Source of the DNA: Sinohyriopsis cumingii
Lineage: Eukaryota > Mollusca > Bivalvia > Unionida > Unionidae
Assembly: GCA_028554795.2 (NCBI GenBank)
Contig: CM068825.1
Location: 157,857,053-157,921,052 of the forward strand
Length of the DNA: 64,000 nt
Direction of reading: 5' to 3'
Below, in pieces: positions 1 to 64,000 of this stretch. The translations under genes and the position numbers were made by a program. The first letter of the stretch is position 1. Each line of letters begins with the position of its first letter. Under the pieces are notes generated by a model. The model was given only the letters and a program-made list of their open reading frames with translations, was not told the origin of the DNA and did no database searches.

Positions 1-408
1 GGAAGATACTTCATGTAACGAAAATGTGTCATTACTGTTGTTTGTTTGTTTGTGTTTTGTTTGTCATTGTTTTTGTTTTACTTTCCTGGCGAGTGTTTAT
101 TTTCGTGATTTGTTGTCTTGTTTTGTTTTGATGGAAGTGGGGTGCGAGTGTCAGATGTTCGAGTCTGTCATGGGAGAGGTGAGTTGGGACATGTACGGGC
201 ACTTTCGGCGAGTAATATGGTTCGACCTGTTTCGATTGTTAAGATTATAGTAATAATAGAATGTATATTAAATTTAACTTTGTCTATTTTATTGAATATG
301 TATTATGTAACTTATGTATGGGTTGTTGAACGTCTACTGGATACTTCGGATCCTATTCATGTAGACGAATTGTTCTCGCAGTGGCTGACGTCGGCCGGCC
401 AAAACAAT

Positions 409-410
<2 letters not shown>

Positions 411-485
<75 letters not shown>
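411..485. repeat. (TA)n followed by (GATA)n microsatellite
   Basis: A run of about 20 TA dinucleotides passes directly into about nine GATA units. It is a simple-sequence repeat with no coding meaning; the short YIYIYI reading frame over it is an artefact. Confidence 0.95.
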
Positions 486-487
<2 letters not shown>

Positions 488-2923
488 CAATTTCTTTGGG
501 GGTGGATAACAAATTTATAACGTTTATATTAAATACTTTCGAACAAATAAAGACAAATCACTTTTATGGTGTACAAATGTCATTAAAATATAACCATAAT
601 GCTATAACTTCAAACTGAACCTTTCATTTTCTTGCGAGCAAATTAAACATCTTACGGGTTGTAAACTTTTAGCTAGTGAATCCATTTGGAAAACTATTGT
701 TTAAAAGAGAACTCGGATGTGGTAACCGCAATTAAAGTATCTGAACGTTTTTCATCCTGCATAGTAGATAAAATCTTGAAATTCCGCACCAAAAATCATT
801 TAACAGACAATCCACTCCAAGAGGAATTCGTAATCGGAATGCGCAGGTGTACCGGTGCTATCACAATCACTTGTTAATGGCTTATGAAAGGTAATAGTTG
901 CCATTGAAAGTAAAGTTCGGTAATTTAAAACAAAACCGTTGGCCATGCTTTATCCTTCAATGAGATTAAGGATGTGGCACACTCTGTTTGAACTGAAGTC
1001 CCCTTTACTTGCAAGTCTGTAAGTACCTAAATTAGATACAGTTTTTTTAGTTATTGCATTCTAATAACAGCATATTCTGTGTAAACACAAAAGAATTAAA
1101 TTCGTCCTCCGTTATATAAATATTTCTTTTCCTGCAAAGTTCACAAAGTCTGAATGCTCTATCAATTTTCCCTTCTTCCTGTTTTAATCATTCGTTTATG
1201 GCTTGAACTCCTTAGTTGCGCTAAATGTTTTCATAACTTAAAAGGTATATTACATGAGAGTTATTTCTCACATTGTAGTAGGGATTTATACTGACTACAG
1301 TAATAACGAATAAGTCATACGCTCTGACCAACTTTAAAATGCAGTGTTTGTAATCCTTTCTGTGAACTCCGAAATAAATACTTTTTCATCGCCAACATGT
1401 TTTCTATTTTCCATCGCCAGCATCTTATGTTATACAAACATATCCAAAGCCATATCGGTATAGCATATATTTAATCTTCGTAAGACATTTTGCTGCCAAC
1501 TTCGTCTAACTTTTTCTATAACATATAAAGATAACATTGATGTGGATATATATAATCCGATAATCGCATAAATTTAATCCACTATTGTATTCATCTTACC
1601 ATATATGAGGTAAAGAAAGGGAACCTACCGCATTCTCCTACAGACCCCCACTTGTTTGCAGTATTTAAAACCGAGAGGTATCTCTACCAAAATTGAAACT
1701 GCACTTCCTCAATATCCTCTATATCATTCGATTATTCAAGTCCCCAAATGTCAGCTCCATACTATCATAAAGGTTTAATCATTAAGTTAAATATTTTAAA
1801 TATATCTCTGATATGAAATTGTCCTAGCTTTTTGGAAAATAAATATTCGTGTCAGAGTTTTTAGCTGGTGCAGGTAACATTTATATCTAAAAATGTGTAT
1901 ATTATGTACCGCCAAGAGATGAAAAAATGTTTTCGCTTATTTCTAGCAGTGACTTAGTGACGCTGTATAAATTATCACACTAACTGTACAGATCATTTGC
2001 TAGGAGAGAGGCTCTTATATCACCATCCGAATAAAATCATGTCAAAATATTACTTTTCGGAAATAAGTGTAGAAAAAAAAAAGCGTAGAAGTAAATCAAG
2101 AATTCATATTTCACGTGCGATGTTCCAACTGTGTAAATCATAAAATAGAATTTTGTATCATGGGCCAGAGGCCTATATTATTGAACCAAAGTAATTTGAT
2201 TTGATTTGATCGGTAAGAACCTAGGCTCTTGTTGATCTTTGAACTTAATTTTCAATAAGGTATGGAAAAAAATTGTTTCTATGTGTATTAGAGCCCATAT
2301 CGTCTGGCCTAGAAATCACACAACTCGAGAGTTTAAGTTTGATTTCGAGAAATTCTGTCAACCTTTAAGAGATGGCCTTACTTTCACAGAGTAACTATCT
2401 GATGGCTAAGAGTGGTATCTCAATGTTAAACTCATTCTCAGAGATTCATGATATCAAAATCTCGTTTCGAATGTCAACCCTATAGACATTTCAAGGATGC
2501 TCGTACCTAAGGATTACAGAATTGTAGAACTGTAGCAATTTTGCGTGGCCTTATTTGATATCCAGAGTGTCAATTTTACACTTGTTACTATCAGTGATTG
2601 CACCATTTACAAAAATCATTGGCTAAGTGCATTGTTCCAGTGGATTATGTTGTCCTATCCAAGCTATTTTAAAAGTAATTTCCGTTAAGTACTCGCTTGA
2701 TTCTCAGTAGGAAACCATTATCTATGCATAACGTAATTGATAATTACAACTATATACGTACTATGATCCGACCATGTCCTGAGCAGAAAATATAAAAGAA
2801 TAGATATAGTTTTAAAAAACCTTGTCTGCCGTTATTTATTGAAGCTAATTTTCTTTAATTGCTGTCTTAGATGTCATTATAATTGAATCTTGATTGTAGA
2901 TTTAGTTACATATCTTTATCACA

Positions 2924-2927
<4 letters not shown>
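486..2927. other. Gene-free AT-rich stretch
   Basis: I see no supported gene, RNA or mobile-element domain here on either strand. The few short open frames show no recognisable motif and no splice-phase support. Confidence 0.5.

Positions 2928-2988
<61 letters not shown>
2928..2988. repeat. (TA)n microsatellite
   Basis: An uninterrupted TA run of about 60 bp, flanked downstream by short ATT trinucleotide runs near 3100-3120. Confidence 0.95.
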
Positions 2989-2991
<3 letters not shown>

Positions 2992-3681
2992 ATTTTTACA
3001 TTTTAGCCAACTTCTCGAGAAAAAACTGGTAATATCCATATTTTTCAAGATAATAAAGATGGTGAAAGATAGTGGCATCAGCATTATTATTGATTTTATT
3101 ATTATTATTATTATTATTCAATGTCGTCATATTATCAGCTTCAAATTTGTTGTTGCTGCTGAGGAGGAGATTGGGGTTCTATTAGTATATTTGAAGACAT
3201 TATTATGTTTTAAATTTGAAATGTTGTAGAGACTCAATGCTGGATTCAATTCTTAAAGCCAAACTTCAACTTACAATAAAGAATGTACAGAGTGCATGTT
3301 ACTAAATTATATTTTCTGAAGTGTGGCAAATTTTGTTCTTTCATATGATGGAATATGCGAAGTTTGTACGTCATGTATTAGGAGTATTCATACATTTCAA
3401 ACATTTTCTCTCATTCCTGCAGGCATGTGTGGCACATGTTCACGTGAGAACTCCATTTGGAATAAACATACCGGAACACGAATTGTCCTGTTGAAACTTG
3501 ACTTATCTTGCCTTTGGATTCCAAATGATGTTAGGCAGAACTGCTGCAGTTTTCCCTTATAATTGTCTTAACCAAATGAAATGTTATAGGAATAGAGAAT
3601 AATAAGGAGTTATGTGCGGTAAGGAGACAGTTGAAAATTCCATGCACTTCAACAATAGACTCGTACAAGTGGTCCAGTATA

Positions 3682-4053
3682 CTTGTCCCTCCCAGCAACT
3701 AGCGTGAAAGATATGTCTTGTCCCTCCCAGCAACTAGCGTGAAAGATATATGTCTTGTCCCGCCCAGTAACTAGCGTGAAAGATAACTGTCTTGTCCCGC
3801 CCAGCAACTAGCGTGAAAGATATCTGTCTTGTCCCTCCCAACAACTAGCGTGAAAGATATATGTCTTGTCCCTCCCAGCAACTAGCGTGAAAGATATCTG
3901 TCTTGTCCCTCCCAGCAACTAGCGTGAAAGATATCTGTCTTGTCCCTCCCAGCAACTAGCGTGAAAGATATCTGTCTTGTCCCTCCCAGCAACTAGCGTG
4001 AAAGATATCTGTCTTGTCTCTCCCAGCAACTAGCGTGAAAGATACATGTCTTG
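3682..4053. repeat. 37-bp minisatellite, about ten copies
   Basis: Tandem units of about 37 bp share the core TCCCAGCAACTAGCGTGAAA and differ mainly at a variable ATAT/ATCT position. The copies are head to tail without unique spacers, so this is a minisatellite and not a CRISPR-like array. No reading frame runs through it. Confidence 0.92.
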
Positions 4054-4757
4054 ATTACCTCACTACAATATTTCGAGTATATATCAGACGTTTTCCAAAA
4101 GTCAAATATCTTTGACCTGACACCATTACATAGCATATCTTTAATGTGTTATTAATGTTCGACTTATCACGTGATTATATGTCAAAATATGGTTCTAGAC
4201 CTGTCCAGTTTGTGATATATTATTGCAATTTGTGTACTTTCGCTTCATTATAATATTATGCTAACGCTTTTAAAAGAAAGACATTTATGCTAAAAAATTT
4301 GTAGGCTGGTCAGTAGGCGTGACTATCTTGGTTCTCGTAATCCGTCAATACTTCTTACACAAAAGTTAAGTATATTCATTTGGATAATGTATAGCATGGA
4401 GAAATTAGTATTGTAATTGTGCTGTTTTAGTCAGACATCAGGAATGTCTTTCTGAGGAAGAGAAATAGATACATGGGTCAGGCAGTTTAGTGCGCTATCA
4501 AGACAAGACGTTGTCTTCTTCTTCAATCTGTTCATACGTGTATGGGATTTTCAAAAAGAAGTGAGTGAAGTGGGTTGTGTATATGAAAAATGTGCATCTG
4601 CTGTGGTAAATGTCATACTTTGAATGTCCTTCGTGTGGTATCAGTCTAAAGATAAGTATTAAATGAAAAAGAAACAAAATCAACAAAAGCCATGGAGAAT
4701 AGAATAATCACAGAATGTAAATTTAGCATTTTACTACTACTACTACGAATTATTGTG

Positions 4758-4760
<3 letters not shown>
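4054..4760. other. Gene-free stretch
   Basis: No gene seen. A 62-codon minus-strand open frame around 4498-4686 has no recognisable domain and was not accepted. Confidence 0.4.

Positions 4761-4815
<55 letters not shown>
4761..4815. repeat. (TA)n microsatellite
   Basis: An AT dinucleotide run of about 55 bp after a short (CTA)n stretch. Confidence 0.95.
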
Positions 4816-4818
<3 letters not shown>

Positions 4819-5560
4819 CAAGTATCATTTGCATGTATACAAAAAATAAAAATGAAATACCGTGTAATACGTGTTAGCGTCATGATTAACTTTTACATTA
4901 TTAACAACTTTAGCATGTGTTTTACAAAGGATAAATAAAAGTTAACAATTTCAATGCAAAAATAAAAAATAACTACAATTGTATATTCTTATAGGAGCTG
5001 TGGACAAATTAGTCTTTGCAAGTATTAGATTACAACAACAATGCATATGCAGTAGGAAGTAAATCCAGAATTTTATTTGTGAATCGTTCTATTTATATCT
5101 CAGAAAAATATAAAAAATAAAATAATTTATGTAAGAAGAAAAATGTGAAAACTATGAAGAATACATTTAACAAAATCACGTTCTACAAATTAAGCACTAA
5201 GTCTAATTTCAGCTACTCCAATAATAACGTGCTGTTGAGACAGAATTATTTTATAGAGTTTAATAACCGATTCGCCTACTCTGCTTACCAGCCAACTCTA
5301 ACATATTTCAAGCCGCAACGGTCAAGCGGTCAGGAGTGAATAATTATGTTATTACCACTTCACTGAAAGCTTGTGATCAGACTTACAGTTGATTGATATT
5401 ATGGAGTAAACACAAATTCAAATAGCGATGACGTTACCATTTTCGATCTATTTTCATCGAGATTTCATTATATGATTACAATATATATTCATATGTCGAG
5501 TAGTTGATTGTCGAAGGGAAAACATCTTTTTGATATTTAAAAATAAGCAATGACAATAAG

Positions 5561-5855
5561 TAGGCGTGGTTATATGACCACGAGTAGACGTGGTTATATG
5601 GCAATTAGAAGGCATGGTTATATGACCATGAGTAGGCGTGGTTATATAGCAATTAGTAAGCGTGGTTATATGACCATGAGTAAGCGTGGTTATATGACCA
5701 TGAGTAGGCGTGGTTATATAGCAATTAGTAAGCGTGGTTATATGACCATGAGTAAGCGTGGTTATATGACCATGAGTAGGCGTGGTTATATAGCAATCAA
5801 TAAGCGTGGTTATATGACCATGAGTAGGCGTGGTTATATGACAATTAATAGGCAT
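5561..5855. repeat. 24-bp minisatellite, about 12 copies, open on both strands
   Basis: Tandem 24-bp units with core AGGCGTGGTTATATGACCAT alternate between two subtypes. The period is a multiple of three, so frames stay open on both strands: an MSRRGYMT-type octapeptide on + and an HGHITTLT-type octapeptide on -. I see no promoter, signal peptide or splice context, so I treat the open frames as a consequence of the repeat rather than as genes. Confidence 0.9.
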
Positions 5856-5979
5856 ACTTATCATTGCTCTGGAGATAAGTTAAAGGAAAAGAGATGGAAA
5901 TTAGCACCGGACTGATTTCCCGCATAAGGTACATATTTTCATATTAGCAAATGCAGCCTAATATATTATAAATCTTGTT

Positions 5980-6112
5980 TACAATGTATGAGTACTTGAC
6001 ACTTGTACAATGTATGGAGTACTTGACACTTTTACAATGTATGGAATACTTGACACTTTTACAATGTATGGAGTACTTGACACTTTTACAATGTATGGAG
6101 TACTTGACACTT
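5980..6112. repeat. 28-bp minisatellite, about five copies
   Basis: Tandem copies of a unit with core ACAATGTATGGAGTACTTGA followed by CACTTTT. Non-coding. Confidence 0.9.
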
Positions 6113-7339
6113 AAGCTGACAAACTCTTTATGCTTTATCTAAATCCAGGCAACTATCTGAACTTGTCCATAAGTGACATTGTTGATAATGGATGAGTAAC
6201 TGTATATAAGATTTCTGCAAGATGAATTGTTTGTAAATTTCTTCGAATTTGATGATCTAGTCTTTGTGTGTTTGATTTTCGCAAAATACCCGACCGATAT
6301 GATTGAGTGAGCTTCGCCGTTCTAAAGAATTAAGGTGGCTGTGAAATTTTATGCCACAATCTCATTCGATCGCAAAATTCGGCAAAATAAAGTAGTATAT
6401 GCATAATCTTATATAAACATGCTTTGTCCTGATGAGTATCCTAATCAAGCAAATTAAGATCGTATCTCCTTCTAGATGTGTCACCTTTATATTTCATTTT
6501 ATATATCATTTACAGAATTGTAACATATTCATCTTTCATATTTTATCTTCATGTTTAAAATTTAGGAAGGGTTTATCTTTCAACAGATTTTTGTGTAATT
6601 CTTCATATTTTTAAAGTATAAAGATTGAACTTGACATTTGGTTAGCACCATGTAGCCACTTTTGTGTTGGTGTGCCCTGCATGCATGCTTTATGGTAATG
6701 TCGAAACGTTTGTCAAATGCCCTCCAGAGTCAACTTTTATTCCATAGACATACACTGACGCATAAAAACATAAACAGAGACAATAAAACAACCAAAGCAG
6801 GTTTAGAGCATTTTTTTAGGGTTGGTTCTACTTTTTGAAGGATGGTTAATTTTACTAAAAAATTTAACCTCTCTCCTGTGTGTTTTTTCTTCATATAAAC
6901 GTGAACTATCTTAACAGGAAAACGAGGTTTCGACCGAACTTCTTCTACCTCCTGAATTGATTTACATACCGATAGAATTTCAGATTATAGGTCACAATTG
7001 CTGGTCTCATTGAATCTACAATTTTTTTTTTAATATTAAAATAGTTACATATATCGAGCGATATTAAACAAAATGAAGAGTCAGCTATTACATTAGTGTT
7101 TTGAATTTATGCAACCTGTACTTATTATTTTTAAGCTATGACAAAATTGTTAAATTAGTATTTCAATTTTTACAGTATAACAGTCGTACTGCCACTCCGA
7201 TCTGGTATTCAACATAACCAACACAGACATTAACGGATCCACCTATATGCGGTCCAGAAGTACTTACAGTACTTAATGCCGTGTCAAAGTAATCAGCGCC
7301 GCCTTATAAAGTCGTGCACGAATATACCGCCCATCGTTT
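6113..7339. other. Gene-free stretch before the older Polinton remnant
   Basis: No supported gene. Around 7190-7260 a short + strand reading frame could be capsid-gene debris of the adjacent element, but it is too short to call. Confidence 0.35.
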
Positions 7340-7359
7340 TTAAAAGTTAATAATTTATA

Positions 7360-8065
7360 ATGGGGTATATTTATGGAAGATCTGCTAAAAGCAAAGCCTC
7401 GGGTGACACTGATCTGTCAGCGTATGCGATACGAAATGAACTTGCTGATTGTATGACCTTCGTTCATCCGGATGGGGTTATCCTTCGAAAAATTATGATA
7501 GAAAAAAATAATTGACATAGTTGATCATATTAGGAGCGCAAGCTGCGTAACATACAAAAAGTTATTTCTTGATCATTTTAGAACACCGAAGACCAACTTC
7601 CCATGTTCAAACTACCCCAGTTCAACAGCGATAAAATGCAGGAGGGTCTCGATCACATAATCGACGAATATTTGAGAAAAAAGGGGCAAAAACAGAGGCC
7701 CTCCAATTCTCCGACATAATAACTATCCAACGAATTGTGTTCGTCGTGTGTCGCCGAGCATAGTTAATATCACGTCGACGATTTCTGTAAATCTAGTCTG
7801 TGACGCAGTCGACGGTAGCTATGCCGCGTTTGGACAAGCATCCCACGGGCAAGCACAGCAGGGTTATGTTCTTCTTTACAGCTTTTCTCCGGAGGTCACG
7901 CCGGGTCATTTGATTGTGTCGGTGCCCGTTAGTCATGTTCGTTTACGATGTCATAATCCGTCACTGTCACGAATACGTTTTCGTCTAACCGACCAAGACT
8001 GTAATTTATCGGACACGCTTGGTGAAGAATTAACTGTTAGTTTGTATGTAAGTGTTAAACCATGA
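7360..8065 (+). pseudogene. Polinton capsid-type (penton/minor capsid-like) protein remnant
   Basis: Three pieces in different frames. 7360-7515 is a 51-codon opening with MGYIYGRSAKSK. About 7580-7720 is a middle piece reading PMFKLPQFNSDKMQEG. 7748-8065 is an open C-terminal piece of 105 codons. The last piece ends in a beta-rich pattern with RIRFRLTDQD and GEELTVSLYVSVKP, which resembles the C-terminal strand region of Polinton structural proteins. Frame changes near 7515 and 7720 break the gene. Structural-protein family is my best reading; which capsid protein it is, and whether the first two pieces belong to the same gene, is uncertain. Confidence 0.5.
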
Positions 8066-8194
8066 ACAGCTAAAGTCACAACAAAAAAATAGCGCATTCT
8101 ACCAAAAATAAAAAATAGCATACCATTTTTTTGTCGTTAATTTTTTCTTTGGTAGTGATGACATTACTATTCCGCCTTGATGGATTCAGAATCC

Positions 8195-8551
8195 TTAGTA
8201 GACTCCAACACAAGGTTTTTTTTTTAGCTGTCTCGCACGCGCACTTACAGCCGCTCGAGATTCATATTGTCGAGACACCTCTGATCGTAATTTCTCAATG
8301 ACGCTTGCCAGTGGAATAATTTTAGCTATCTCATGTTGTTCGTATAAATCCGCCAATGACAGTTCCATTTCGCGTTGGAGTAATTTGATAAATCTGTACA
8401 CAACGGCTAGTGTATATCTGCTCCCTTCGCATCGCTGTTGAATCATCTCAAAATCATAGTTGATTTTTTCAACATCAAGTTGAACCGCTAGACTATCTTG
8501 CTGTAATTGTTCGATCTCCGAAATAATCTTGCTAATATTTTCTTGGTTCAT
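8195..8551 (-). CDS. Unknown 118-aa coiled-coil protein of the older element
   Basis: An intact minus-strand frame of 118 codons starting MNQENISKIISEIEQL. It is largely helical and heptad-like through about residue 95 (many Leu/Ile at a/d spacing, rich in Glu/Gln/Arg) and ends in a basic tail with ARARQLKKK. It sits directly downstream of the packaging ATPase remnant on the same strand, as a small virion or assembly gene of a Polinton might. I do not recognise the family. It is one of the few unbroken frames in this element, which may be chance given its length. Confidence 0.45.
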   Translation of the reverse strand: MNQENISKIISEIEQLQQDSLAVQLDVEKINYDFEMIQQRCEGSRYTLAVVYRFIKLLQREMELSLADLYEQHEIAKIIPLASVIEKLRSEVSRQYESRAAVSARARQLKKKPCVGVY

Positions 8552-8589
8552 TATAGAGTAAGTGAATTTCTTTAATAAAAGACTTTATC

Positions 8590-9190
8590 AAGACCAATTC
8601 GATAACATGTTGCTGGATCGTGTAAACTTATTGTGATGAATCCATGTGAGGCTTCTGAGTATGTGCAAAGAAGTTTTTAAACTTATTTATGTCCATGCCA
8701 CAGGAACACCAAGTCTGATGAATATTTCGCAGCGTATGTGTGTCAACACCGTTAAAAATAACCAAAAAATTGCAGTTATCTCTGATCACTTTGGGAATCT
8801 GAGCATACCTCTGTGTAACTTAAATGACATCTATGTTTTCATGCCTGCCTCGTGAAAATATTCCGGCTGGATTTGTTTGTTTGTCAAGCATGACATCATC
8901 GTAAACTACTAGATTGATCATGTCCCCGTTAAGGTCATGGTTTATCATCTACGGATGGTACCACTAAACAAAGTTTGTTCCATTTGAGCCACCTCATTGT
9001 TAGGTTGATCAACAACTGAGTTTTACCCGATCCAGTTATAACAGCTCGAATGGAATTTGGTAAGACTCGCGTGTCGCTGAAAAGTCAATCACGTTCACAT
9101 TATACAAATATAGTGCTATTTATAGCCATGTTTTTTTATTGCGTTCAATGCAAGACGATCACGGATACAATTTGGTTAAGTGCAACCATG
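8590..9190 (-). pseudogene. A32/FtsK-type genome-packaging ATPase, broken
   Basis: On the minus strand the Walker A loop reads ITGSGKTQLLINL (GSGKT at 9019-9033). After a frame break near 8930-8940 the Walker B strand reads LVVYDDVML (about 8889-8915). The following segment contains GRHENIDVI and YAQIPKVIRDN, the conserved sensor region of A32-like ATPases of Polintons and related dsDNA viruses. This enzyme pumps DNA into the capsid. At least two stops or frame changes interrupt it (one in-frame stop just after DVI), so it is not functional. The exact start and end are not determinable. Confidence 0.8.
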
Positions 9191-9329
9191 TTGAAGAAAA
9201 TTAGACGCTTTGGCGCACACAGGTAAGTGTGTGAGATGCGGTATAAAAAAAAAAGTTTGTGAAAGTCTACATGATGACGTCGGATCGCACTGCGATCAAT
9301 GGCGATGATATTGCTGCGACACTCTGGAA

Positions 9330-9632
9330 ATTACCAGGAATGCCATGAGCGAAGTACCCAGGGGAAAAACATCTACCGGGATATAATTATAATCCAGGAA
9401 CCATACTTGATGAAACAAAATGAACCACAACCAAGTGAATTTCTGGTAAATGCGGTTGGCCAAGAGTGCCATACTCATGACGTCGCGTACAAAAGCAAAG
9501 AGCTTCACCAATGACATATCGCGGACGTCAAGTTGATTCACACGCTTAAGTCTAAAAAGAATAAAAACATACGAGAATCATTCGCCAACTGGTTGATAAG
9601 ATCGGCGATGAGTGGTAAACTAGCGGTCTGAG
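9330..9632 (+). pseudogene. PLA2-like (parvovirus VP1u type) domain remnant
   Basis: Two frames carry the halves of a small phospholipase A2-like domain. A calcium-loop-like segment EKHLPGYNYNPGT lies at about 9360-9405, and after a frame change a catalytic-helix-like HDVAYKSKELHQ lies at about 9478-9510, then HIADVKLIHTLKSKKN. The PGYNY..PGT plus HDxxY pairing is the signature of viral PLA2 domains that help virions leave endosomes. Here it is split by a frame change and an in-frame stop, so it is dead. Recognition is by motif only. Confidence 0.6.
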
Positions 9633-9654
9633 CGGGCAATTAATTATCCAATAA

Positions 9655-10618
9655 TTGCATATAGAGTCGATTTATTATAGTCCAAGAGGATATTGGAGAG
9701 GTAGCAATGTCGCCGATGCAGCAGGTGTCACACGTGCTGTTGCCGCAGATTTGTTGTCACAACAAGCAATATGGCAAATTTATCTGCCACGTCCCAAAAT
9801 GAACCAGCATGGATGTTTTAGTGTCAGCACTCCCAAGGAAGTTAATCAGGCAGATATCTTGTTTTTACCACATGACGTCATTGGCACATCACGTGAACGG
9901 CGTACATACAAATACGCGTTGACGGTCGTCGACGTTGCAAGCAGATACAAAGAAGCGGAGCCACTATCGACTAAAACAGCAACTGAAGTCGCCAAGTTTG
10001 AACAAGTTTACACTGGCCACAATTGTTATGGGTTGGTCCTGGCAAAGAAGTTCTCGGTGCAGTACCAACACTGATGCAACAACAAAACTTTAAAATCAGA
10101 CGCGAACACACCGCGTTACATAGTGATCAGCCAATCGTTGAACGATTTAATCGAACACTTGCTGAGCGATTATTTGGACATAAATACGCGCAGGAATTAC
10201 TGAACAAGAACAGATCTCGTTCGTGGGTTGCGAGACTACCTCATGTGGTGGCCGCGTTAAACAATGAAGTCACTAGTGAAATTAACATGAAACCCATAGA
10301 GGCAATTGCGAAGGAGAAAAACACATACCACGACGAAAAATACCAGGAAATCAATTACAACAACCAGTTCTGGGCAGTAACGTAACAGTCAGGTATTTGT
10401 ATGAACCCGATGAACTTGAAGGTGGTGCAGCAAGAGCAACAGATCCAGTCGGGAGTGTAACCACACGTAAAATTTCCAGCGTGGTAAGATCTACTTGTCA
10501 GCCTCAAATTTACAGACTAGATTCAATAGCTCCTCAAGGCGGATTTGTCCGTGAACAGTAACAGGTAATTCCTGAAAACACCCAGTTATCACCCTTTTGG
10601 ATTCGAGCTTGAAAAGGA
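9655..10618 (+). pseudogene. Polinton integrase (retroviral-like, DDE), broken
   Basis: The first frame (9655-10074) has YYSPRGYWRG, the linker QADILFLPHD with the first catalytic Asp, and YALTVVDVASRYKEAEPL. This is the conserved core of Polinton integrases, which insert element DNA into the host genome. A frame change near 10020-10070 removes the region of the second Asp. The next frame (to 10385) resumes with HSDQPIVERFNRTLAERL, carrying the catalytic Glu. A third piece (10383-10618) reads RYLYEPDELEGG and GGFVREQ, the usual C-terminal extension, with an in-frame stop near 10559. The start shown is only where the frame opens; the true N-terminus is lost. Confidence 0.85.
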
Positions 10619-10619
10619 C

Positions 10620-13075
10620 AATAGCGCGGAGGAGCTAGCTCGAGAGAGCTTGCTCCCCTACACCTGTTACATTCAAGACATTTGACATTTTCGCGTGTGT
10701 GACCGAGACTACTATCGATTCTGACCACCGTAAATTGTCGTACGTCGTTAGGAAAATATTGTCACAACATTATTGTGTTACAGCAGGTGCAGTGATTATT
10801 TAGTCTTTGTTTCAGCGCCATGATAAATTCAACCTCGAAATCAAACTGACCCTGTTGCTTTGCCATCTCACGCATAACCAGCTAATTTTTTCTACACCGC
10901 GTTGGTTGTTGGTGTAGTTGATACAACAGGTCTTGTTGGCAACTCCATAACGTAGACAATTATACTAAGCTGATATATTTTTGTGACTCGCGACACAGCC
11001 AGATAAACTGAATTTGACCATTTGATGCGATCGTCGACAATCCAGATATTGGTATCTGAGATTGTTAGCCCCTACGAAGAATGAATTGTTATCGCATAAC
11101 CTAGAGTCCAGCACGATATATTTAGTGACAGCACCTGCTGTACAGAATCTACTGGAACCTCAACGATATCATTAAGAACCAGTTTTTGTTGTGTATCCGT
11201 TCCAGGAATGTCCACGTGTGTATTTTGTCGACGGATATCTGCAGGGCGATAACATAGTCGAACTGGTAGATTTTGAAATTTTTCTTTGTAAATCTCAAAT
11301 AATCTACGTTGAAATGTATCACGGACGTTTTCTCGTGATGCAACTATCAGATCATAAGATCGCCATGAGTTTCAGAATTCAGACACAGGTGTCCCTTGAA
11401 ATACGGTACGCATTATTTCACACTGAATCTTGTCCGGTTGTAATCTGATTAGCGATTACAACTGTCATAATGTTTCATCGCGTGATTGATGGTCATACAA
11501 TATTTCTTTGTTGTGCCTAACGTAATATTTTAGCCAATCATACGGTGATTCTCCTCTAAACGGAGACGGTTGTCCATCATCACCGCACATGGTAATTGCA
11601 GTGTTTTTCGTCGACACCCAGTCGAGAAACATTTCTAAAGTATCTCTGGACACGATGCATATTTCGTCCCAGATAATGATTTTTGGAATATATTTTTCAC
11701 CCATTCGCTCGGCGGTCCACACTTCACCACGCCATCGACAAAAACTCCACGCTGTTTCATCACTATGGCAAAACGGTGAGTTGGCGTCAACACAATCATG
11801 TCAGAGTTTTTAAATAATTATATCGCACGTGTTGTTTTCTCAGAGCCACAAGGACCATTAAGATAGACCGTGCCATGTCTCGTGATTGCATCATTCACTG
11901 ACAGAGACGATGGTGGTTCTGATAATTTATCGTTTCGGTAATAAGTGCCGACTGGTTTAACATCATCACTTGCGTCGATAAATGGTTTCACAAGATCCAT
12001 TTTCGATCGAGTTATATAAAATAAATCCGTTGCTACTCTAACACCATCCGCTGTAAAAGAACCGTTTGATTATCGAAAACAGGTTTATTGACAAGTATGC
12101 GAGCATCGAAGATCTCAAATGAGTAAACTGTGGCGAATCAACGTCGTAGTAGTTGACTATCGTGCCAATATTTATTCAGTCTCGCGTGATTGCACTTTGC
12201 CTGTATGATGTTATTGCAGAGGATACAATCAGCGACGTTAAAATAAAACTATGTAACAAATACCGTAATAGCACTATTGGAGCCCGACCACGTTGATTAT
12301 TTGCACAACAATCGTTTAGATTAATTCTGGTATCCGGTTCATTAAAATGACAACCGGATGAATACTAGCTGAGAACTCGAATGATTCAATCTCGGCAAAT
12401 CCAGTCAGATCGTAGTCGACAGGCTGTGAATCGTTTATTGCTACTTTGGTCATTTCGTGTGTTGGATGACCGAATCGTTCAAACTACGTTTGACATTCGC
12501 CGTATCCAAGAAAACTAGCCGGATAAAATGCCACATTGTCAACTGAGATCATATAGACGAAATTATATTTTGTGTTCCAGAGACCACCATGTCCAAACTC
12601 GACACAAGATCGTGATATATCGTAGAGATATTCTTTTGGAGTTGGACGCCATGAATTTTTTTTGTGCTATATGAGCCACATCAGACGACTTAGTAAGACA
12701 GTTATTGAGTAATTCATCACTGTCGCCGTCATATTTTACCGCAGTCTGTTTCATCGCACGTCGGAGAGACTCCTTCTGATAAAGTATACCAGACGGTAGC
12801 ACAAACTGAACAAATGTTGATTCATCTGTGGCAGATAAATCTGCGTCATCACCGTGAAATAGCCAGACGGATACAGGGTCACGCACACGCAGGCCTAATG
12901 ATGTGTTGTGGTTCAATCTCGGCTAACCTCTCAATTTCCCTCTTGGTTCATAACTCGTTTATCTAATTTAGTAAATTATTTGCGTAATTTTTGACCTTGG
13001 GAAAGCTGGTTTTATCCCGGTAAGACTAAAATACTGTTCTCGCAGCTGCTTTGCGACAGTAGAATTAGTCATTAT
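10620..13075 (-). pseudogene. DNA polymerase B - SF1 helicase - HNH-like fusion, broken
   Basis: Read on the minus strand in order: N-terminus at 13075 (MTNSTVAKQLREQ); a region with RVRDPVSVWLFHGDD (about 12890); polymerase motif A-like VDNVAFYPASF (about 12530); palm segments LLRYLLHSFILTSL (about 12260) and HLRSSMLAYLSINL (about 12105); a motif C-like RVATDLFY (about 12030). The helicase follows: Walker A NGPCGSEKTTRAI (a Gly replaced by Glu), motif Ia VLTPTHRFA, DEIC box IIWDEICIVS (about 11665), motif III GDDGQ, motif V GYAITIHSS with a stop inside, motif VI VYLAVSRV. A zinc/HNH-like tail (RIDSSLGHTRENV, CLECNRCRG, about 10620-10730) ends it. Single polymerase-helicase fusions of this type are known in some Polinton-like elements. 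I see no 3'-5' exonuclease motifs. More than eight stops or frame changes. Confidence 0.8.
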
Positions 13076-13432
13076 TATTTACAAGAAAAGTGATTTTTTC
13101 AATTGAGCTTTCTCCAATAATATAATATGAGAAGATGGCTCATGATCGGATCAGTCACACCTTGTGAAACAAACTGTCGTGGTGAGTAGTGTGGTTACCA
13201 CACATGGCCAGTGTTCGCCGTGGCAGTACTGGACCAGAATCACGTCTGAAATGTGGTGCTGGGGAGAACATGATTATGTGTTTCTTGTGGTGACGAAAAT
13301 ATCGTGCGCTTAAACGATATTACGAGAAACGGTACGTTCTGATGACAGCAGAATAAAAGACGCAGAGGATTATCTCGAGAGATATTCCTCTGCTGACAAA
13401 TAATGTTATATTAGAAGAAGACAAATTTATAT
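13076..13432. other. Spacer inside the older element
   Basis: No supported gene. A 29-codon + strand frame starting at about 13204 is too short to judge. This is probably the divergent promoter region between the polymerase (-) and the HNH gene (+). Confidence 0.3.
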
Positions 13433-13949
13433 ATGGAGCAAAATGAAAAAGAGATTGATTTCGATGAATTTAGATGTCATCCAATATTTACTAACTACGA
13501 GGCCAATCGAGCCGCTGTTATTATGCATTGTCGACTAAAAGAAAACTCTCGGTAATTTCAACAAGATTAGGTACCTCATTGCTTCAATTCCAGAAAATAA
13601 AAAGAAAATAAAAAAGATCTTTTGCACAGATTTTTATGAGTGTTTTAACGGCGTTATCAACGATGGGCTAGTTATTGATCACGTGAACTCAAATAGAAGA
13701 GATAATGATTTGGAAAATTTACATGCCATCACACAAATGGAGAATACAATACGTGCTAAACTTAACAGAAGCAAAAGAACCACACTAAAACCTTTTAGAT
13801 CAATAAACCTTGCCACATGAGAAACAAACATTTTTAAGTCGACTTATGCGGCTGGAAAATATTTTGACATTTATTCAGGAGCACTATACTATGCTGCAAA
13901 CTGCATAATAAATTCAGCCATGTCAAAGAGATTTAACCAAACAATAAAA

Positions 13950-13955
<6 letters not shown>
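13433..13955 (+). pseudogene. HNH endonuclease, broken
   Basis: A start at 13433 opens with MEQNEKEIDFDEFRCHPIF. After 39 codons the frame stops and the neighbouring frame continues with the HNH core: GLVIDHVNSNRRDNDLENLH then AITQMENT. The D-H, central N and following N-L pattern matches the HNH/homing-endonuclease family found in many large DNA viruses and Polinton-type elements. An in-frame stop near 13818 cuts a C-terminal part that reads KYFDIYSGALYYAANC. The coding part runs into the (TA)n repeat. Family assignment by motif; function inferred to be DNA nicking or element spread, now lost. Confidence 0.65.

Positions 13956-14024
<69 letters not shown>
13955..14024. repeat. (TA)n microsatellite
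   Basis: A 70-bp TA run abutting the end of the HNH remnant; it may mark the old right edge of the element. Confidence 0.95.
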
Positions 14025-14026
<2 letters not shown>

Positions 14027-14499
14027 TACAATAAATAATTTACTATAAAGTTCATACTAGTCAGTGGTTCAGTATAACGTAATTTTTTTATTACAGTGAA
14101 TTGCATGGAATCCAATTCGACTCACAGTTTAGACATACACAGGTCACATTTCAAGCGCTGCTAATAATAAACATTGTGACGCATTTACCTGCTAATAATA
14201 CTAATCAATACCTATATACATAACAGAACAGGCATGATTTAAAATACTCAGATACTTTAAAAGATTTCCTGTCTGTTGATACCGATAAAATTATCTGTGT
14301 ATACCGATACAATTATTTGTGATCACCGCTAGTATCGTTGTTGTAATTTATTTCAGTTGTGTATTCGCCACCGTAACACGTTCAACAGACTACAGACTAC
14401 CTGTTAAGCGGATGATGTACACAATTTCAAGTGCTCGTAAACTGATAGACCGCTTGTATAAAAATCGCTCAGTAATTTTCCATTGAGGTTAGAATGGAC

Positions 14500-14770
14500 C
14501 AGAATGTGCGAAAATCACGCAGTATGCACGTGAGGTCAGCATGGATAGTCACCAGTGCCAGCAATTTTTTATTGAGGTGAGCATGGATAGTAACCAGTGC
14601 CAATAATTTTCCACTGAGGTCAGAATGGACCAGAGTGGGAGAAAATCACGCTGTATACACGTGAAAGTAATTTTCCATTGAGGTCAGCATGGACAGTGTC
14701 CAATGCCAGTAATTTTCCATTGAGGTCTGCATTGATAGTAACCAGTTCTCCAACCAGGCTTACATTAAAG
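14500..14770. repeat. Degenerate tandem repeat
   Basis: Imperfect units built on AATTTTCCATTGAGGTCAGC and ATGGATAGTAACCAGTGCCA recur four to five times with length differences. No long reading frame. Confidence 0.75.
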
Positions 14771-15381
14771 GACTAGGATTGTCTTTTGGTAACTAGTATT
14801 TTCAAAGGTAGAAATTGCCTTTTTAGCTCTCGTTTTGCAAAATGGGGCCTTGATGAGGGGATAATGTCGATGCCCCTTTTTTGGTCGACCATCTTCTGCT
14901 GATCATGGTAGGGTTATTGTGTCTTATTCATTTCCAAGTTGGACCATGTGTGTGTTGTGCTGGAATTTGTCATGAATAGTTTAGGAAATGAATTATCTTA
15001 CCTTTCTGAAATTGGGAATATCATAGCCAGAAATATGATGGTAGTCTATAAATTTGTTGACTTCAACCATCTGGTGGAGTTTTGTTACCGAAACAGCGGA
15101 GACTGATGGTAGTGATGGAATCAAGGTTCCTAGCCGAAGAATCACATTTCTATGTCGGACTTTTGTTTAACAGCAAGTTAGAACTAATGTTATTGTTCAG
15201 TGTTGTAAGTTCTTTGCTATGTAGAACTTGTTATTATACTTCAATGTGCAAAATTGTTTACATTTGGTTGGGACTATTTCAAACCGTATTACTCATTTCC
15301 GCATCAGGACGTTGCACTCTCGCTCGATTCGCATCTCACCTTTATTATTTGTAAAAATCCTTTTTAAGTCCTGAACTCTTG

Positions 15382-15383
<2 letters not shown>

Positions 15384-15454
<71 letters not shown>

Positions 15455-15503
15455 ACGTGGTGTTACAGTATGTATGTATGTATGCATGTATGTATGTATG
15501 TAT
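15384..15503. repeat. (TA)n and (GTAT)n microsatellites
   Basis: About 68 bp of TA (15384-15451), then about 18 bp of unique sequence, then an imperfect GTAT/GCAT run to about 15503. Confidence 0.93.
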
Positions 15504-17327
15504 CTAGAGCCTTATTGCATCTCAGCACAATAGCGGTTATAAAGTGCCAACTGAGAGTATATGTTCGAAAGATCTAAATATGAATTGCAGAAGAATTTAA
15601 GGAAGATAAACTCTTCGAAACAAATATAATAATGAAGTACATCAGGATAAAACTTAAAATGTACAAGTGTTAACATTCTGTAAAATCATAAAAAATAAAA
15701 ATAAAGGTAATACCTGTGAAATCCTTGCTATATATACTATTCACTATATAATTCAATTCAACCGTATTCCCTCAAGAAATCCAAGATTTTCTCGTCATCA
15801 TACAGTTTCTTCCTGCAGCTGCCATCAAATGCTAATGTTTTACAGGGTGGAAGTCGAAGTACTCGAAAGAATGTGTTTCACACTCAGTGGTCACTGTCAG
15901 TGTATGTACTTGGGTTGAGGTTCATCCATCAAGAGGTATGCACGAGTCAGGTGTGTGTGTGTCCGATTATCGATGATCGTAACTTTGTTTGTGGAGATTT
16001 CATTTAACGATGTTTGCCAAGTATCAGGAACATGCTGATCTATACAATATTTTGAAGTCAGTTTATGAAATCTTCCATTCGGAATTGAGAGGTTTAAATG
16101 TATATCAAAGCTATGAATATGGCTGTAATTGCTGCAGAAAACATTGCGGCTTTATCCGGTAATTTGATTGAGATGGTGCCATGGGGTGCTGCAATGGCAG
16201 CTCCATCTTTGTCATTATATTTACCCTGAGAAAGGAGAGGATTTGTTGATGACTTTTTAATTATGGTAGTGATGGTTGGGGTTTACAACCAAGTGGGTGA
16301 ATTCGGAACACAGCATTTTACAGCGTTTCAACAATTATTTTTCCTGTCTCTGTGTGAGCCAAATTTCATTGACTCTGACGAGTCTCATCATCCGAGTCAC
16401 TGGTTGAATTATTCCCGATCCCTTTAAGACCAGGTCTCCCATGAATGTTTACTATTCCCATAACTTTCTTATCATTACTTCGTCATCTGTGCTGCTCACC
16501 ACCTTAGTGTCCTACCAGGAGACAAAGACTTACGCTAAATTTTTGTTGTTTTTTTTTTTTTTTCTGCAAAGGCTGCACAGGGTGATATACTCGAGCAAAG
16601 AAGAAACTTTGTTCAATTGTCCCTTGCCACCGCCCTCAAAGGCAACGTTCTTTATAAGGTCTGAAGAACAGCACTTTGTTGTTTAATCACCAAGGTTACT
16701 CTTAAAACATGTACACAAATGAGTTAAACTGAAGTCTTTTTAACACAGCGTCAGAAGCTTGACGTGACAAGCCGATTGATTAGACCTGGTGCTTCTGACC
16801 ACCCGTCCAACTGAAGTTGAAGACAAATTAGTGTGTTACATCGGCCCCTCCTTCCCTCAAATATCTGGGAACCTCTCCAAGAAAGATACGGAACGCAACC
16901 CACGGCAAACGTGTCCCTTCCACTCTGTCGCCTCTTAGGATATGAAGTGATTACGCATTGTGCCTATTTCCTCAACCCCGAACTCGCAAGGTGAAATATT
17001 TATAAAAATGGTAATGGTATAAATAAAGGATGAACAATAAGACACCTATGTGAGATTGGGGATTTTCTATCGGTAGATTTTCGGAAAGTATTTCAGTATC
17101 TTTAGACCGTGAAACGACCACGAGTCGTTTGATTTTTATGCCCAGTCTATCTATATTACCAACGCAACATTCGTCTCATATTGAAATTTAAGTACATTCG
17201 CCTAAATGCATCTTTTTGTTAATCAGAGTTGGATTAAGGAACACTGAGTGGTGACCGGTGTGAGCTCCGTAGTCTTTCTGTTCTTTATAGTTTCCTTTGT
17301 TTGTTCCCTCATAGGAAGAAGGAAACG

Positions 17328-17330
<3 letters not shown>

Positions 17331-17363
<33 letters not shown>
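17331..17363. repeat. (TG)n microsatellite
   Basis: About 16 TG units. Confidence 0.95.
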
Positions 17364-17366
<3 letters not shown>

Positions 17367-19697
17367 CGTGCGTACGTAGTGGTCCTATATCATTGAAATA
17401 GTATGTGGACCTTGTTCACATTTAGAATATGTATATCATAATATGACAAGAACTGTACCTAAATGCTTGCCTTAATATCGGCTTGAATTATTTTGAAGTT
17501 CGAAAAATCGCATATACCCTAACAGCAATCACTGAAATAGGTTGTCTCATGAATACATCCAATTGTTGAACTCATTCGTTTTCAAACAATAATTTATTGC
17601 AGGGTCATCATAATTATCATCGCTAGTGTTGTCATTTATGCTTATTATTATTAATATTATTATTATTATTATTATTATTATTAAATGAAAGAATCCCTAC
17701 AGGAGCCAAGCCCTGACTATGGTCTTGCCACTAATGTCATGCATGAGGTGAAGTCTTCATCTCAAGACGATGTATTCAGATTTCTAAAACAGTTTTCCTT
17801 TTCTTGTCCGTAACCCGATTTACATGTCTGTGTAAATCTATCTATCTATCTATCTATGAACAGTGGAACCTGTCTAAAAAACTACATAACGGGACCAGTC
17901 TCTTTGACTTTTAATATAATGATTATTTCAATTGACACAAGCTTTTAAACGAGTTTCTACTGTGAACGTATTGGTCTAGATGAAAAGTTTGGTTTGTAAA
18001 TTTTCTTAAAATTTAAAATCGAATATAATCTGAGTGTTGTAAAACTGGGAACTTTGGTGTCTGAATTTCAACACAAATTTCTTTATCTTAAGACCCAAAC
18101 TTCTTTACACAAACGTTGATATTTAAATCTAGTAAATCGGTTATATCTTGGACATGTTCAATACATTTCTGCTCAGAAAGTTAGAGAAATGGTTCCCCAT
18201 TGTTGCCATTAAATCGAAAAAAATCGCCCTTCATTATTTTTGCCAGCGTCCTCAAAGTCATCGCTAACGCCATCTTCACTCATTATATACATAATCATTT
18301 GCGATCTGATCTGTTTTAATTTCGCAGACGATCGAGTATATGTGTATGTGTAAACCCCACACATAAATACATGCATACACACACACACACACACTATATG
18401 TAATTCAATTTGGGGAGTGGGGGGGGGGAGAAAGCAGCAACTATATCATAATTTTAGAGCTCGAGGAGTTGAATATAGGGTAGATCGTCAAGCGGAACGA
18501 TCTTTAACATTTAATTAGACAATAATTTCACGATGTAGTTTTTACAAATCTAGGATATGTTCAGTAAGGACTTGTAAAAGGTCACATTATTTCATTTTCT
18601 GAAACTGTCAGATAAAAAACTGGAAAATATAAATTTGGTCAAGCAAGAGAGATCGTTCACACTTGTTGCCGGGATGGACAAGTTTATCCGGATTCCGCAA
18701 ATGTGATGGAATTGATGTCAGTCCGATAAACCAATATTTATTAGATGGCAACTGAAATCAAAATAACATCTTTCTTGTAAGAAGTGAAACCAAACAAACA
18801 TATTTTTTTCATCAAAAATTCCTCTCGATATATTTGAATTTGCCCTTCAATTCCTCTCGATATATTTGAATTTGCCCTTAAATTAAATCCCTAGCAAATT
18901 TTGCACATATTGTAATAGAAAATTTGTCATTTACAGAAAAGTTAACATAATTATGCTTTTACACTGTGGTAAATATTCGCGAATTGCTGAGCAGTTATAG
19001 ATGTATTGTAAATACCGTATGTGTACTTGAAAACGAATGATATTTGCGCGATTTCCTTATTCATTCAACAATTTTGAAAAAAAAATTTGCCTCCGAAATC
19101 CACACAATTGAAAATGATTCTCCCTTCAAGAACCACAATTAGAATTAACCACGAAACCTGCCCGAGATAACATAAAATCACTTTATTTTAGGTCGATATG
19201 TTTTAAAACAATTTTCGAAATCTTTTCTTCAAATCAAATTACTCTCTGCCACAGACTCACATCTAAGACAAAGGCAATAAACCCATATTCAAACACAGAA
19301 AGGGAACATACTTTCTTTTAGAGAAGGGAAAGTTGTTGCTTTGTCGAAACATCTAGGAGATCATTTTAATACTGTCCAGGGGTTTGTAATGTTGTGTTGC
19401 AAAAATTAAACCTGTTTTATGGTGCGCAAAATAAAGTTAGGATGAAGCTATTTAATCTTCGCAAAATGGCAGCTAAAGTAAAGAATGGTATTCTTACCAA
19501 TATAATTTTATGTTTGATCCCATTAAGATAAGGGAACTAGATGTCGGCGGGGGGGGGGGTTTAAAGCAAATTTTGATTAAGCGAAAGTTTGATTAGGAAT
19601 GGTTTTCAAAAATCACTTATATGTTCCATTGCAGTCCTGATATATTTCCCGTCTGTTAACGGATTAACCAAGGACTTCAGCTTGTTTAATCCCTCCG

Positions 19698-19884
19698 TAA
19701 TTACATAAGTACATGCTTAGGAATTGAATAAACAAATAGTGACATAATTACAGAAGTACATGCTTAGGAATTGAATAAACAAATAGTGACATAATTACAG
19801 AAGTACATGCTTAGGAATTGAATAAACAAATAGTGACATAATTACAGAAGTACATGCTTAGGAATTGAATAAACAAAAAGTGAT
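19698..19884. repeat. 47-bp minisatellite, four copies
   Basis: Four near-identical tandem units with core AAGTACATGCTTAGGAATTG then AATAAACAAATAGTG. Each copy contains AATAAA by chance. Confidence 0.92.
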
Positions 19885-21984
19885 GTAATTTAATTATTCT
19901 TAAGACTAAATTTTCTTCCTTGAAAATAAGTTTCATCTGAAAATTTACAATCAAAGCTGATAATCCAATTCTGGTAATGTTATTTTAGGTATGCACATGT
20001 ATGCACGGAATTCGAGTGCTTGGTGTCTCATAATATACTGTTTCCATTGATTCCTTGCCTAAAGAATTGTTCATTTATTTTACTTTTCTAAGACATTTGT
20101 TTTTTCTGGAAAACATTTCTGAGCTGAATGCTTACTAAATTTGAGAAGTTGTATGCAAGTGGGTTCAGATTGACAATCTATGCAGACTTTTTGCAGATTG
20201 CATAATTGTGGTATCTTTGATAAATTCGCTACAACAAATTGACTACATTTGACCTGAAATTTACTCCAAATTCACTAAAATGTATATCTTCGTATTGTTA
20301 TGAGCGCACTTATCATATATGTGTTGGCATACACATTTGATTTACTATTTTTGGCATGTATAAATTTTAAATATAACATTTATTATACATTTTTTGGAGT
20401 ACCTACAATTTACAGTTTTGGTAGGGAAAATTAAGAGGACCAAAAAGTGGTTTTATACATTGCTCGTGCGTGAAGAATTATAGTATATGGAACACTACTA
20501 ACAGGTCCGGATCAGGTCAGGTGCTAGTGGGGTGGTTTCCAAAATTTCAAAAGAGACGTGGCTTTCCTCGAAAGGACACCAAAGCAAATATATGTGTATG
20601 TTGACTCAAAATGTGCACAATACCCAATTAGTGTTTGCAAGAATAAAACAATGGTCAAATCTCAAGTGAAAAATGACTGCACGCTTGTGTATGTACGTTT
20701 GTTGGGGGGGGGGGTTATTTTGTTCTATTTTTCTTTTGTTTTTGTTTGTTCTTTTTGTACCCTGGGGGAGGGTGTCTGGAAATTCCGCCGGTTCTCCATA
20801 CTCCACCCAGTAACAATAGACTATTAAATTATGCGTATACTGTTTACTCCCATGTCACTATCACTCCCAACCCAGCATAGCGTCCTGTTTGTGTTCTTTC
20901 CGCAGATAACAACTTCTACTGTACGTTACTGTGTTATCATCCATGCCCACACCTTCATTGTTCTTATTTACCCTTGTCCCTACATTGCGACACATAACAC
21001 AAGGACACACAAGGGCTACTACTTTTGTCTATGAAATTTACCAGGGAAGACTATTTTAGTTATATATATGTGCAGACAAGATTAAAAGCGTTCCTTTTCA
21101 ATAGTACCAAATACGATATTAAAATAGAAAATTTTACAATGAAACAGCAAATTAAAAGGCCAACGTACAAAAATTGAATGTAAAGTTTGAAAAATTTACG
21201 CAAAGAATAATTTCATTTAGTTCCATATTGACTTTAAGTTTTTTCATGCATTAATTGCATTTAAACAAAACCGTTGATAATTATGCTTATCACTACATCA
21301 CGTTTCTCTCTCAAACTGAAACTCTGTATGTGGTGCAATAAAAAGCCAATATTAGGCATTAAGACAATATTATTAAAACTTCGAATCAAACTACTTAAGA
21401 GTCTTATAAAAATATACATAACTTTATAAATGATGATGATGATGGATTAACTGGGTTTTTTGAAGGATTTGGTCACGTGGACACGTTTTCAGATATATTT
21501 TTAACAAGGACAACCACACGACCAGTATAATATCTATTAGGACAGACTTTTTTAGTAAAAGTAATAAGACTGAAATTTTCTCTAAATTGTATTAGAAGTA
21601 ATTTTTGATTAAATTATATTGAAAGAAATTTTATATTAAAATATATTGAGATTAAATCCATTTATTTCGGTATTACAATTATATACTATTTAAAAAAGAT
21701 TGCGCCCTTATGAGCAAAAGGCAAAACTCTCTACACATTTCCCTTGTATCACAAGTCAGCATAAAACTACACTAGGTAAGTTTTGTAGATAGATGGACTA
21801 GACAAATTCCAAAGATTCATCAAAAATGGGTAATTGAGCTGACGTGGCAGAATTGTCTGTCTAATAAAGTACATAGATCCAGACTATATATAGCCTATAA
21901 GAAAATATGAAGCCTCACTTTGAGATTATGGCGAAACTCAGGAACCATACGCATGTCCATATTTGGATACTTCCTCAGAAAATG

Positions 21985-22054
21985 TATAAAAGCAGGAGAT
22001 CTGTTTGGCAACCAGTTCATTCGTAGGAATCTCAAAGAGACTTGTATCGTTACA
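21985..22054 (+). promoter_or_regulatory. Candidate TATA promoter with a short first exon
   Basis: TATAAAAG at 21985-21992 is followed after about 30 bp by sequence that ends in a good splice donor (ACAG then GTAAGATT, about 22052-22060). The arrangement looks like a TATA promoter and a non-coding first exon. Whether it serves the DSL-mucin gene downstream is unknown. Confidence 0.3.
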
Positions 22055-22711
22055 GGTAAGATTATCGTCTATATACAATTTTTTATATAGTATAAGGATT
22101 TTCTGTATTAATATGTTAACTTACCATCAGTACGTTGCAACACTGAATATTTCTTTACTATTCTTCAATATAATATATTGGAAAGTTTAATTGTTTGAAG
22201 AACTTATATTTACTTGTAACTATATTATTGATTATGGTAAAAACCAACGTTCGCTACCAACTTCATGCTCAGTAATAGTTAATTTAGAAGTAAAATACTC
22301 TTTAAATAATAGAGTTTAATATGTTGACATTTTAGAATAAATTCAGTAAAATATATTTCAATTACGGTATTAGTCTGAAATATTGAATTTTAGATTCTTT
22401 AGCTATCGTGAATTTATTCGATTTTTAATTATCAGTATTATATTCTGAAAGGCAGAAATGATACAAATGTATGATGTTGGTAAGTGAACGAATATCATAG
22501 TTTTATATGTATTTCTTATATCTGTAATGCAGGTTTATATAGATTGATATTGGAATGAAATTTTATATGTTGAGTATTTCAATAAAGTGAGTTCATTCGT
22601 CCGAATCTCAGAGGCGTGTGTCTATACAGAACCCGTACTCGCGCATCGCAATATTCCCCAGATGTAGCCGTATCTACACCGTTAAGTGTGACACCTTCTT
22701 TCAAGAGCGCC

Positions 22712-22744
<33 letters not shown>
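22712..22744. repeat. (CT)n microsatellite
   Basis: About 16 CT units. Confidence 0.93.
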
Positions 22745-22750
<6 letters not shown>

Positions 22751-23335
22751 GGGCAAAGACATTTCTTAACTGATGATTAATCCCTTTCATAAAACATCTA
22801 TGCAAGACAAACTTAACCTTCCAGCAATCGAAGACAGATGCAACATGTGTTCTTTTTGTATCTTCTATAAAATAAGATTTTTTTATTATTATCAAAACCG
22901 ATTTTCCTTCCCACATCCATATCGCCGAAACACATTGGTATAGTTATTCCTAGCACATGCCCCCCCCCCCCAACCCACACTAGAACACGCGTTTGTTAAA
23001 CATATGCATGGTCAGCTAAAAAAATTTTTTTTGCAAATAAGCCACAACACACATTTGTCTTAACGGAACTATGCATACAAGGGGATTCCTTTATTTACAA
23101 GCGATATATAGCTTATTTAGGAAAAGTTAAATAAAAAATGCAGACAAAAGTAAACCTAATTTCATGATTATTAGATTTTCGGTCTTTTTTCTTCAAAAAC
23201 CTTTCTGAAACTTTAAAACCGCTGTTTAAAGACTGGGTTAAGTTCCTCTTATATACAAATAAGGTACGATTTAAAAAGAAATCTCAATAGATAAATGATA
23301 CAAATTGCATTCAACAATGAAAATCTGAATGCAAG

Positions 23336-23452
23336 GATATTGTCTGACACGTATAATATATGTATATTATCTGATGCTATTGTCTGACACGTATAATATA
23401 TGTATATAATCTGATGCTATTGTCTGGTACGTATAATATATGTATATAATCG
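23336..23452. repeat. 40-bp minisatellite, three copies
   Basis: Three tandem units containing GACACGTATAATATATGTAT and a CTGATGC spacer; the third has one substitution (GGTACG). Confidence 0.88.
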
Positions 23453-24033
23453 TATTCATATATCTTGCTGTTACTACCAGAATGTCCTCATTTTATAAAT
23501 ATGTATATTGATGAAATCGCGCTGTTTTAATTTGATGAAAAATTATAACTTTAAATAGTTTTACCAAAACGTCATCATTGCCAAAGGAATTATTAGACGG
23601 GACATGAATGAAGGCACTGGTCATATTACATGACTATTTAAGTCAACAAGAACTTTTAAGAGAATAAACAATTTTGCTAAAATCACTTATATGTTATGGG
23701 CTATAAATGGGTGTATAGTCTATGGATTGATCAGGTAATACATGTACAATATCATTAAATCAGGTCGTGCAAATACAGGCTAATCAATCCCATATACCGT
23801 ATACACACATACAAGCAGATTCCCTCTGACGAAAAAGCTCTCAATAAAATTACCTAAGACGTAGATCTCAATGAGTACATGCAATTGTTTTCTTGGATAC
23901 CGAACAAGAGAGAAAAAAAACAATCTGACCACATGACGGTAAGTGACTAAAGTCTTGTTTCTGCGAATGAATTTTTTGTTATGTACATATCTCCTGTTGG
24001 GGTATATCCGGTGTGACCTGATGTGTCCTCGGT

Positions 24034-24041
24034 TATAAATA
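24034..24041 (+). promoter_or_regulatory. TATA box of the DSL-mucin gene (candidate)
   Basis: TATAAATA lies 90 bp upstream of the ATG at 24131, leaving room for a transcription start near the pyrimidine-rich TTCTGCTTTCTCC at about 24055-24067 and a 5' leader of about 65 nt. Confidence 0.45.
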
Positions 24042-24130
24042 TAGCGATGCGATTCTGCTTTCTCCGCATTTAATTCGCTTTTTTGGGTACCTCACTTGTT
24101 AAGACAATCTTACGTATTAATGATTGTATT

Positions 24131-24181
24131 ATGTTCCTTGGAACTAAAAACTGGATTTGCATTTTCATCTATACGTTCCAG
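24131..24181 (+). CDS. DSL-mucin exon 1 (signal peptide, candidate)
   Basis: ATG at 24131, then 17 codons rich in Trp/Ile/Phe/Tyr (NWICIFIYTF) and a donor CAG/GTAATT in phase 0. It fits the phase-0 acceptor at 27176. The hydrophobic run is short, so this exon is inferred rather than proven. Confidence 0.4.
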
Positions 24182-27100
24182 GTAATTCTCTCAAAGATAT
24201 TTCTAAAATTTGTAGTCATCGCCGTTTATTAATTGATCAAGTTATCTTCTCGAAAAATTTCCGATTTTGTAAATGCATTTGTTTATAGCACAGCAGTAAA
24301 CGTGAAACGTACCTTCTTGATACACTGTTCCTTTACAAAATTCGTCCTGAGAAGACAAACTCTTTCATTTACAATACTTTATTGATAGTTATAAATAATT
24401 ATCGAAAACTGAGATTGTCAAACATACTTGTAAAGTAACATGTATTGTACGTATCTATTGCATTAAATGCCACTTTCAAGTCCATTCTTTTCAACATCAG
24501 CTCTGTGCGTATGCGTAATTAAACGATTGTAAAAGCCTATACCAGTTTTGCGATTGGAATTTTAGTATTCTGCGTGAAGATTGATGATAAATCTCTGGCA
24601 ACATTTTAAGCTCACTTTTGTCACACTCAACTATGCAGATCAACACAGGCACCATTTTTTGATATTCCATTTTACCATGATGCGATCACGATGAAAACGG
24701 TGACTTCCCCATTATTCGTGAGTGGAATCTGGAATGTAGACATGTAATGGTCCATACAAAATGAACGACTGTATTAGTTCATCACTTTTCTTTTGTTTTC
24801 TCCGAAAAATAATTGCTAAATATGAAAGATTATGTGCCGTTATTTCTTGCGAAGTAAGTGATATCTGATATATAAAAATGCTTGAGCATCAACTGACATG
24901 TACATATAACACATCGAAAGTCATGCATATTCTCTCAAATGTTGCTTTATAATAAAATTCTTAGATTTACGAGCATGGTATGATTAGGCAGCCTATTGGT
25001 CACTGCGAAATCGCTGACAATTTCAGATCTATGGGGGATCTCCAGGGTAATTTCCTGGTGGACCCGTGGACCAGTCCCACAGTGTTTTCGAGGTGTGATA
25101 TGTATAAAGATAGATGTCCGTTTTTTAGTTATTTTATGTTATTGTTGGGGGAGAATGAGAGGCACTAAATGTATTGTCTAACTTATACATCCCTCTCCAT
25201 TATAGATGAAACGTCCCATTCAGTATATTCCTGCAATAAGAGAGATTGGAAGTGCTGTATCAATATCTGAACATAGTCAATAGTCAAACGTAGTCAACGT
25301 AGTCAATAGTCAAACGTAGTCAACGTAGTCAATAGTCAAACGTAGTCAATAACCAAACGTAGCCAATAGTCAAACGTAGTCTATAGTCATACGTAATCAA
25401 TAGTCAAACGTAGTCAATAGTCAAACGTAGCAAAGAATTTCTCACGCAGTGGCTTCTTTGGCCAGAAAGTTATAAAACGCAGCGTGTGGTGTACAGTTTA
25501 AGTCCAATACGAGTTTATCTTATTATATACAAGAAAGGTACGGCAAACCATAGTTAGAAATCAAATTAAGGAATAAATCCAGTCGAATGAAGATTCTAAC
25601 TTTTCAATCTGATTCAGATTAGGTCCATTTAGGCCACTTAAGGTCATGTTCTGGCGACCTATATAATTACCATAATCGCTAGTTTTATCAGCAGATCATA
25701 TGCAGTCTAATATCTTCGAGTTTGGGTGACTGAGCAGTGTGGCTGAAAAGCATCAATGTGTGCAGAACAATTGGACTCACTTCAGATTTTTTAAAGCTAA
25801 ATTTCCATTGGCTAATTCTAAGGTCACCAGAACACGACCTGTAAGCGGTCGTTGTCAGATCTGAAGGACAGTGGAGATCTGAATTTAATCAGATTGCCAA
25901 CTGTTGTGCCATATCTGATTTTGAATTTACAGTCTTGGTCTTGTTAACTTCTCCTTGCTCGAAAACGCCCGCGGTTGTGCGACTTTAATCTAGCTAATAT
26001 TAATGATTTAGGACAATATTATCTATGTATAAATGCATGCATTTGAAACAGTTAGTACGAATGAGGAAGGTGAAGATTGGTTCAGTTCTCTTCCCCATTT
26101 TCATGGATATTAAAGCGAAGCGTTAATGCGATCATGAAAATAAGTGTACCATTCAGCCTTATGCTACGAATACTGTTAGACTACTTATCCGACTTCCGGA
26201 TCTTTAGGTAAGGTCTGATTCCAATACAAAACGTCAGGACGGCTCATTTTGATCAACATAAGCCCCATTTATTCCACATACAAAACAAAACAGGCAACGT
26301 TCCCACCATTTTATGTATATTGGTATAGACCATGACTTCTACTAGTGATAAAGAGGATTTCATGGTAATCGTTGAAAATCTACTTAAAATTGTAACAATA
26401 TTTGTACGCCTAAGATAAACTTGTTGAAGAATTAAGATTTCGATAAATCTACATTTGTGTGTAGAGTTTGTAAAGTTCAAAATGTGTGATGTTTCCAAGT
26501 CTCTTTCACTCAGAGGAATAAAGCCTGAAAAATATCAACAATGGAGGAGGAGAGCAAATACGTATTGAAGAATGCTGGTGGCGCCTTGCATTGTCTTTAA
26601 TGAGCATTTGGGAATAAATAGAGAGAAGGTTATTCGAGTTTAGCATATATAATCTAGTGAAGAACTTCGAGGATGGTTTCAACTTTTGATGGAATCCTTT
26701 CCCGTTGCATCCAATATCACCTCCAATAAATAAAAAGGATGGAATTAATATAGCTGTCAGTCAGTGTGTGTTCACCTGACAATAATGATATCATAAAATG
26801 TTGTGTTTACCGAGAATAAGTTGCAAAATGAGAAAAAGAAATATGATTGTTAATGGTACATGATTTCAGTATATTCAATGGGAAAGGTTGACCTTTACTG
26901 TATGCGAACAATAAAAAATTCTATGCAACATTTTGAAATTCTATGCAACGTTTTGAAATTCTATGCAACGTTTTAAAAATATAATCCATAATAATATGTT
27001 CATGTTTAGATTAAGTTCTTAGGACTGAATGAAAAATTGTCAATCTAAATTTGGTCACAAACTATACAATTTTATAAACTCAATACTTTAGTATTTCAAG

Positions 27101-28429
27101 AAATGACACTTTACAATCTGTAATATTTGAAATATTTTAAAATACTGTAAATGTATACATGTATACACTTTACAGATATCCTGGCACAGTGTCACCACTA
27201 CAGTCATGGTAAAGTTAGAATTGCTACACTACCTGGCAACTCCAAACAAGTGTTGTGATGGTGTGTGGTTCACATGTAGTGAGTGTGATCCTTTCCTTCG
27301 AGTCTGTATCAGGTCAGTATTCTCTAGTTTCTCAGGTGAAATATTAAGATTATATTTTTGTGTGTACAGTGGCACGTTTTAGGTATTAAATATATATGTC
27401 TCTGTTATTTTGAGAGGTGCACCGTCTGAAGTCAATAACTACAGCTTCGTTTCAATACTTCAATGAAACCGAAGTAAAGAAAGAAAGCAGAAATATTTCA
27501 GTTTGCGTGCCTTATTTATAATTCCCTTAACACTCGTGAACATCGTTTTAAAAAAGCTTGGTTTTAAACTTCACACAAAGTTTGTAAAAGAAACAGCTGC
27601 ATTATTAAGCACCTTGGCTCTGTCACTTACCTTCTCTGAGGTATACCACCAAAAGTAGAGTGGTTACTGTGCGTCAAATGAAAAATTCGGCTAATGGAAG
27701 ATATAAATGGCTTACACATATTAAACAAACTCCTGTCATCTGATTTACGGGGCGAGTCAATTAGACTTTCACCAAAAGAACTTGACATGTTATTTTTAAA
27801 ATGCACTTCTGTGTGGTTTAGTGAATTTTAGTTGGTTTAATATAAATTATATCTTCATGTATTTCGGCAGATTATCTGTTTCCTATTAAAATGTCACTGT
27901 TTAAAGTTTTGTGTTTTATTTTGTTTATTATAACCGTTAAAACCAAGAATGCAAATCATAATGGATACGCCGCCTCAGAACATTGAAACCAAGCGGTTTA
28001 AACCAAGACGACTAGAAATAGATAGCCATGCACTAAAATTATCTTTTGCAGCCGACTCATTTTCTTTTACATAATTCTCTAAATTTGTTTAATAACCTAT
28101 AATTACTACCATAACAATGAAATATCCGGGATATAATTTGCGCTGACATAAAATATCAGATGTTATGGCTCATCGATTTCTACGTGAACAAAAATATTTT
28201 CCAGTATCCGCAACAATTTGAAATAAACTAGTTAAAGCATAATAAATGTAATGCTTTAATTCCTGTAGAAACAGCCATGTAAAGTTTTGCAAACATAACC
28301 GTTTTTCTGTTTTATTTATGTGTCTTGTCTATGTTTTGTATTTGCCTTTGAAAAAGACTCATTAAGAGTCGAAAGCGCTCAGGCTAATTAGATACTAGTT
28401 GTGCACTGTTCGTTGTCAGTGTATTCTAT

Positions 28430-28509
<80 letters not shown>

Positions 28510-31500
28510 CCTTCTTTTCAATTATAATTATAAATGTATTATTTACTTTTGCAAATATATATGTATCACTCATATATTTTTCATCTTTTATGTAATCGTA
28601 TGTCTTATATTAATCAGCTTTTTAATGAAATAAATAATGATACGATCATTTCAATCTGAAAATACTCAGTAGCCTTGCTGAATGTTTATTATGAGTAATA
28701 AAAGAGCTTGAGAAAAGTTAGGGTTTTATAAAGTTTTCATCCCATTCTTTATTTTTAGAGACTAGCAAAATATATGATTTTAATAATAATAGAATGTATA
28801 GAATTAATATCTTCGATATATTTTGTAATGAACATAAAGCAGCCCATTATTTTTCTTGGCCGGTATATTTTATAATGAACAGCCCATAGATTTTCTTGGC
28901 CGGTATATTTTATAATGAACAGCCCACAGAGTTTCTTGGACGGTATATTTTATAATGAACAGCCCATAGATTTTCTTGGCCGGTATATTTTGTAATGAAC
29001 AGCCCATGTTTTTTCTTGGACGGTATATTTTGTAATGAACAGCCCATGTTTTTTCTTGGACGGTATATTTTGTAATGAACAGCCCATGTTTTTTCTTGGA
29101 CGGTATATTTTATAATGAACAGCCCATAGAGTTTCTTGGACGGTATATTTTATAATGAACAGCCCATAGAGTTTCTTGGACGGTATATTTTATAATGAAC
29201 AGCCCATGTTTTTTCTTGGACGGTATATTTTGTAATGAACAGCCCATGTTTTTTCTTGGACGGTATATTTTGTAATGAACAGCCCATGTTTTTTCTTGGC
29301 CGGTTTTTTTTGTAATGAACATCCCATGTTTTTTCTTGGACGGTATATTTTATAATGAACAGCCCATAGAGTTTCTTGGACGGTATATTTTATAATGAAC
29401 AGCCCATAGAGTTTCTTGGCCGGTATATTTTGTAATGAACATCCCATGTTTTTTCTTGGACGGTATATTTTGTAATGAACAGCCCATGAATTTTCTTGGC
29501 CGGTGCATTTCGTAATGAATATAAAGCAGCCTATTAGTTTTTTTTTTCTTTCTTGGCCGGTATATTTTTCTATGTGCAAGCATGCTGGATTGTTTTTCTA
29601 CATACACATTGACAATCAAGCATTTAAGAACTGTTGATAATATTTTAATGCAATTAATAGCAGAACTAATGTAAATTATCTTATTTCTCCACACATAAAT
29701 TAAAGGTATGTTCTCCTTAATCAATGGCATGAACAACATCAGTATCTTCCACTTCTTTCTCCCTTTTCCTCGTTTTCATCATCACTGTTTCTTCTGCCAT
29801 TTAACCTTACTTTGTATTCTACAGATCTTCATTAGTAAAACATAAGTTTAATTAAAAGATGTTTTAGACGGCATCGTTTTTTGTGTGTGGCTTGGTTAAT
29901 TTGTTAGTGCAAATTTACATGTCGATGCAATATTACCTACAGTTTATTATCCTAATTATCATTCTTTAAAACTATGTTTGTATATTATTGCCAATACGAA
30001 TATACCAGCAATAGATGCCATGAAACCTCGCGAGAGAATGACAAGTATTCAATTGATCTGACACACAGTTCGATCACACCGCATGTCTTCACTGAAGTCT
30101 TCAATGTATCGAACGTAAGTTATATTTTTCTACGATGCTATACAGCCATTGTTTGTATTGTTTCTTTCATTGGAAAACGTATCAGCAATGTAACACATTA
30201 CTTTACTTATAATGCTGCAATTACTGTTGTTGCTTTTGTTTGGTTATTTGGTCTACGATGATTTCCATTACATAAAGCATTGACACGAGTTCCGTTGTAA
30301 ACGTTTGGGGTTTTAGCGCTGCAAAGGGTAAAGAAACAACGAGTGTTTATCTAAAAACGGCAAAAGTTCGTACATTGTACTGCAGTCGTGAAAGGTAATC
30401 ATCATTTACAGGGAGTCAGTAATAAACTAGTAGAACAACCACAGGTAATATCTGTAATTGATACGGTAATTGATCCCTTTGGTCCCTGTATTTTGACTAA
30501 TCATAATATTTGAAGAGAAAAGTAAGAAATAGGTGCAAATATTGAAAAGAAATAGATTTGTCAATTTAAATTTCAATCTTTGAAAAACATTTGCATTAGT
30601 GGCTATCCGTTCCCGTTTGCTCCACTCTGATAAAAATATGTATGATGCAGAAAATCCATACATATGGTCAACTGCGAGAGAGAGACAGACGGACACACAG
30701 AGTGTTAGTCATTTTTAGTTACATAAGATGTCAAATCTGATATTAGTCGGGACTTTGTTATTAATAGAAATAATAACATTATTACGTTAATGGACAAAAT
30801 AAAACAAATGTTCAGTCAATAGAAGTGAACACATTTTATTTCTCTATAATCACTCTAGTAATCATTTTCAGGACGAAAAATACTTTATTGGCTGATTTAA
30901 GATTTGGTTTCCTATTACAATTCTTGACTTTCATAATCTCACAAACAATGAGCTTAATCAGTCAGAAGACATAAATAGTAACAAATGAATTTTAGTGCCA
31001 AGACTTAGAGTAGATCGTTTAGTTTGGTCAGGATATAAACAACTCATAAGGAGATTTTAGAATACATTCTTTGTTTCAGGAAGTTACTGAAATCAGAATC
31101 AAAGCCATAGACAAGGATACGCTAGATGATAATGACGATATTGATGAGGTATATTTGAATTACAGAGAACCACACTCTCCAAAAAGCAATAATATTACAT
31201 TAAGGAGTAATAAGTTGACGTAAGTGGACCATTTATGTTTCCTACTTGTCTTTAAATCTTGATCACGAAATGTCTTGATTTTTGCCTCATAATTATATTA
31301 ATTAATGCCCATGGCAGAAATGTCCTTAAAGAAATAAATGAACTTGGCCAAGGTGCCATCTTCGAATGCAACGTATATTTCTTTGGGGGGAAAGAAATCC
31401 TCAACGAGAACACAACAACAATATTTACTTCAAGATAAGTGTTAGCATAAACATAGTGTCGTTGCCTTTGTTGTTAATGTTGTTGTTGTTGCTTTTATTA

Positions 31501-34500
31501 GTATTAGTATTGCCAATTTAGAAGCATCTTTTGAAGTAATCAGTTTATCCACGTTCACATATTGTCTTTATACAACAGCATCACGGCCAGAATCACAGTA
31601 GACTGCATTACAAACTTCTACGGGCCACAGTGTACACACTATTGCCAAAATACAGACCATGGGAAATGCGATTCTTCTGGTAATCTGACGTGTCAAGCAG
31701 GTAAAAGGACCATTATTTGTATAATTTTTCACGTAAGCAATCGTACTGTAAGGAGTTCATATGTAGATATACGTAAGTATGTTTTAAAGTCTAATGAAAT
31801 GTCAGAAAAATATTGAATATGTGTTGCCGATTAAACACAAACTTCTAAAATGTCAAGATAAAAAATAACACATCATTTTTAGGCAGACTAATTCTTCCAA
31901 ATACATGTAAAGATAAAATACTGTAACTTGCCATCTAAGGGGTTTCTGACCGAGCGATGTCAAACCCTGGCTCGATTCCGCTAGAAGTCATAAGTTTCCC
32001 TTAATTTCAAAGACCTCGATACAACTTATGTTATATATTGGAAAGTCCAAGGTGTCCATTATATAATAATTTTAATTTAATTAATATAAGACCACAGATC
32101 TCACAACTTCCCAGTTGTATATCAACCGCACATCTGCATGGTTTCTCTTCATTAACACTCCGTAACATACCGTCAGTATTTTAGGCCGTAAAGCTTACAA
32201 CTCAGCTAACTAATACAAGGAACTGTTTCTACTACGCCACCTTAGGCCAGTCAAAACATGGTTTTAAGTCAAATTTCCCCGTGACTTTGCATCACATTTG
32301 CCACCACGGCAACATAAACGGTACTTGCCGACGACGGAACGGTCCCTCTCGTTTATTCCATTGTGTAATTTACGTCTCCAATCATAAATAATGCACCTGG
32401 TATCACACAACCAATGTACACAACTATATTTTAATATAACTAATGAACGACAGGGACACTCATGCGACTCAGACCCAAATTCACCAAAATTAAACCATGG
32501 CATCTTGGAAACTCACTAACACTTCACTCCATGACGTTTGCCCCTAGTAACTGGCTAATATGTTCTTGCTGAGGAATATATTCCCAGCACCGACTTCCCA
32601 TAATTAAACAAGTAATCACAAAAATCTAAGAATTCCTTAAAACCGAGCTCTGTAAACAAAAGCGCATACTCCAGATTTATCACAATACTACAAGATAAAA
32701 GATTGAATAAAATAACTGTAACATAGATTTTAAACAATAAAATATAGAGTTTATTTTCCTTGATATTATCCGCATTTCCTGAAAAATTCAAAGAAGTTCA
32801 TTGCTGGTACATTATCATAAACATATCAAAATGAAAGAACTGTGAGGTATAATACACATATGTACTTATTAGCTTTTATAGGCAGTCAGCACAATAATGG
32901 CTATATGATGCCAAATAAAATCAATAAATTGGAAATATGTAGATACAGCTATTCACGCATGCGTACACAGACGTGAAAAGGCATTTGATGAAGAGTGCAA
33001 ACATTTTACGATGACTTTAGGATTGGAATAGCACAACCTGTTTCCACTACTATATACATTGCAAAATGAAAAAGGGGTAATTCCATTACTCTTGATGTTT
33101 CCTAATCAATGGATCCGTAACATATTGATCATCTGCTAGGTCTTACACGTTCTTAAAGGTAACAAACATTTTTCTTCATTCGTTTACGGTGATATGAGGA
33201 TAAATTCTAATGATAGACCCCACGTAACATTTTTTGAATGGTTCGATCAAAGTTTCATGAATTGTACTCGATTTCTAGAGTCTGTTAATTACTAATTATG
33301 AGGATTTTAGGTTTCAAAATGTATCACAATATTAAAGACTTTAAACTGTAGGTCCGACTGCATGCTTCTTACAGTGTGACGTGTCTGGAAAATATCCAGG
33401 AGGTGACCTTAAAGGACTGGAAGGATTTTACAAATATTATCAGCTTATTGTATGAAATTGATTTAAGGGAACTCAAACTTTTCTATACACTAATAATGAA
33501 GGAAACGCAAACATCTTTTAATTCCCATGTATTCCTATTAATTGTGTTCAAACAATGTCTTTGAAAGAGGCTGACGACCTTCTTTGTGCCTCTAACAAAT
33601 TACAAATGTAGCGATATTGTGTATAAAACTGTTGTTGATTCCCGTGCTTGTAAATTCAATCTGAATTATAACATTGGGTTCTTTATTTCTTACGCCATCT
33701 GGGTCAAAATTACCATCAGGGATTAAAAATTGTATCAACATACTTATTAAAACCGCGCATACATACCAAAGCCACCATACAGTATATATTCTAGCCTGAT
33801 GCACAGAAAGTTTAAGTGACAATTTGCTAACTTGTAATCATATATATTATCACTCGCTATAATGTATAAAAATGACATACATTACAGGTTATTTTGGAAA
33901 CAATTGCTCACTAACAAGCTCTACTCCTGCCCCTACGTCAGCCTCAAAACCATTATTCGCTAAATCAATGCCAACAACGGAATCTTTTGGAAAAACATCA
34001 AAATCTGAGCAAACAACGGTGCCGTCTACACCAACAACGCAACCAAAGACAATGGTATCTACATCTATTTCAATAAGAAAACTAACGAACGTTACTTATC
34101 AAAACATTGCGACCAATGAACAAACAATGCCATCATCAACAAACGTGCAAACACAGAAAGCGTCTACGGCAATATGGAATACTAAACCGACTATAATCGC
34201 ATATACCTTAAGGCAAAAAACAGAGTCAACGACAGTGCTACCATCAATAGCTTCGTTAACTGAACCAATAATTAGTATATTTGCACAATCATCAACAACG
34301 TTAGCTACGTCAACGAAAACTACAATAACTGAATCATCGAAAAAAAAGTCAGAAAATACTGGAGAAACGACAGCTAAATCAACAAAGATTTCGACACCAC
34401 AACCAACAACAATGAGATCTTTGACAGCTGAGTCAAGGACAGGTACGTCCACCAAAGCCTCAACAAGAAGAAATTCTTTGTCAGCTTCAAGAACGGAACC

Positions 34501-37500
34501 AACAACTGTGACAGTGACTGAAGCTTCAACAAGCAAAGCACACACTTCATCTACGGAAGCTTCAACAAGCAAAGCACACGCTTCATCTACGGAAGCTCCA
34601 ACAAGCAAAGCACACACTTCATCTGCGGAAGCTTCAACAAGCAAAGCACACACTTCATCTAAAGAAGATTCAACAAGCAAAGCACACGCATCATCTACGG
34701 AAAGTTCAACAAGCAAAGCACGCGCTTCATCTACGGAAGCTTCAGCAATCAAAGCACACGCTTCATCTACAGAAGCTTCAACAAGCAAAACACACACTTC
34801 ATCTACGAAAGCTTCAACAAGCAAAGTACACATTTCATCTACGGAAGCTTCAACAAGCAAAGCACACACCTCATCTACGGAAGCTTCAACAAGCAAAGCA
34901 CACACTTCATCTACGAAAGCTTCAACAAGCAAAGCACACACTTTGGCATCCACAACTATGCCAAATTCAACTTCCGTAATATCTTTAACTGCTCTTTCAA
35001 AGTCAGCGACGATAGCAAAGGCATCTACAACTGAATATATGACGGTACCGTCGACAACAATGTCCAAAACTACAACGAAATCATCACCAAAGACTGAGAA
35101 AATGGCAGTGAAATTCCCAACAACTTTAACTATTCCAAATATAGTGATACCCACTAACACACCTACATTCAAGAAGACAAGTTCCCTGGCAGTTTCATCG
35201 GTAGAACCGGCAACAGTAACATCCACAATCACTTCAACATCCACATTTACGCCCATTCAAACGATGGCAACCGAAACGAACAAAGTAAAATCCACAATAT
35301 CATCAAGAGCTCATTCAACAACAAAGGTAAACAATACAACTCTGCAAACTTCAACAAATGCAGCAACTCAAATAACGCATACGGCATCCAAAGTAACTTC
35401 CACGCTTAAACCAACAATAGTAACATCAATAACAATTTTAAAAACTGAACCAAAAACGGTGACATCTACAAAATCTTTTACAACTAAACCAACTCCAATG
35501 TCAAATACATCCACTTTGACAACCGATACCACGAGAGTGACATCCACGACGTCTTCAACCACTATTTCATTAATGAAGATGTATGACACAACGTCCACAG
35601 CTCATCCAACGACTATGTTACCTACGACAACTGGACAAACGACAACAATACAGCAACGGACTTCCAAAAACGAACCGAAATCAATAATATCTACATCCGC
35701 TGTGACAACTAGGGCATTGACTGAGAGTCCCACGACAGTGTCCAAACCAGAACAAAACACAGAGACACCCAAGAGAGCCCCAACAATAGAACCTTCGTCA
35801 TTAACATCTACAAAATATTCGATAACTGAGACAACCAACAGATCATCCACTGTTTCAACAGATGAACCAATAGCAGCCTATACCGTATATTCCACAATCC
35901 AACCAAAGTCTGTGTTAATTTCAACTGAACCTTCCAATGAACCAACCAAGTTAACATCTATAAAACTGTTAACAAGTGAATCAAATAAATCACACCAAAC
36001 AACATCAAAGAATGAAACAGCAACAGTGAAATACACAACAACTTCTAAAACTGGATCAACAAAAGTAACATCCACAACTTCCATAAAAGAACCAACGACA
36101 CTGACATCTGAAGCAAACACCCTTCACAAGAAAAATTTATCATCAACGAACACACTGGAATTAAACCCAACGACAAAGATAATTACGTCGATGTCAAGCA
36201 CTGAGTCAACAACAATGACATCAGGAGCAACCTTACAAAGTGAACCAAAAACAGTGGTTCCAACAGGAGATTTTACACCCGAACCAAAGGAAGTGGGGTC
36301 CATAACAATTTATCTAGATGAACCAACGACGGTGAGATCCACAGCAAGTTCTACCGCAGAACCAACTACAGTGACGTTAATAACAGCTCCACCAAATGAA
36401 CTAACGACACCCATATTTAATACTATATCAAGCACTATAAGAATGGTATTAACATCAACACAATCTTTGAATACCAAAGAGGCTTCCGTGACATCCACGA
36501 GGTCAGTAACTTGGTCAAAAGAGCCTTTATCAATAGTTTCAACAACTCAACCGAGGTCAGTAACTTTCAAACCTGACTCACCTATCATCAGATCTACGAC
36601 TTCAAAAGAATCATCCGAAAAATCTTCAACAATTGAACCTACAACATTTACATCAACACTAACTTCTTTTGGCGAACAAACAATAGTTTTAACAAAAATG
36701 GATACTGGATCTTCTACGCCTAAATACAAAACATTATCCAGTACACCAACCGCAAAATCAAGTCAGACTATTGCAAGTTTGCTAATAAAAGGTGATGTCA
36801 GAGTTCATTTGGACCAGGTTAAGAAAATCATTGCACAGTTGATACGTTCTAATCTAAACTACGAGGAATTGGACGCTCTATCCATCTCAGCCAGTGCAAA
36901 GATTGTCCTTGGAAGTAATGGGTAAGTTAAGGTTAGCTTTTTCCTTTTTGCATTATTGAACACACAGCATAAAAGCGCGGTGTCTTATTTTAAATGACAT
37001 TGAAATTACAACTAAATGGTGGCAGTACAATCGTTTAATTTTCACGTACGGTCATTTCTGACTACAAATGAATGTATAAAATTCATGGATGATATCTAAT
37101 TTTCTGTACTAACATTACTATTTTTCAGCGAAAAAGTGACACAGATTATATATACTGTATCATATGATGGTAACAATCTGACAGCGGAAGAAATTTCACG
37201 TATGGTCAACGATCCCCCATCTAATAGTCAAACATTATCATCCGCATTGGCAATCTTAGACATGCAGCAATACCAAGGAGAAATTACGGAAGCTACGACG
37301 CAGAGTGACAAGGTAAATTTTTAAAGTTTTATTATGTCTTGAATTTTATTAAAATAATTTATCGTTATTACCATAGTCATCAATTCCATGTGTGTGAGTT
37401 TATTAAGCCATGAAGCATGAACATGTTGGCTCTATTCCAAATAGATTTTTACGCAGGATTATTGAATGAGATGACTCTGTTCCAAATACATTCTTACGGC

Positions 37501-37669
37501 AGGATTATTGAATGAGATGACTCTGTTCCAAATACATTCTTACGGCAGGATTATTGAATGAGTTTACTGTTCAAAATAGATTCTTACAGCAGGTTATTGA
37601 ATGATCATTAGGGTTACATGTTTGCATATATTATTGGTTAATAGATGGAAAGATAGCCCCCATTGCACA

Positions 37670-37702
<33 letters not shown>

Positions 37703-38325
37703 CCACAACCACAACTACACACAACCACGCACAAGCGCGAGCGCGCGTTCTTTCCGCATAATTTCGAGAACTACACATTTTGAAAGTAAGTGTATTTTAG
37801 AGGCGAAAATGTCGAAAGACGACGCTGAAACAAAAATTATTGTGTATAAAAAAAATTATTTATCTTTCACAAGAATGCAAATAAAATTCTTAATTTATGC
37901 ATTTACTTTCAGCTTGAAAATGTATTGTAGTATTTCTATTTTAATCGATAAGCGATTTAAAGATGGATTTTTGCATAAATATCGAAAAATATTAGTATCT
38001 CTCTCTATGTTTAAAAAAAATAAGCATTAAATGGTCGTTAATAGAAGGATACATGACGTCATAGAGTACACATCCAAGCACCCCTCTCAGGAACAAAATA
38101 ATGGCAGTCGTCTGAAAACTAATGTCAACTAGGCATTGCTGCATGAAAAGATGGCGAAATAGATGTTTGCTATTTCAATAATGAAAGGAATATGACTAAG
38201 AATGTATACAGTGATATTTGCAGCCATTGACATCCACTAAGAGACTGGAAATCTTAATTTTTGATAATCAAGCTTTTGTTTCACGAAGGAAATTTCATAA
38301 TTTATTTTAATGATATGTATGTATG

Positions 38326-38404
<79 letters not shown>

Positions 38405-39717
38405 TAGAAGGATATACAACTGGTTTCGTATTAATAAGATTATCTGTCCCATACTAAAAATTAAAGATTCTTAATTCTACTTAGCACTCTACCCTTCCCT
38501 TGTTGCCTTATACAACCGTCCACATCTTTTTTCGTTCTTTCATTTCCTTCTAATTTGAGGGTGGGTGGTTAGGTGTGGATTGTTTAAGTTGGAAGTTGGC
38601 ATGGTTTCGAATTTATGGATACAGCTCACAAAATGATGAAGGTTTCTTAAGGAAACTTCTCTCTCTCTCTCTCTCTCTCTTTGATAATAAAAAGATACTA
38701 ATTTAACAACTGATTATATAAATAAAATTGTGGAAAAGTCTGAACCAATAAATTTAAATTGTTTTCAAATATGGCACCCAAGGAACATGCTTTTCCTTTA
38801 CAGAAGCTGTCTCTGGAAACTTTCCAATACACACTGATTTACACTTACCCATGTATTTTACTCCCTTTTAAAGCCACATGAACTGAAACATCCCAAACAA
38901 TGTTTTCTAAATAAATCTAATTAAGCAGATTAAATCCCAAAAACAAACAACAACAACAAACAGGTGAAAAGGTAAAAATAGAAAAAAATAATCTATTTGA
39001 CAATTCACGCTCTTATTTAATAACAATAATTTCTTTCATAGACTAAGGTGAAAATCAATACCTTTTGGCAACAATATTGTCTTTGGGGTTTCCTGAAGGT
39101 ATTCGTTATGGGCAGGCGTCTGTTTTATAGAATTATCATTTTAGAGAGGTTTCGTTGTAGTTACTTAATTGTGTTCATTTAACAGAATTGGATTGAGGAG
39201 CACGTAGGGATTGTGGCAGGAGTCGGTTCAGTCGTTCTCCTGTTTCTGGCATTTTCTGTCGTCTGCATCGTGAGAAGGAAGCGGTAAGTTGCTTCTTCAA
39301 AAATTTAACAATCTAGCATTTTTAATAAATTTGAATAAATTATCCTCTCAATTTTGTTTAATAATCTGTTTCTAAAACCCAAACAATGAAACCTTTAGGA
39401 TCTTCATGAACTGTATGAGATTTTACAGAACTTTACTTAAGTGTTTAAATAAATGTTATGCTTTGACTGAAGAATCAGTTAAAGCTATTGTTGGTATTAT
39501 TGTTGTTGTTGTTGTTGTTAAAATAATCATTTAATTTGCTCCTAGGATTATCAATGTCATTTACAGGTCCGTCCACAAAAAGCAGGCACATGACCACCCT
39601 CTGGACGATGATGATTCATTCGCTTCTGGAAATCAAGAATTACAATACATCAGGTCCGATTTTAATGGACACATTGCGACTGGAGCTTTAAAGCCTAAGT
39701 ACATCACCAACTTTTGA
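24131..39717 (+). CDS. DSL-domain mucin-like type I transmembrane protein (spliced, 9 exons)
   Basis: My exon model: 24131-24181, 27176-27312, 30009-30114, 31080-31219, 31579-31700, 33888-36921, 37129-37312, 39186-39283, 39567-39717. Every intron is GT-AG, all phases match, and the total of 4023 nt gives 1340 residues plus stop. Domain order: signal-peptide-like start; MNNL-like module with CCDGVWFTCSECDPFLRVCI as in Delta/Jagged ligands; a beta-rich stretch RIKAIDKDTLDDNDDIDEVY; a DSL domain with DCITNFYGPQCTHYC and CQAGYFGNNC; about 950 residues of Ser/Thr/Pro-rich mucin; a stalk that could be SEA-like; TM helix VGSVVLLFLAFSVVCIV; basic stop-transfer RRKR; a tail of about 50 residues. It probably acts at the cell surface as a Notch-ligand-like or adhesive mucin receptor. 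I see no EGF repeats after the DSL, which canonical Delta/Jagged proteins have. The first exon and the 30009 acceptor are the weakest parts. Confidence 0.75.
25170..27175. other. Intronic or gene-free stretch with a short tandem repeat
   Basis: No other gene supported. A 17-26 bp repeat (CAATAGTCAAACGTAGT) occupies about 25275-25432. A second TATA-like site (TATAAAAC, 25471-25478) is followed by a possible donor AAAG/GTACGG near 25538, which could be an alternative promoter for the DSL-mucin gene. A 20-bp repeat AAATTCTATGCAACGTTTTG occurs three times near 26925-26975. Confidence 0.4.
25275..25432. repeat. Short tandem repeat CAATAGTCAAACGTAGT
   Basis: Seven to eight imperfect copies, some with a 9-bp CAACGTAGT insertion. 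Confidence 0.85.
27176..27312 (+). CDS. DSL-mucin exon 2: MNNL-like N-terminal module
   Basis: Acceptor TTTACAG at 27169-27175, donor CAG/GTCAGT. It encodes VMVKLELLHYL, PNKCCDGVWFTC and CDPFLRVC. The hydrophobic beta strand, CCDG and C-D-x-F-x-R-x-C pattern is the hallmark of the MNNL region of Delta/Jagged-type Notch ligands. Phase 0 in, phase 2 out. Confidence 0.7.
28432..28508. repeat. (TA)n microsatellite
   Basis: About 75 bp of TA within intron 2 of the DSL-mucin gene model. Confidence 0.95.
28815..29573. repeat. 40-bp minisatellite, about 18 copies
   Basis: Tandem units with core CGGTATATTTTGTAATGAAC then AGCCCATGTTTTTTCTTGGA. Two subtypes (CCATAGAGTTTC and CCATGTTTTTTC) are interspersed. 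The 40-bp period is not a multiple of three, so three units make a 40-residue super-repeat and several minus-strand frames stay open for 70-129 codons. It lies in an intron of the host gene; no promoter or splice context supports translation. Confidence 0.93.
30009..30114 (+). CDS. DSL-mucin exon 3
   Basis: It begins after ACCAG (weak pyrimidine tract) and ends at a strong donor AAC/GTAAGT. It completes an AGC codon with the preceding exon and reads NRCHETSRENDKYSIDLTHS and HVFTEVFNVSN. Phase agreement on both sides supports it, but the acceptor is inferred. Confidence 0.5.
31080..31219 (+). CDS. DSL-mucin exon 4: beta-rich region before the DSL domain
   Basis: Acceptor TTGTTTCAG, donor GAC/GTAAGT. 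It encodes EVTEIRIKAIDKDTLDDND then DIDEVYLNYREPH. The acidic D-D-N-D loop and E-V-x-L-x-Y strand correspond to the second half of the MNNL/C2-like domain of DSL ligands. Phase 0 in, phase 2 out. Confidence 0.7.
31579..31700 (+). CDS. DSL-mucin exon 5: DSL domain, first part
   Basis: Acceptor TACAACAG, donor CAG/GTAAAA. It encodes ITARITVDCITNFYGPQC then HYCQNTDHGKCDSSGN and LTCQA. The spacing C..NFYGPQC..YC..HG.C...G...C is a DSL domain, the Notch-binding module; its last cysteine is in the next exon (GYFGNNC). Confidence 0.75.
31701..33887. other. Intron with a dispersed repeat copy
   Basis: Intron between the DSL exons. About 32480-32537 (AAACCATGGCATCTTGGAAA then CTCACTAACACTTCACTCC) recurs almost identically at about 40118-40178, so it is a dispersed repeat of unknown class. 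No independent gene. Confidence 0.5.
33888..36921 (+). CDS. DSL-mucin exon 6: giant mucin exon
   Basis: Acceptor CATTACAG, donor ATGG/GTAAGT. It starts with the last DSL residues (GYFGNNCSL), then about 950 codons dominated by Thr and Ser with Lys, Pro and Glu, giving dense O-glycosylation capacity. A 36-bp in-frame repeat (EASTSKAHTSST, 34525-34945) occurs about 12 times. The last 60 codons are normal in composition (VRVHLDQVKKIIAQLI and ISASAKIVLGSNG) and may begin a SEA-like stalk. The long minus-strand frames over this exon are repeat shadows. Confidence 0.85.
34525..34945 (+). repeat. 36-bp coding minisatellite in the mucin exon
   Basis: About 12 copies of a 36-bp unit encoding EASTSKAHTSST, with substitutions that mostly keep Ser/Thr. 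In-frame repeats of this kind drive length polymorphism in mucins. Confidence 0.9.
37129..37312 (+). CDS. DSL-mucin exon 7: stalk
   Basis: Acceptor TTTTTCAG, donor AAG/GTAAAT. It encodes EKVTQIIYTVSYDGNNLTAE then EISRMVNDPP. Alternating strands and helices between mucin and TM are compatible with a SEA-like or stalk module; the family is not certain. Confidence 0.65.
37435..37600. repeat. 46-bp tandem repeat, three to four copies
   Basis: Units with core GCAGGATTATTGAATGAGAT then GACTCTGTTCCAAATACATT, in the intron after exon 7. Confidence 0.88.
37666..37700. repeat. (CA)n microsatellite
   Basis: About 16 CA units with one interruption. Confidence 0.93.
38317..38401. repeat. (GTAT)n/(TA)n microsatellite
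   Basis: A short GTAT run followed by about 70 bp of TA. Confidence 0.94.
39186..39283 (+). CDS. DSL-mucin exon 8: transmembrane helix
   Basis: Acceptor TTTAACAG, donor GCG/GTAAGT. It encodes NWIEEHVGIVAG then VGSVVLLFLAFSVVCIV, a single TM helix, then RRKR, the usual basic stop-transfer on the cytoplasmic side. Confidence 0.8.
39567..39717 (+). CDS. DSL-mucin exon 9: cytoplasmic tail
   Basis: Acceptor TTTACAG. It completes an Arg codon and runs SVHKKQAHDHPLDDDDSF, then ELQYIRSDFNG, ending KPKYITNF before a TGA. The tail is short and acidic with two tyrosines in possible sorting or phosphorylation contexts. Confidence 0.75.
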
Positions 39718-39991
39718 CTATTATGTTTTGTGTTTCATTATGTCTTCTGTATCTCATATTGTAGATGATATTTATCGAACTAGTTCATTTTATTCGACAC
39801 CATGACATCATCCACATGACAACGGAATGGAACTTTACAGAAGTTAGTCAAGGTCAAGATTTTTCTGAATTATTACGTTTATGCTTTGGGGAAAATTCTC
39901 TGAAAGGTTCCATGTGAATATTTTATGTGACTCCTGGCACTATTGTCAGACTCTAGTATACATTCGTAGATTTAGAGAATGTGTTTAATAG

Positions 39992-39997
39992 AATAAA
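39992..39997 (+). terminator. Poly(A) signal of the DSL-mucin gene (candidate)
   Basis: AATAAA about 275 bp after the stop codon; the first clear signal downstream. Confidence 0.5.
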
Positions 39998-40176
39998 TAG
40001 AGACTCTTTGTGGCATAAATCTATTACTGTCCGTTTTTATGTACGTATTGTTTTTTGTCACCACTAGATTTTAATATGAACTATCTTACGACAGGAACAT
40101 TCATTCGGTTTGGCCTAAATTCACTACTAGTGAACCATGGCATCATGGAAACTCACTAACACTTCACTCCGTGACG

Positions 40177-40215
<39 letters not shown>
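40177..40215. repeat. (GT)n microsatellite
   Basis: About 18 GT units directly after the second copy of the dispersed repeat at 40118-40178. Confidence 0.94.
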
Positions 40216-40217
<2 letters not shown>

Positions 40218-40322
40218 TGGTGTTTAGCAAAATGTAAAAATGCCATGTCTGAATAAGCATATACGGTATTATTCTCAGTCAAAGGAAGGTTACTGAGGTC
40301 TGGAACATAATCAGTAGACACA

Positions 40323-41075
40323 ATGCTTAGAACTATTTATGCTAAGATGCTGCCTGTTCTGTCATGTGGAGCTAAATCCGGGGTTTTTGTAATGGGTTTG
40401 ATGCTGATAAAGTATGAAAAGCACTGTAAATATGTATTCCAACTTACAGAATCTACTGTAAATATTGTTGCTATGGATGAATTGGGGAAAAACGTTCTTA
40501 ATTTACTGATCGTTATCAAGCCAAAAACACTGACTGAAATAACTCAAATGTCCAACAGTAGGCGTCCAATAGTTTGCGTTGATATGCAACCACAATGGTC
40601 GCAATGGTGAATTTTTGAGGTACAGGTTTCTGAAGTCAAATATATACTAATTACTTATGGTTTTGAAGATGTAGGGAGATGAATTAATATCTATGAAATT
40701 GTTCAAGCAGATGTGCATTGATATTGATATACCAACGTGAAATGCATACCATTATGAATTGAATAGATTAAAAATTCCAATTAAGTTAGACTTTAGACAA
40801 GAATCATAATTATATGCTATAGAAAATCCATTGTATCTTAATTTATTTTGCAAACTTAGAGGCAGGTATCTGAATGCAGGCGTTAATATGATAGATACGC
40901 TCACACTCCATACCACGAGAAAATACTTCTGTAAAACTGAAACGGTATGCCATTTTCTTTGCATATGTAGATCGTTGGAACAGCTTCGTAAATTATTTAT
41001 CTAAATATCTTTTAAAAAATAAGATATTATGTGCACTATGAACTCAGTGTGTAAATATTTAATATATGCACTTAA
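40323..41075 (+). pseudogene. Non-LTR retrotransposon (LINE) ORF2 C-terminal remnant
   Basis: Degenerate frames read MLPVLSCGAKSGVFV and AMDELGKNVLNLLIVIK, then after several stops CKTETVCHFLCICRSLEQL and YLIYALK. The pattern VL-x-G-A-x-x-W/V.., ELG..., a C-x-x-E-x-x-H-F...C-like block and a short helical tail is typical of the region after the reverse transcriptase palm in LINE ORF2 proteins. Many stops; long dead. The minus-strand frame over the second half is its shadow. Confidence 0.45.
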
Positions 41076-41079
41076 GCCT

Positions 41080-43440
41080 ACAAAGGTACTCCATGGTTCG
41101 TGGAATTTAAGCAAATGATTGAACAATATTGTCAGCTTGTTATTTGCTTATGTATAAATCGTTATCATATCTTCTTCCCATACTTGTTACTATTTCTTTA
41201 ATTGTCTTACAAAGTAGAAATAAATGTAAATTTTAATCTACGATCTCGAGCATAGAAAGGAAACATCAAGAAATTTGTAATGTAAACCCTTATGAATAAT
41301 AATGATATGATTCATTATATGTGATGTGTTATCATTTTTATTTCAGTCACATCCATATTATCTGCTAATGTCACATGTATTGTGTCATTTTGGCCAGTGA
41401 CAGGTGGCCAAAATTATCTCATTAAAGATTTACACTATTATCATCTTCATTTTTGATTGTTAAAGTCATGTGTCAAATTCTTTATTAATACGTTCCAGAG
41501 TCTTCACCTTCGACAGTTCTTGTAAAACGGAATGCTGAGCATACATGAACCATCTGCTGTTGATACCTCTGTAACTGTCAATGGCTTGCTGCTTCATATG
41601 CTGCTTCATAATGTTGTCATTTGCATCAGATATTTTTCATTCTCCATCCTAACGAAAGTACTGAATCTTCCTACTTTATCCCCATGATGTACCCTGCCGA
41701 TGCGAAGCTACCAACCAATCAATAAATTCAGGGGGAAGTTTCCAAAAGTACCGTTTTTTACCTGTCTATTATATGAGTTTGCCAGTCCAGACCGTGTGCC
41801 TGCGAAAATCTTTCTATAAGACTTACAACGATTTTCAGGAACTTTTTGTCACCATTTTTATTAATGTGAACATTAAATACAGGTATTGTTCTATTCTTAA
41901 AAGCGAATCGTAATTCATCATTTTTTGTTTACACTACTTTTACGATTTGTATCACAGTTATAAGGCAGTTTCTAAGAGAACAATAAAACGACGATAAAGG
42001 AGCTTAGATAGTTTCGTATTTTATGAAGTAACTCGCATTATTCCTTATTCCTTATGTTTCACTCTTTTTTGTTTTCCATCTTGATTGTTTCCTTTATCTA
42101 GTTTTCCTTTCCTTTTTGTGTGTGTGGGTGTGGGTGGTGGTTGGTATCGCAACATTTTCTTGTGATTGCATATATTACTTTTATAATTTTAACATCATTA
42201 CGATAAACTAACTATACATACCTTGCTCTCTGCAAGTGTCATTGAAGTTTTCATAACGTTAAATCTATGTGGAACGTTGTGCAGGAGTTTAGCATTTAAT
42301 CGTTGTTGCCGGTTTTTGTTTTCATATGTTAGAAGGCTGGGCTATTTTGACGAGATGCCTAACGTAGTTATGTATAGAACTTTGTTGTTTTTACTTTTAG
42401 CAAGATCAACAAGACTTGTGGATTTTTATTCGTACGGGTTCTTCTTAATTTAATGATATATAGTGATGTGTTCATTTATGTATATCTTTTGATAAAGATA
42501 AAAAAAATAAATGTGTACATGCATGTATATCTTTTATTTAGTTGGAAAAAATGACAAATATGTAGATGTTTTGAATATCTTATGATACAATTAAAAAAGA
42601 AACTTTTCAATTGTTCTCTTTTCCATTTTTCTTAAACGTCTTTATTTAAAAATTGCTTTATACTTTATAGAGTAATGAAAGTAATCCTTGGCGACCTGAT
42701 CTTGTTTATGTACCTGATGACCGGGTGTGATGTTGCCTGACATATATTAACATCTATTACATAGATAAAGGTTGTCAAGCGAGGTAAACTTAAGGTTATC
42801 AAATTCAAGTTCGTGTGGACAAGTTTGACCATCCCAACTCATTTATTCAAAACTCGTAACCAGTCTGAGTAATAGAAAAGCAGAAAATCCGTAACTCTGA
42901 GTTGTTGTTTTACTGGGGAAAGGGCTAAAACGATAAATTAAGGCTAATTATTGTTTAGCAATATTTATTAGAAGACTAGTGTTCCTTTTATTATATCAGC
43001 CAGAAAACCTTTGCTGCGAAATATAGCATATTTATACCACGATTATGTTTGTGCATTTCTAATCATTTGTTTGAACTACATTGTAAATCGTCTGGTATGA
43101 TGCTTGATATCTAAGACCAATCATGTTTGAACTTGCAAATCGACAAAACTTGACAGGGCGCCTACTCCCTCTAACTTGATAAACCCAAGACCACGAATAC
43201 AAAAATGCAATAATTTCCAGAAATTTTGCCTAAAAATAATAGTACTGACTAAGGGAAAAAATTATCAGTCGGCAAATAATCGGCCTGTATCTTTCAAACT
43301 TCTATCACTGATTCCCTTGCAATTTCAAGCAAAATTATTGAACCATTCTATCCACTAGTACATATACTCAACCAAAGAATTACGGAAGTTGATGTGCATA
43401 GACATCTTAGAGTTTTTCTCTCAAATTCTCTCAAATTATT
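41080..43440. other. Gene-free AT-rich stretch
   Basis: No supported gene. A 76-codon + frame at 42223-42453 is hydrophobic and Leu/Phe-rich but has no motif, promoter or splice context. Confidence 0.45.
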
Positions 43441-43444
43441 TCTC

Positions 43445-43446
<2 letters not shown>

Positions 43447-43473
<27 letters not shown>
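43447..43473. repeat. (CA)n microsatellite
   Basis: About 13 CA units. Confidence 0.93.
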
Positions 43474-43480
<7 letters not shown>

Positions 43481-43483
43481 AGT

Positions 43484-43760
43484 AGTGAATGGGGTCACTC
43501 TAGGGACAATGGGACTTACCATTAAAAACACCCCTGGGTCACTCTGGGGACTATGTAAATTTAACATGGGGCAAATTGCTGGGTCACTCTAGGGACAAGG
43601 GAATTTGACATGGGAATAGAGTTTGGGTCTGTCTAGGGACAAGGGGAATTTAACATGGGAGAAAAAAACTACTTTAGGGACAAGGGGAATTGAACATGGG
43701 AGAAAAAATATCTATTCTAGGGACAAGGGGAAATTAACATGGGATTTGTTTTTGTTTTGT
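43484..43760. repeat. Degenerate tandem repeat at the left edge of the younger element
   Basis: Six imperfect units built on TCTAGGGACAAGGGGAATTT then AACATGGGA. It lies directly outside the first element gene; it could be part of the element end or a host satellite. Confidence 0.75.
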
Positions 43761-43810
43761 TTTTTTTGTTTTTTTTTAAAAAAATAATAAAAAAAGGGTA
43801 GGCAATGGAA

Positions 43811-43854
43811 AGTCAATCTCTTTTCGAGACCTATGAGTGGCTCTGAAAAGGGCC
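43811..43854 (-). terminator. Histone-type 3' stem-loop and purine-rich downstream element
   Basis: On the minus strand GGCCCTTTTCAGAGCC (43839-43854) forms the canonical 6-bp stem, 4-nt loop shape with one C-A mismatch, followed by ACTCA. About 10 nt later comes TCTCGAAAAGAGAT, a purine-rich block placed like a histone downstream element. It lies 45 bp after the stop of the minus-strand gene at 43899-44108. The block is closely related to the one at 44916-44954 in inverted orientation. Confidence 0.7.
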
Positions 43855-43898
43855 TCTGGGTTTATGTTAATATGCCCTTAACATAAAGGGCATCTGCT

Positions 43899-44108
43899 TC
43901 ATCTTCTTGTCCTCAAGCTGCGTCTTACTCGAGGGCCATAAATCAGTGTCCTCTTGAGGTAACCTTGTCTTTCCACGTACACTCTTCGTATCCACAGACT
44001 GGTGTCTGACTTGTGGACAACGGTCCACTTGGATCGGACATACATTAGCATGTCCGTCCTAAACATCATTGAAGAAACAAGGGTGGATGATTCGACTGTG
44101 GTCCACAT
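43899..44108 (-). CDS. Small basic protein, unknown (69 aa), with histone-like gene layout
   Basis: Minus-strand frame starting MWTTVESSTLVSSMMFRTDM and ending with the Arg-rich YGPRVRRSLRTRR (about 12 Arg in the last 35 residues). A TATA box (TATAAATA, minus strand, 44153-44160) sits about 45 bp before the ATG and a histone-type stem-loop follows the stop. It is divergent to the gene at 44330. I do not recognise the family. The basic tail suggests nucleic-acid binding or a nuclear role, which is inference. Its reality is supported by the flanking signals more than by the short frame itself; a 61-codon + frame overlaps but lacks such signals. Confidence 0.5.
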   Translation of the reverse strand: MWTTVESSTLVSSMMFRTDMLMYVRSKWTVVHKSDTSLWIRRVYVERQGYLKRTLIYGPRVRRSLRTRR

Positions 44109-44152
44109 CTTGAGGCGCCGAGAACAGGTGAATCAATGCAGTGAACTGCGCT

Positions 44153-44270
44153 TATTTATAGGCAGAGGAAGGATTGAAACGGATTGAGTTCATTGACCAA
44201 TCCAAACACGCGTTACAAAATTCAGTCAGTCCGCATCCAATCCGAAGAGAACATTCTGTGACGTCACGTG
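44153..44270. promoter_or_regulatory. Divergent promoter region with TATA, CRE-like and E-box motifs
   Basis: Between the divergent genes lie TATAAATA on the minus strand (44153-44160) and a palindromic TGACGTCA (44259-44266) overlapping CACGTG (44265-44270) about 60 bp before the + ATG at 44330. The consensus motifs suggest CREB/ATF- and bHLH-type control; binding is not shown. Confidence 0.5.
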
Positions 44271-44329
44271 GTCTATCTAGATTCGCTAGCGCCTGTGTGC
44301 AGTCAATCGATGCGAGACAGTGATACAAC

Positions 44330-44890
44330 ATGACGGAAACTCAGAAAACGGTCCATTGGGGTGCACCAGCAGTGGAGACCGCCCAAGGGAACCCGGACTT
44401 ACTTTCAGAAGAGGTAAATTGTGATTTTGTGGATTTTCTTACCTCGCAAGAATTTGTTCCGGAACCTTCGTCACCTTCATTACCGCAACTGGAGAATTTT
44501 AGACAGAGACAGAAAGAAGAATTGGAGAAATTTATACAACGACAAAAGGAAGCGGAACAAGCTTTTCTCATACAGCAACAGCAGCAAGAAGAAGAGGTAA
44601 GAAAAAAACAAGAAGAAGAAGTAGCAGCAAAGAAACAAGAGGGTGGAAATCAAACGGTCACGGTACTGTTGGACATTTTAGCGGAGTTAAGAAGTCTGAA
44701 ACAAATGTATCAGACTTCTTTATTACGACCGAAGAGAATACGACCTTCCCGAGCTAAACACGTCAACCCTGTCACTAAACCTACCGTACCACCCTTAGTG
44801 ATTTCAACCAAATCATCATCGACAGTACGCAGTCCAGAAGTAGGCCTTGGCCGTGGCAAAGGCTTAAGACAGTTAAAGTTGATTGCTTAA
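44330..44890 (+). CDS. Acidic coiled-coil accessory protein (186 aa), histone-type 3' end
   Basis: Starts MTETQKTVHWGAPAV. Residues about 55-105 form a Gln/Glu/Lys-rich coiled coil (FRQRQKEELEKF, QQQQQEEEVRKKQEEEVAA). Residues about 110-130 contain VTVLLDILAELRSLKQM, a possible amphipathic dimer helix. The C-terminus is basic (RPKRIRPSRAKH, GRGKGLRQLKL). I do not recognise the family. It sits at the left edge where early or regulatory genes of this virus-like group often lie, and it ends at a histone-type stem-loop 26 bp after the stop instead of a poly(A) signal. The frame is intact. Confidence 0.7.
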   Translation: MTETQKTVHWGAPAVETAQGNPDLLSEEVNCDFVDFLTSQEFVPEPSSPSLPQLENFRQRQKEELEKFIQRQKEAEQAFLIQQQQQEEEVRKKQEEEVAAKKQEGGNQTVTVLLDILAELRSLKQMYQTSLLRPKRIRPSRAKHVNPVTKPTVPPLVISTKSSSTVRSPEVGLGRGKGLRQLKLIA

Positions 44891-44915
44891 ACTCACCCCT
44901 ACACCAAAAACCAAA

Positions 44916-44954
44916 GGCCCTTTTCAGGGCCACCCAAGTGTCTCGAAAAGAGAT
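44916..44954 (+). terminator. Histone-type 3' stem-loop and downstream element
   Basis: GGCCCTTTTCAGGGCC (44916-44931) is a perfect 6-bp stem with a TTTC loop, flanked by CCAAA upstream and ACCCA downstream, matching the metazoan replication-dependent histone consensus. CTCGAAAAGAGAT follows 10 nt later at the position of the U7-binding histone downstream element. Confidence 0.85.
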
Positions 44955-45175
44955 ACACTTTCAATTGCCAATAACACAAAAAAAACCAAAACATTTTACC
45001 CCTATAGTACGTGTCTGTGTATGAGTGTGTGAGTGTACGTTCTTATTTTAAAATCATAACCCAAAGACACTTACCTTTTAATACTTAATTTATTCTTTCA
45101 TAAATATTAACAATCCAATTCAGAATTCACAACAGAGCACTTTAAAAAGTTCATACACTTCTTCTGTCTCATTGT

Positions 45176-45649
45176 TTAGTCTCTCTGTTTTTTCAATTTC
45201 TTCACCGTCACAGGCTTTTCCTCTTCTTCCTCCTCACTTTCTTCCCTTCTTCTTTTCTTCTCCTGTTTCTTTTTCTTTGCCTCTTGTAAATAGAATTGTC
45301 TTCTTTCTTCCTCTTCTTCCTCTGAAGAATCCCTCTCTTCTTCCTCTGAAGAATCCCTCTCTTCTTCTGACTCCTTTTGTTTCTTTTTGGGCAATCTGGA
45401 GACCAATGTCCTTTTTCTTGACAATAATAACAGGTATCTTGACTTTTGTCTTTTCTAGCCCCTTTTTTTTCTTTTTTGATGGTCTGGACACTCTGAAGAC
45501 CAATGCCCTTTCTTCTGACAGATATAGCAAGTATCTTGACTTTTATCACGAAAGGAAGGAGAGTAGTCCGTCTGCTGGTCTGAAGAGAATTTTCTAATGA
45601 CCCCTCGCAAACCTCTGATGAAACGTTCGATTTGGTTAGTCTCTTCCAT
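45176..45649 (-). pseudogene. Double zinc-knuckle (CCHC) protein with acidic tail, frame-broken
   Basis: The minus-strand start MEETNQIERFIRGLRGVIRK leads to a first zinc knuckle CYICQKKGHWSSEC in one frame, a second knuckle CYYCQEKGHWSPDC in a second frame and an acidic/basic tail (ERDSSEEEERDSSEEEEEE ... KKLKKQRD) in a third. The two CCHC boxes share a SQDTCY..GHWS..CP frame and are clearly duplicated. CCHC knuckles bind single-stranded nucleic acid. The second frame change is at an A-run (CCCAAAAAGAAAC on the minus strand, about 45395). A TATA box lies about 55 bp upstream. Divergent to PolB. Confidence 0.7.
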
Positions 45650-45700
45650 CGTTGTGCTCGGTTAGAGAGTGAAATGAATAGTGAAAGGACAAGACACACA

Positions 45701-45737
45701 CCCTTTTATATACGCTGGTCTCCCATGAATATAAATT
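45701..45737. promoter_or_regulatory. Bidirectional promoter of zinc-knuckle gene and PolB
   Basis: TATATAAAAGGG on the minus strand (45701-45712) points to the zinc-knuckle gene. TATAAATT on the plus strand (45730-45737) lies 47 bp before the PolB ATG at 45784. Confidence 0.6.
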
Positions 45738-45783
45738 ACCCCATGGTGTTTAAACTTTAGTCATTTGACGTTTTACACTCAAG

Positions 45784-48700
45784 ATGAAACGATCCTATTC
45801 ATTCGAGAAGAAAGAAGAAAGTAAGAGGCAGAAACGAGATCTATGGCCTCGTACCAGGGCTGAAGTCTTGGCACAAATTCATGCCAGTGATTTTGAAGAG
45901 GACATGAGTGAACCAGAATCCGAACCCTCTAAACAAAGTTCACCACCCTTAGTCAACCCTGAAAAGTTCTATTCCATTCGAGAGACGGAAAAGCGCTCCT
46001 CTAGAAAATTTAGAACCACGGCTTACAAATACACAGTAAAGTTTAAAGATTTCAAGTCCGAAGTACCGTTAGAGAAAGCAGAAGGGGTCATCACCGGGGT
46101 GTGGGATTCTTTGCTCACCACACTCAAGCGACAATGTCAACCCAAAGAAGACGATCGCTTGAGACTTTCCATACAACACGACGGTTTGAAATCCCCTGTT
46201 TGCATCGAGTTTAGCACCCCTGCAGAACTAACTGCTTCCAAAGTCATGGACAAGATTCAACACGTGCAACAATCCAATGATCAGTTTGACATCACCGATG
46301 GAAAAGCCACACTGGACATGACCCATGTCTCTCCTCCTCAAGGGACTGGCCGCAAAAAGGTGTTATTGGCGAACGACCTTCGCATCACCAAAACGAGCCT
46401 CGTCTGAATTCACAACCCTCAAGACCAGATGTGTTTAGCCCGTGCCATCGTGGTGGGACGAACCTATGCCAACAAGAACGACACGGTAGAATGGAAAAGA
46501 GCCTGGGAGAACATTCGAAAATCGAACCGAGCCAAACAACGAAATGAAGCAGAACTCCTGTTACAACAAGCCGGCCTGTCCAAAGACACACCCTGTGGCA
46601 TTCCTAAGATGCAAAAATTGCAAGATGCCCTAGCTCCACGATACGCCTTGAAAGTGTATCCTCAAGAAATGCGCGGGCCTCTGTTGTTTCGAGGGAAAGA
46701 CTTTAAGGATGGAAAATACATTCATGTCTATAATCACGATGACCATTTCGATACCATTACCAGTATCACCGGATTCCTGGGATATGTTTATTATTGTGAG
46801 ACATGTGACTATGGTTATAATAATCGAGAGCAACACAAACATTGTGAATGGAAATGCTCAGGATGTTTGGCCTCTCCACCCTGTCTGAGCGAAGGACCAG
46901 TGCATTGTTCAACTTGTCTGCGCACGTTTAAAAGATTGTGCCCTACGTGTGGACAAGGCATACGTACCAATAGTACCAAGGCACACGTATGTTCAGGAAA
47001 GAAAAAATGTCACATTTGTCACAACATCGTGGACTTGGAACACCAATGCTACGTGCAAAAATACCAACCCCTACCAGAGAAAGAGGATGGACACAAGAAG
47101 AAAGGCAATTTCATCTTTTTCGATTTCGAATGAATGCAAGAGACTGGCATTCACATTCCTAATTTCTGCGTGGCTCATCGAGCGTGCGAAAAGTGCATTC
47201 AAGAACCTATCTTCGGTCATTGCCCTCACTGCAGCAAGATTCCCGGAGGACGTGAAAAAATCTTTCGGGGACCGAACACGTTAGCCGATTTCGCCCGATG
47301 GGTCTTAGACCCCATCGACAAGACGTGGAGCCAAGAGGACATCGAACGTTACGGAGATTGTCATCGTCATGCCACGGTGATGGCTCACAATTTCTCCGGA
47401 TACGATGGACAGTTTCTTCTCAGATACTATACGGAACATGGCACCGAACGTCCTAAAGTGACTTTGAACGGAGCCAAAATCATTTTCATGCAAGTGGGAC
47501 AAGTACAGTTTAAGATTCGATGAGCTATTTGGCCATGACTTTGAGCCGAATGCATAAAACGTTTGGAATGACAGAAATGGCTAAAGGGTACATTCCTCAC
47601 TTTTTCAATACGGAAGCCAATCAACATGCCGTTCTACCTCATTTGCCTGAGGCTCATTATTACGACCCCGACAACATGCGTACCGAACAACGAGAAGCTT
47701 TCTACGCTTGGTACCAGGCTCACGCCTCGGACCCTTTCGACCTTCAGGAAGAAATGCTAAAGTATTGTCGTTCCGACGTGGACATTTTACGGCGTTGCTG
47801 TGGACAATTTCGAGAACTGTTCATGGAACACGGAGGGGTCGATCCTTTGAAGGAACCTTGCACTATTGCCAAAGCGTGTTCCTTAATGTACCGACAACGA
47901 TTCATGCCTGAAAACACCGTGGCTGTCATCAGTACTCAAACGACCAACTATGTCAAACGTCAATACTCGGTCAAAGCCCTACGTTGGTTACATTACTTGT
48001 GCGACAGGGAAGACAAATGGATTCAGCATGCCCGCAACGGAGGGGGCGAAAAGACCATCGGAACGCATTCGGTCGATGACTGGGACTTAAAAAACCCCAA
48101 GATCGTGTACGAGTTTAACGGCTGCTTATTTCACCGATGTCCCGTTTGTTACCCTGACCGTGGCACTAAAAATCAGTTTTTACAACGAACCATGGAAGAC
48201 CTGTACCAGGCCACTTGTCAGCGACGCCTAAAGTTAGAACAGGAAGGATACCAAGTGGTGGAAATGTGGGAGCACGAATACGATCACCGTTTGAAAACCG
48301 ATCCCGAGTTTAAACGCCTCGTGGAAAGTTACCAGTTCATGGACCCGCTGAACCCGAGGGATAGTTTGTACGGAGGAAGGACCAGTGCCACCTGTTTCCT
48401 GTACCAAGCCGACGAAGAGAAAGGAGAAGAAATCAAATACTTGGACGTGTGTTCGCTGTATCCCTACGTGTGCAAATATTGTTGCTTTCCTGTAGGGCAC
48501 CCGCAATTGTTCACGGAACACATCGATCTGAAAAACATTTGACAATACGAAGGCTTGATCAAGTGTAAAGTTTTGCCTCCCACGAACCTATACCATCCCA
48601 TCTTACCTCACCATTGTCAAGGCAAACTGATGTTTCCTTTGTGCCGTACTTGTGCCGAAACTTGCAACCAAGATCAGCCTTGTCAACACACCCAGGAAGA

Positions 48701-49772
48701 ACGTGCCTTGACGGGGACGTGGGTCAGCGTGGAATTGTTCAAAGCTCCGGACATGGGATACCAACTGTTAGAAGTGTACGAAATTTGCCACTTTCCCAAG
48801 ACACAACAATACCACAAGGGTGACCCCACGCAGAAAGGCATTTTCGCCGACTACGTGGATGCCTTTTTGAAACTGAAGCAAGAAGCCAGTGGCTATCCTT
48901 CCAGGTGTCACACTCCCGAAGACGAAAAGACATTCAAAAAGAAATACTATAAACAAGAAAGCATCTCTTTAGACCACATCGAGAAAAACGAAGGCAGGCG
49001 ATCGTTTGCCAAAGTGATGTTAAATTGCTTGTGGGGTAAAATGGCACAACGACCGTGTTTACCCAAGACGGAGTACTTGACCGAACCTTCCCGCTACTTC
49101 CAGATGATTCACGACAAAACCAAATACATGAAACACGTGGACGTCGTTCGCGAGGATTTGATCTTGGTCAATTACGAAGAAGATTTGGACTTTGTACAAG
49201 ACGACCCTTTTGGAAATGTCATCATTGCGGCTTACGTGACAGCTCATGCTCGCTTAAAATTGTACGAAGCTTTAGAACTGTTATGGGATCGTGTCCTGTA
49301 CTTTGACACGGACAGTTGCATTTACATCCATCACCCGAGTCAACAGCACCCTGACATCGAAGGAGACCGTTTAGGAGCCTGGACAGACGAGCATCCCGAC
49401 GACAAGATTTTAAGTTTCGTCAGTGGCGGTCCAAAAAATTACGGCTACGAATACCGGGACACACAAGGAGAAGTGCACACGACGTGCAAAGTGAAAGGAT
49501 TGACTCTGAATTATCGTACCAGTCGTGTGGTCAACTTTGGGGTATTGAAAGAAGCCTTGCAATCGGGAGAGGATGAACATATTAAAGTGACCACCTATCA
49601 ACCGAACAAGGTTGTACGTTTACCCACTCACCACATCGTCAGTCGACCCTTGGAAAAAGTCTATCAAATCGTGTACCAGAAGCGAGTGCCACTTCCCAAT
49701 CATTTCACCTTACCGTATGGACACCTTGGTATTGCTCTGTATATAAAAAGGAACCCTAGCCAAGATCGATAG
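45784..49772 (+). pseudogene. Protein-primed DNA polymerase B (Polinton/adintovirus type), interrupted
   Basis: About 1330 codons. The N-terminal region (45784-46400) has YTVKFKDF and RLRLSIQHDGL, seen in metazoan Polinton PolBs. A Cys-rich zinc region follows (about 46795-47065). Exonuclease motifs: IFFDFE (about 47113-47130), HNFSGYDGQF (about 47389), YCRSDVDIL (about 47764). Polymerase motifs: LDVCSLYPYV (about 48440), KVMLNCLWGK (about 49010), YFDTDSC (49299-49319). It would replicate the element genome by protein priming. Breaks: in-frame TGA at 46405-46407, 47131-47133 (directly after the first exonuclease motif) and 48540-48542, plus a frame change with TGA at 47521. All catalytic motifs are otherwise present, so inactivation is recent or partly assembly error. 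Confidence 0.92.
49740..49750 (+). promoter_or_regulatory. TATA box nested in the PolB 3' end
   Basis: TATATAAAAAG lies inside the last PolB codons, 55 bp before the ATG of the BIR gene. Confidence 0.6.
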
Positions 49773-49804
49773 TTCATTGTGACTACCAAGACCGAGGGAA
49801 CAAG

Positions 49805-50434
49805 ATGAATACTTTCATAGAAACACAGAACAAGTTTAGACAGGCACAATTCAAGTGTGGGGCTTCGGAAGTGGAATGCGATTGTGAGCCTTGCGAAGGG
49901 TACGATGCTGTACGTTGTGACCTTAGCGATGCCGTAAAGCATCATGGGAACTTTGTTCTCACTACCCCTATCATGGAAAGTGATGCTGTGCGTGTCAAAC
50001 CTGAGGGATGCGAAAGCGATGCCGCTCGTCCTCTTGGACATTTTACTGGGTTTCGTTTTAAAAGGGAATGTTCACCTTCACGTCTACCCCCCTACGGATG
50101 TCATCCAGCTCTGAGCAAACTCCTGCCCATGTCACCCAACCCTCATCGAAACGAACCTGTGAAAGACGAATATTCGTTTCCTGTCCGTTTGTCGGAATAC
50201 TGCGACTTTGAAAATCGTCTTGAATCGTTCAAAGGAAAATGGCCTAAGTATCTGGGAGGACCGACCCCCGAAGAATTAGCCAGAGCCGGATTGTTATACT
50301 TGGGCGAAGGAGATAAAGTCAAGTGCTTCAGTTGCGGTGTGTCACTTCACCACTGGGAACCACAAGATTCGGCCTACGTAGAACATGCTCGATGGTCACC
50401 GAATTGTCATTACTTACCCTTAGTTGGACCATGA
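49805..50434 (+). CDS. BIR-domain (IAP-like) protein
   Basis: 209 residues. The C-terminal part from about residue 130 is a single BIR domain: RLSEYCDFENRLESF, WPKYLGGPTPEELARAGLLY, then zinc ligands C174, C177, H194, C201 in CFSCGVSLHHWEPQDSAYVE and HARWSPNC, the exact C-x2-C-x16-H-x6-C spacing. BIR proteins inhibit apoptosis or act in cell division; viral IAPs usually block host caspase activation. There is no RING domain in this frame. The N-terminal half has repeated DAVR/DAAR motifs and an acidic-Cys patch of unknown role. It follows PolB with its own TATA box. Frame intact. Confidence 0.85.
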   Translation: MNTFIETQNKFRQAQFKCGASEVECDCEPCEGYDAVRCDLSDAVKHHGNFVLTTPIMESDAVRVKPEGCESDAARPLGHFTGFRFKRECSPSRLPPYGCHPALSKLLPMSPNPHRNEPVKDEYSFPVRLSEYCDFENRLESFKGKWPKYLGGPTPEELARAGLLYLGEGDKVKCFSCGVSLHHWEPQDSAYVEHARWSPNCHYLPLVGP

Positions 50435-50679
50435 CATTGAAGGAACTTCCCATGTCGTTGACGAAGAAGAAACCAGTTTGGCTAGGAGTCAAATGTTGGA
50501 CATCACCGAGACCAGTATTTAAACTTCATTTCAAAAACGATATTGAATCATTACCTAAAGAACTACAAGAGAAGATTTACAGGAAGTTTGGCATGGTTGC
50601 CAGAGTGAAATCTCAATGGGTCTCTGTAGAACTTTTGTGCCGAGAAATTCACAAGAGGAAAGTGAAAAAAGTCAACTAG
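50431..50679 (+). CDS. Small F-box-like protein (82 aa)
   Basis: The start overlaps the BIR stop (ATGA). The second half carries FKNDIESLPKELQEKIYRKF, an L-P-x-E-L-x-x-x-I pattern as in F-box motifs, and a basic end (HKRKVKKVN). The first about 28 codons look less like coding sequence than the alternative frame, so the true start may lie further in. It is paralogous in its motif to the next gene (50864). F-box proteins recruit targets to SCF ubiquitin ligases; the assignment rests on one motif. Confidence 0.45.
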   Translation: MTLKELPMSLTKKKPVWLGVKCWTSPRPVFKLHFKNDIESLPKELQEKIYRKFGMVARVKSQWVSVELLCREIHKRKVKKVN

Positions 50680-50791
50680 TGTGTTAGATTTCTTTGGGTC
50701 AAGTGTGCATTCGTCCTATTGTATTACTCTAGACCGTTTACATCAAAAGAGTTCAGTGACATTCTTGGACGTTACCCTGAACGGCAGTGGC

Positions 50792-50799
50792 ATATAAAT
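50792..50799 (+). promoter_or_regulatory. TATA-like element before the second F-box-like gene
   Basis: TATAAATT about 70 bp before the ATG at 50864, in an otherwise empty gap (50680-50863). Confidence 0.4.
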
Positions 50800-50863
50800 T
50801 ACTCACTATGTGGATTACGTTTGCTCTAGGAGAAGATTGTGAATTGTACGGACTGACCTATTC

Positions 50864-51169
50864 ATGAATACTTTACAAGAGAACATTCGTGCTTTGCCTG
50901 TGGAATTGAGAGAACGCATTTACTGAGAGCTGGTCAAAATACAAGTGAAACGTAAAGAACAATTGCATCCGTTACGTCACCAGATGTTTAACCACTGGTA
51001 CCTGAATGGTATAAGAGAACTGATTCGTCAGAAATTGTTTCAGTGGTCAGACCTTGTTCAATACTTCCAGGCCCCCGATGATCCACGTGTTGATCATTTT
51101 GGTTACTTCGAGATTCACCTAGTGCAACGCATTGAGGAAGACAAGGTAAAGGATTACCGACATATTTAA
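50864..51169 (+). pseudogene. F-box-like protein with an in-frame stop
   Basis: Starts MNTLQENIRALPVELRERIY, an F-box-like L-P-x-E-L-x-x-x-I motif matching that of the preceding gene, then an in-frame TGA at 50924-50926. The same frame continues for 81 codons with QMFNHWYLNGIRELIRQKL and a C-terminal HLVQRIEEDKVKDYRHI. Total about 101 residues if the stop is read through. The function would be recruitment of a substrate to a ubiquitin ligase, which is inference. I do not recognise the C-terminal part. Confidence 0.5.
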
Positions 51170-51230
51170 AGTGGAATCTACTTAGCGGAAGAGGAAACAT
51201 CTAAACAAACTCTGACGTTTAGGTTACAGT

Positions 51231-51677
51231 ATGCAACATTTAGATTCCCCACTGGAGAACGAAGATGTCTGGCTAGAAAGTACGTGTATTGTTTCCGAAA
51301 CAATGAGACTATAAAAACAGGCTGCCATGCCACGACTTTTATCGCATGTAATCCAACAGATTCCGTGGGTGGAAGTCAATGACCATATTCAAACCGTGGA
51401 TCATTACCATCGATTATTACAAGAACTGTATTCATTCAATTTGGGTCGACAAGTGGTGTGTGTCTTAGTGACTTGTTTTCTGGGATTTCGTTTACCAGCC
51501 GATTCCTTGTGGACTCTTTACGAACAGTATTTACCACCCATTCAACATGAAAGTGGTACCTTTCAATGTTCACGAGAGACTCCTTTTGCTCAAAGCCTTA
51601 CGTTTTCATCTGGATACTTCTCGACCTCTACGGGAAAAAAAGATTCGTCAACTTTTAGCTACCCAAGACGTGTATGA
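51231..51677 (+). pseudogene. Unknown helical protein, in-frame stop near start
   Basis: One frame runs from the ATG at 51231 (MQHLDSPLENEDVWLES) through an in-frame TAA (51312-51314) and on from the ATG at 51327 (MPRLLSHVIQQIPWVEVNDH) to 51677. It has a hydrophobic stretch QVVCVLVTCFLGFRLPADS. The TAA sits inside ACTATAAAAACAG, which could also be a TATA box, so the gene may really start at 51327 or later. The last about 40 codons are probably out of frame with the coding sequence that continues from 51547. Family not recognised. Confidence 0.4.
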
Positions 51678-52063
51678 CGATGTGTGTGTAGCTTGTGACT
51701 TACATCCCCATTGGACAGATGTCCGTGCCTGGAAAGAATGGGATTTTGAGGCTTGGACCCAAGAAGTGGCCCAGTATGCACGAGAGTTGTTCAAGGAAAA
51801 AAGTTACTTTTCAACCTGTGTTAGTGACGGTGCCAGAAGAACCCGTCACCCAGGACAGGACTGTCGTGGACAGGCCTGAAAGACCCTTTCGGGAGGACAC
51901 TTGTGTGACCTTACCCCCTACTATAGAACTGGTCAGAACTTTACCCAAAACATGTTGTACAGACACTTGTTTTTATTTCACGTTAATGATTTTCATGTGC
52001 CTTTTATCCTTGTACTTAAGCCTTTGGCTTTTATGTCTTTTTGTCTTTCGTATTCATGTTTAA
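51547..52063 (+). pseudogene. Tail-anchored membrane protein candidate with a frame change
   Basis: The first frame from 51547 (MKVVPFNVHERLLLLKALRF) gives about 85 soluble residues ending WTQEVAQYARELF. Near the A-run at about 51798-51803 the neighbouring frame takes over with VTVPEEPVTQDRTVV and a strongly hydrophobic C-terminus (FTLMIFMCLLSLYLSLWLLC) that ends FVFRIHV, a likely membrane anchor. AATAAA follows at 52071-52076. The ORF upstream in frame zero may be its N-terminal part. No family recognised; a virion-membrane or ER-anchored accessory role is speculation. Confidence 0.45.
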
Positions 52064-52070
52064 AAACATT

Positions 52071-52076
52071 CAATAA
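52071..52076 (+). terminator. Poly(A) signal
   Basis: AATAAA 8 bp after the stop of the membrane-protein frame and 19 bp before the TATA box of the ATPase gene. Confidence 0.55.
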
Positions 52077-52094
52077 ACGTGTTCTGAAAAAAAG

Positions 52095-52102
52095 TATATA
52101 AA
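52095..52102 (+). promoter_or_regulatory. TATA box of the packaging ATPase
   Basis: TATATAAA, 47 bp before the ATG at 52149. Confidence 0.65.
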
Positions 52103-52148
52103 CTCTCGTCTTGTTTGTTTTCGTGTCACAAGTGACATTCCTGACACT

Positions 52149-52900
52149 ATGGCTACCTCTGCTGTCTCTGCTCCCTCTTCCTCCACTGTCAAAGTCATCG
52201 ACGAACACTTAGATCGTGCCAGGAGGGAGGCTTTATATGTTCGCCATCCCTTTAACATGCTCATTGCTGGACCTAGCGGTTCAGGCAAAACCGAATTCGT
52301 CAAACGTTTGATCGAACATAAACATCATTTGAGCGATCGACCAACTCAGCGGATCGTGTGGTGTTACAAAGAGTGGCATTCGGCGTACAGCGTCTTGCGA
52401 GAAAGTCAAGGCGATTCCATCGTGTTTGTGGAAGGCATTCCTAAAGAAGACGACGGCATCGTCTCTGACTCCCGTCAAACCCATTTGGTCATTTTCGACG
52501 ACATGTTAGGAGAAGACGAAGAAGAAATTAAACTGTGGTTCACGAGCAAAGGGCATCACCGTAATGCCAGTGTCGTTTACATCACCCAAAATTTGTTTCA
52601 TCAAAGCAAAGCCCATCGCACCATCAGTCTCAATGCGCATTACGTGGTCTTGTTTAAAAGCCCTCGAGATAAATCGCAAGTGCAAGTCTAGCCAAACAGT
52701 TAGGAACGCCTTGGCTGACTCGGGCGTACGACGATGCCACTCAAACGCCACACGCCTATTTACTCGTCGATTTGAAACCTACGACCCGCGATGATTTCGA
52801 TTTCGTACCCACTTGTTTCACCACTGGTGCCAAGACGGAGGGCCTGTCCTGTACACGTCTCCGTCCTCGACTTAACTTCACTCCACAAAAAAATGTATAA
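52149..52900 (+). pseudogene. A32-type genome-packaging ATPase with one frame change
   Basis: About 250 codons. Walker A AGPSGSGKTEFVKRL (about residues 40-54); Walker B HLVIFDDMLGEDEE (about residues 117-130); sensor region KGHHRNASVVYITQNLF then HRTISLNAHYVVLFKSPRDK, all as in A32/FtsK-like ATPases of Polintons and related viruses. The first frame ends at a TAG (52689-52691). The neighbouring frame then carries the rest (LAKQLGTPWLTRAYDDAT and HAYLLVDLKPTTRDDFDF) to a TAA at 52898-52900. So a single frame change near 52685 separates the C-terminal fifth. The enzyme would translocate DNA into the capsid. Its stop codon is inside the next TATA box. Confidence 0.9.
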
Positions 52901-52903
52901 AAA
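52896..52903 (+). promoter_or_regulatory. TATA box containing the ATPase stop codon
   Basis: TATAAAAA; the TAA at 52898-52900 ends the ATPase, and the core-protein ATG is 40 bp downstream. Confidence 0.6.
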
Positions 52904-52942
52904 CCTCAGACCCTTTCCGTCTGTCTCACACACATTTTGAAC

Positions 52943-53892
52943 ATGACGTTCCTTCAGTCGCGTCTTCCCGTGAAATTGATTCGTGCCTTGTATGGCACCA
53001 GTCGAGAAAAAAATCCACAAATACGAGCTCGTGTCTTAGAAGCTAGTCTCAAAGAAGTCTTACGATGGTTCACGGTGACGGCACGTCAATTACTCCAAGG
53101 AATCATTCAGATTCCTCATCAAACCAAACGCTTTTTTGATCGAAACAAAGTCGCTTTGACCCAACTGGCCGATCCCCGCATCGACACTCAAATAAAAAAC
53201 AAATCATTTTGAAACCTGGAGGGAGCGGTACTCTAGGAGGGGTCATCATTCGCTCTCTCTTAAGATGGGATCCTAATGCCCCCAAACTTCTCCCCAAGAA
53301 AAAAGTCAAACGAAGCTCCAAGAGGAAGAAAAAGACCAGGTCCCCAAGGAGAACTTCTCCAGTGGCGGGACCCTCCTCTTACCAGACACCACCCCGGAAA
53401 AAGAAAAGAAGCCCCCAGAAAAAGAAACAGAGAAAAAGTCCCCAGAAAAAGAAAAGTCCACAGAAGAAAACTAGTCGCAAGAGAGGCACTTCTTCGGCCA
53501 GGACGCAACCTTACACTCGCAAACCACGACCTGCCACGGCGGTGACTGCGTCTCTGGCAGCCTCACGTTCATCCACTTCTCCGTTGATGACACCAAGAAC
53601 TGAAGAGCACTTGGAGACGTTGATCACACCAAGAACTTCTCCGTTGATGACCCCAAGAAGAACTTCCCCAGTGACAGGACCCTCCAATTTAGTGGCAGTG
53701 GCTGCTGCTCACAAAGTACCTTCTCCCAAAATCAAAGTCCAAGAAAGATCGGGTATGTTACAAAGTTTACTGGATTTGTCCAAGCAAGAACTGGCTCGAT
53801 TTAGTCCGTTGCGTACCCTTGCACGACGTGTCATGCCTGTCCTCAAACTGATGCGACGTAAAGACAATCAGTGGCGACGCGTTCCAGTATAA
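52943..53892 (+). pseudogene. Lys/Arg-rich core-type protein, frame-broken
   Basis: The first frame (52943-53212) begins MTFLQSRLPVKLIRALYGTS and has a helical domain. Near an A-run (53192-53197) the continuation moves to another frame that carries KQIILKPGGSGTLGG and VIIRSLLRW, then a very basic H1-like region (KKKRSPQKKKQRKSPQKKK) with SPR/TPR motifs, and ends KLMRRKDNQWRRVPV. The whole would be about 316 residues. A hydrophobic Gly-rich core followed by a Lys-rich Ser-Pro region suggests a DNA-condensing or core protein, comparable in role to adenovirus core proteins; this is inference from composition and position between ATPase and capsid genes. Confidence 0.6.
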
Positions 53893-53896
53893 AAAA
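53888..53896 (+). promoter_or_regulatory. TATA box containing the core-protein stop codon
   Basis: TATAAAAAA with the TAA at 53890-53892; the next ATG is at 53951. Confidence 0.6.
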
Positions 53897-53950
53897 GGCC
53901 TGTGACCAAGTCGGGGTATCAGTGTTTTTGGTGGTCCTGAAGACTCAAAG

Positions 53951-54355
53951 ATGTCACCCTCCAGAAAACATCCCTCTTCTAAACAGCCCCAAGGAAAGAA
54001 AAGAAAAGGACTGCCTCCTCGTTTAGTCAAACATGGGGACATGTTATCTGTCCTGTCCAAAGCTTCTCCACCCCTACGAAAAAAACTCATTCAATCAGCC
54101 TACAAAGAGGTCATCGATACCGTGTGCGAATGTTGTTTGAACGTCTTGAAAGGTACGATCCCTTTGTCCAAACACCAGAAACAATGCTTAGGCAAACATC
54201 GTCACGTTCTTCGCCAAATGGTTCAAAAGAAAATTCCCATTCGTCAAAAGAAGAAGATGTTGGTCCAATGTGGAGGCATTTTACCCCTCTTGTTAGGTCC
54301 CTTACTGAAAGGAGTCTTGGGAACCATGTTGGGAGGACTGGTGGGAGCAAGATAA
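53951..54355 (+). CDS. Small basic protein with hydrophobic Gly-rich C-terminus (virion protein candidate)
   Basis: 134 residues, starting MSPSRKHPSSKQPQGKKRKG. The middle is helical with CECCLNVLKGTIPLS and QKQCLGKHRHVLRQM. The end, KKMLVQCGGILPLLLGPLLK then GVLGTMLGGLVGAR, is the K-x-x-L-V-Q-x-G-G-hydrophobic pattern that recurs in small virion-type proteins of Polintons and adintoviruses and recalls membrane-active minor proteins of adenovirus. Probable role: membrane disruption at entry or core binding (inference). TATA box 55 bp upstream; its stop lies within the next TATA-like box. Confidence 0.65.
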   Translation: MSPSRKHPSSKQPQGKKRKGLPPRLVKHGDMLSVLSKASPPLRKKLIQSAYKEVIDTVCECCLNVLKGTIPLSKHQKQCLGKHRHVLRQMVQKKIPIRQKKKMLVQCGGILPLLLGPLLKGVLGTMLGGLVGAR

Positions 54356-54360
54356 AAAGG
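54351..54360 (+). promoter_or_regulatory. TATA-like box containing the preceding stop codon
   Basis: GATAAAAAGG with TAA at 54353-54355; the next ATG is at 54405. Confidence 0.5.
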
Positions 54361-54404
54361 CCCTCGGAAGTCCCAAGATCTCAGAATCGACCCCTGACAA
54401 CCCC

Positions 54405-55112
54405 ATGGAAGGACGAAGACTGGCTTTAGTGCCTTACAAACGATGGATGGAATACCATCGTTGGCAAGAACAACGCACCCCGCATTTACCTCCCAATCCC
54501 CATTTGAGCGAGATGTCCCAGTTACAACACGAATTGCAGTCCTTGATGGATCGCCAAGATTTGTCCGTAACAGAAAAATCGCAAAAGTACGGTCAACTCT
54601 TGCAACGACTGCAACTCTTTCACCAGAAAGCTTTAGACGAAACAGCTCTACCCACTCTGAAATATTTTAAGACCTTAATGAAAAGTCCAGCACCATCATC
54701 ACTACCACCACCACCACCACCACTACTACCATCCCCAGGGGTTACCAGAGATGCTAACCCACGAAGACCTGAGGAAGAAGAGATGCGAGAAGTGTTTCAA
54801 ACACCGTCAGCAGCTCCCATTTGAAGTAAGATTGCAGCATCCTTGTTGACCCCGTCGCCCACACCCCAACGAGAATAAATGAAAGCTTGGGTTAAAAAGA
54901 TGATGTCCACTCCTCCTTCAACAGAAGTGAAAAAGAAAGAAGGGAAACCAGAAGTGAAAAAAGAAAAGAAGACCAAAGCCATTCCATTGCCACCTCCACC
55001 ACCACTACCTTCGACTTCTACTCCCGTAGCCCATCGGACACGTAAATCCGTTTCTAAACCACCCTTTCGTCCCACCCAAAGTAGCATCACCGAAGAGTGG
55101 GTGACTTATTAA
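54405..55112 (+). pseudogene. Conserved Polinton-type protein of unknown function, with two in-frame stops
   Basis: Starts MEGRRLALVPYKRWMEY; an L-V-P-Y start followed by a helical bundle is common to a protein of unknown role in this virus-transposon group. Residues 35-90 are helical (LSVTEKSQKYGQLLQRLQLF), then a poly-Pro stretch. An in-frame TGA (54822-54824) and TAA (54876-54878) interrupt it, after which the same frame stays open to 55112 (MKAWVKKMMSTPPSTEV ... FRPTQSSITEEWVTY) with a second poly-Pro run. The downstream part could also be a separate 77-codon gene starting at the ATG at 54879. Confidence 0.55.
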
Positions 55113-55131
55113 CACACAAACAAACACAAAA

Positions 55132-56240
55132 ATGGAAAAAGTCTTAGCCAGCATTTACTACGATCCCTCGCATCCTGCAGGTCACGCAGGAGTTCAAAAA
55201 TTGTATCGTGCTGCCAAAATGCGACTGAAAAGTCTCCGCTTACATCAAGTGCAACGATGGTTACAAGAACAAGCTACCTACACTTTACACAAACCCATTC
55301 GACGCAAGTTTGCCAGAAGTCGCACCCGAGTGGAAGGCATCGATCATCAATGGCAAGCCGATTTAGCCGATGTCTCTCATTTGGCCAGCTACAATCGCGG
55401 CTACAAATATTTGTTTTGTGTCATCGACGTCTTTTCCAAATGTGCCTGGGTTGTGCCCTTGACTTCCAAATCCAGCAGCGAGTTAGTGCGAGCCCTACAA
55501 AGGGTGTGAAACAAAGCGGTCGTCGCCCTCTTCGATGGCAAAGAGACAAAGGCACCGAATTTCTGAACCAAGCTTTCCAAAAAGAATTAAAGAAACGTGA
55601 CATTCATTTTTTTACCACCGAGAATCCCGAAACCAAAGCCAGCATCGTGGAACGTTTTCAACGCACTTTGAAAGAACGCACGTGGAAATATTTTACGCAT
55701 CACCACACTCTGAAGTACATCGACATCTTACCGCACCTGGTGCAAGCGTACAACCAATCTTACCATCGAAACATCAGACGTGCCCCGCAAGAAGTGACTC
55801 CCGACAACGAAGTGCTGGTGTTTGAGCGCCTGTCTGGTACGTCCCCGACGAGGGCTGTCCCCAAGAAAAGTGAAGTGTTGGCCGTAGAAGATTGGGTGCG
55901 CATTGGCAAAACCAAACGCACTTTAGACAAAGGTTACTTACCTAACTGGACGACCGAAATGTTTCGTGTCACTGGACGAGTGCATGGTCGTCATCCTGCC
56001 GTCTATAAATTGGAAGACATGAACGGAGAAGTGCTCAAAGGAACGTTTTATTTGCCCGAGTTACAACGTGTGACCCAAAAAGAAGACGACGTGTACGACA
56101 TCGAAAGCATTCTCGAACGCAGAACCCGTAAAGTGGGCAAACGACGTGTCAAAGAAGTCAAAGTACGTTGGAAAGGATATCCACCCAGTTTTGATTCTTG
56201 GATCGACGCTTCGCAATTCATCGACTATAAAAAGAAGTGA
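55132..56240 (+). pseudogene. Retroviral-like integrase with C-terminal chromodomain, one frame change
   Basis: The ATG at 55132 opens ASIYYDPSHPAGHAGVQKLY, the N-terminal motif of Polinton integrases. The catalytic core has WQADLADVSHLA (first Asp, 55360) and YLFCVIDVFSKCAWVVPL. A frame change near 55500 follows, then RDKGTEFLNQAF (second Asp, 55545) and KASIVERFQRTLKER (Glu, 55650), exactly 35 residues apart (DD35E). The C-terminus is a chromodomain: YDIESILERRTRK, VKVRWKGYPPSFDSWIDAS. It would integrate the element, with the chromodomain possibly steering it to modified histones. The stop at 55507 is produced by the frame change. The TATA of the next gene lies in its last codons. Confidence 0.9.
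56226..56234 (+). promoter_or_regulatory. TATA box nested in the integrase 3' end
   Basis: TATAAAAAG immediately before the integrase stop at 56238-56240, upstream of the membrane-protein and penton genes. Confidence 0.55.
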
Positions 56241-56656
56241 CCATCATCCCCTTTCACATAGACGCAGCTACGTCGACCACTCCTTCACCTAGTTCTTCTG
56301 TGCAAGATTTACAAAAACAACCTTTGTGGGTGTGGTGCGGAGAACGTGTGCCAAAAACGCAAATCGTCTTTTTCTGCCAAATCTTCGTGGTGTGTTGTGT
56401 CATCGGGGCAGCCATTGCCAATTTGAGTTTGCAGCAAGGAGACAAACAATTGTGGACTATGTTATTGAGCAGTTGCATCGGTTACCTGCTTCCCAATCCC
56501 TCCCTGAAATTCTCCTCGAACGGGAACCACGGAAACCTTGTTTCCAGTGCCAGTGCCAGTCACCACTCCAACAACAACCAGAACCCCATTTTGGGCGGAG
56601 ACACGCCTCTGACGTCCAGTAACCCCTCGGACAGCCACAGAACTCTGGAATTATGA
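56237..56656 (+). CDS. Small membrane protein of the capsid gene cluster (start uncertain)
   Basis: An open frame of 139 codons without an ATG before the membrane segment. The hydrophobic segment IVFFCQIFVVCCVIGAAIA is followed by NLSLQQGDKQLW and LLSSCIGYLLPNPSLKF, a pattern I associate with a short membrane protein found beside capsid genes in Polinton/adintovirus genomes. The C-terminal 50 residues are Ser/Asn-rich and disordered. The last codon overlaps the penton start (ATGA at 56653). The lack of an initiator ATG means the start is mutated, non-AUG or supplied by splicing. Role unknown. Confidence 0.55.
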   Translation: MTIIPFHIDAATSTTPSPSSSVQDLQKQPLWVWCGERVPKTQIVFFCQIFVVCCVIGAAIANLSLQQGDKQLWTMLLSSCIGYLLPNPSLKFSSNGNHGNLVSSASASHHSNNNQNPILGGDTPLTSSNPSDSHRTLEL

Positions 56657-57567
56657 GTCACCAAAACCAATTTTACTTAACCTTACACAGTGACAGTTCC
56701 ATGGTGGTGTTTCCCCACAACACGTTGTGCTGTTACACGGCCAAATTACCTCAGGCCATCCCATTAGATCACGAAGCCCATTGGGAACTGGCTTTAGTAG
56801 AAATGATTCACCCTACACAAATCCAAAACATCACTGAAAAGCAAAACACTTTTGAGGTCGAAATCCTGAACCAACAATTGCAAGAAACCATAAATGAAAT
56901 CGGGTTTTCAGGGGACATAAGAGCATCCAACAATTCACCCTTCAATATCTACACCTTGAAAATTCCGGCAGTGTTTGATTTTAGTGACCAACATTTGGTG
57001 GACACCATTGCTTCCAGGTTCGAGTTAGCCTTTGGCAAAGCCCTGAACAGAATCAAAAAAAGTGTCACCCTGGAGTACAATAAAGTTACTCGTCGCTTAC
57101 TGATGAAATTTCAGGACACCCAAACGTTGTCCATCAGTTTTAATCGTGACTTGTTTGATATTTTAGGTGGAGACACAAAAATGGCTCCAAATTTTAAACC
57201 GAAGATCAACAGCAATACGGAATTTTACAAGTTTTTTCGATTCCCTGTAGAACTGAACCAAGGACTGAATTTGATTTTTGTGTATTCCGATGTGGTGGAG
57301 TACAACGTGGTGGGACACACCTCTGTGCCGTTACTGCGTGTCATTCCTTTCAAAGTGGATAGTGCCACGACCAGTGACCAGGAAGGTGGGAACACTTATC
57401 ATGTCCACCGCGAATTTCTAAATCCACACTATTTGCCCGTCGGTAAGTCTTATTTGGACACGGTCAACATTGCTACAAAAGGAGATCTGGGACAAAATTC
57501 TCCATTCACCAAAGGAAAAGTCACGGTGAAACTCCATTTTCGAAAACGGTTCTCTCACGACTCGTAA
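56653..57567 (+). CDS. Penton-type (minor capsid, single jelly-roll) protein
   Basis: 304 intact codons. The N-terminus MSHQNQFYLTLHSDSSMVVF then PHNTLCCYTAKLPQAIPL and WELALVEMIHPTQIQN is the characteristic opening of the Polinton/adintovirus penton-type protein. The C-terminal part has YNVVGHTSVPLLRVIPFK and PHYLPVGKSYLDTVNI, ending KGKVTVKLHFRKR. It would form the capsid vertices with the hexon-type MCP. It overlaps the membrane protein by 4 bp and is followed 3 bp later by the next virion gene, consistent with a co-transcribed virion cluster. Confidence 0.85.
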   Translation: MSHQNQFYLTLHSDSSMVVFPHNTLCCYTAKLPQAIPLDHEAHWELALVEMIHPTQIQNITEKQNTFEVEILNQQLQETINEIGFSGDIRASNNSPFNIYTLKIPAVFDFSDQHLVDTIASRFELAFGKALNRIKKSVTLEYNKVTRRLLMKFQDTQTLSISFNRDLFDILGGDTKMAPNFKPKINSNTEFYKFFRFPVELNQGLNLIFVYSDVVEYNVVGHTSVPLLRVIPFKVDSATTSDQEGGNTYHVHREFLNPHYLPVGKSYLDTVNIATKGDLGQNSPFTKGKVTVKLHFRKRFSHDS

Positions 57568-57570
57568 GTC

Positions 57571-57996
57571 ATGTATCCAGTGTACCGAGGGGTTGCTCGA
57601 CAGCGAGGACACGGTTTAGGAGATATGTTAAAATCGGCCTTTCGTTCGGTGGCCCCGGTGTTGAAACCGATGGTGACACGCGGAATGCACGCTTTGAAAG
57701 ATGAGGCACTGACACAAGGCAAAGAATTTCTCCAAAATGTCATCATCGACAAACAAAACCCTAAAGAAGCCTTCATAAGGGCAGGCAAAAATGTCTTGCT
57801 GCAAACAGGTAAAGACCTTTTAGGCCGACGAGACACATCTATAAACGCCCTGCACGCTACCGAGTCAGGCATTCAGCAAGGACAAGGCAGAAAGAGACGA
57901 CGAAGAAAACACCCTTTCACCAGACTTCACACGTCTAAAGCTAGAAAGACAAAGAAAAGAAGAACCATTCAAGACTTAGACGTTTTCGATTATTGA
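57571..57996 (+). CDS. Gly-rich/basic minor virion protein
   Basis: 141 residues. The N-terminus MYPVYRGVARQRGHGLGDML then KSAFRSVAPVLKP resembles the R-G-x-G-x-G..F+ hydrophobic opening of a minor structural protein conserved in Polintons, possibly a counterpart of adenovirus pVI (cement or membrane-lytic). The middle contains FIRAGKNVLLQTGKDLLGR. The end is highly basic (GRKRRRRKH, ARKTKKRR) and closes with DVFDY. Frame intact. The pVI comparison is by position and composition, not alignment. Confidence 0.65.
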   Translation: MYPVYRGVARQRGHGLGDMLKSAFRSVAPVLKPMVTRGMHALKDEALTQGKEFLQNVIIDKQNPKEAFIRAGKNVLLQTGKDLLGRRDTSINALHATESGIQQGQGRKRRRRKHPFTRLHTSKARKTKKRRTIQDLDVFDY

Positions 57997-58064
57997 GAAA
58001 GAAAAAAAAAATGATGCACCGAGAGTCTTGCGCTTGTTCCAAGTAGGAACTGGATCTGTTTGCC

Positions 58065-59330
58065 ATGCCACCCACCATGATGACCATGCAAGAATCCCAG
58101 TGGGTGGAATTTCATCCCGTCTCCTCATTGACTGATTCCGCTCCCATCGAGTTTGAAATCAAAGGACACCCCGAAGATTACATCGATCTGAATAGCAGTT
58201 ACTTGTACCTGAAAGTCAAAGTTCTAGATAAGACAGGAGGTGATATAGACACTGAAGCAGTAGCTCCCGTCAAGAATTTCATGCATTCCTTGTTCAGTGG
58301 AGTGGACTTGTACTTGAATAACAAACTAGTCAGTAGCATCATGGATACTTACCCTTACCGTGCCTACCTGGAAAATCTCTTGACGTACGGAATAGACGCC
58401 AAGAACACTCATCTCAATGCCTGTGTGGTATGGGAAGCTGACGATGCAGGCCAGTTTGAATTATTGTAAACTGATACAACTAATAAAAAGAAAGAATACA
58501 ATGAGGGATTTGTAAAACGAAGAAACAAAATCAAAGATGGACAGAGTTTAGAACTGATGGATCGTTTGCATTTGGACATGTGGTTGCAAGAAAAGTATTT
58601 GCTGAACGGGGTGGATGTCCGCCTGAGACTGAATCGTAGCAGTAGCGCTTTCCATTTAATGGCTGGTGCTGACGATTACAAAACCAAAATCCAAGAAGCC
58701 AGACTCTACGTACGCCGTGTGGAAGTGTTACCTAAAGTGGGAAACGACATCAGTCAGACGTTAAGCAGAACGACCGCCAAGTATCCCATACGACGCGTGG
58801 AAGTGAAAACCTTCACCATTCCCAAGGGACAGCGATCCATGATCGAAGATCATCTGTTCCAAGGACAGTTACCCAAACGTTTGATCGTTGGTATCGTCGA
58901 GAATACAGCCTTCAACGGAGCTGCCGAAAAAAATCCTTTCTACTTTCAACACTTTGGCGTGTACAAGATCGAAGTCAGTTGCGATGGCAAGACCTTATGT
59001 ACCCGACCTTTCGAACCTGACTTTACCAAGAAGAATTACTTGAGATCGTACTTGTCCCTGTACGAAGCCACCGGACAGTTAGGAACCAACACCAGTCACG
59101 GGATTACGTACGAGGATTATGCAGGAGGCTATGCTTTGTGGGCTTTTGATTTCACTCCAGACCAAGGCAGCGACGAGGGACATTTCCACCCTATAAAATC
59201 CGGCCAGATTCGTGTGGAAATTCACTTTGCAAACCGAGTCCCTGATGAAACGGTGAACGTCATCCTGTATGCAGAATTCGATAATACGATAGAAATCAAC
59301 AGTTTGAGAGAAGTCATTCTAGATTACTAG
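58065..59330 (+). pseudogene. Major capsid protein (hexon-like, double jelly-roll), one in-frame stop
   Basis: 421 codons in one frame. Part one (58065-58466): ESQWVEFHPVSSLTDSAPIE, GHPEDYIDLNSSYLYLKV and NFMHSLFSGVDLYLNNKLVS, the start of the first jelly roll of Polinton/adintovirus MCPs. An in-frame TAA (58467-58469) follows FELL. Part two (58470-59330) continues without frame change: LHLDMWLQEKYLLNGVDVRL, HFGVYKIEVSCDG, YEDYAGGYALWAFDFTP, and the conserved end VNVILYAEFDNTIEINSLRE. It would form the icosahedral shell. Unless the stop is an error or read through, no full capsid protein is made. A free ATG at 58557 could yield only the C-terminal part. Confidence 0.92.
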
Positions 59331-59335
59331 AAGCC

Positions 59336-59818
59336 ATGGAAGACTGTTATCCCTCTTTACCTAGTGGAGAAACTTTAGACATGAAATGTGAGGAGACTGT
59401 GAAAGAAGAAGTTATCATGATGAAGTCAAGATGGCCAGAACAAGAAGTCCGTTTAGTCTCTTGTTTTGCCAAACACTTGGTCGAAAAAATGACGGAATTG
59501 ATCAAGAAAAATTGCTATGGATGTCAAAACGATCATCCCAGTCAAATTCAACACGATAAATGCCTGATGCTGAGTCAAGAAGAAAAATTGAACGAGTATC
59601 TGGACGAAGCTTGGAGTCTCATCTCGGACGAAGTCGTGTTGCATCAGTGGTATAAAGACTTGCGTGAACATTCTTGTCCACCATTAACCACTCAAGAGAT
59701 CCATCGTATCGAAGCTCTTCTGAATCAGAGTGAGGAAACGAAGCGAAGAAACGGTTATTTGTCAGACATTTTCAAGCAAAAAGTCAGGGTCGAATTGATG
59801 ACTTATTATTACCTGTGA
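59336..59818 (+). CDS. Conserved Cys/His-containing protein next to the protease, unknown function
   Basis: 160 intact residues. The central motif NCYGCQNDHPSQIQHDKCLM (C-x2-C ... H ... C, possible zinc site) is one I recognise from Polinton/adintovirus genomes, where it lies beside the capsid or protease genes; its role is not established. The rest is helical and Glu-rich, with an end YLSDIFKQKVRVELMTYYYL. It starts 5 bp after the MCP stop, so it is probably co-transcribed. Confidence 0.6.
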   Translation: MEDCYPSLPSGETLDMKCEETVKEEVIMMKSRWPEQEVRLVSCFAKHLVEKMTELIKKNCYGCQNDHPSQIQHDKCLMLSQEEKLNEYLDEAWSLISDEVVLHQWYKDLREHSCPPLTTQEIHRIEALLNQSEETKRRNGYLSDIFKQKVRVELMTYYYL

Positions 59819-59837
59819 AGAAGAAAAAAAACAAAAC

Positions 59838-60378
59838 ATGGATACCTGTATACTTTATTACCTTTTGAACCACAGTTCCTGTTGTCTGTGTTAAAGATGA
59901 ACTCCCTCATCGCAAACCTCAAGACCATCTAGCTGATGTGATCAACACGGACGACAGTCATCTCCCAAGAACCCACTGGGTAGCCGTCTACTTTCCTCAA
60001 GAAGGATGTGTGGAATATTTTGATTCGTACGGATTGCCCCCTTTGGAAGACGATATCGTTGACTTTATGAGAAGAAATGCTCAGACCACCCGATTCAATA
60101 ATGTGAAATTACAAGGCACAGATTCCTTGGTGTGCGGACAGTACTGTGTGTATTTTCTGCATCATCGCAGCCTGGGCTATTCCTTAGAACATTTAGTGAC
60201 TCATTTTGATCCTTGTTCTTCTTCTAGAAACGATGTGAAAGTAGATCGATGGTTTTGTGACCATTATGCTTATCTTTTGTCTCAAGCTAAGAAACGTAGT
60301 GTCCATCAATGGCCTAATGACTTCCAACAATGGAAATCACAATTTCATTCACAATGTTGTCAGCCCTGTTTAAAGTAG
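59838..60378 (+). pseudogene. Adenain/ULP1-like cysteine protease, frame change near the start
   Basis: The only plausible ATG is at 59838 (MDTCILYYLLNHS). The conserved body lies in another frame from 59869 on: VCVKDELPHRKPQDH, then RTHWVAVYFP (catalytic His, about 59972), VEYFDSYGLPP (Asp), and DSLVCGQYCVYFL (Gln plus catalytic Cys, about 60145). This His-Asp-Cys order and spacing is the adenovirus-type protease fold, which matures virion proteins. The C-terminus reads VDRWFCDHYAYLLSQAKK. One frame change between 59838 and 59869 disconnects the start; the catalytic part is intact. Confidence 0.85.
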
Positions 60379-60483
60379 AGTGTGAATTGAAAAAAATGTT
60401 TGAGATTTGAAAAAATGTTTGATGTTATATTGTTGGATTATTGTTAAAAATGTTAGAGTTGTTGGTTAGTGTTAAGTGATTTT

Positions 60484-60489
60484 GAATAA
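60484..60489 (+). terminator. Poly(A) signal after the protease gene
   Basis: TGAATAAAAAATG, 106 bp after the protease stop, at the end of the capsid-protease cluster; contrasts with the histone-type ends of the edge genes. Confidence 0.5.
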
Positions 60490-60617
60490 AAAATGTTGTG
60501 TTTTAAAAAAAAATGCCTTTGTCTTTTGTTTGGCTATAAGAATGTTGAGTCATGCTCTTTTACTTCTTACTATCCCTCTCATGACACTCATTGAACGTTG
60601 CGGCTCGAAAACCGTAG

Positions 60618-60646
60618 AGGGATGTTTTCCTTCACGTCCGCGCTTT
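60618..60646 (+). promoter_or_regulatory. Conserved upstream box, copy 1
   Basis: GGGATGTTTTCC then TTCACGTCCGCGCTTT, followed by CTTTAAGAACC. The same box occurs before the next two accessory genes. CACGTCCGCG is a GC-rich candidate factor site; the ATG is 64 bp downstream. Confidence 0.65.
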
Positions 60647-60709
60647 GACTTTAAGAACCGGGGTAGTTTCCAGTCAAACCATCCATTGTCGACTCATCCT
60701 CCTACGAAG

Positions 60710-60913
60710 ATGTGCTCCAAACTAGCTAAGCTAAACGAAGCCTACGTGAATTTGCATAGGGTCAGACACAGTCTGATACCAAAAGCTGAAGAGATAGAGA
60801 ATGTGAGAATGCTAAAAGTCACTGAAGACCTGATAGAAGAGCTCTTCAGAGAAGAAGTGAACAGGGAGAAAGAAGAATGGACAGAGAAGTACAGACTTCA
60901 GAGACAGCAGCAA

Positions 60914-60945
<32 letters not shown>

Positions 60946-61081
60946 GCAGCAGGAACCTGAACCTGACAGAGGCTTTGTCGATTGTCGTATCGACACCAAA
61001 AAGTTCTTCTTCTCTTTCCGAAGAAGCAGACCTATCGTCAGAAAGTCTATCCTCAGAGGACGTCGCATTCTTAGAAATTAA
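60710..61081 (+). CDS. Accessory coiled-coil/polyQ protein A
   Basis: From the ATG at 60710: MCSKLAKLNEAYVNLHRVRH, clearly related to the start of protein B (61546), then a Glu-rich helix (LFREEVNREKEEWTEKYRLQ), a run of about 16 Gln (60905-60953) encoded by mixed CAG/CAA, and a basic Arg/Ser tail (FFFSFRRSRPIVRKS, RGRRILRN). The open frame extends 78 codons upstream, but the paralogy and the conserved promoter box favour this start. Function unknown; ends at a histone-type stem-loop 27 bp after the stop. Confidence 0.65.
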
Positions 61082-61107
61082 AAGATTGCCATAGCAAACA
61101 AAAAGAC

Positions 61108-61146
61108 AGCCCTTTTCAGGGCTACCCCAAACTCTAGAAAAGAAAT
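61108..61146 (+). terminator. Histone-type 3' stem-loop and downstream element
   Basis: AGCCCTTTTCAGGGCT (61108-61123), a perfect 6-bp stem with TTTC loop, then ACCCCA. CTCTAGAAAAGAAAT follows at 61132-61146 as the purine-rich downstream element, and ATTTGCCAAT after it is shared with the other copies. Confidence 0.85.
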
Positions 61147-61487
61147 AACAATCCATTTGCCAATGTGTGTAGGTAGAGTAGTGTGAATATAAACACTAAC
61201 TCTTTTTATAGTGTGAGGGTATGTGTTTGTGTATTGGATTGTGTGTTTGTAAGTGCTCACGTACGTTGGTGTGGATAGTAGATTAAGATCATGTTTTTTT
61301 GCTGTTTGAAGTGTGGGGAGAGTAGATTTGGGGTTTGATTGCTTTGCGTATGTGGATAGTATATTGAAGTGATTAATGAAAATTTTTAAATTAGTAATGG
61401 GTAGTATAAAAAAGTGAGTGAGTGTTTCTTTTAGGTCCGCGCGTTGTTTGGTCATGATCTAGGTAATATCAATTTTATGTTTTAGGG
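61147..61487. other. Spacer of the tandem accessory unit
   Basis: No gene. Blocks such as GTGTGAATATAAACACTAAC and GTGCTCACGTACGTTGGTGT recur at about 61978-62060, showing that the spacer was duplicated together with the gene. Confidence 0.6.
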
Positions 61488-61514
61488 GGATGTTTTCCAT
61501 CACGTCCGCGCTTT
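61488..61514 (+). promoter_or_regulatory. Conserved upstream box, copy 2
   Basis: GGATGTTTTCC then ATCACGTCCGCGCTTT; preceded by TGGTCATGATCTAGGTAATA, which is repeated before copy 3. Confidence 0.7.
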
Positions 61515-61545
61515 CAGTAGCTACCCTTGTTGATTGATCAAGAGA

Positions 61546-61878
61546 ATGAACACCAGACTAGCAAAACTGCTTGAACTTTATGTACACCTGGAATATGCCA
61601 GGCGTATAGTGAATGAGCTGGCTGCAGAGGCCCTAGTAGAAGAGGGAAGGATGAAAGAGGAGGAGAGCAGAAACAAAGAAGAGGAGGAGAGAAGAAACAA
61701 AGAGGAGGAGGAGAGAAGAAACAAAGAAGAGGAGAGAGGAAATTTCAGAATCCCAGAGACAGAAAATTGGGATTCTGAAGCCACTTATCCCGCCTCTGCT
61801 CTTCCCCCAAAACGAGTGAAAAGAGACTGGGGAAGAAGATGTGTGTGTGGTGCCAGGCCTGGAAGGTGCCATCATTAA
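61546..61878 (+). CDS. Accessory coiled-coil protein B
   Basis: 110 residues. The start MNTRLAKLLELYVHLEYARR parallels protein A (L-A-K-L-x-E-x-Y-V-x-L). A 24-bp coding repeat gives EERRNKEE units (61680-61735). The C-terminus has a basic, Cys-containing end (KRVKRDWGRRCVCGARPGRC). It ends 29 bp before a histone-type stem-loop. Protein A and B look like diverged duplicates that each expanded a different simple repeat in the middle (Gln in A, Glu/Arg in B). Function unknown. Confidence 0.65.
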   Translation: MNTRLAKLLELYVHLEYARRIVNELAAEALVEEGRMKEEESRNKEEEERRNKEEEERRNKEEERGNFRIPETENWDSEATYPASALPPKRVKRDWGRRCVCGARPGRCHH

Positions 61879-61907
61879 CCAGGTGTCATGGAGTTTTAAA
61901 AAAAAAC

Positions 61908-61946
61908 AGCCCTTTTCAGGGCTACCCAATACTCTAGAAAAGAAAC
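61908..61946 (+). terminator. Histone-type 3' stem-loop and downstream element
   Basis: AGCCCTTTTCAGGGCT (61908-61923), then ACCCA, and CTCTAGAAAAGAAAC at about 61932-61946, nearly identical to the copy at 61108-61146. Confidence 0.85.
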
Positions 61947-62177
61947 AATCGATTTGCCAATGTGTGTATGTAGAGTAGTGTGAATATAAACACTGACTCT
62001 TTTTTTCTAGTGTGAGGATATGTGTTTGTGTTTGTGTTTGTAAGCGCTCACGTACGTTTGTGTGAATAGTAGATTATGGATTTCGTTTTAATGATTTGCG
62101 TGTGTAAATAGTAGATTTGGGTTTGTTTATTGCTGGTTCACGTATGTGGATAGTAGATCATATGAAATGAGAAAAGT
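61947..62177. other. Spacer of the second accessory unit
   Basis: A diverged copy of the spacer at 61147-61487; no gene. Confidence 0.6.
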
Positions 62178-62277
62178 AGGGGATGTTTTCCTTCACGTCC
62201 GCGTGTTGTTTGGTCATGATCTAGGTAATATCAATTTTATGTCTTAGGGGATGTTTTCCATCACGTCCGCGCTTTCA
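62178..62277 (+). promoter_or_regulatory. Conserved upstream box, copy 3, doubled
   Basis: Two boxes 69 bp apart: GGGGATGTTTTCC at about 62179 with TTCACGTCCGCG, and again at about 62248 with ATCACGTCCGCGCTTT, the second followed by CTATAAGAACC (62279-62288), which looks like a TATA box for the ATG at 62335. Confidence 0.7.
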
Positions 62278-62334
62278 CTATAAGAACCCACAGTATTCGT
62301 CGTTCAAACCATTCTACAAAGAATAAAAAAGAAG

Positions 62335-62415
62335 ATGGCTTCGAACCAGCTTGATAAAATGAAAACATTGCAAGACGTCCTGGACAATTTGGGTATGATG
62401 GAGCAAATGTCACTA

Positions 62416-62418
<3 letters not shown>
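62335..62418 (+). pseudogene. Accessory gene C, cut by a (TA)n repeat
   Basis: The ATG at 62335 opens MASNQLDKMKTLQDVLDNLG then MMEQMSLL, after which the sequence becomes pure TA. The start resembles protein A/B only loosely (L-x-K-L/M-x-x-L). The conserved promoter boxes show it was the third unit of the tandem set. Truncated. Confidence 0.5.

Positions 62419-62504
<86 letters not shown>
62418..62504. repeat. (TA)n microsatellite at the right edge of the element
   Basis: About 87 bp of TA that interrupts gene C. Host LINE/SINE sequence follows, so this is the current right border. Confidence 0.95.
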
Positions 62505-62507
<3 letters not shown>

Positions 62508-62589
62508 TTAAGGCATGGTAAAGAATTAATCTAATGTGTAAACCCAAATTCCAACTTGACAAGAAATCTTTAAAATTATATTTACGTTT

Positions 62590-62800
62590 TTTATACCGCT
62601 CGTTCTGGAAAATGATGATGTGGCTTGGGACAACTGCAAATTACTCGAGAAAGGAAAAATCGGAAACGTACTAAATGAGGCAGCCCGAATTGTGACTGGC
62701 ATAACAAAATTAATATCTGCTGAAGCTCTACTCTGAGAATCGGGATGGGAAAGTCTTGAATCCAGACGACAAAGACACAAACTTACACCCTTCTATTAAA
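62590..62800 (+). pseudogene. Non-LTR retrotransposon (LINE) reverse-transcriptase C-terminal fragment
   Basis: The + frame reads VLENDDVAWDNCKLLEK then LNEAARIVTGITKLISAEAL and, after a stop, GWESLESRRQRHKLTPFY. The D-x-V-W-D-N-C, N-E-A-A-R-I-V-T-G and RR..HKL..FY blocks are typical of the end of LINE ORF2 reverse transcriptases in invertebrates. Two in-frame stops; only a fragment. Confidence 0.75.
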
Positions 62801-62993
62801 TGACAACTGACTCAAGCCCTCTCATTTCTTTCTTTATCTTTCACCTTCTCCCTCTTTGTTCATCTTCCTGCATTGTATACCTTGGCTAAATGTTAATGTT
62901 TAATCATGAACCTCTTCATTGCGACTATCAAACAATTTAGGTTAGTTTTCATTGAATCTTAATATCGTTTGCCATATATTCATTTATATTTAT

Positions 62994-63285
62994 GACCGCT
63001 CCGGTGGCCTAGTGGTTAGAGCGTCCGCCCCAGAAGCGGGAGGTCGTGGGTTCGAACCCCGGCCCAGTCATACCAAAGACTTACAAATATGGTACTAACA
63101 GCTACCTCGCTTGGCGCTCAGCCTTAAGAGGTTAGTGTTAGGACTGGTCGGCCTGGTGTCAGGATAATGTGACTGGGTGGGACATCATGCTACGTGTCTG
63201 CGGGATGATGTCCCAGTGCTAGACGTCACTATAAAGTGTCACACAGCAGACATCGTAGCGATGTGACTGAAAATTTTTTAAAAGC
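62994..63285 (+). repeat. tRNA-derived SINE
   Basis: The head GACCGCTCCGGTGGCCTAGT contains an A box (TGGCCTAGTGGT, 63005-63016) and a B box (GGTTCGAACCC, 63049-63059) as in RNA polymerase III promoters. It is followed by a conserved body (CTACCTCGCTTGGCGCTCAG, GACTGGTCGGCCTGGTGTCA) and an end TGTGACTGAAAATTTTTT. I recognise this body as a SINE family widespread in molluscs. The acceptor stem does not pair well and an RNA body follows, so it is not a functional tRNA gene. Confidence 0.8.
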
Positions 63286-63299
63286 TACGTTAATAATCC

Positions 63300-64000
63300 T
63301 AATCACACATATTCATACATTTATATTAATAATTCATGAATAGTAAAAGGAGAAGAACAGTATAAACCATTGGCTTTCATTCTAATGCTTTAATTTCATT
63401 TTAATATTTTCCTTTCATTCTTTTATTATCTCAAAATTACAAATTTATGAAATAAAGTAAGCTTAAACCAATTATTCGACACTATCAAGACGCAGAAAGA
63501 ACGGACAGACAGATAACACGTTCTACCCTCATGCCTCATTGAATTATACTCTAACACCTTAACTTCCCAAAAGGGTAATTTTCCCTAAATATTTATTTAT
63601 ATTCATTTGGTCTATATTACTTATGAAGAATGAATTCTTCTCGGAATAAAAAGTTTGTAAAACTCGTAAACTTACCTTATAACCAAAACTGCATATGATT
63701 AATTAACAAAGTATTCTTTAACCACACTATAAACACACACATATACGTGTGTGTGTGTGTGTGTGGAAGTCAGCACGCTCACATACAGTCATATATGCGC
63801 ACACGTACGTGAATGTATGCACTCATGCACACACAATTTTGCACATACATAAGTGCATATATATAAACATACTTATCTTATGTCACGTGTTTAGGCTCGA
63901 ATAAACAGTAACACAAGAAAGATCGAAAACAACAAGCTTTGAAAAAATACAATTATTTCCCTGGAAAAATTCTGTACAAAAAAAGTATGAACTTACGGCT
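63300..64000. other. Gene-free AT-rich end of window
   Basis: No gene seen. A (CA)n/(TG)n imperfect palindrome (CACACACATATACGTGTGTG) lies at about 63735-63764. Confidence 0.45.

Follow-up and report, generated by a model that had tools for sequence, protein, structure and literature searches.

In animals, the stem-loop ending of tail-less mRNAs is usually used by histone genes. The locus described here raises the question of whether short genes at the edges of a virus-like element use this ending as well. A preliminary description of this DNA had placed four such hairpins on it, and we found all four in the window (the whole 64-kb stretch of DNA that was analysed) at the expected positions and strands. 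They lie on the sense strand, each 3' of the stop codon of an edge gene and each followed by a purine-rich element:

43839..43854, minus strand: stem-loop of gene D, GGCCCTTTTCAGAGCC, with one C-A mismatch (consensus; Rfam Histone3 (RF00032), 26.1 bits; fold; spacing)
43819..43825, minus strand: GAAAAGA downstream element of gene D, within TCTCGAAAAGAGA (13-nt spacing)
44916..44931, plus strand: stem-loop of gene E, GGCCCTTTTCAGGGCC, with CCAAA on its 5' and ACCCA on its 3' side (RF00032, 36.4 bits, above 34; consensus; fold; spacing)
44945..44951, plus strand: GAAAAGA downstream element of gene E, which with the next base contains AAAGAG (13-nt spacing)
61108..61123, plus strand: stem-loop of gene A, AGCCCTTTTCAGGGCT (consensus; RF00032, 23.0 bits; fold; spacing)
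61137..61143, plus strand: GAAAAGA downstream element of gene A (13-nt spacing)
61908..61923, plus strand: stem-loop of gene B, AGCCCTTTTCAGGGCT (consensus; RF00032, 32.2 bits; fold; spacing)
61937..61943, plus strand: GAAAAGA downstream element of gene B (13-nt spacing)

The stems begin 44 nt (D), 25 nt (E), 26 nt (A) and 29 nt (B) after the stop codons, within the 25-45 bp given before. The bases directly 3' of the stem are ACTCA in D, ACCCA in E, ACCCC in A and ACCCA in B. The earlier reading of ACCCA-like bases followed by a GAAAAGA block thus holds throughout, with ACYC in 4/4 copies and a spacer of exactly 13 nt between stem and GAAAAGA in 4/4. Allowing up to three mismatches, the consensus GGCYCTTTTCAGRGCYACCC has four matches in the 64 kb; in 100 dinucleotide shuffles of the window the mean, taken as the chance expectation, was 0.01, and none (0/100) reached four. 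The A and B modules form a tandem duplication, and D and E an inverted repeat (63 nt, 84% identity); because the copies of each pair arose in repeats and are not independent, chance figures cannot be multiplied over copies. The RF00032 gathering score of 34 bits is passed by one of the four copies, that of gene E. A 6-bp stem with a TTTC loop had been proposed for all four. This holds for E, A and B, which fold as 6 bp with a 4-nt loop (-11.4, -9 and -9 kcal/mol; z -2.3 to -2.7), and fails for D: the stem GGCCCT/AGAGCC is interrupted by the C-A mismatch, and its fold is weak (-4.5 kcal/mol, z -0.12). The outer stem pair is A-U in the two right-edge copies and G-C in the left copies, both sides having changed.

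The purine core of the mouse histone downstream element (HDE) is given as AAAGAG (PMC7026596). Set against this published mouse core, the only comparison made, the elements of D and E carry AAAGAG and those of A and B AAAGAA. The sequences to set against the 5' end of U7 snRNA are TCTCGAAAAGAGA and TCTAGAAAAGAAA. In all four copies TTGCC lies 3' of the purine block.

Which genes carry these modules? The edge genes and associated features are as follows:

43899..44108, minus strand: putative gene D, a basic ORF of 69 aa of uncertain coding status (ORF)
near 44153, minus strand: TATA-like box of gene D (sequence)
44330..44890, plus strand: gene E, 186 aa, with an acidic/aromatic N-terminus, a predicted coiled coil and a basic C-terminus (homologues, Pfam, model)
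60710..61081, plus strand: gene A, 123 aa, its start set from homologues; an ATTAAA overlaps the stop (homologues, model)
61546..61878, plus strand: gene B, 110 aa (ORF; alignment with A)
62248..62415, plus strand: third right-edge module, made up of the upstream repeat common to these modules plus the 27 initial codons of an ORF (repeat, ORF)

The upstream repeat at 61487-61527 (gene B) is common to the other right-edge modules. The third of these is interrupted by a TA microsatellite, and its 3' end lies outside the window. Gene B is possibly a distant paralogue of gene A (29% identity in the alignment). At an E-value of up to 1, gene E has 19 homologues and gene A nine (P0121-P0148). The predicted structure of E is a coiled coil of low confidence (mean pLDDT 65, pTM 0.23), and that of A is mostly helical (mean pLDDT 76, pTM 0.33). 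We considered whether the edge proteins are histone-like and rejected this, as E, A and B are all without Pfam support; a Pfam scan of 27 window ORFs and 20 members of the gene E alignment (gene D excluded) gave no histone match. A host histone gene in the window is not supported by these scanned ORFs either, and the RF00032 matches up to an E-value of 1 are the four hairpins alone. The Rb-binding motif LXCXE, sought as a link to S phase, is absent from E, A, B and the C fragment.

Between the two edges lie the genes that identify the element, among them:

47520..49772, plus strand: family B DNA polymerase in two ORF pieces with a broken frame (PF03175, both above cut-off)
55132..56240, plus strand: integrase pieces with a chromodomain (PF00665 below cut-off in two overlapping pieces; PF00385 above)
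58065..59330, plus strand: major capsid protein in two ORF pieces, with relatives in oyster genomes (homologues of the second piece)

The element also encodes an A32-type packaging ATPase, a BIR protein and a minor-capsid-like protein. Among the 120 capsid relatives listed with the second piece as query, the nearest five (P0001-P0005) are 81-85% identical, seven are oyster-named (47-54%), one is sea-cucumber-named (47%) and two have bacterial labels; on these names a mollusc is likely. Adintoviruses are described as having an rve integrase with a C-terminal chromodomain, an N-terminal OTU-like domain on the polymerase and a hexon that BLASTp can match to reference adintoviruses (PMC11071296). 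The element resembles adintoviruses and Polintons (Mavericks) in its family B polymerase, its rve integrase with chromodomain, its A32-type ATPase, its capsid protein, which is related to oyster F54H12.2-like proteins, and its BIR protein. No OTU domain was matched in the scanned pieces 5' of the polymerase, where the frame is broken, and for this reason we name the element 'adintovirus-like' only. Terminal inverted repeats were not found, and the microsatellite truncates the element on the right. With its polymerase, capsid and integrase genes in pieces and its right end truncated, the window copy is decayed, which makes present activity doubtful.

Relatives of the edge genes were searched for the same module. 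P0130, a homologue of gene E with 67% identity, extends beyond the usual C-terminus. When this tail is back-translated, its best site is the hairpin/purine-block module of E, with at most 53 of 63 bases; none of 2000 shuffles reached 53, the highest scoring 43. Second and third in the window come the hairpins of A (46) and D (45), and the hairpin after B is outside the six best plus-strand sites. An A is forced at the sixth stem position by an isoleucine codon, leaving five pairs in the implied P0130 hairpin. In a scan of 148 fetched proteins with 14-residue windows, P0130 was the sole outlier (38/42 against 33 for the next). The module is thus retained in one relative, which provides independent support. 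The expectation that relatives keep the hairpin at orthologous gene ends is borne out by this E homologue and not by P0147, a homologue of gene A with a diverged C-terminus in which the module was not found.

The modules share with replication-dependent metazoan histone 3' ends (SLBP plus U7 HDE, RF00032) the 6-bp stem and UUUC loop in three of four copies, CCAAA and ACCCA on either side, most closely in copy E, the purine block after 13 nt and the short uninterrupted genes. Unlike those, the genes here cannot be recognised as histone genes and are part of a virus-like element; two copies have an A-U outer pair, and one has a mismatch. That the four edge genes carry histone-type 3' ends, as first proposed, is well supported at the level of sequence by the Rfam matches, the distance from stem to purine block held at 13 nt, the location on the sense strand behind stop codons, and the retention in the E homologue.

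We consider it likely, at roughly three chances in four, that the edge genes of this adintovirus/Polinton-like element use histone-type, tail-less, S-phase 3' ends through the host SLBP and U7 machinery. Inferring from histone biology, host SLBP would bind the hairpin of the edge-gene transcripts and U7 snRNP would recognise the GAAAAGA element. The cut would fall after the ACCCA-like bases, leaving no poly(A) tail, and the transcripts would build up, and be translated, chiefly during S phase. Ordinary poly(A) signals would remain in use at the element's other transcription units. The module, for which we infer a host origin, would probably derive from a host histone gene, and duplication would have carried it to the several short edge genes. 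Several observations call for caution: the single copy above the Rfam score, the mismatch in D and the AAAGAA of A and B; the ATTAAA at the stop of gene A and the AATAAA downstream of hairpin B; and P0147 without the module, the five-pair stem implied for P0130 and the place of hairpin B outside the six best sites.

Alternatively, a host histone 3' flank may have entered the element passively and multiplied along with the edge modules without serving expression. The duplicated flanks of A/B and D/E do reach beyond the hairpin, the window element is a decayed copy, and the stems of D and, by implication, P0130 are imperfect. Against this, the hairpin, ACYC, the 13-nt spacing and the purine block are fixed in 4/4 copies while the adjoining coding sequence diverges (29% identity between A and B), the exchange of G-C for A-U between left and right preserves the pair, and the module is still present in a homologue 67% identical in protein. 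We regard passive capture as improbable.

An equally small chance is given to a hairpin that binds SLBP or protects the RNA while polyadenylation takes place further 3', so that the hairpin would act on stability or translation and not on 3' processing. C. elegans histone genes are described as pairing the hairpin with a nearby poly(A) signal, although the same source has their mRNAs, too, end 3-6 nt after the hairpin (PMC1924863). Here, the first AATAAA/ATTAAA lies only 399 nt 3' of hairpin B; those after D, A and E are 847, 1199 and 4650 nt away, and the U7-like purine target is conserved at a fixed distance, both of which speak against such an arrangement. By contrast, an AATAAA is found within 300 nt at three other gene ends of the element, and another, at 45094, belongs to a minus-strand unit. 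This difference between gene classes is nevertheless weak, since hexamers are common in the element (14 on the plus and 12 on the minus strand between 43 and 63 kb) and 12 of the 19 gene ends listed have neither hairpin nor poly(A) signal.

In a viral collection, bare hairpins occur in 101 stretches, all of which (101/101) lack the ACC flank, and RGYYCTTTTCAGRRCYACCC has no match. The looser hairpin GGYYCTTTTCAGRRCCAC has three matches, in contigs that are phage-like by eye, none with GAAAAGA at 13 nt. In two of these contigs, the near-identical L108 and L109, the hairpin is followed by AC and, 8 nt from the stem, by a GAAAAG run; a large collection does therefore yield coincidences of this kind. 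It is very unlikely that the four are a DNA-level element, such as a palindrome serving replication or recombination, or arose by chance: hairpins do lie near both element ends, and the collection does contain bare hairpins and the L108/L109 combination, but the orientation of the four (one minus, three plus) tracks the genes rather than the element ends, the conserved parts are those of RNA processing (TTTC loop, ACCCA, purine block) and only 0.01 matches are expected in the window.

Queries of the viral collection with the capsid, gene E, gene A, the minor-capsid-like protein and the ATPase gave no confirmed locus. The histone-type 3' ends set the element apart from six distant Polinton contigs (27-47% capsid identity), in whose examined stretches the hairpin is absent. 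A tblastn search of these contigs with 31 proteins found no edge-gene homologue (best E-value 0.21); without a detectable E or A homologue, the absence of the hairpin there is no test. Among the matches listed from the open-access literature, none describes histone-type 3' ends for a DNA virus, Polintons and adintoviruses included. The 'Histoid' genes of adomaviruses are another histone link in this broad group of animal DNA viruses, there through a remotely histone-like protein (PMC11071296), whereas here it is the mRNA 3' end and not the protein. A Histone3 element has been named in SARS-CoV-2, batZXC21 and MERS-CoV (PMC7786107). Unlike the modules described here, that of SARS-CoV-2 scores 14.7 bits (far below the gathering score of 34) and lies inside the nsp3 coding sequence of a cytoplasmic RNA virus (PMC7786107); it looks like a chance match.

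With less assurance than for the use of histone-type ends itself, we lean towards the view that a DNA virus lineage of the adintovirus/Polinton type captured a histone 3'-end signal for its edge genes, giving non-polyadenylated, S-phase-restricted viral mRNAs and a way to sense or exploit host replication. Poly(A)-selected RNA-seq would miss such tail-less transcripts, so they could stay hidden. For Polinton biology, the prediction is that the edge genes are on in replicating cells and that the other genes are polyadenylated. If true, a non-histone gene set on the histone pathway would put the requirements of the SLBP/U7 pathway to a natural test and would represent a new viral strategy, S-phase expression without a poly(A) tail.

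An element of the adintovirus/Polinton kind, as the preliminary description had proposed, occupies the window from about 43.8 to 62.4 kb, where we found a family B DNA polymerase, an A32-type packaging ATPase, integrase pieces with a chromodomain and a major capsid protein. This copy is decayed: its polymerase, capsid (two pieces) and integrase genes are each broken into several ORFs, and its right end gives way to a TA microsatellite near 62415. Similarity searches for the broken genes were run separately on each piece. A search with the second capsid piece gave 433 candidates, 205 of them relatives at E <= 0.001. Seven of the 120 relatives listed have oyster names, one has a sea-cucumber name and two have bacterial labels; for the five closest (81-85%) no organism is named. 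The element also contains a BIR (inhibitor-of-apoptosis) domain gene (49805-50434, E 4.5e-22), and a tandem repeat with a unit of about 44 bp (43492-43744) lies beside its left edge, adjoining the 3' end of gene D. The edge genes are as follows.

Edge genes of the element
43899-44108, minus strand: gene D, left edge, putative coding gene of 69 aa, hairpin 3'
44330-44890: gene E, left edge, hairpin 3'
60710-61081: gene A, right edge, hairpin 3'
61546-61878: gene B, right edge, hairpin 3'

Elsewhere in the window, a tRNA match to the right of the element (62998-63070, 29.4 bits against a threshold of 29) is probably a SINE head in host DNA. Fragments at 7676-12922 may belong to a second mobile element, with an rve-like integrase piece (E 0.0051) and, on the opposite strand, an AAA_30 piece (E 0.0093), both below the cut-off. 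A stop-to-stop ORF of 1020 residues (33863-36925) is repeated, very Ser/Thr-rich and mucin-like, with no Pfam match at E <= 0.01.

The four histone-type stem-loops that had been claimed were found at exactly the positions described, 44, 25, 26 and 29 nt past the stops of D, E, A and B, in agreement with the claimed 25-45 bp. A degenerate consensus matches the window four times, against 0.01 matches expected in shuffles, and the Rfam Histone3 model (RF00032) matches the same four places with scores of 36.4 (E), 32.2 (B), 26.1 (D) and 23.0 bits (A), of which only that of E is above the curated threshold of 34. The claimed 6-bp stem holds for three copies; in the minus-strand copy (D) a C-A mismatch interrupts the stem, which folds weakly. 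The outer pair of the stem is A-U in the right-edge copies versus G-C in the left copies, both sides having changed. The stem is followed by ACTCA (D), ACCCA (E and B) or ACCCC (A) and, exactly 13 nt past it in all four copies, by GAAAAGA, bearing out the proposed ACCCA-like bases and purine block. Past this block TTGCC is invariant in 4/4 copies (43801-43863 on the minus strand, 44907-44969, 61100-61165 and 61900-61965). We know of no need for TTGCC in histone 3' ends; it may lengthen the pairing with U7 or serve another function. A third right-edge module shares its upstream repeat with those of A and B and is truncated by the microsatellite.

A hairpin of this shape is by itself not unusual in a large collection: the bare hairpin GGCYCTTTTCAGRGCC occurs in 101 stretches of the viral contig collection, with ACC directly after it in none of them. 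The same collection contains no match to RGYYCTTTTCAGRRCYACCC, a pattern that three of the window's four copies fit. A looser hairpin pattern has three matches there, on contigs phage-like in look, two of which are near-identical and carry the run GAAAAG 8 nt past the stem. Since the copies share ancestry, A and B being part of a tandem duplication and D and E of an inverted one, the window hairpins count as fewer than four independent observations.

Genes E and A look like real, conserved genes, with 19 (57-89% identity in local alignment) and 9 (66-81%) homologues at E <= 1, respectively. The E protein has no histone family match in Pfam and is predicted to form a coiled coil, preceded by an acidic N-terminus and followed by a basic C-terminus (mean pLDDT of the model 65). 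One homologue of E, P0130 (67% identical), extends beyond the usual C-terminus, and its last 21 residues back-translate to the hairpin, ACCC, purine block and TTGCC at 53/63 bases, an upper bound because the closest synonymous codon is used; 2000 shuffled tails, handled identically, reached at most 43. Across the whole window, this tail fits best at the hairpin after E (53), followed by those after A (46) and D (45), and the hairpin after B is absent from the six best sites listed. The sixth stem base of P0130 must be A, leaving a five-pair stem, and P0130 may itself be a decaying copy. Among all 148 proteins retrieved, no second read-through of this kind was found, and the module was not seen in P0147, a gene A homologue with a diverged C-terminus.

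Six distant Polinton contigs (L102-L107; capsid identity 27-47%), several of them short, come from GTDB bacterial MAG records, three of which bear labels of Escarpia or Bathymodiolus symbionts, and are probably host contamination. They gave no RF00032 match and no loose hairpin in a scan that demanded six pairs and would miss copy D too. As tblastn with 31 edge-gene proteins found no homologue of E, A or B in them (best E 0.21), they speak neither for nor against the reading at orthologous gene ends. L103, a Bathymodiolus-associated contig, has a weak twister-P1-like match after its capsid gene (11731-11795, 28.9 bits against a gathering score of 67.2).

Of the 19 gene ends listed, the zinc-knuckle gene left out, four carry a hairpin, three are followed by a poly(A) hexamer at no more than 300 nt, and 12 lack both signals. 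AATAAA lies 3' of gene ends at 52072, 54874 and 60485, and at 45094 for a minus-strand unit of overlapping ORFs (45176-45705) with zinc-knuckle-like (CCHC) motifs that converges on gene E. The first AATAAA/ATTAAA past the hairpin is at 847 (D), 4650 (E), 1199 (A) and 399 nt (B), and an ATTAAA overlaps the gene A stop codon, 5' of the hairpin. Because 12/19 ends have neither signal and 26 hexamers lie between 43 and 63 kb (both strands together), the contrast between hairpin-ended and hexamer-ended genes is suggestive only. With a TATA-like box and CCAAT-type sequences (44197 and 44237), the divergent D/E pair has a layout that may resemble that of divergent histone gene pairs.

Among the open-access full-text matches listed, no report describes Polintons, adintoviruses or other DNA viruses with histone-type 3' ends; the 3' end and the virus group are known, and their combination appears to be new. 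Excerpts of one paper name Histone3 in coronaviruses, with a 14.7-bit match inside a coding region of SARS-CoV-2 (PMC7786107), which looks like a chance match. In animals, according to passages of PMC7026596, the hairpin is bound by SLBP, the downstream element is paired by U7 snRNP and CPSF73 cleaves the histone pre-mRNA between the two; the mouse purine core given there, AAAGAG, is present in the D and E elements, and A and B have AAAGAA. The hexamers overlapping the gene A stop and following hairpin B slightly lower the support for our preferred explanation. The most economical reading, to which we give a probability of roughly three in four, is that the edge genes use the SLBP/U7 histone 3'-end pathway; we infer from it the processing, the missing tail and the timing, by which the edge-gene mRNAs would be tail-less and favoured in S phase.
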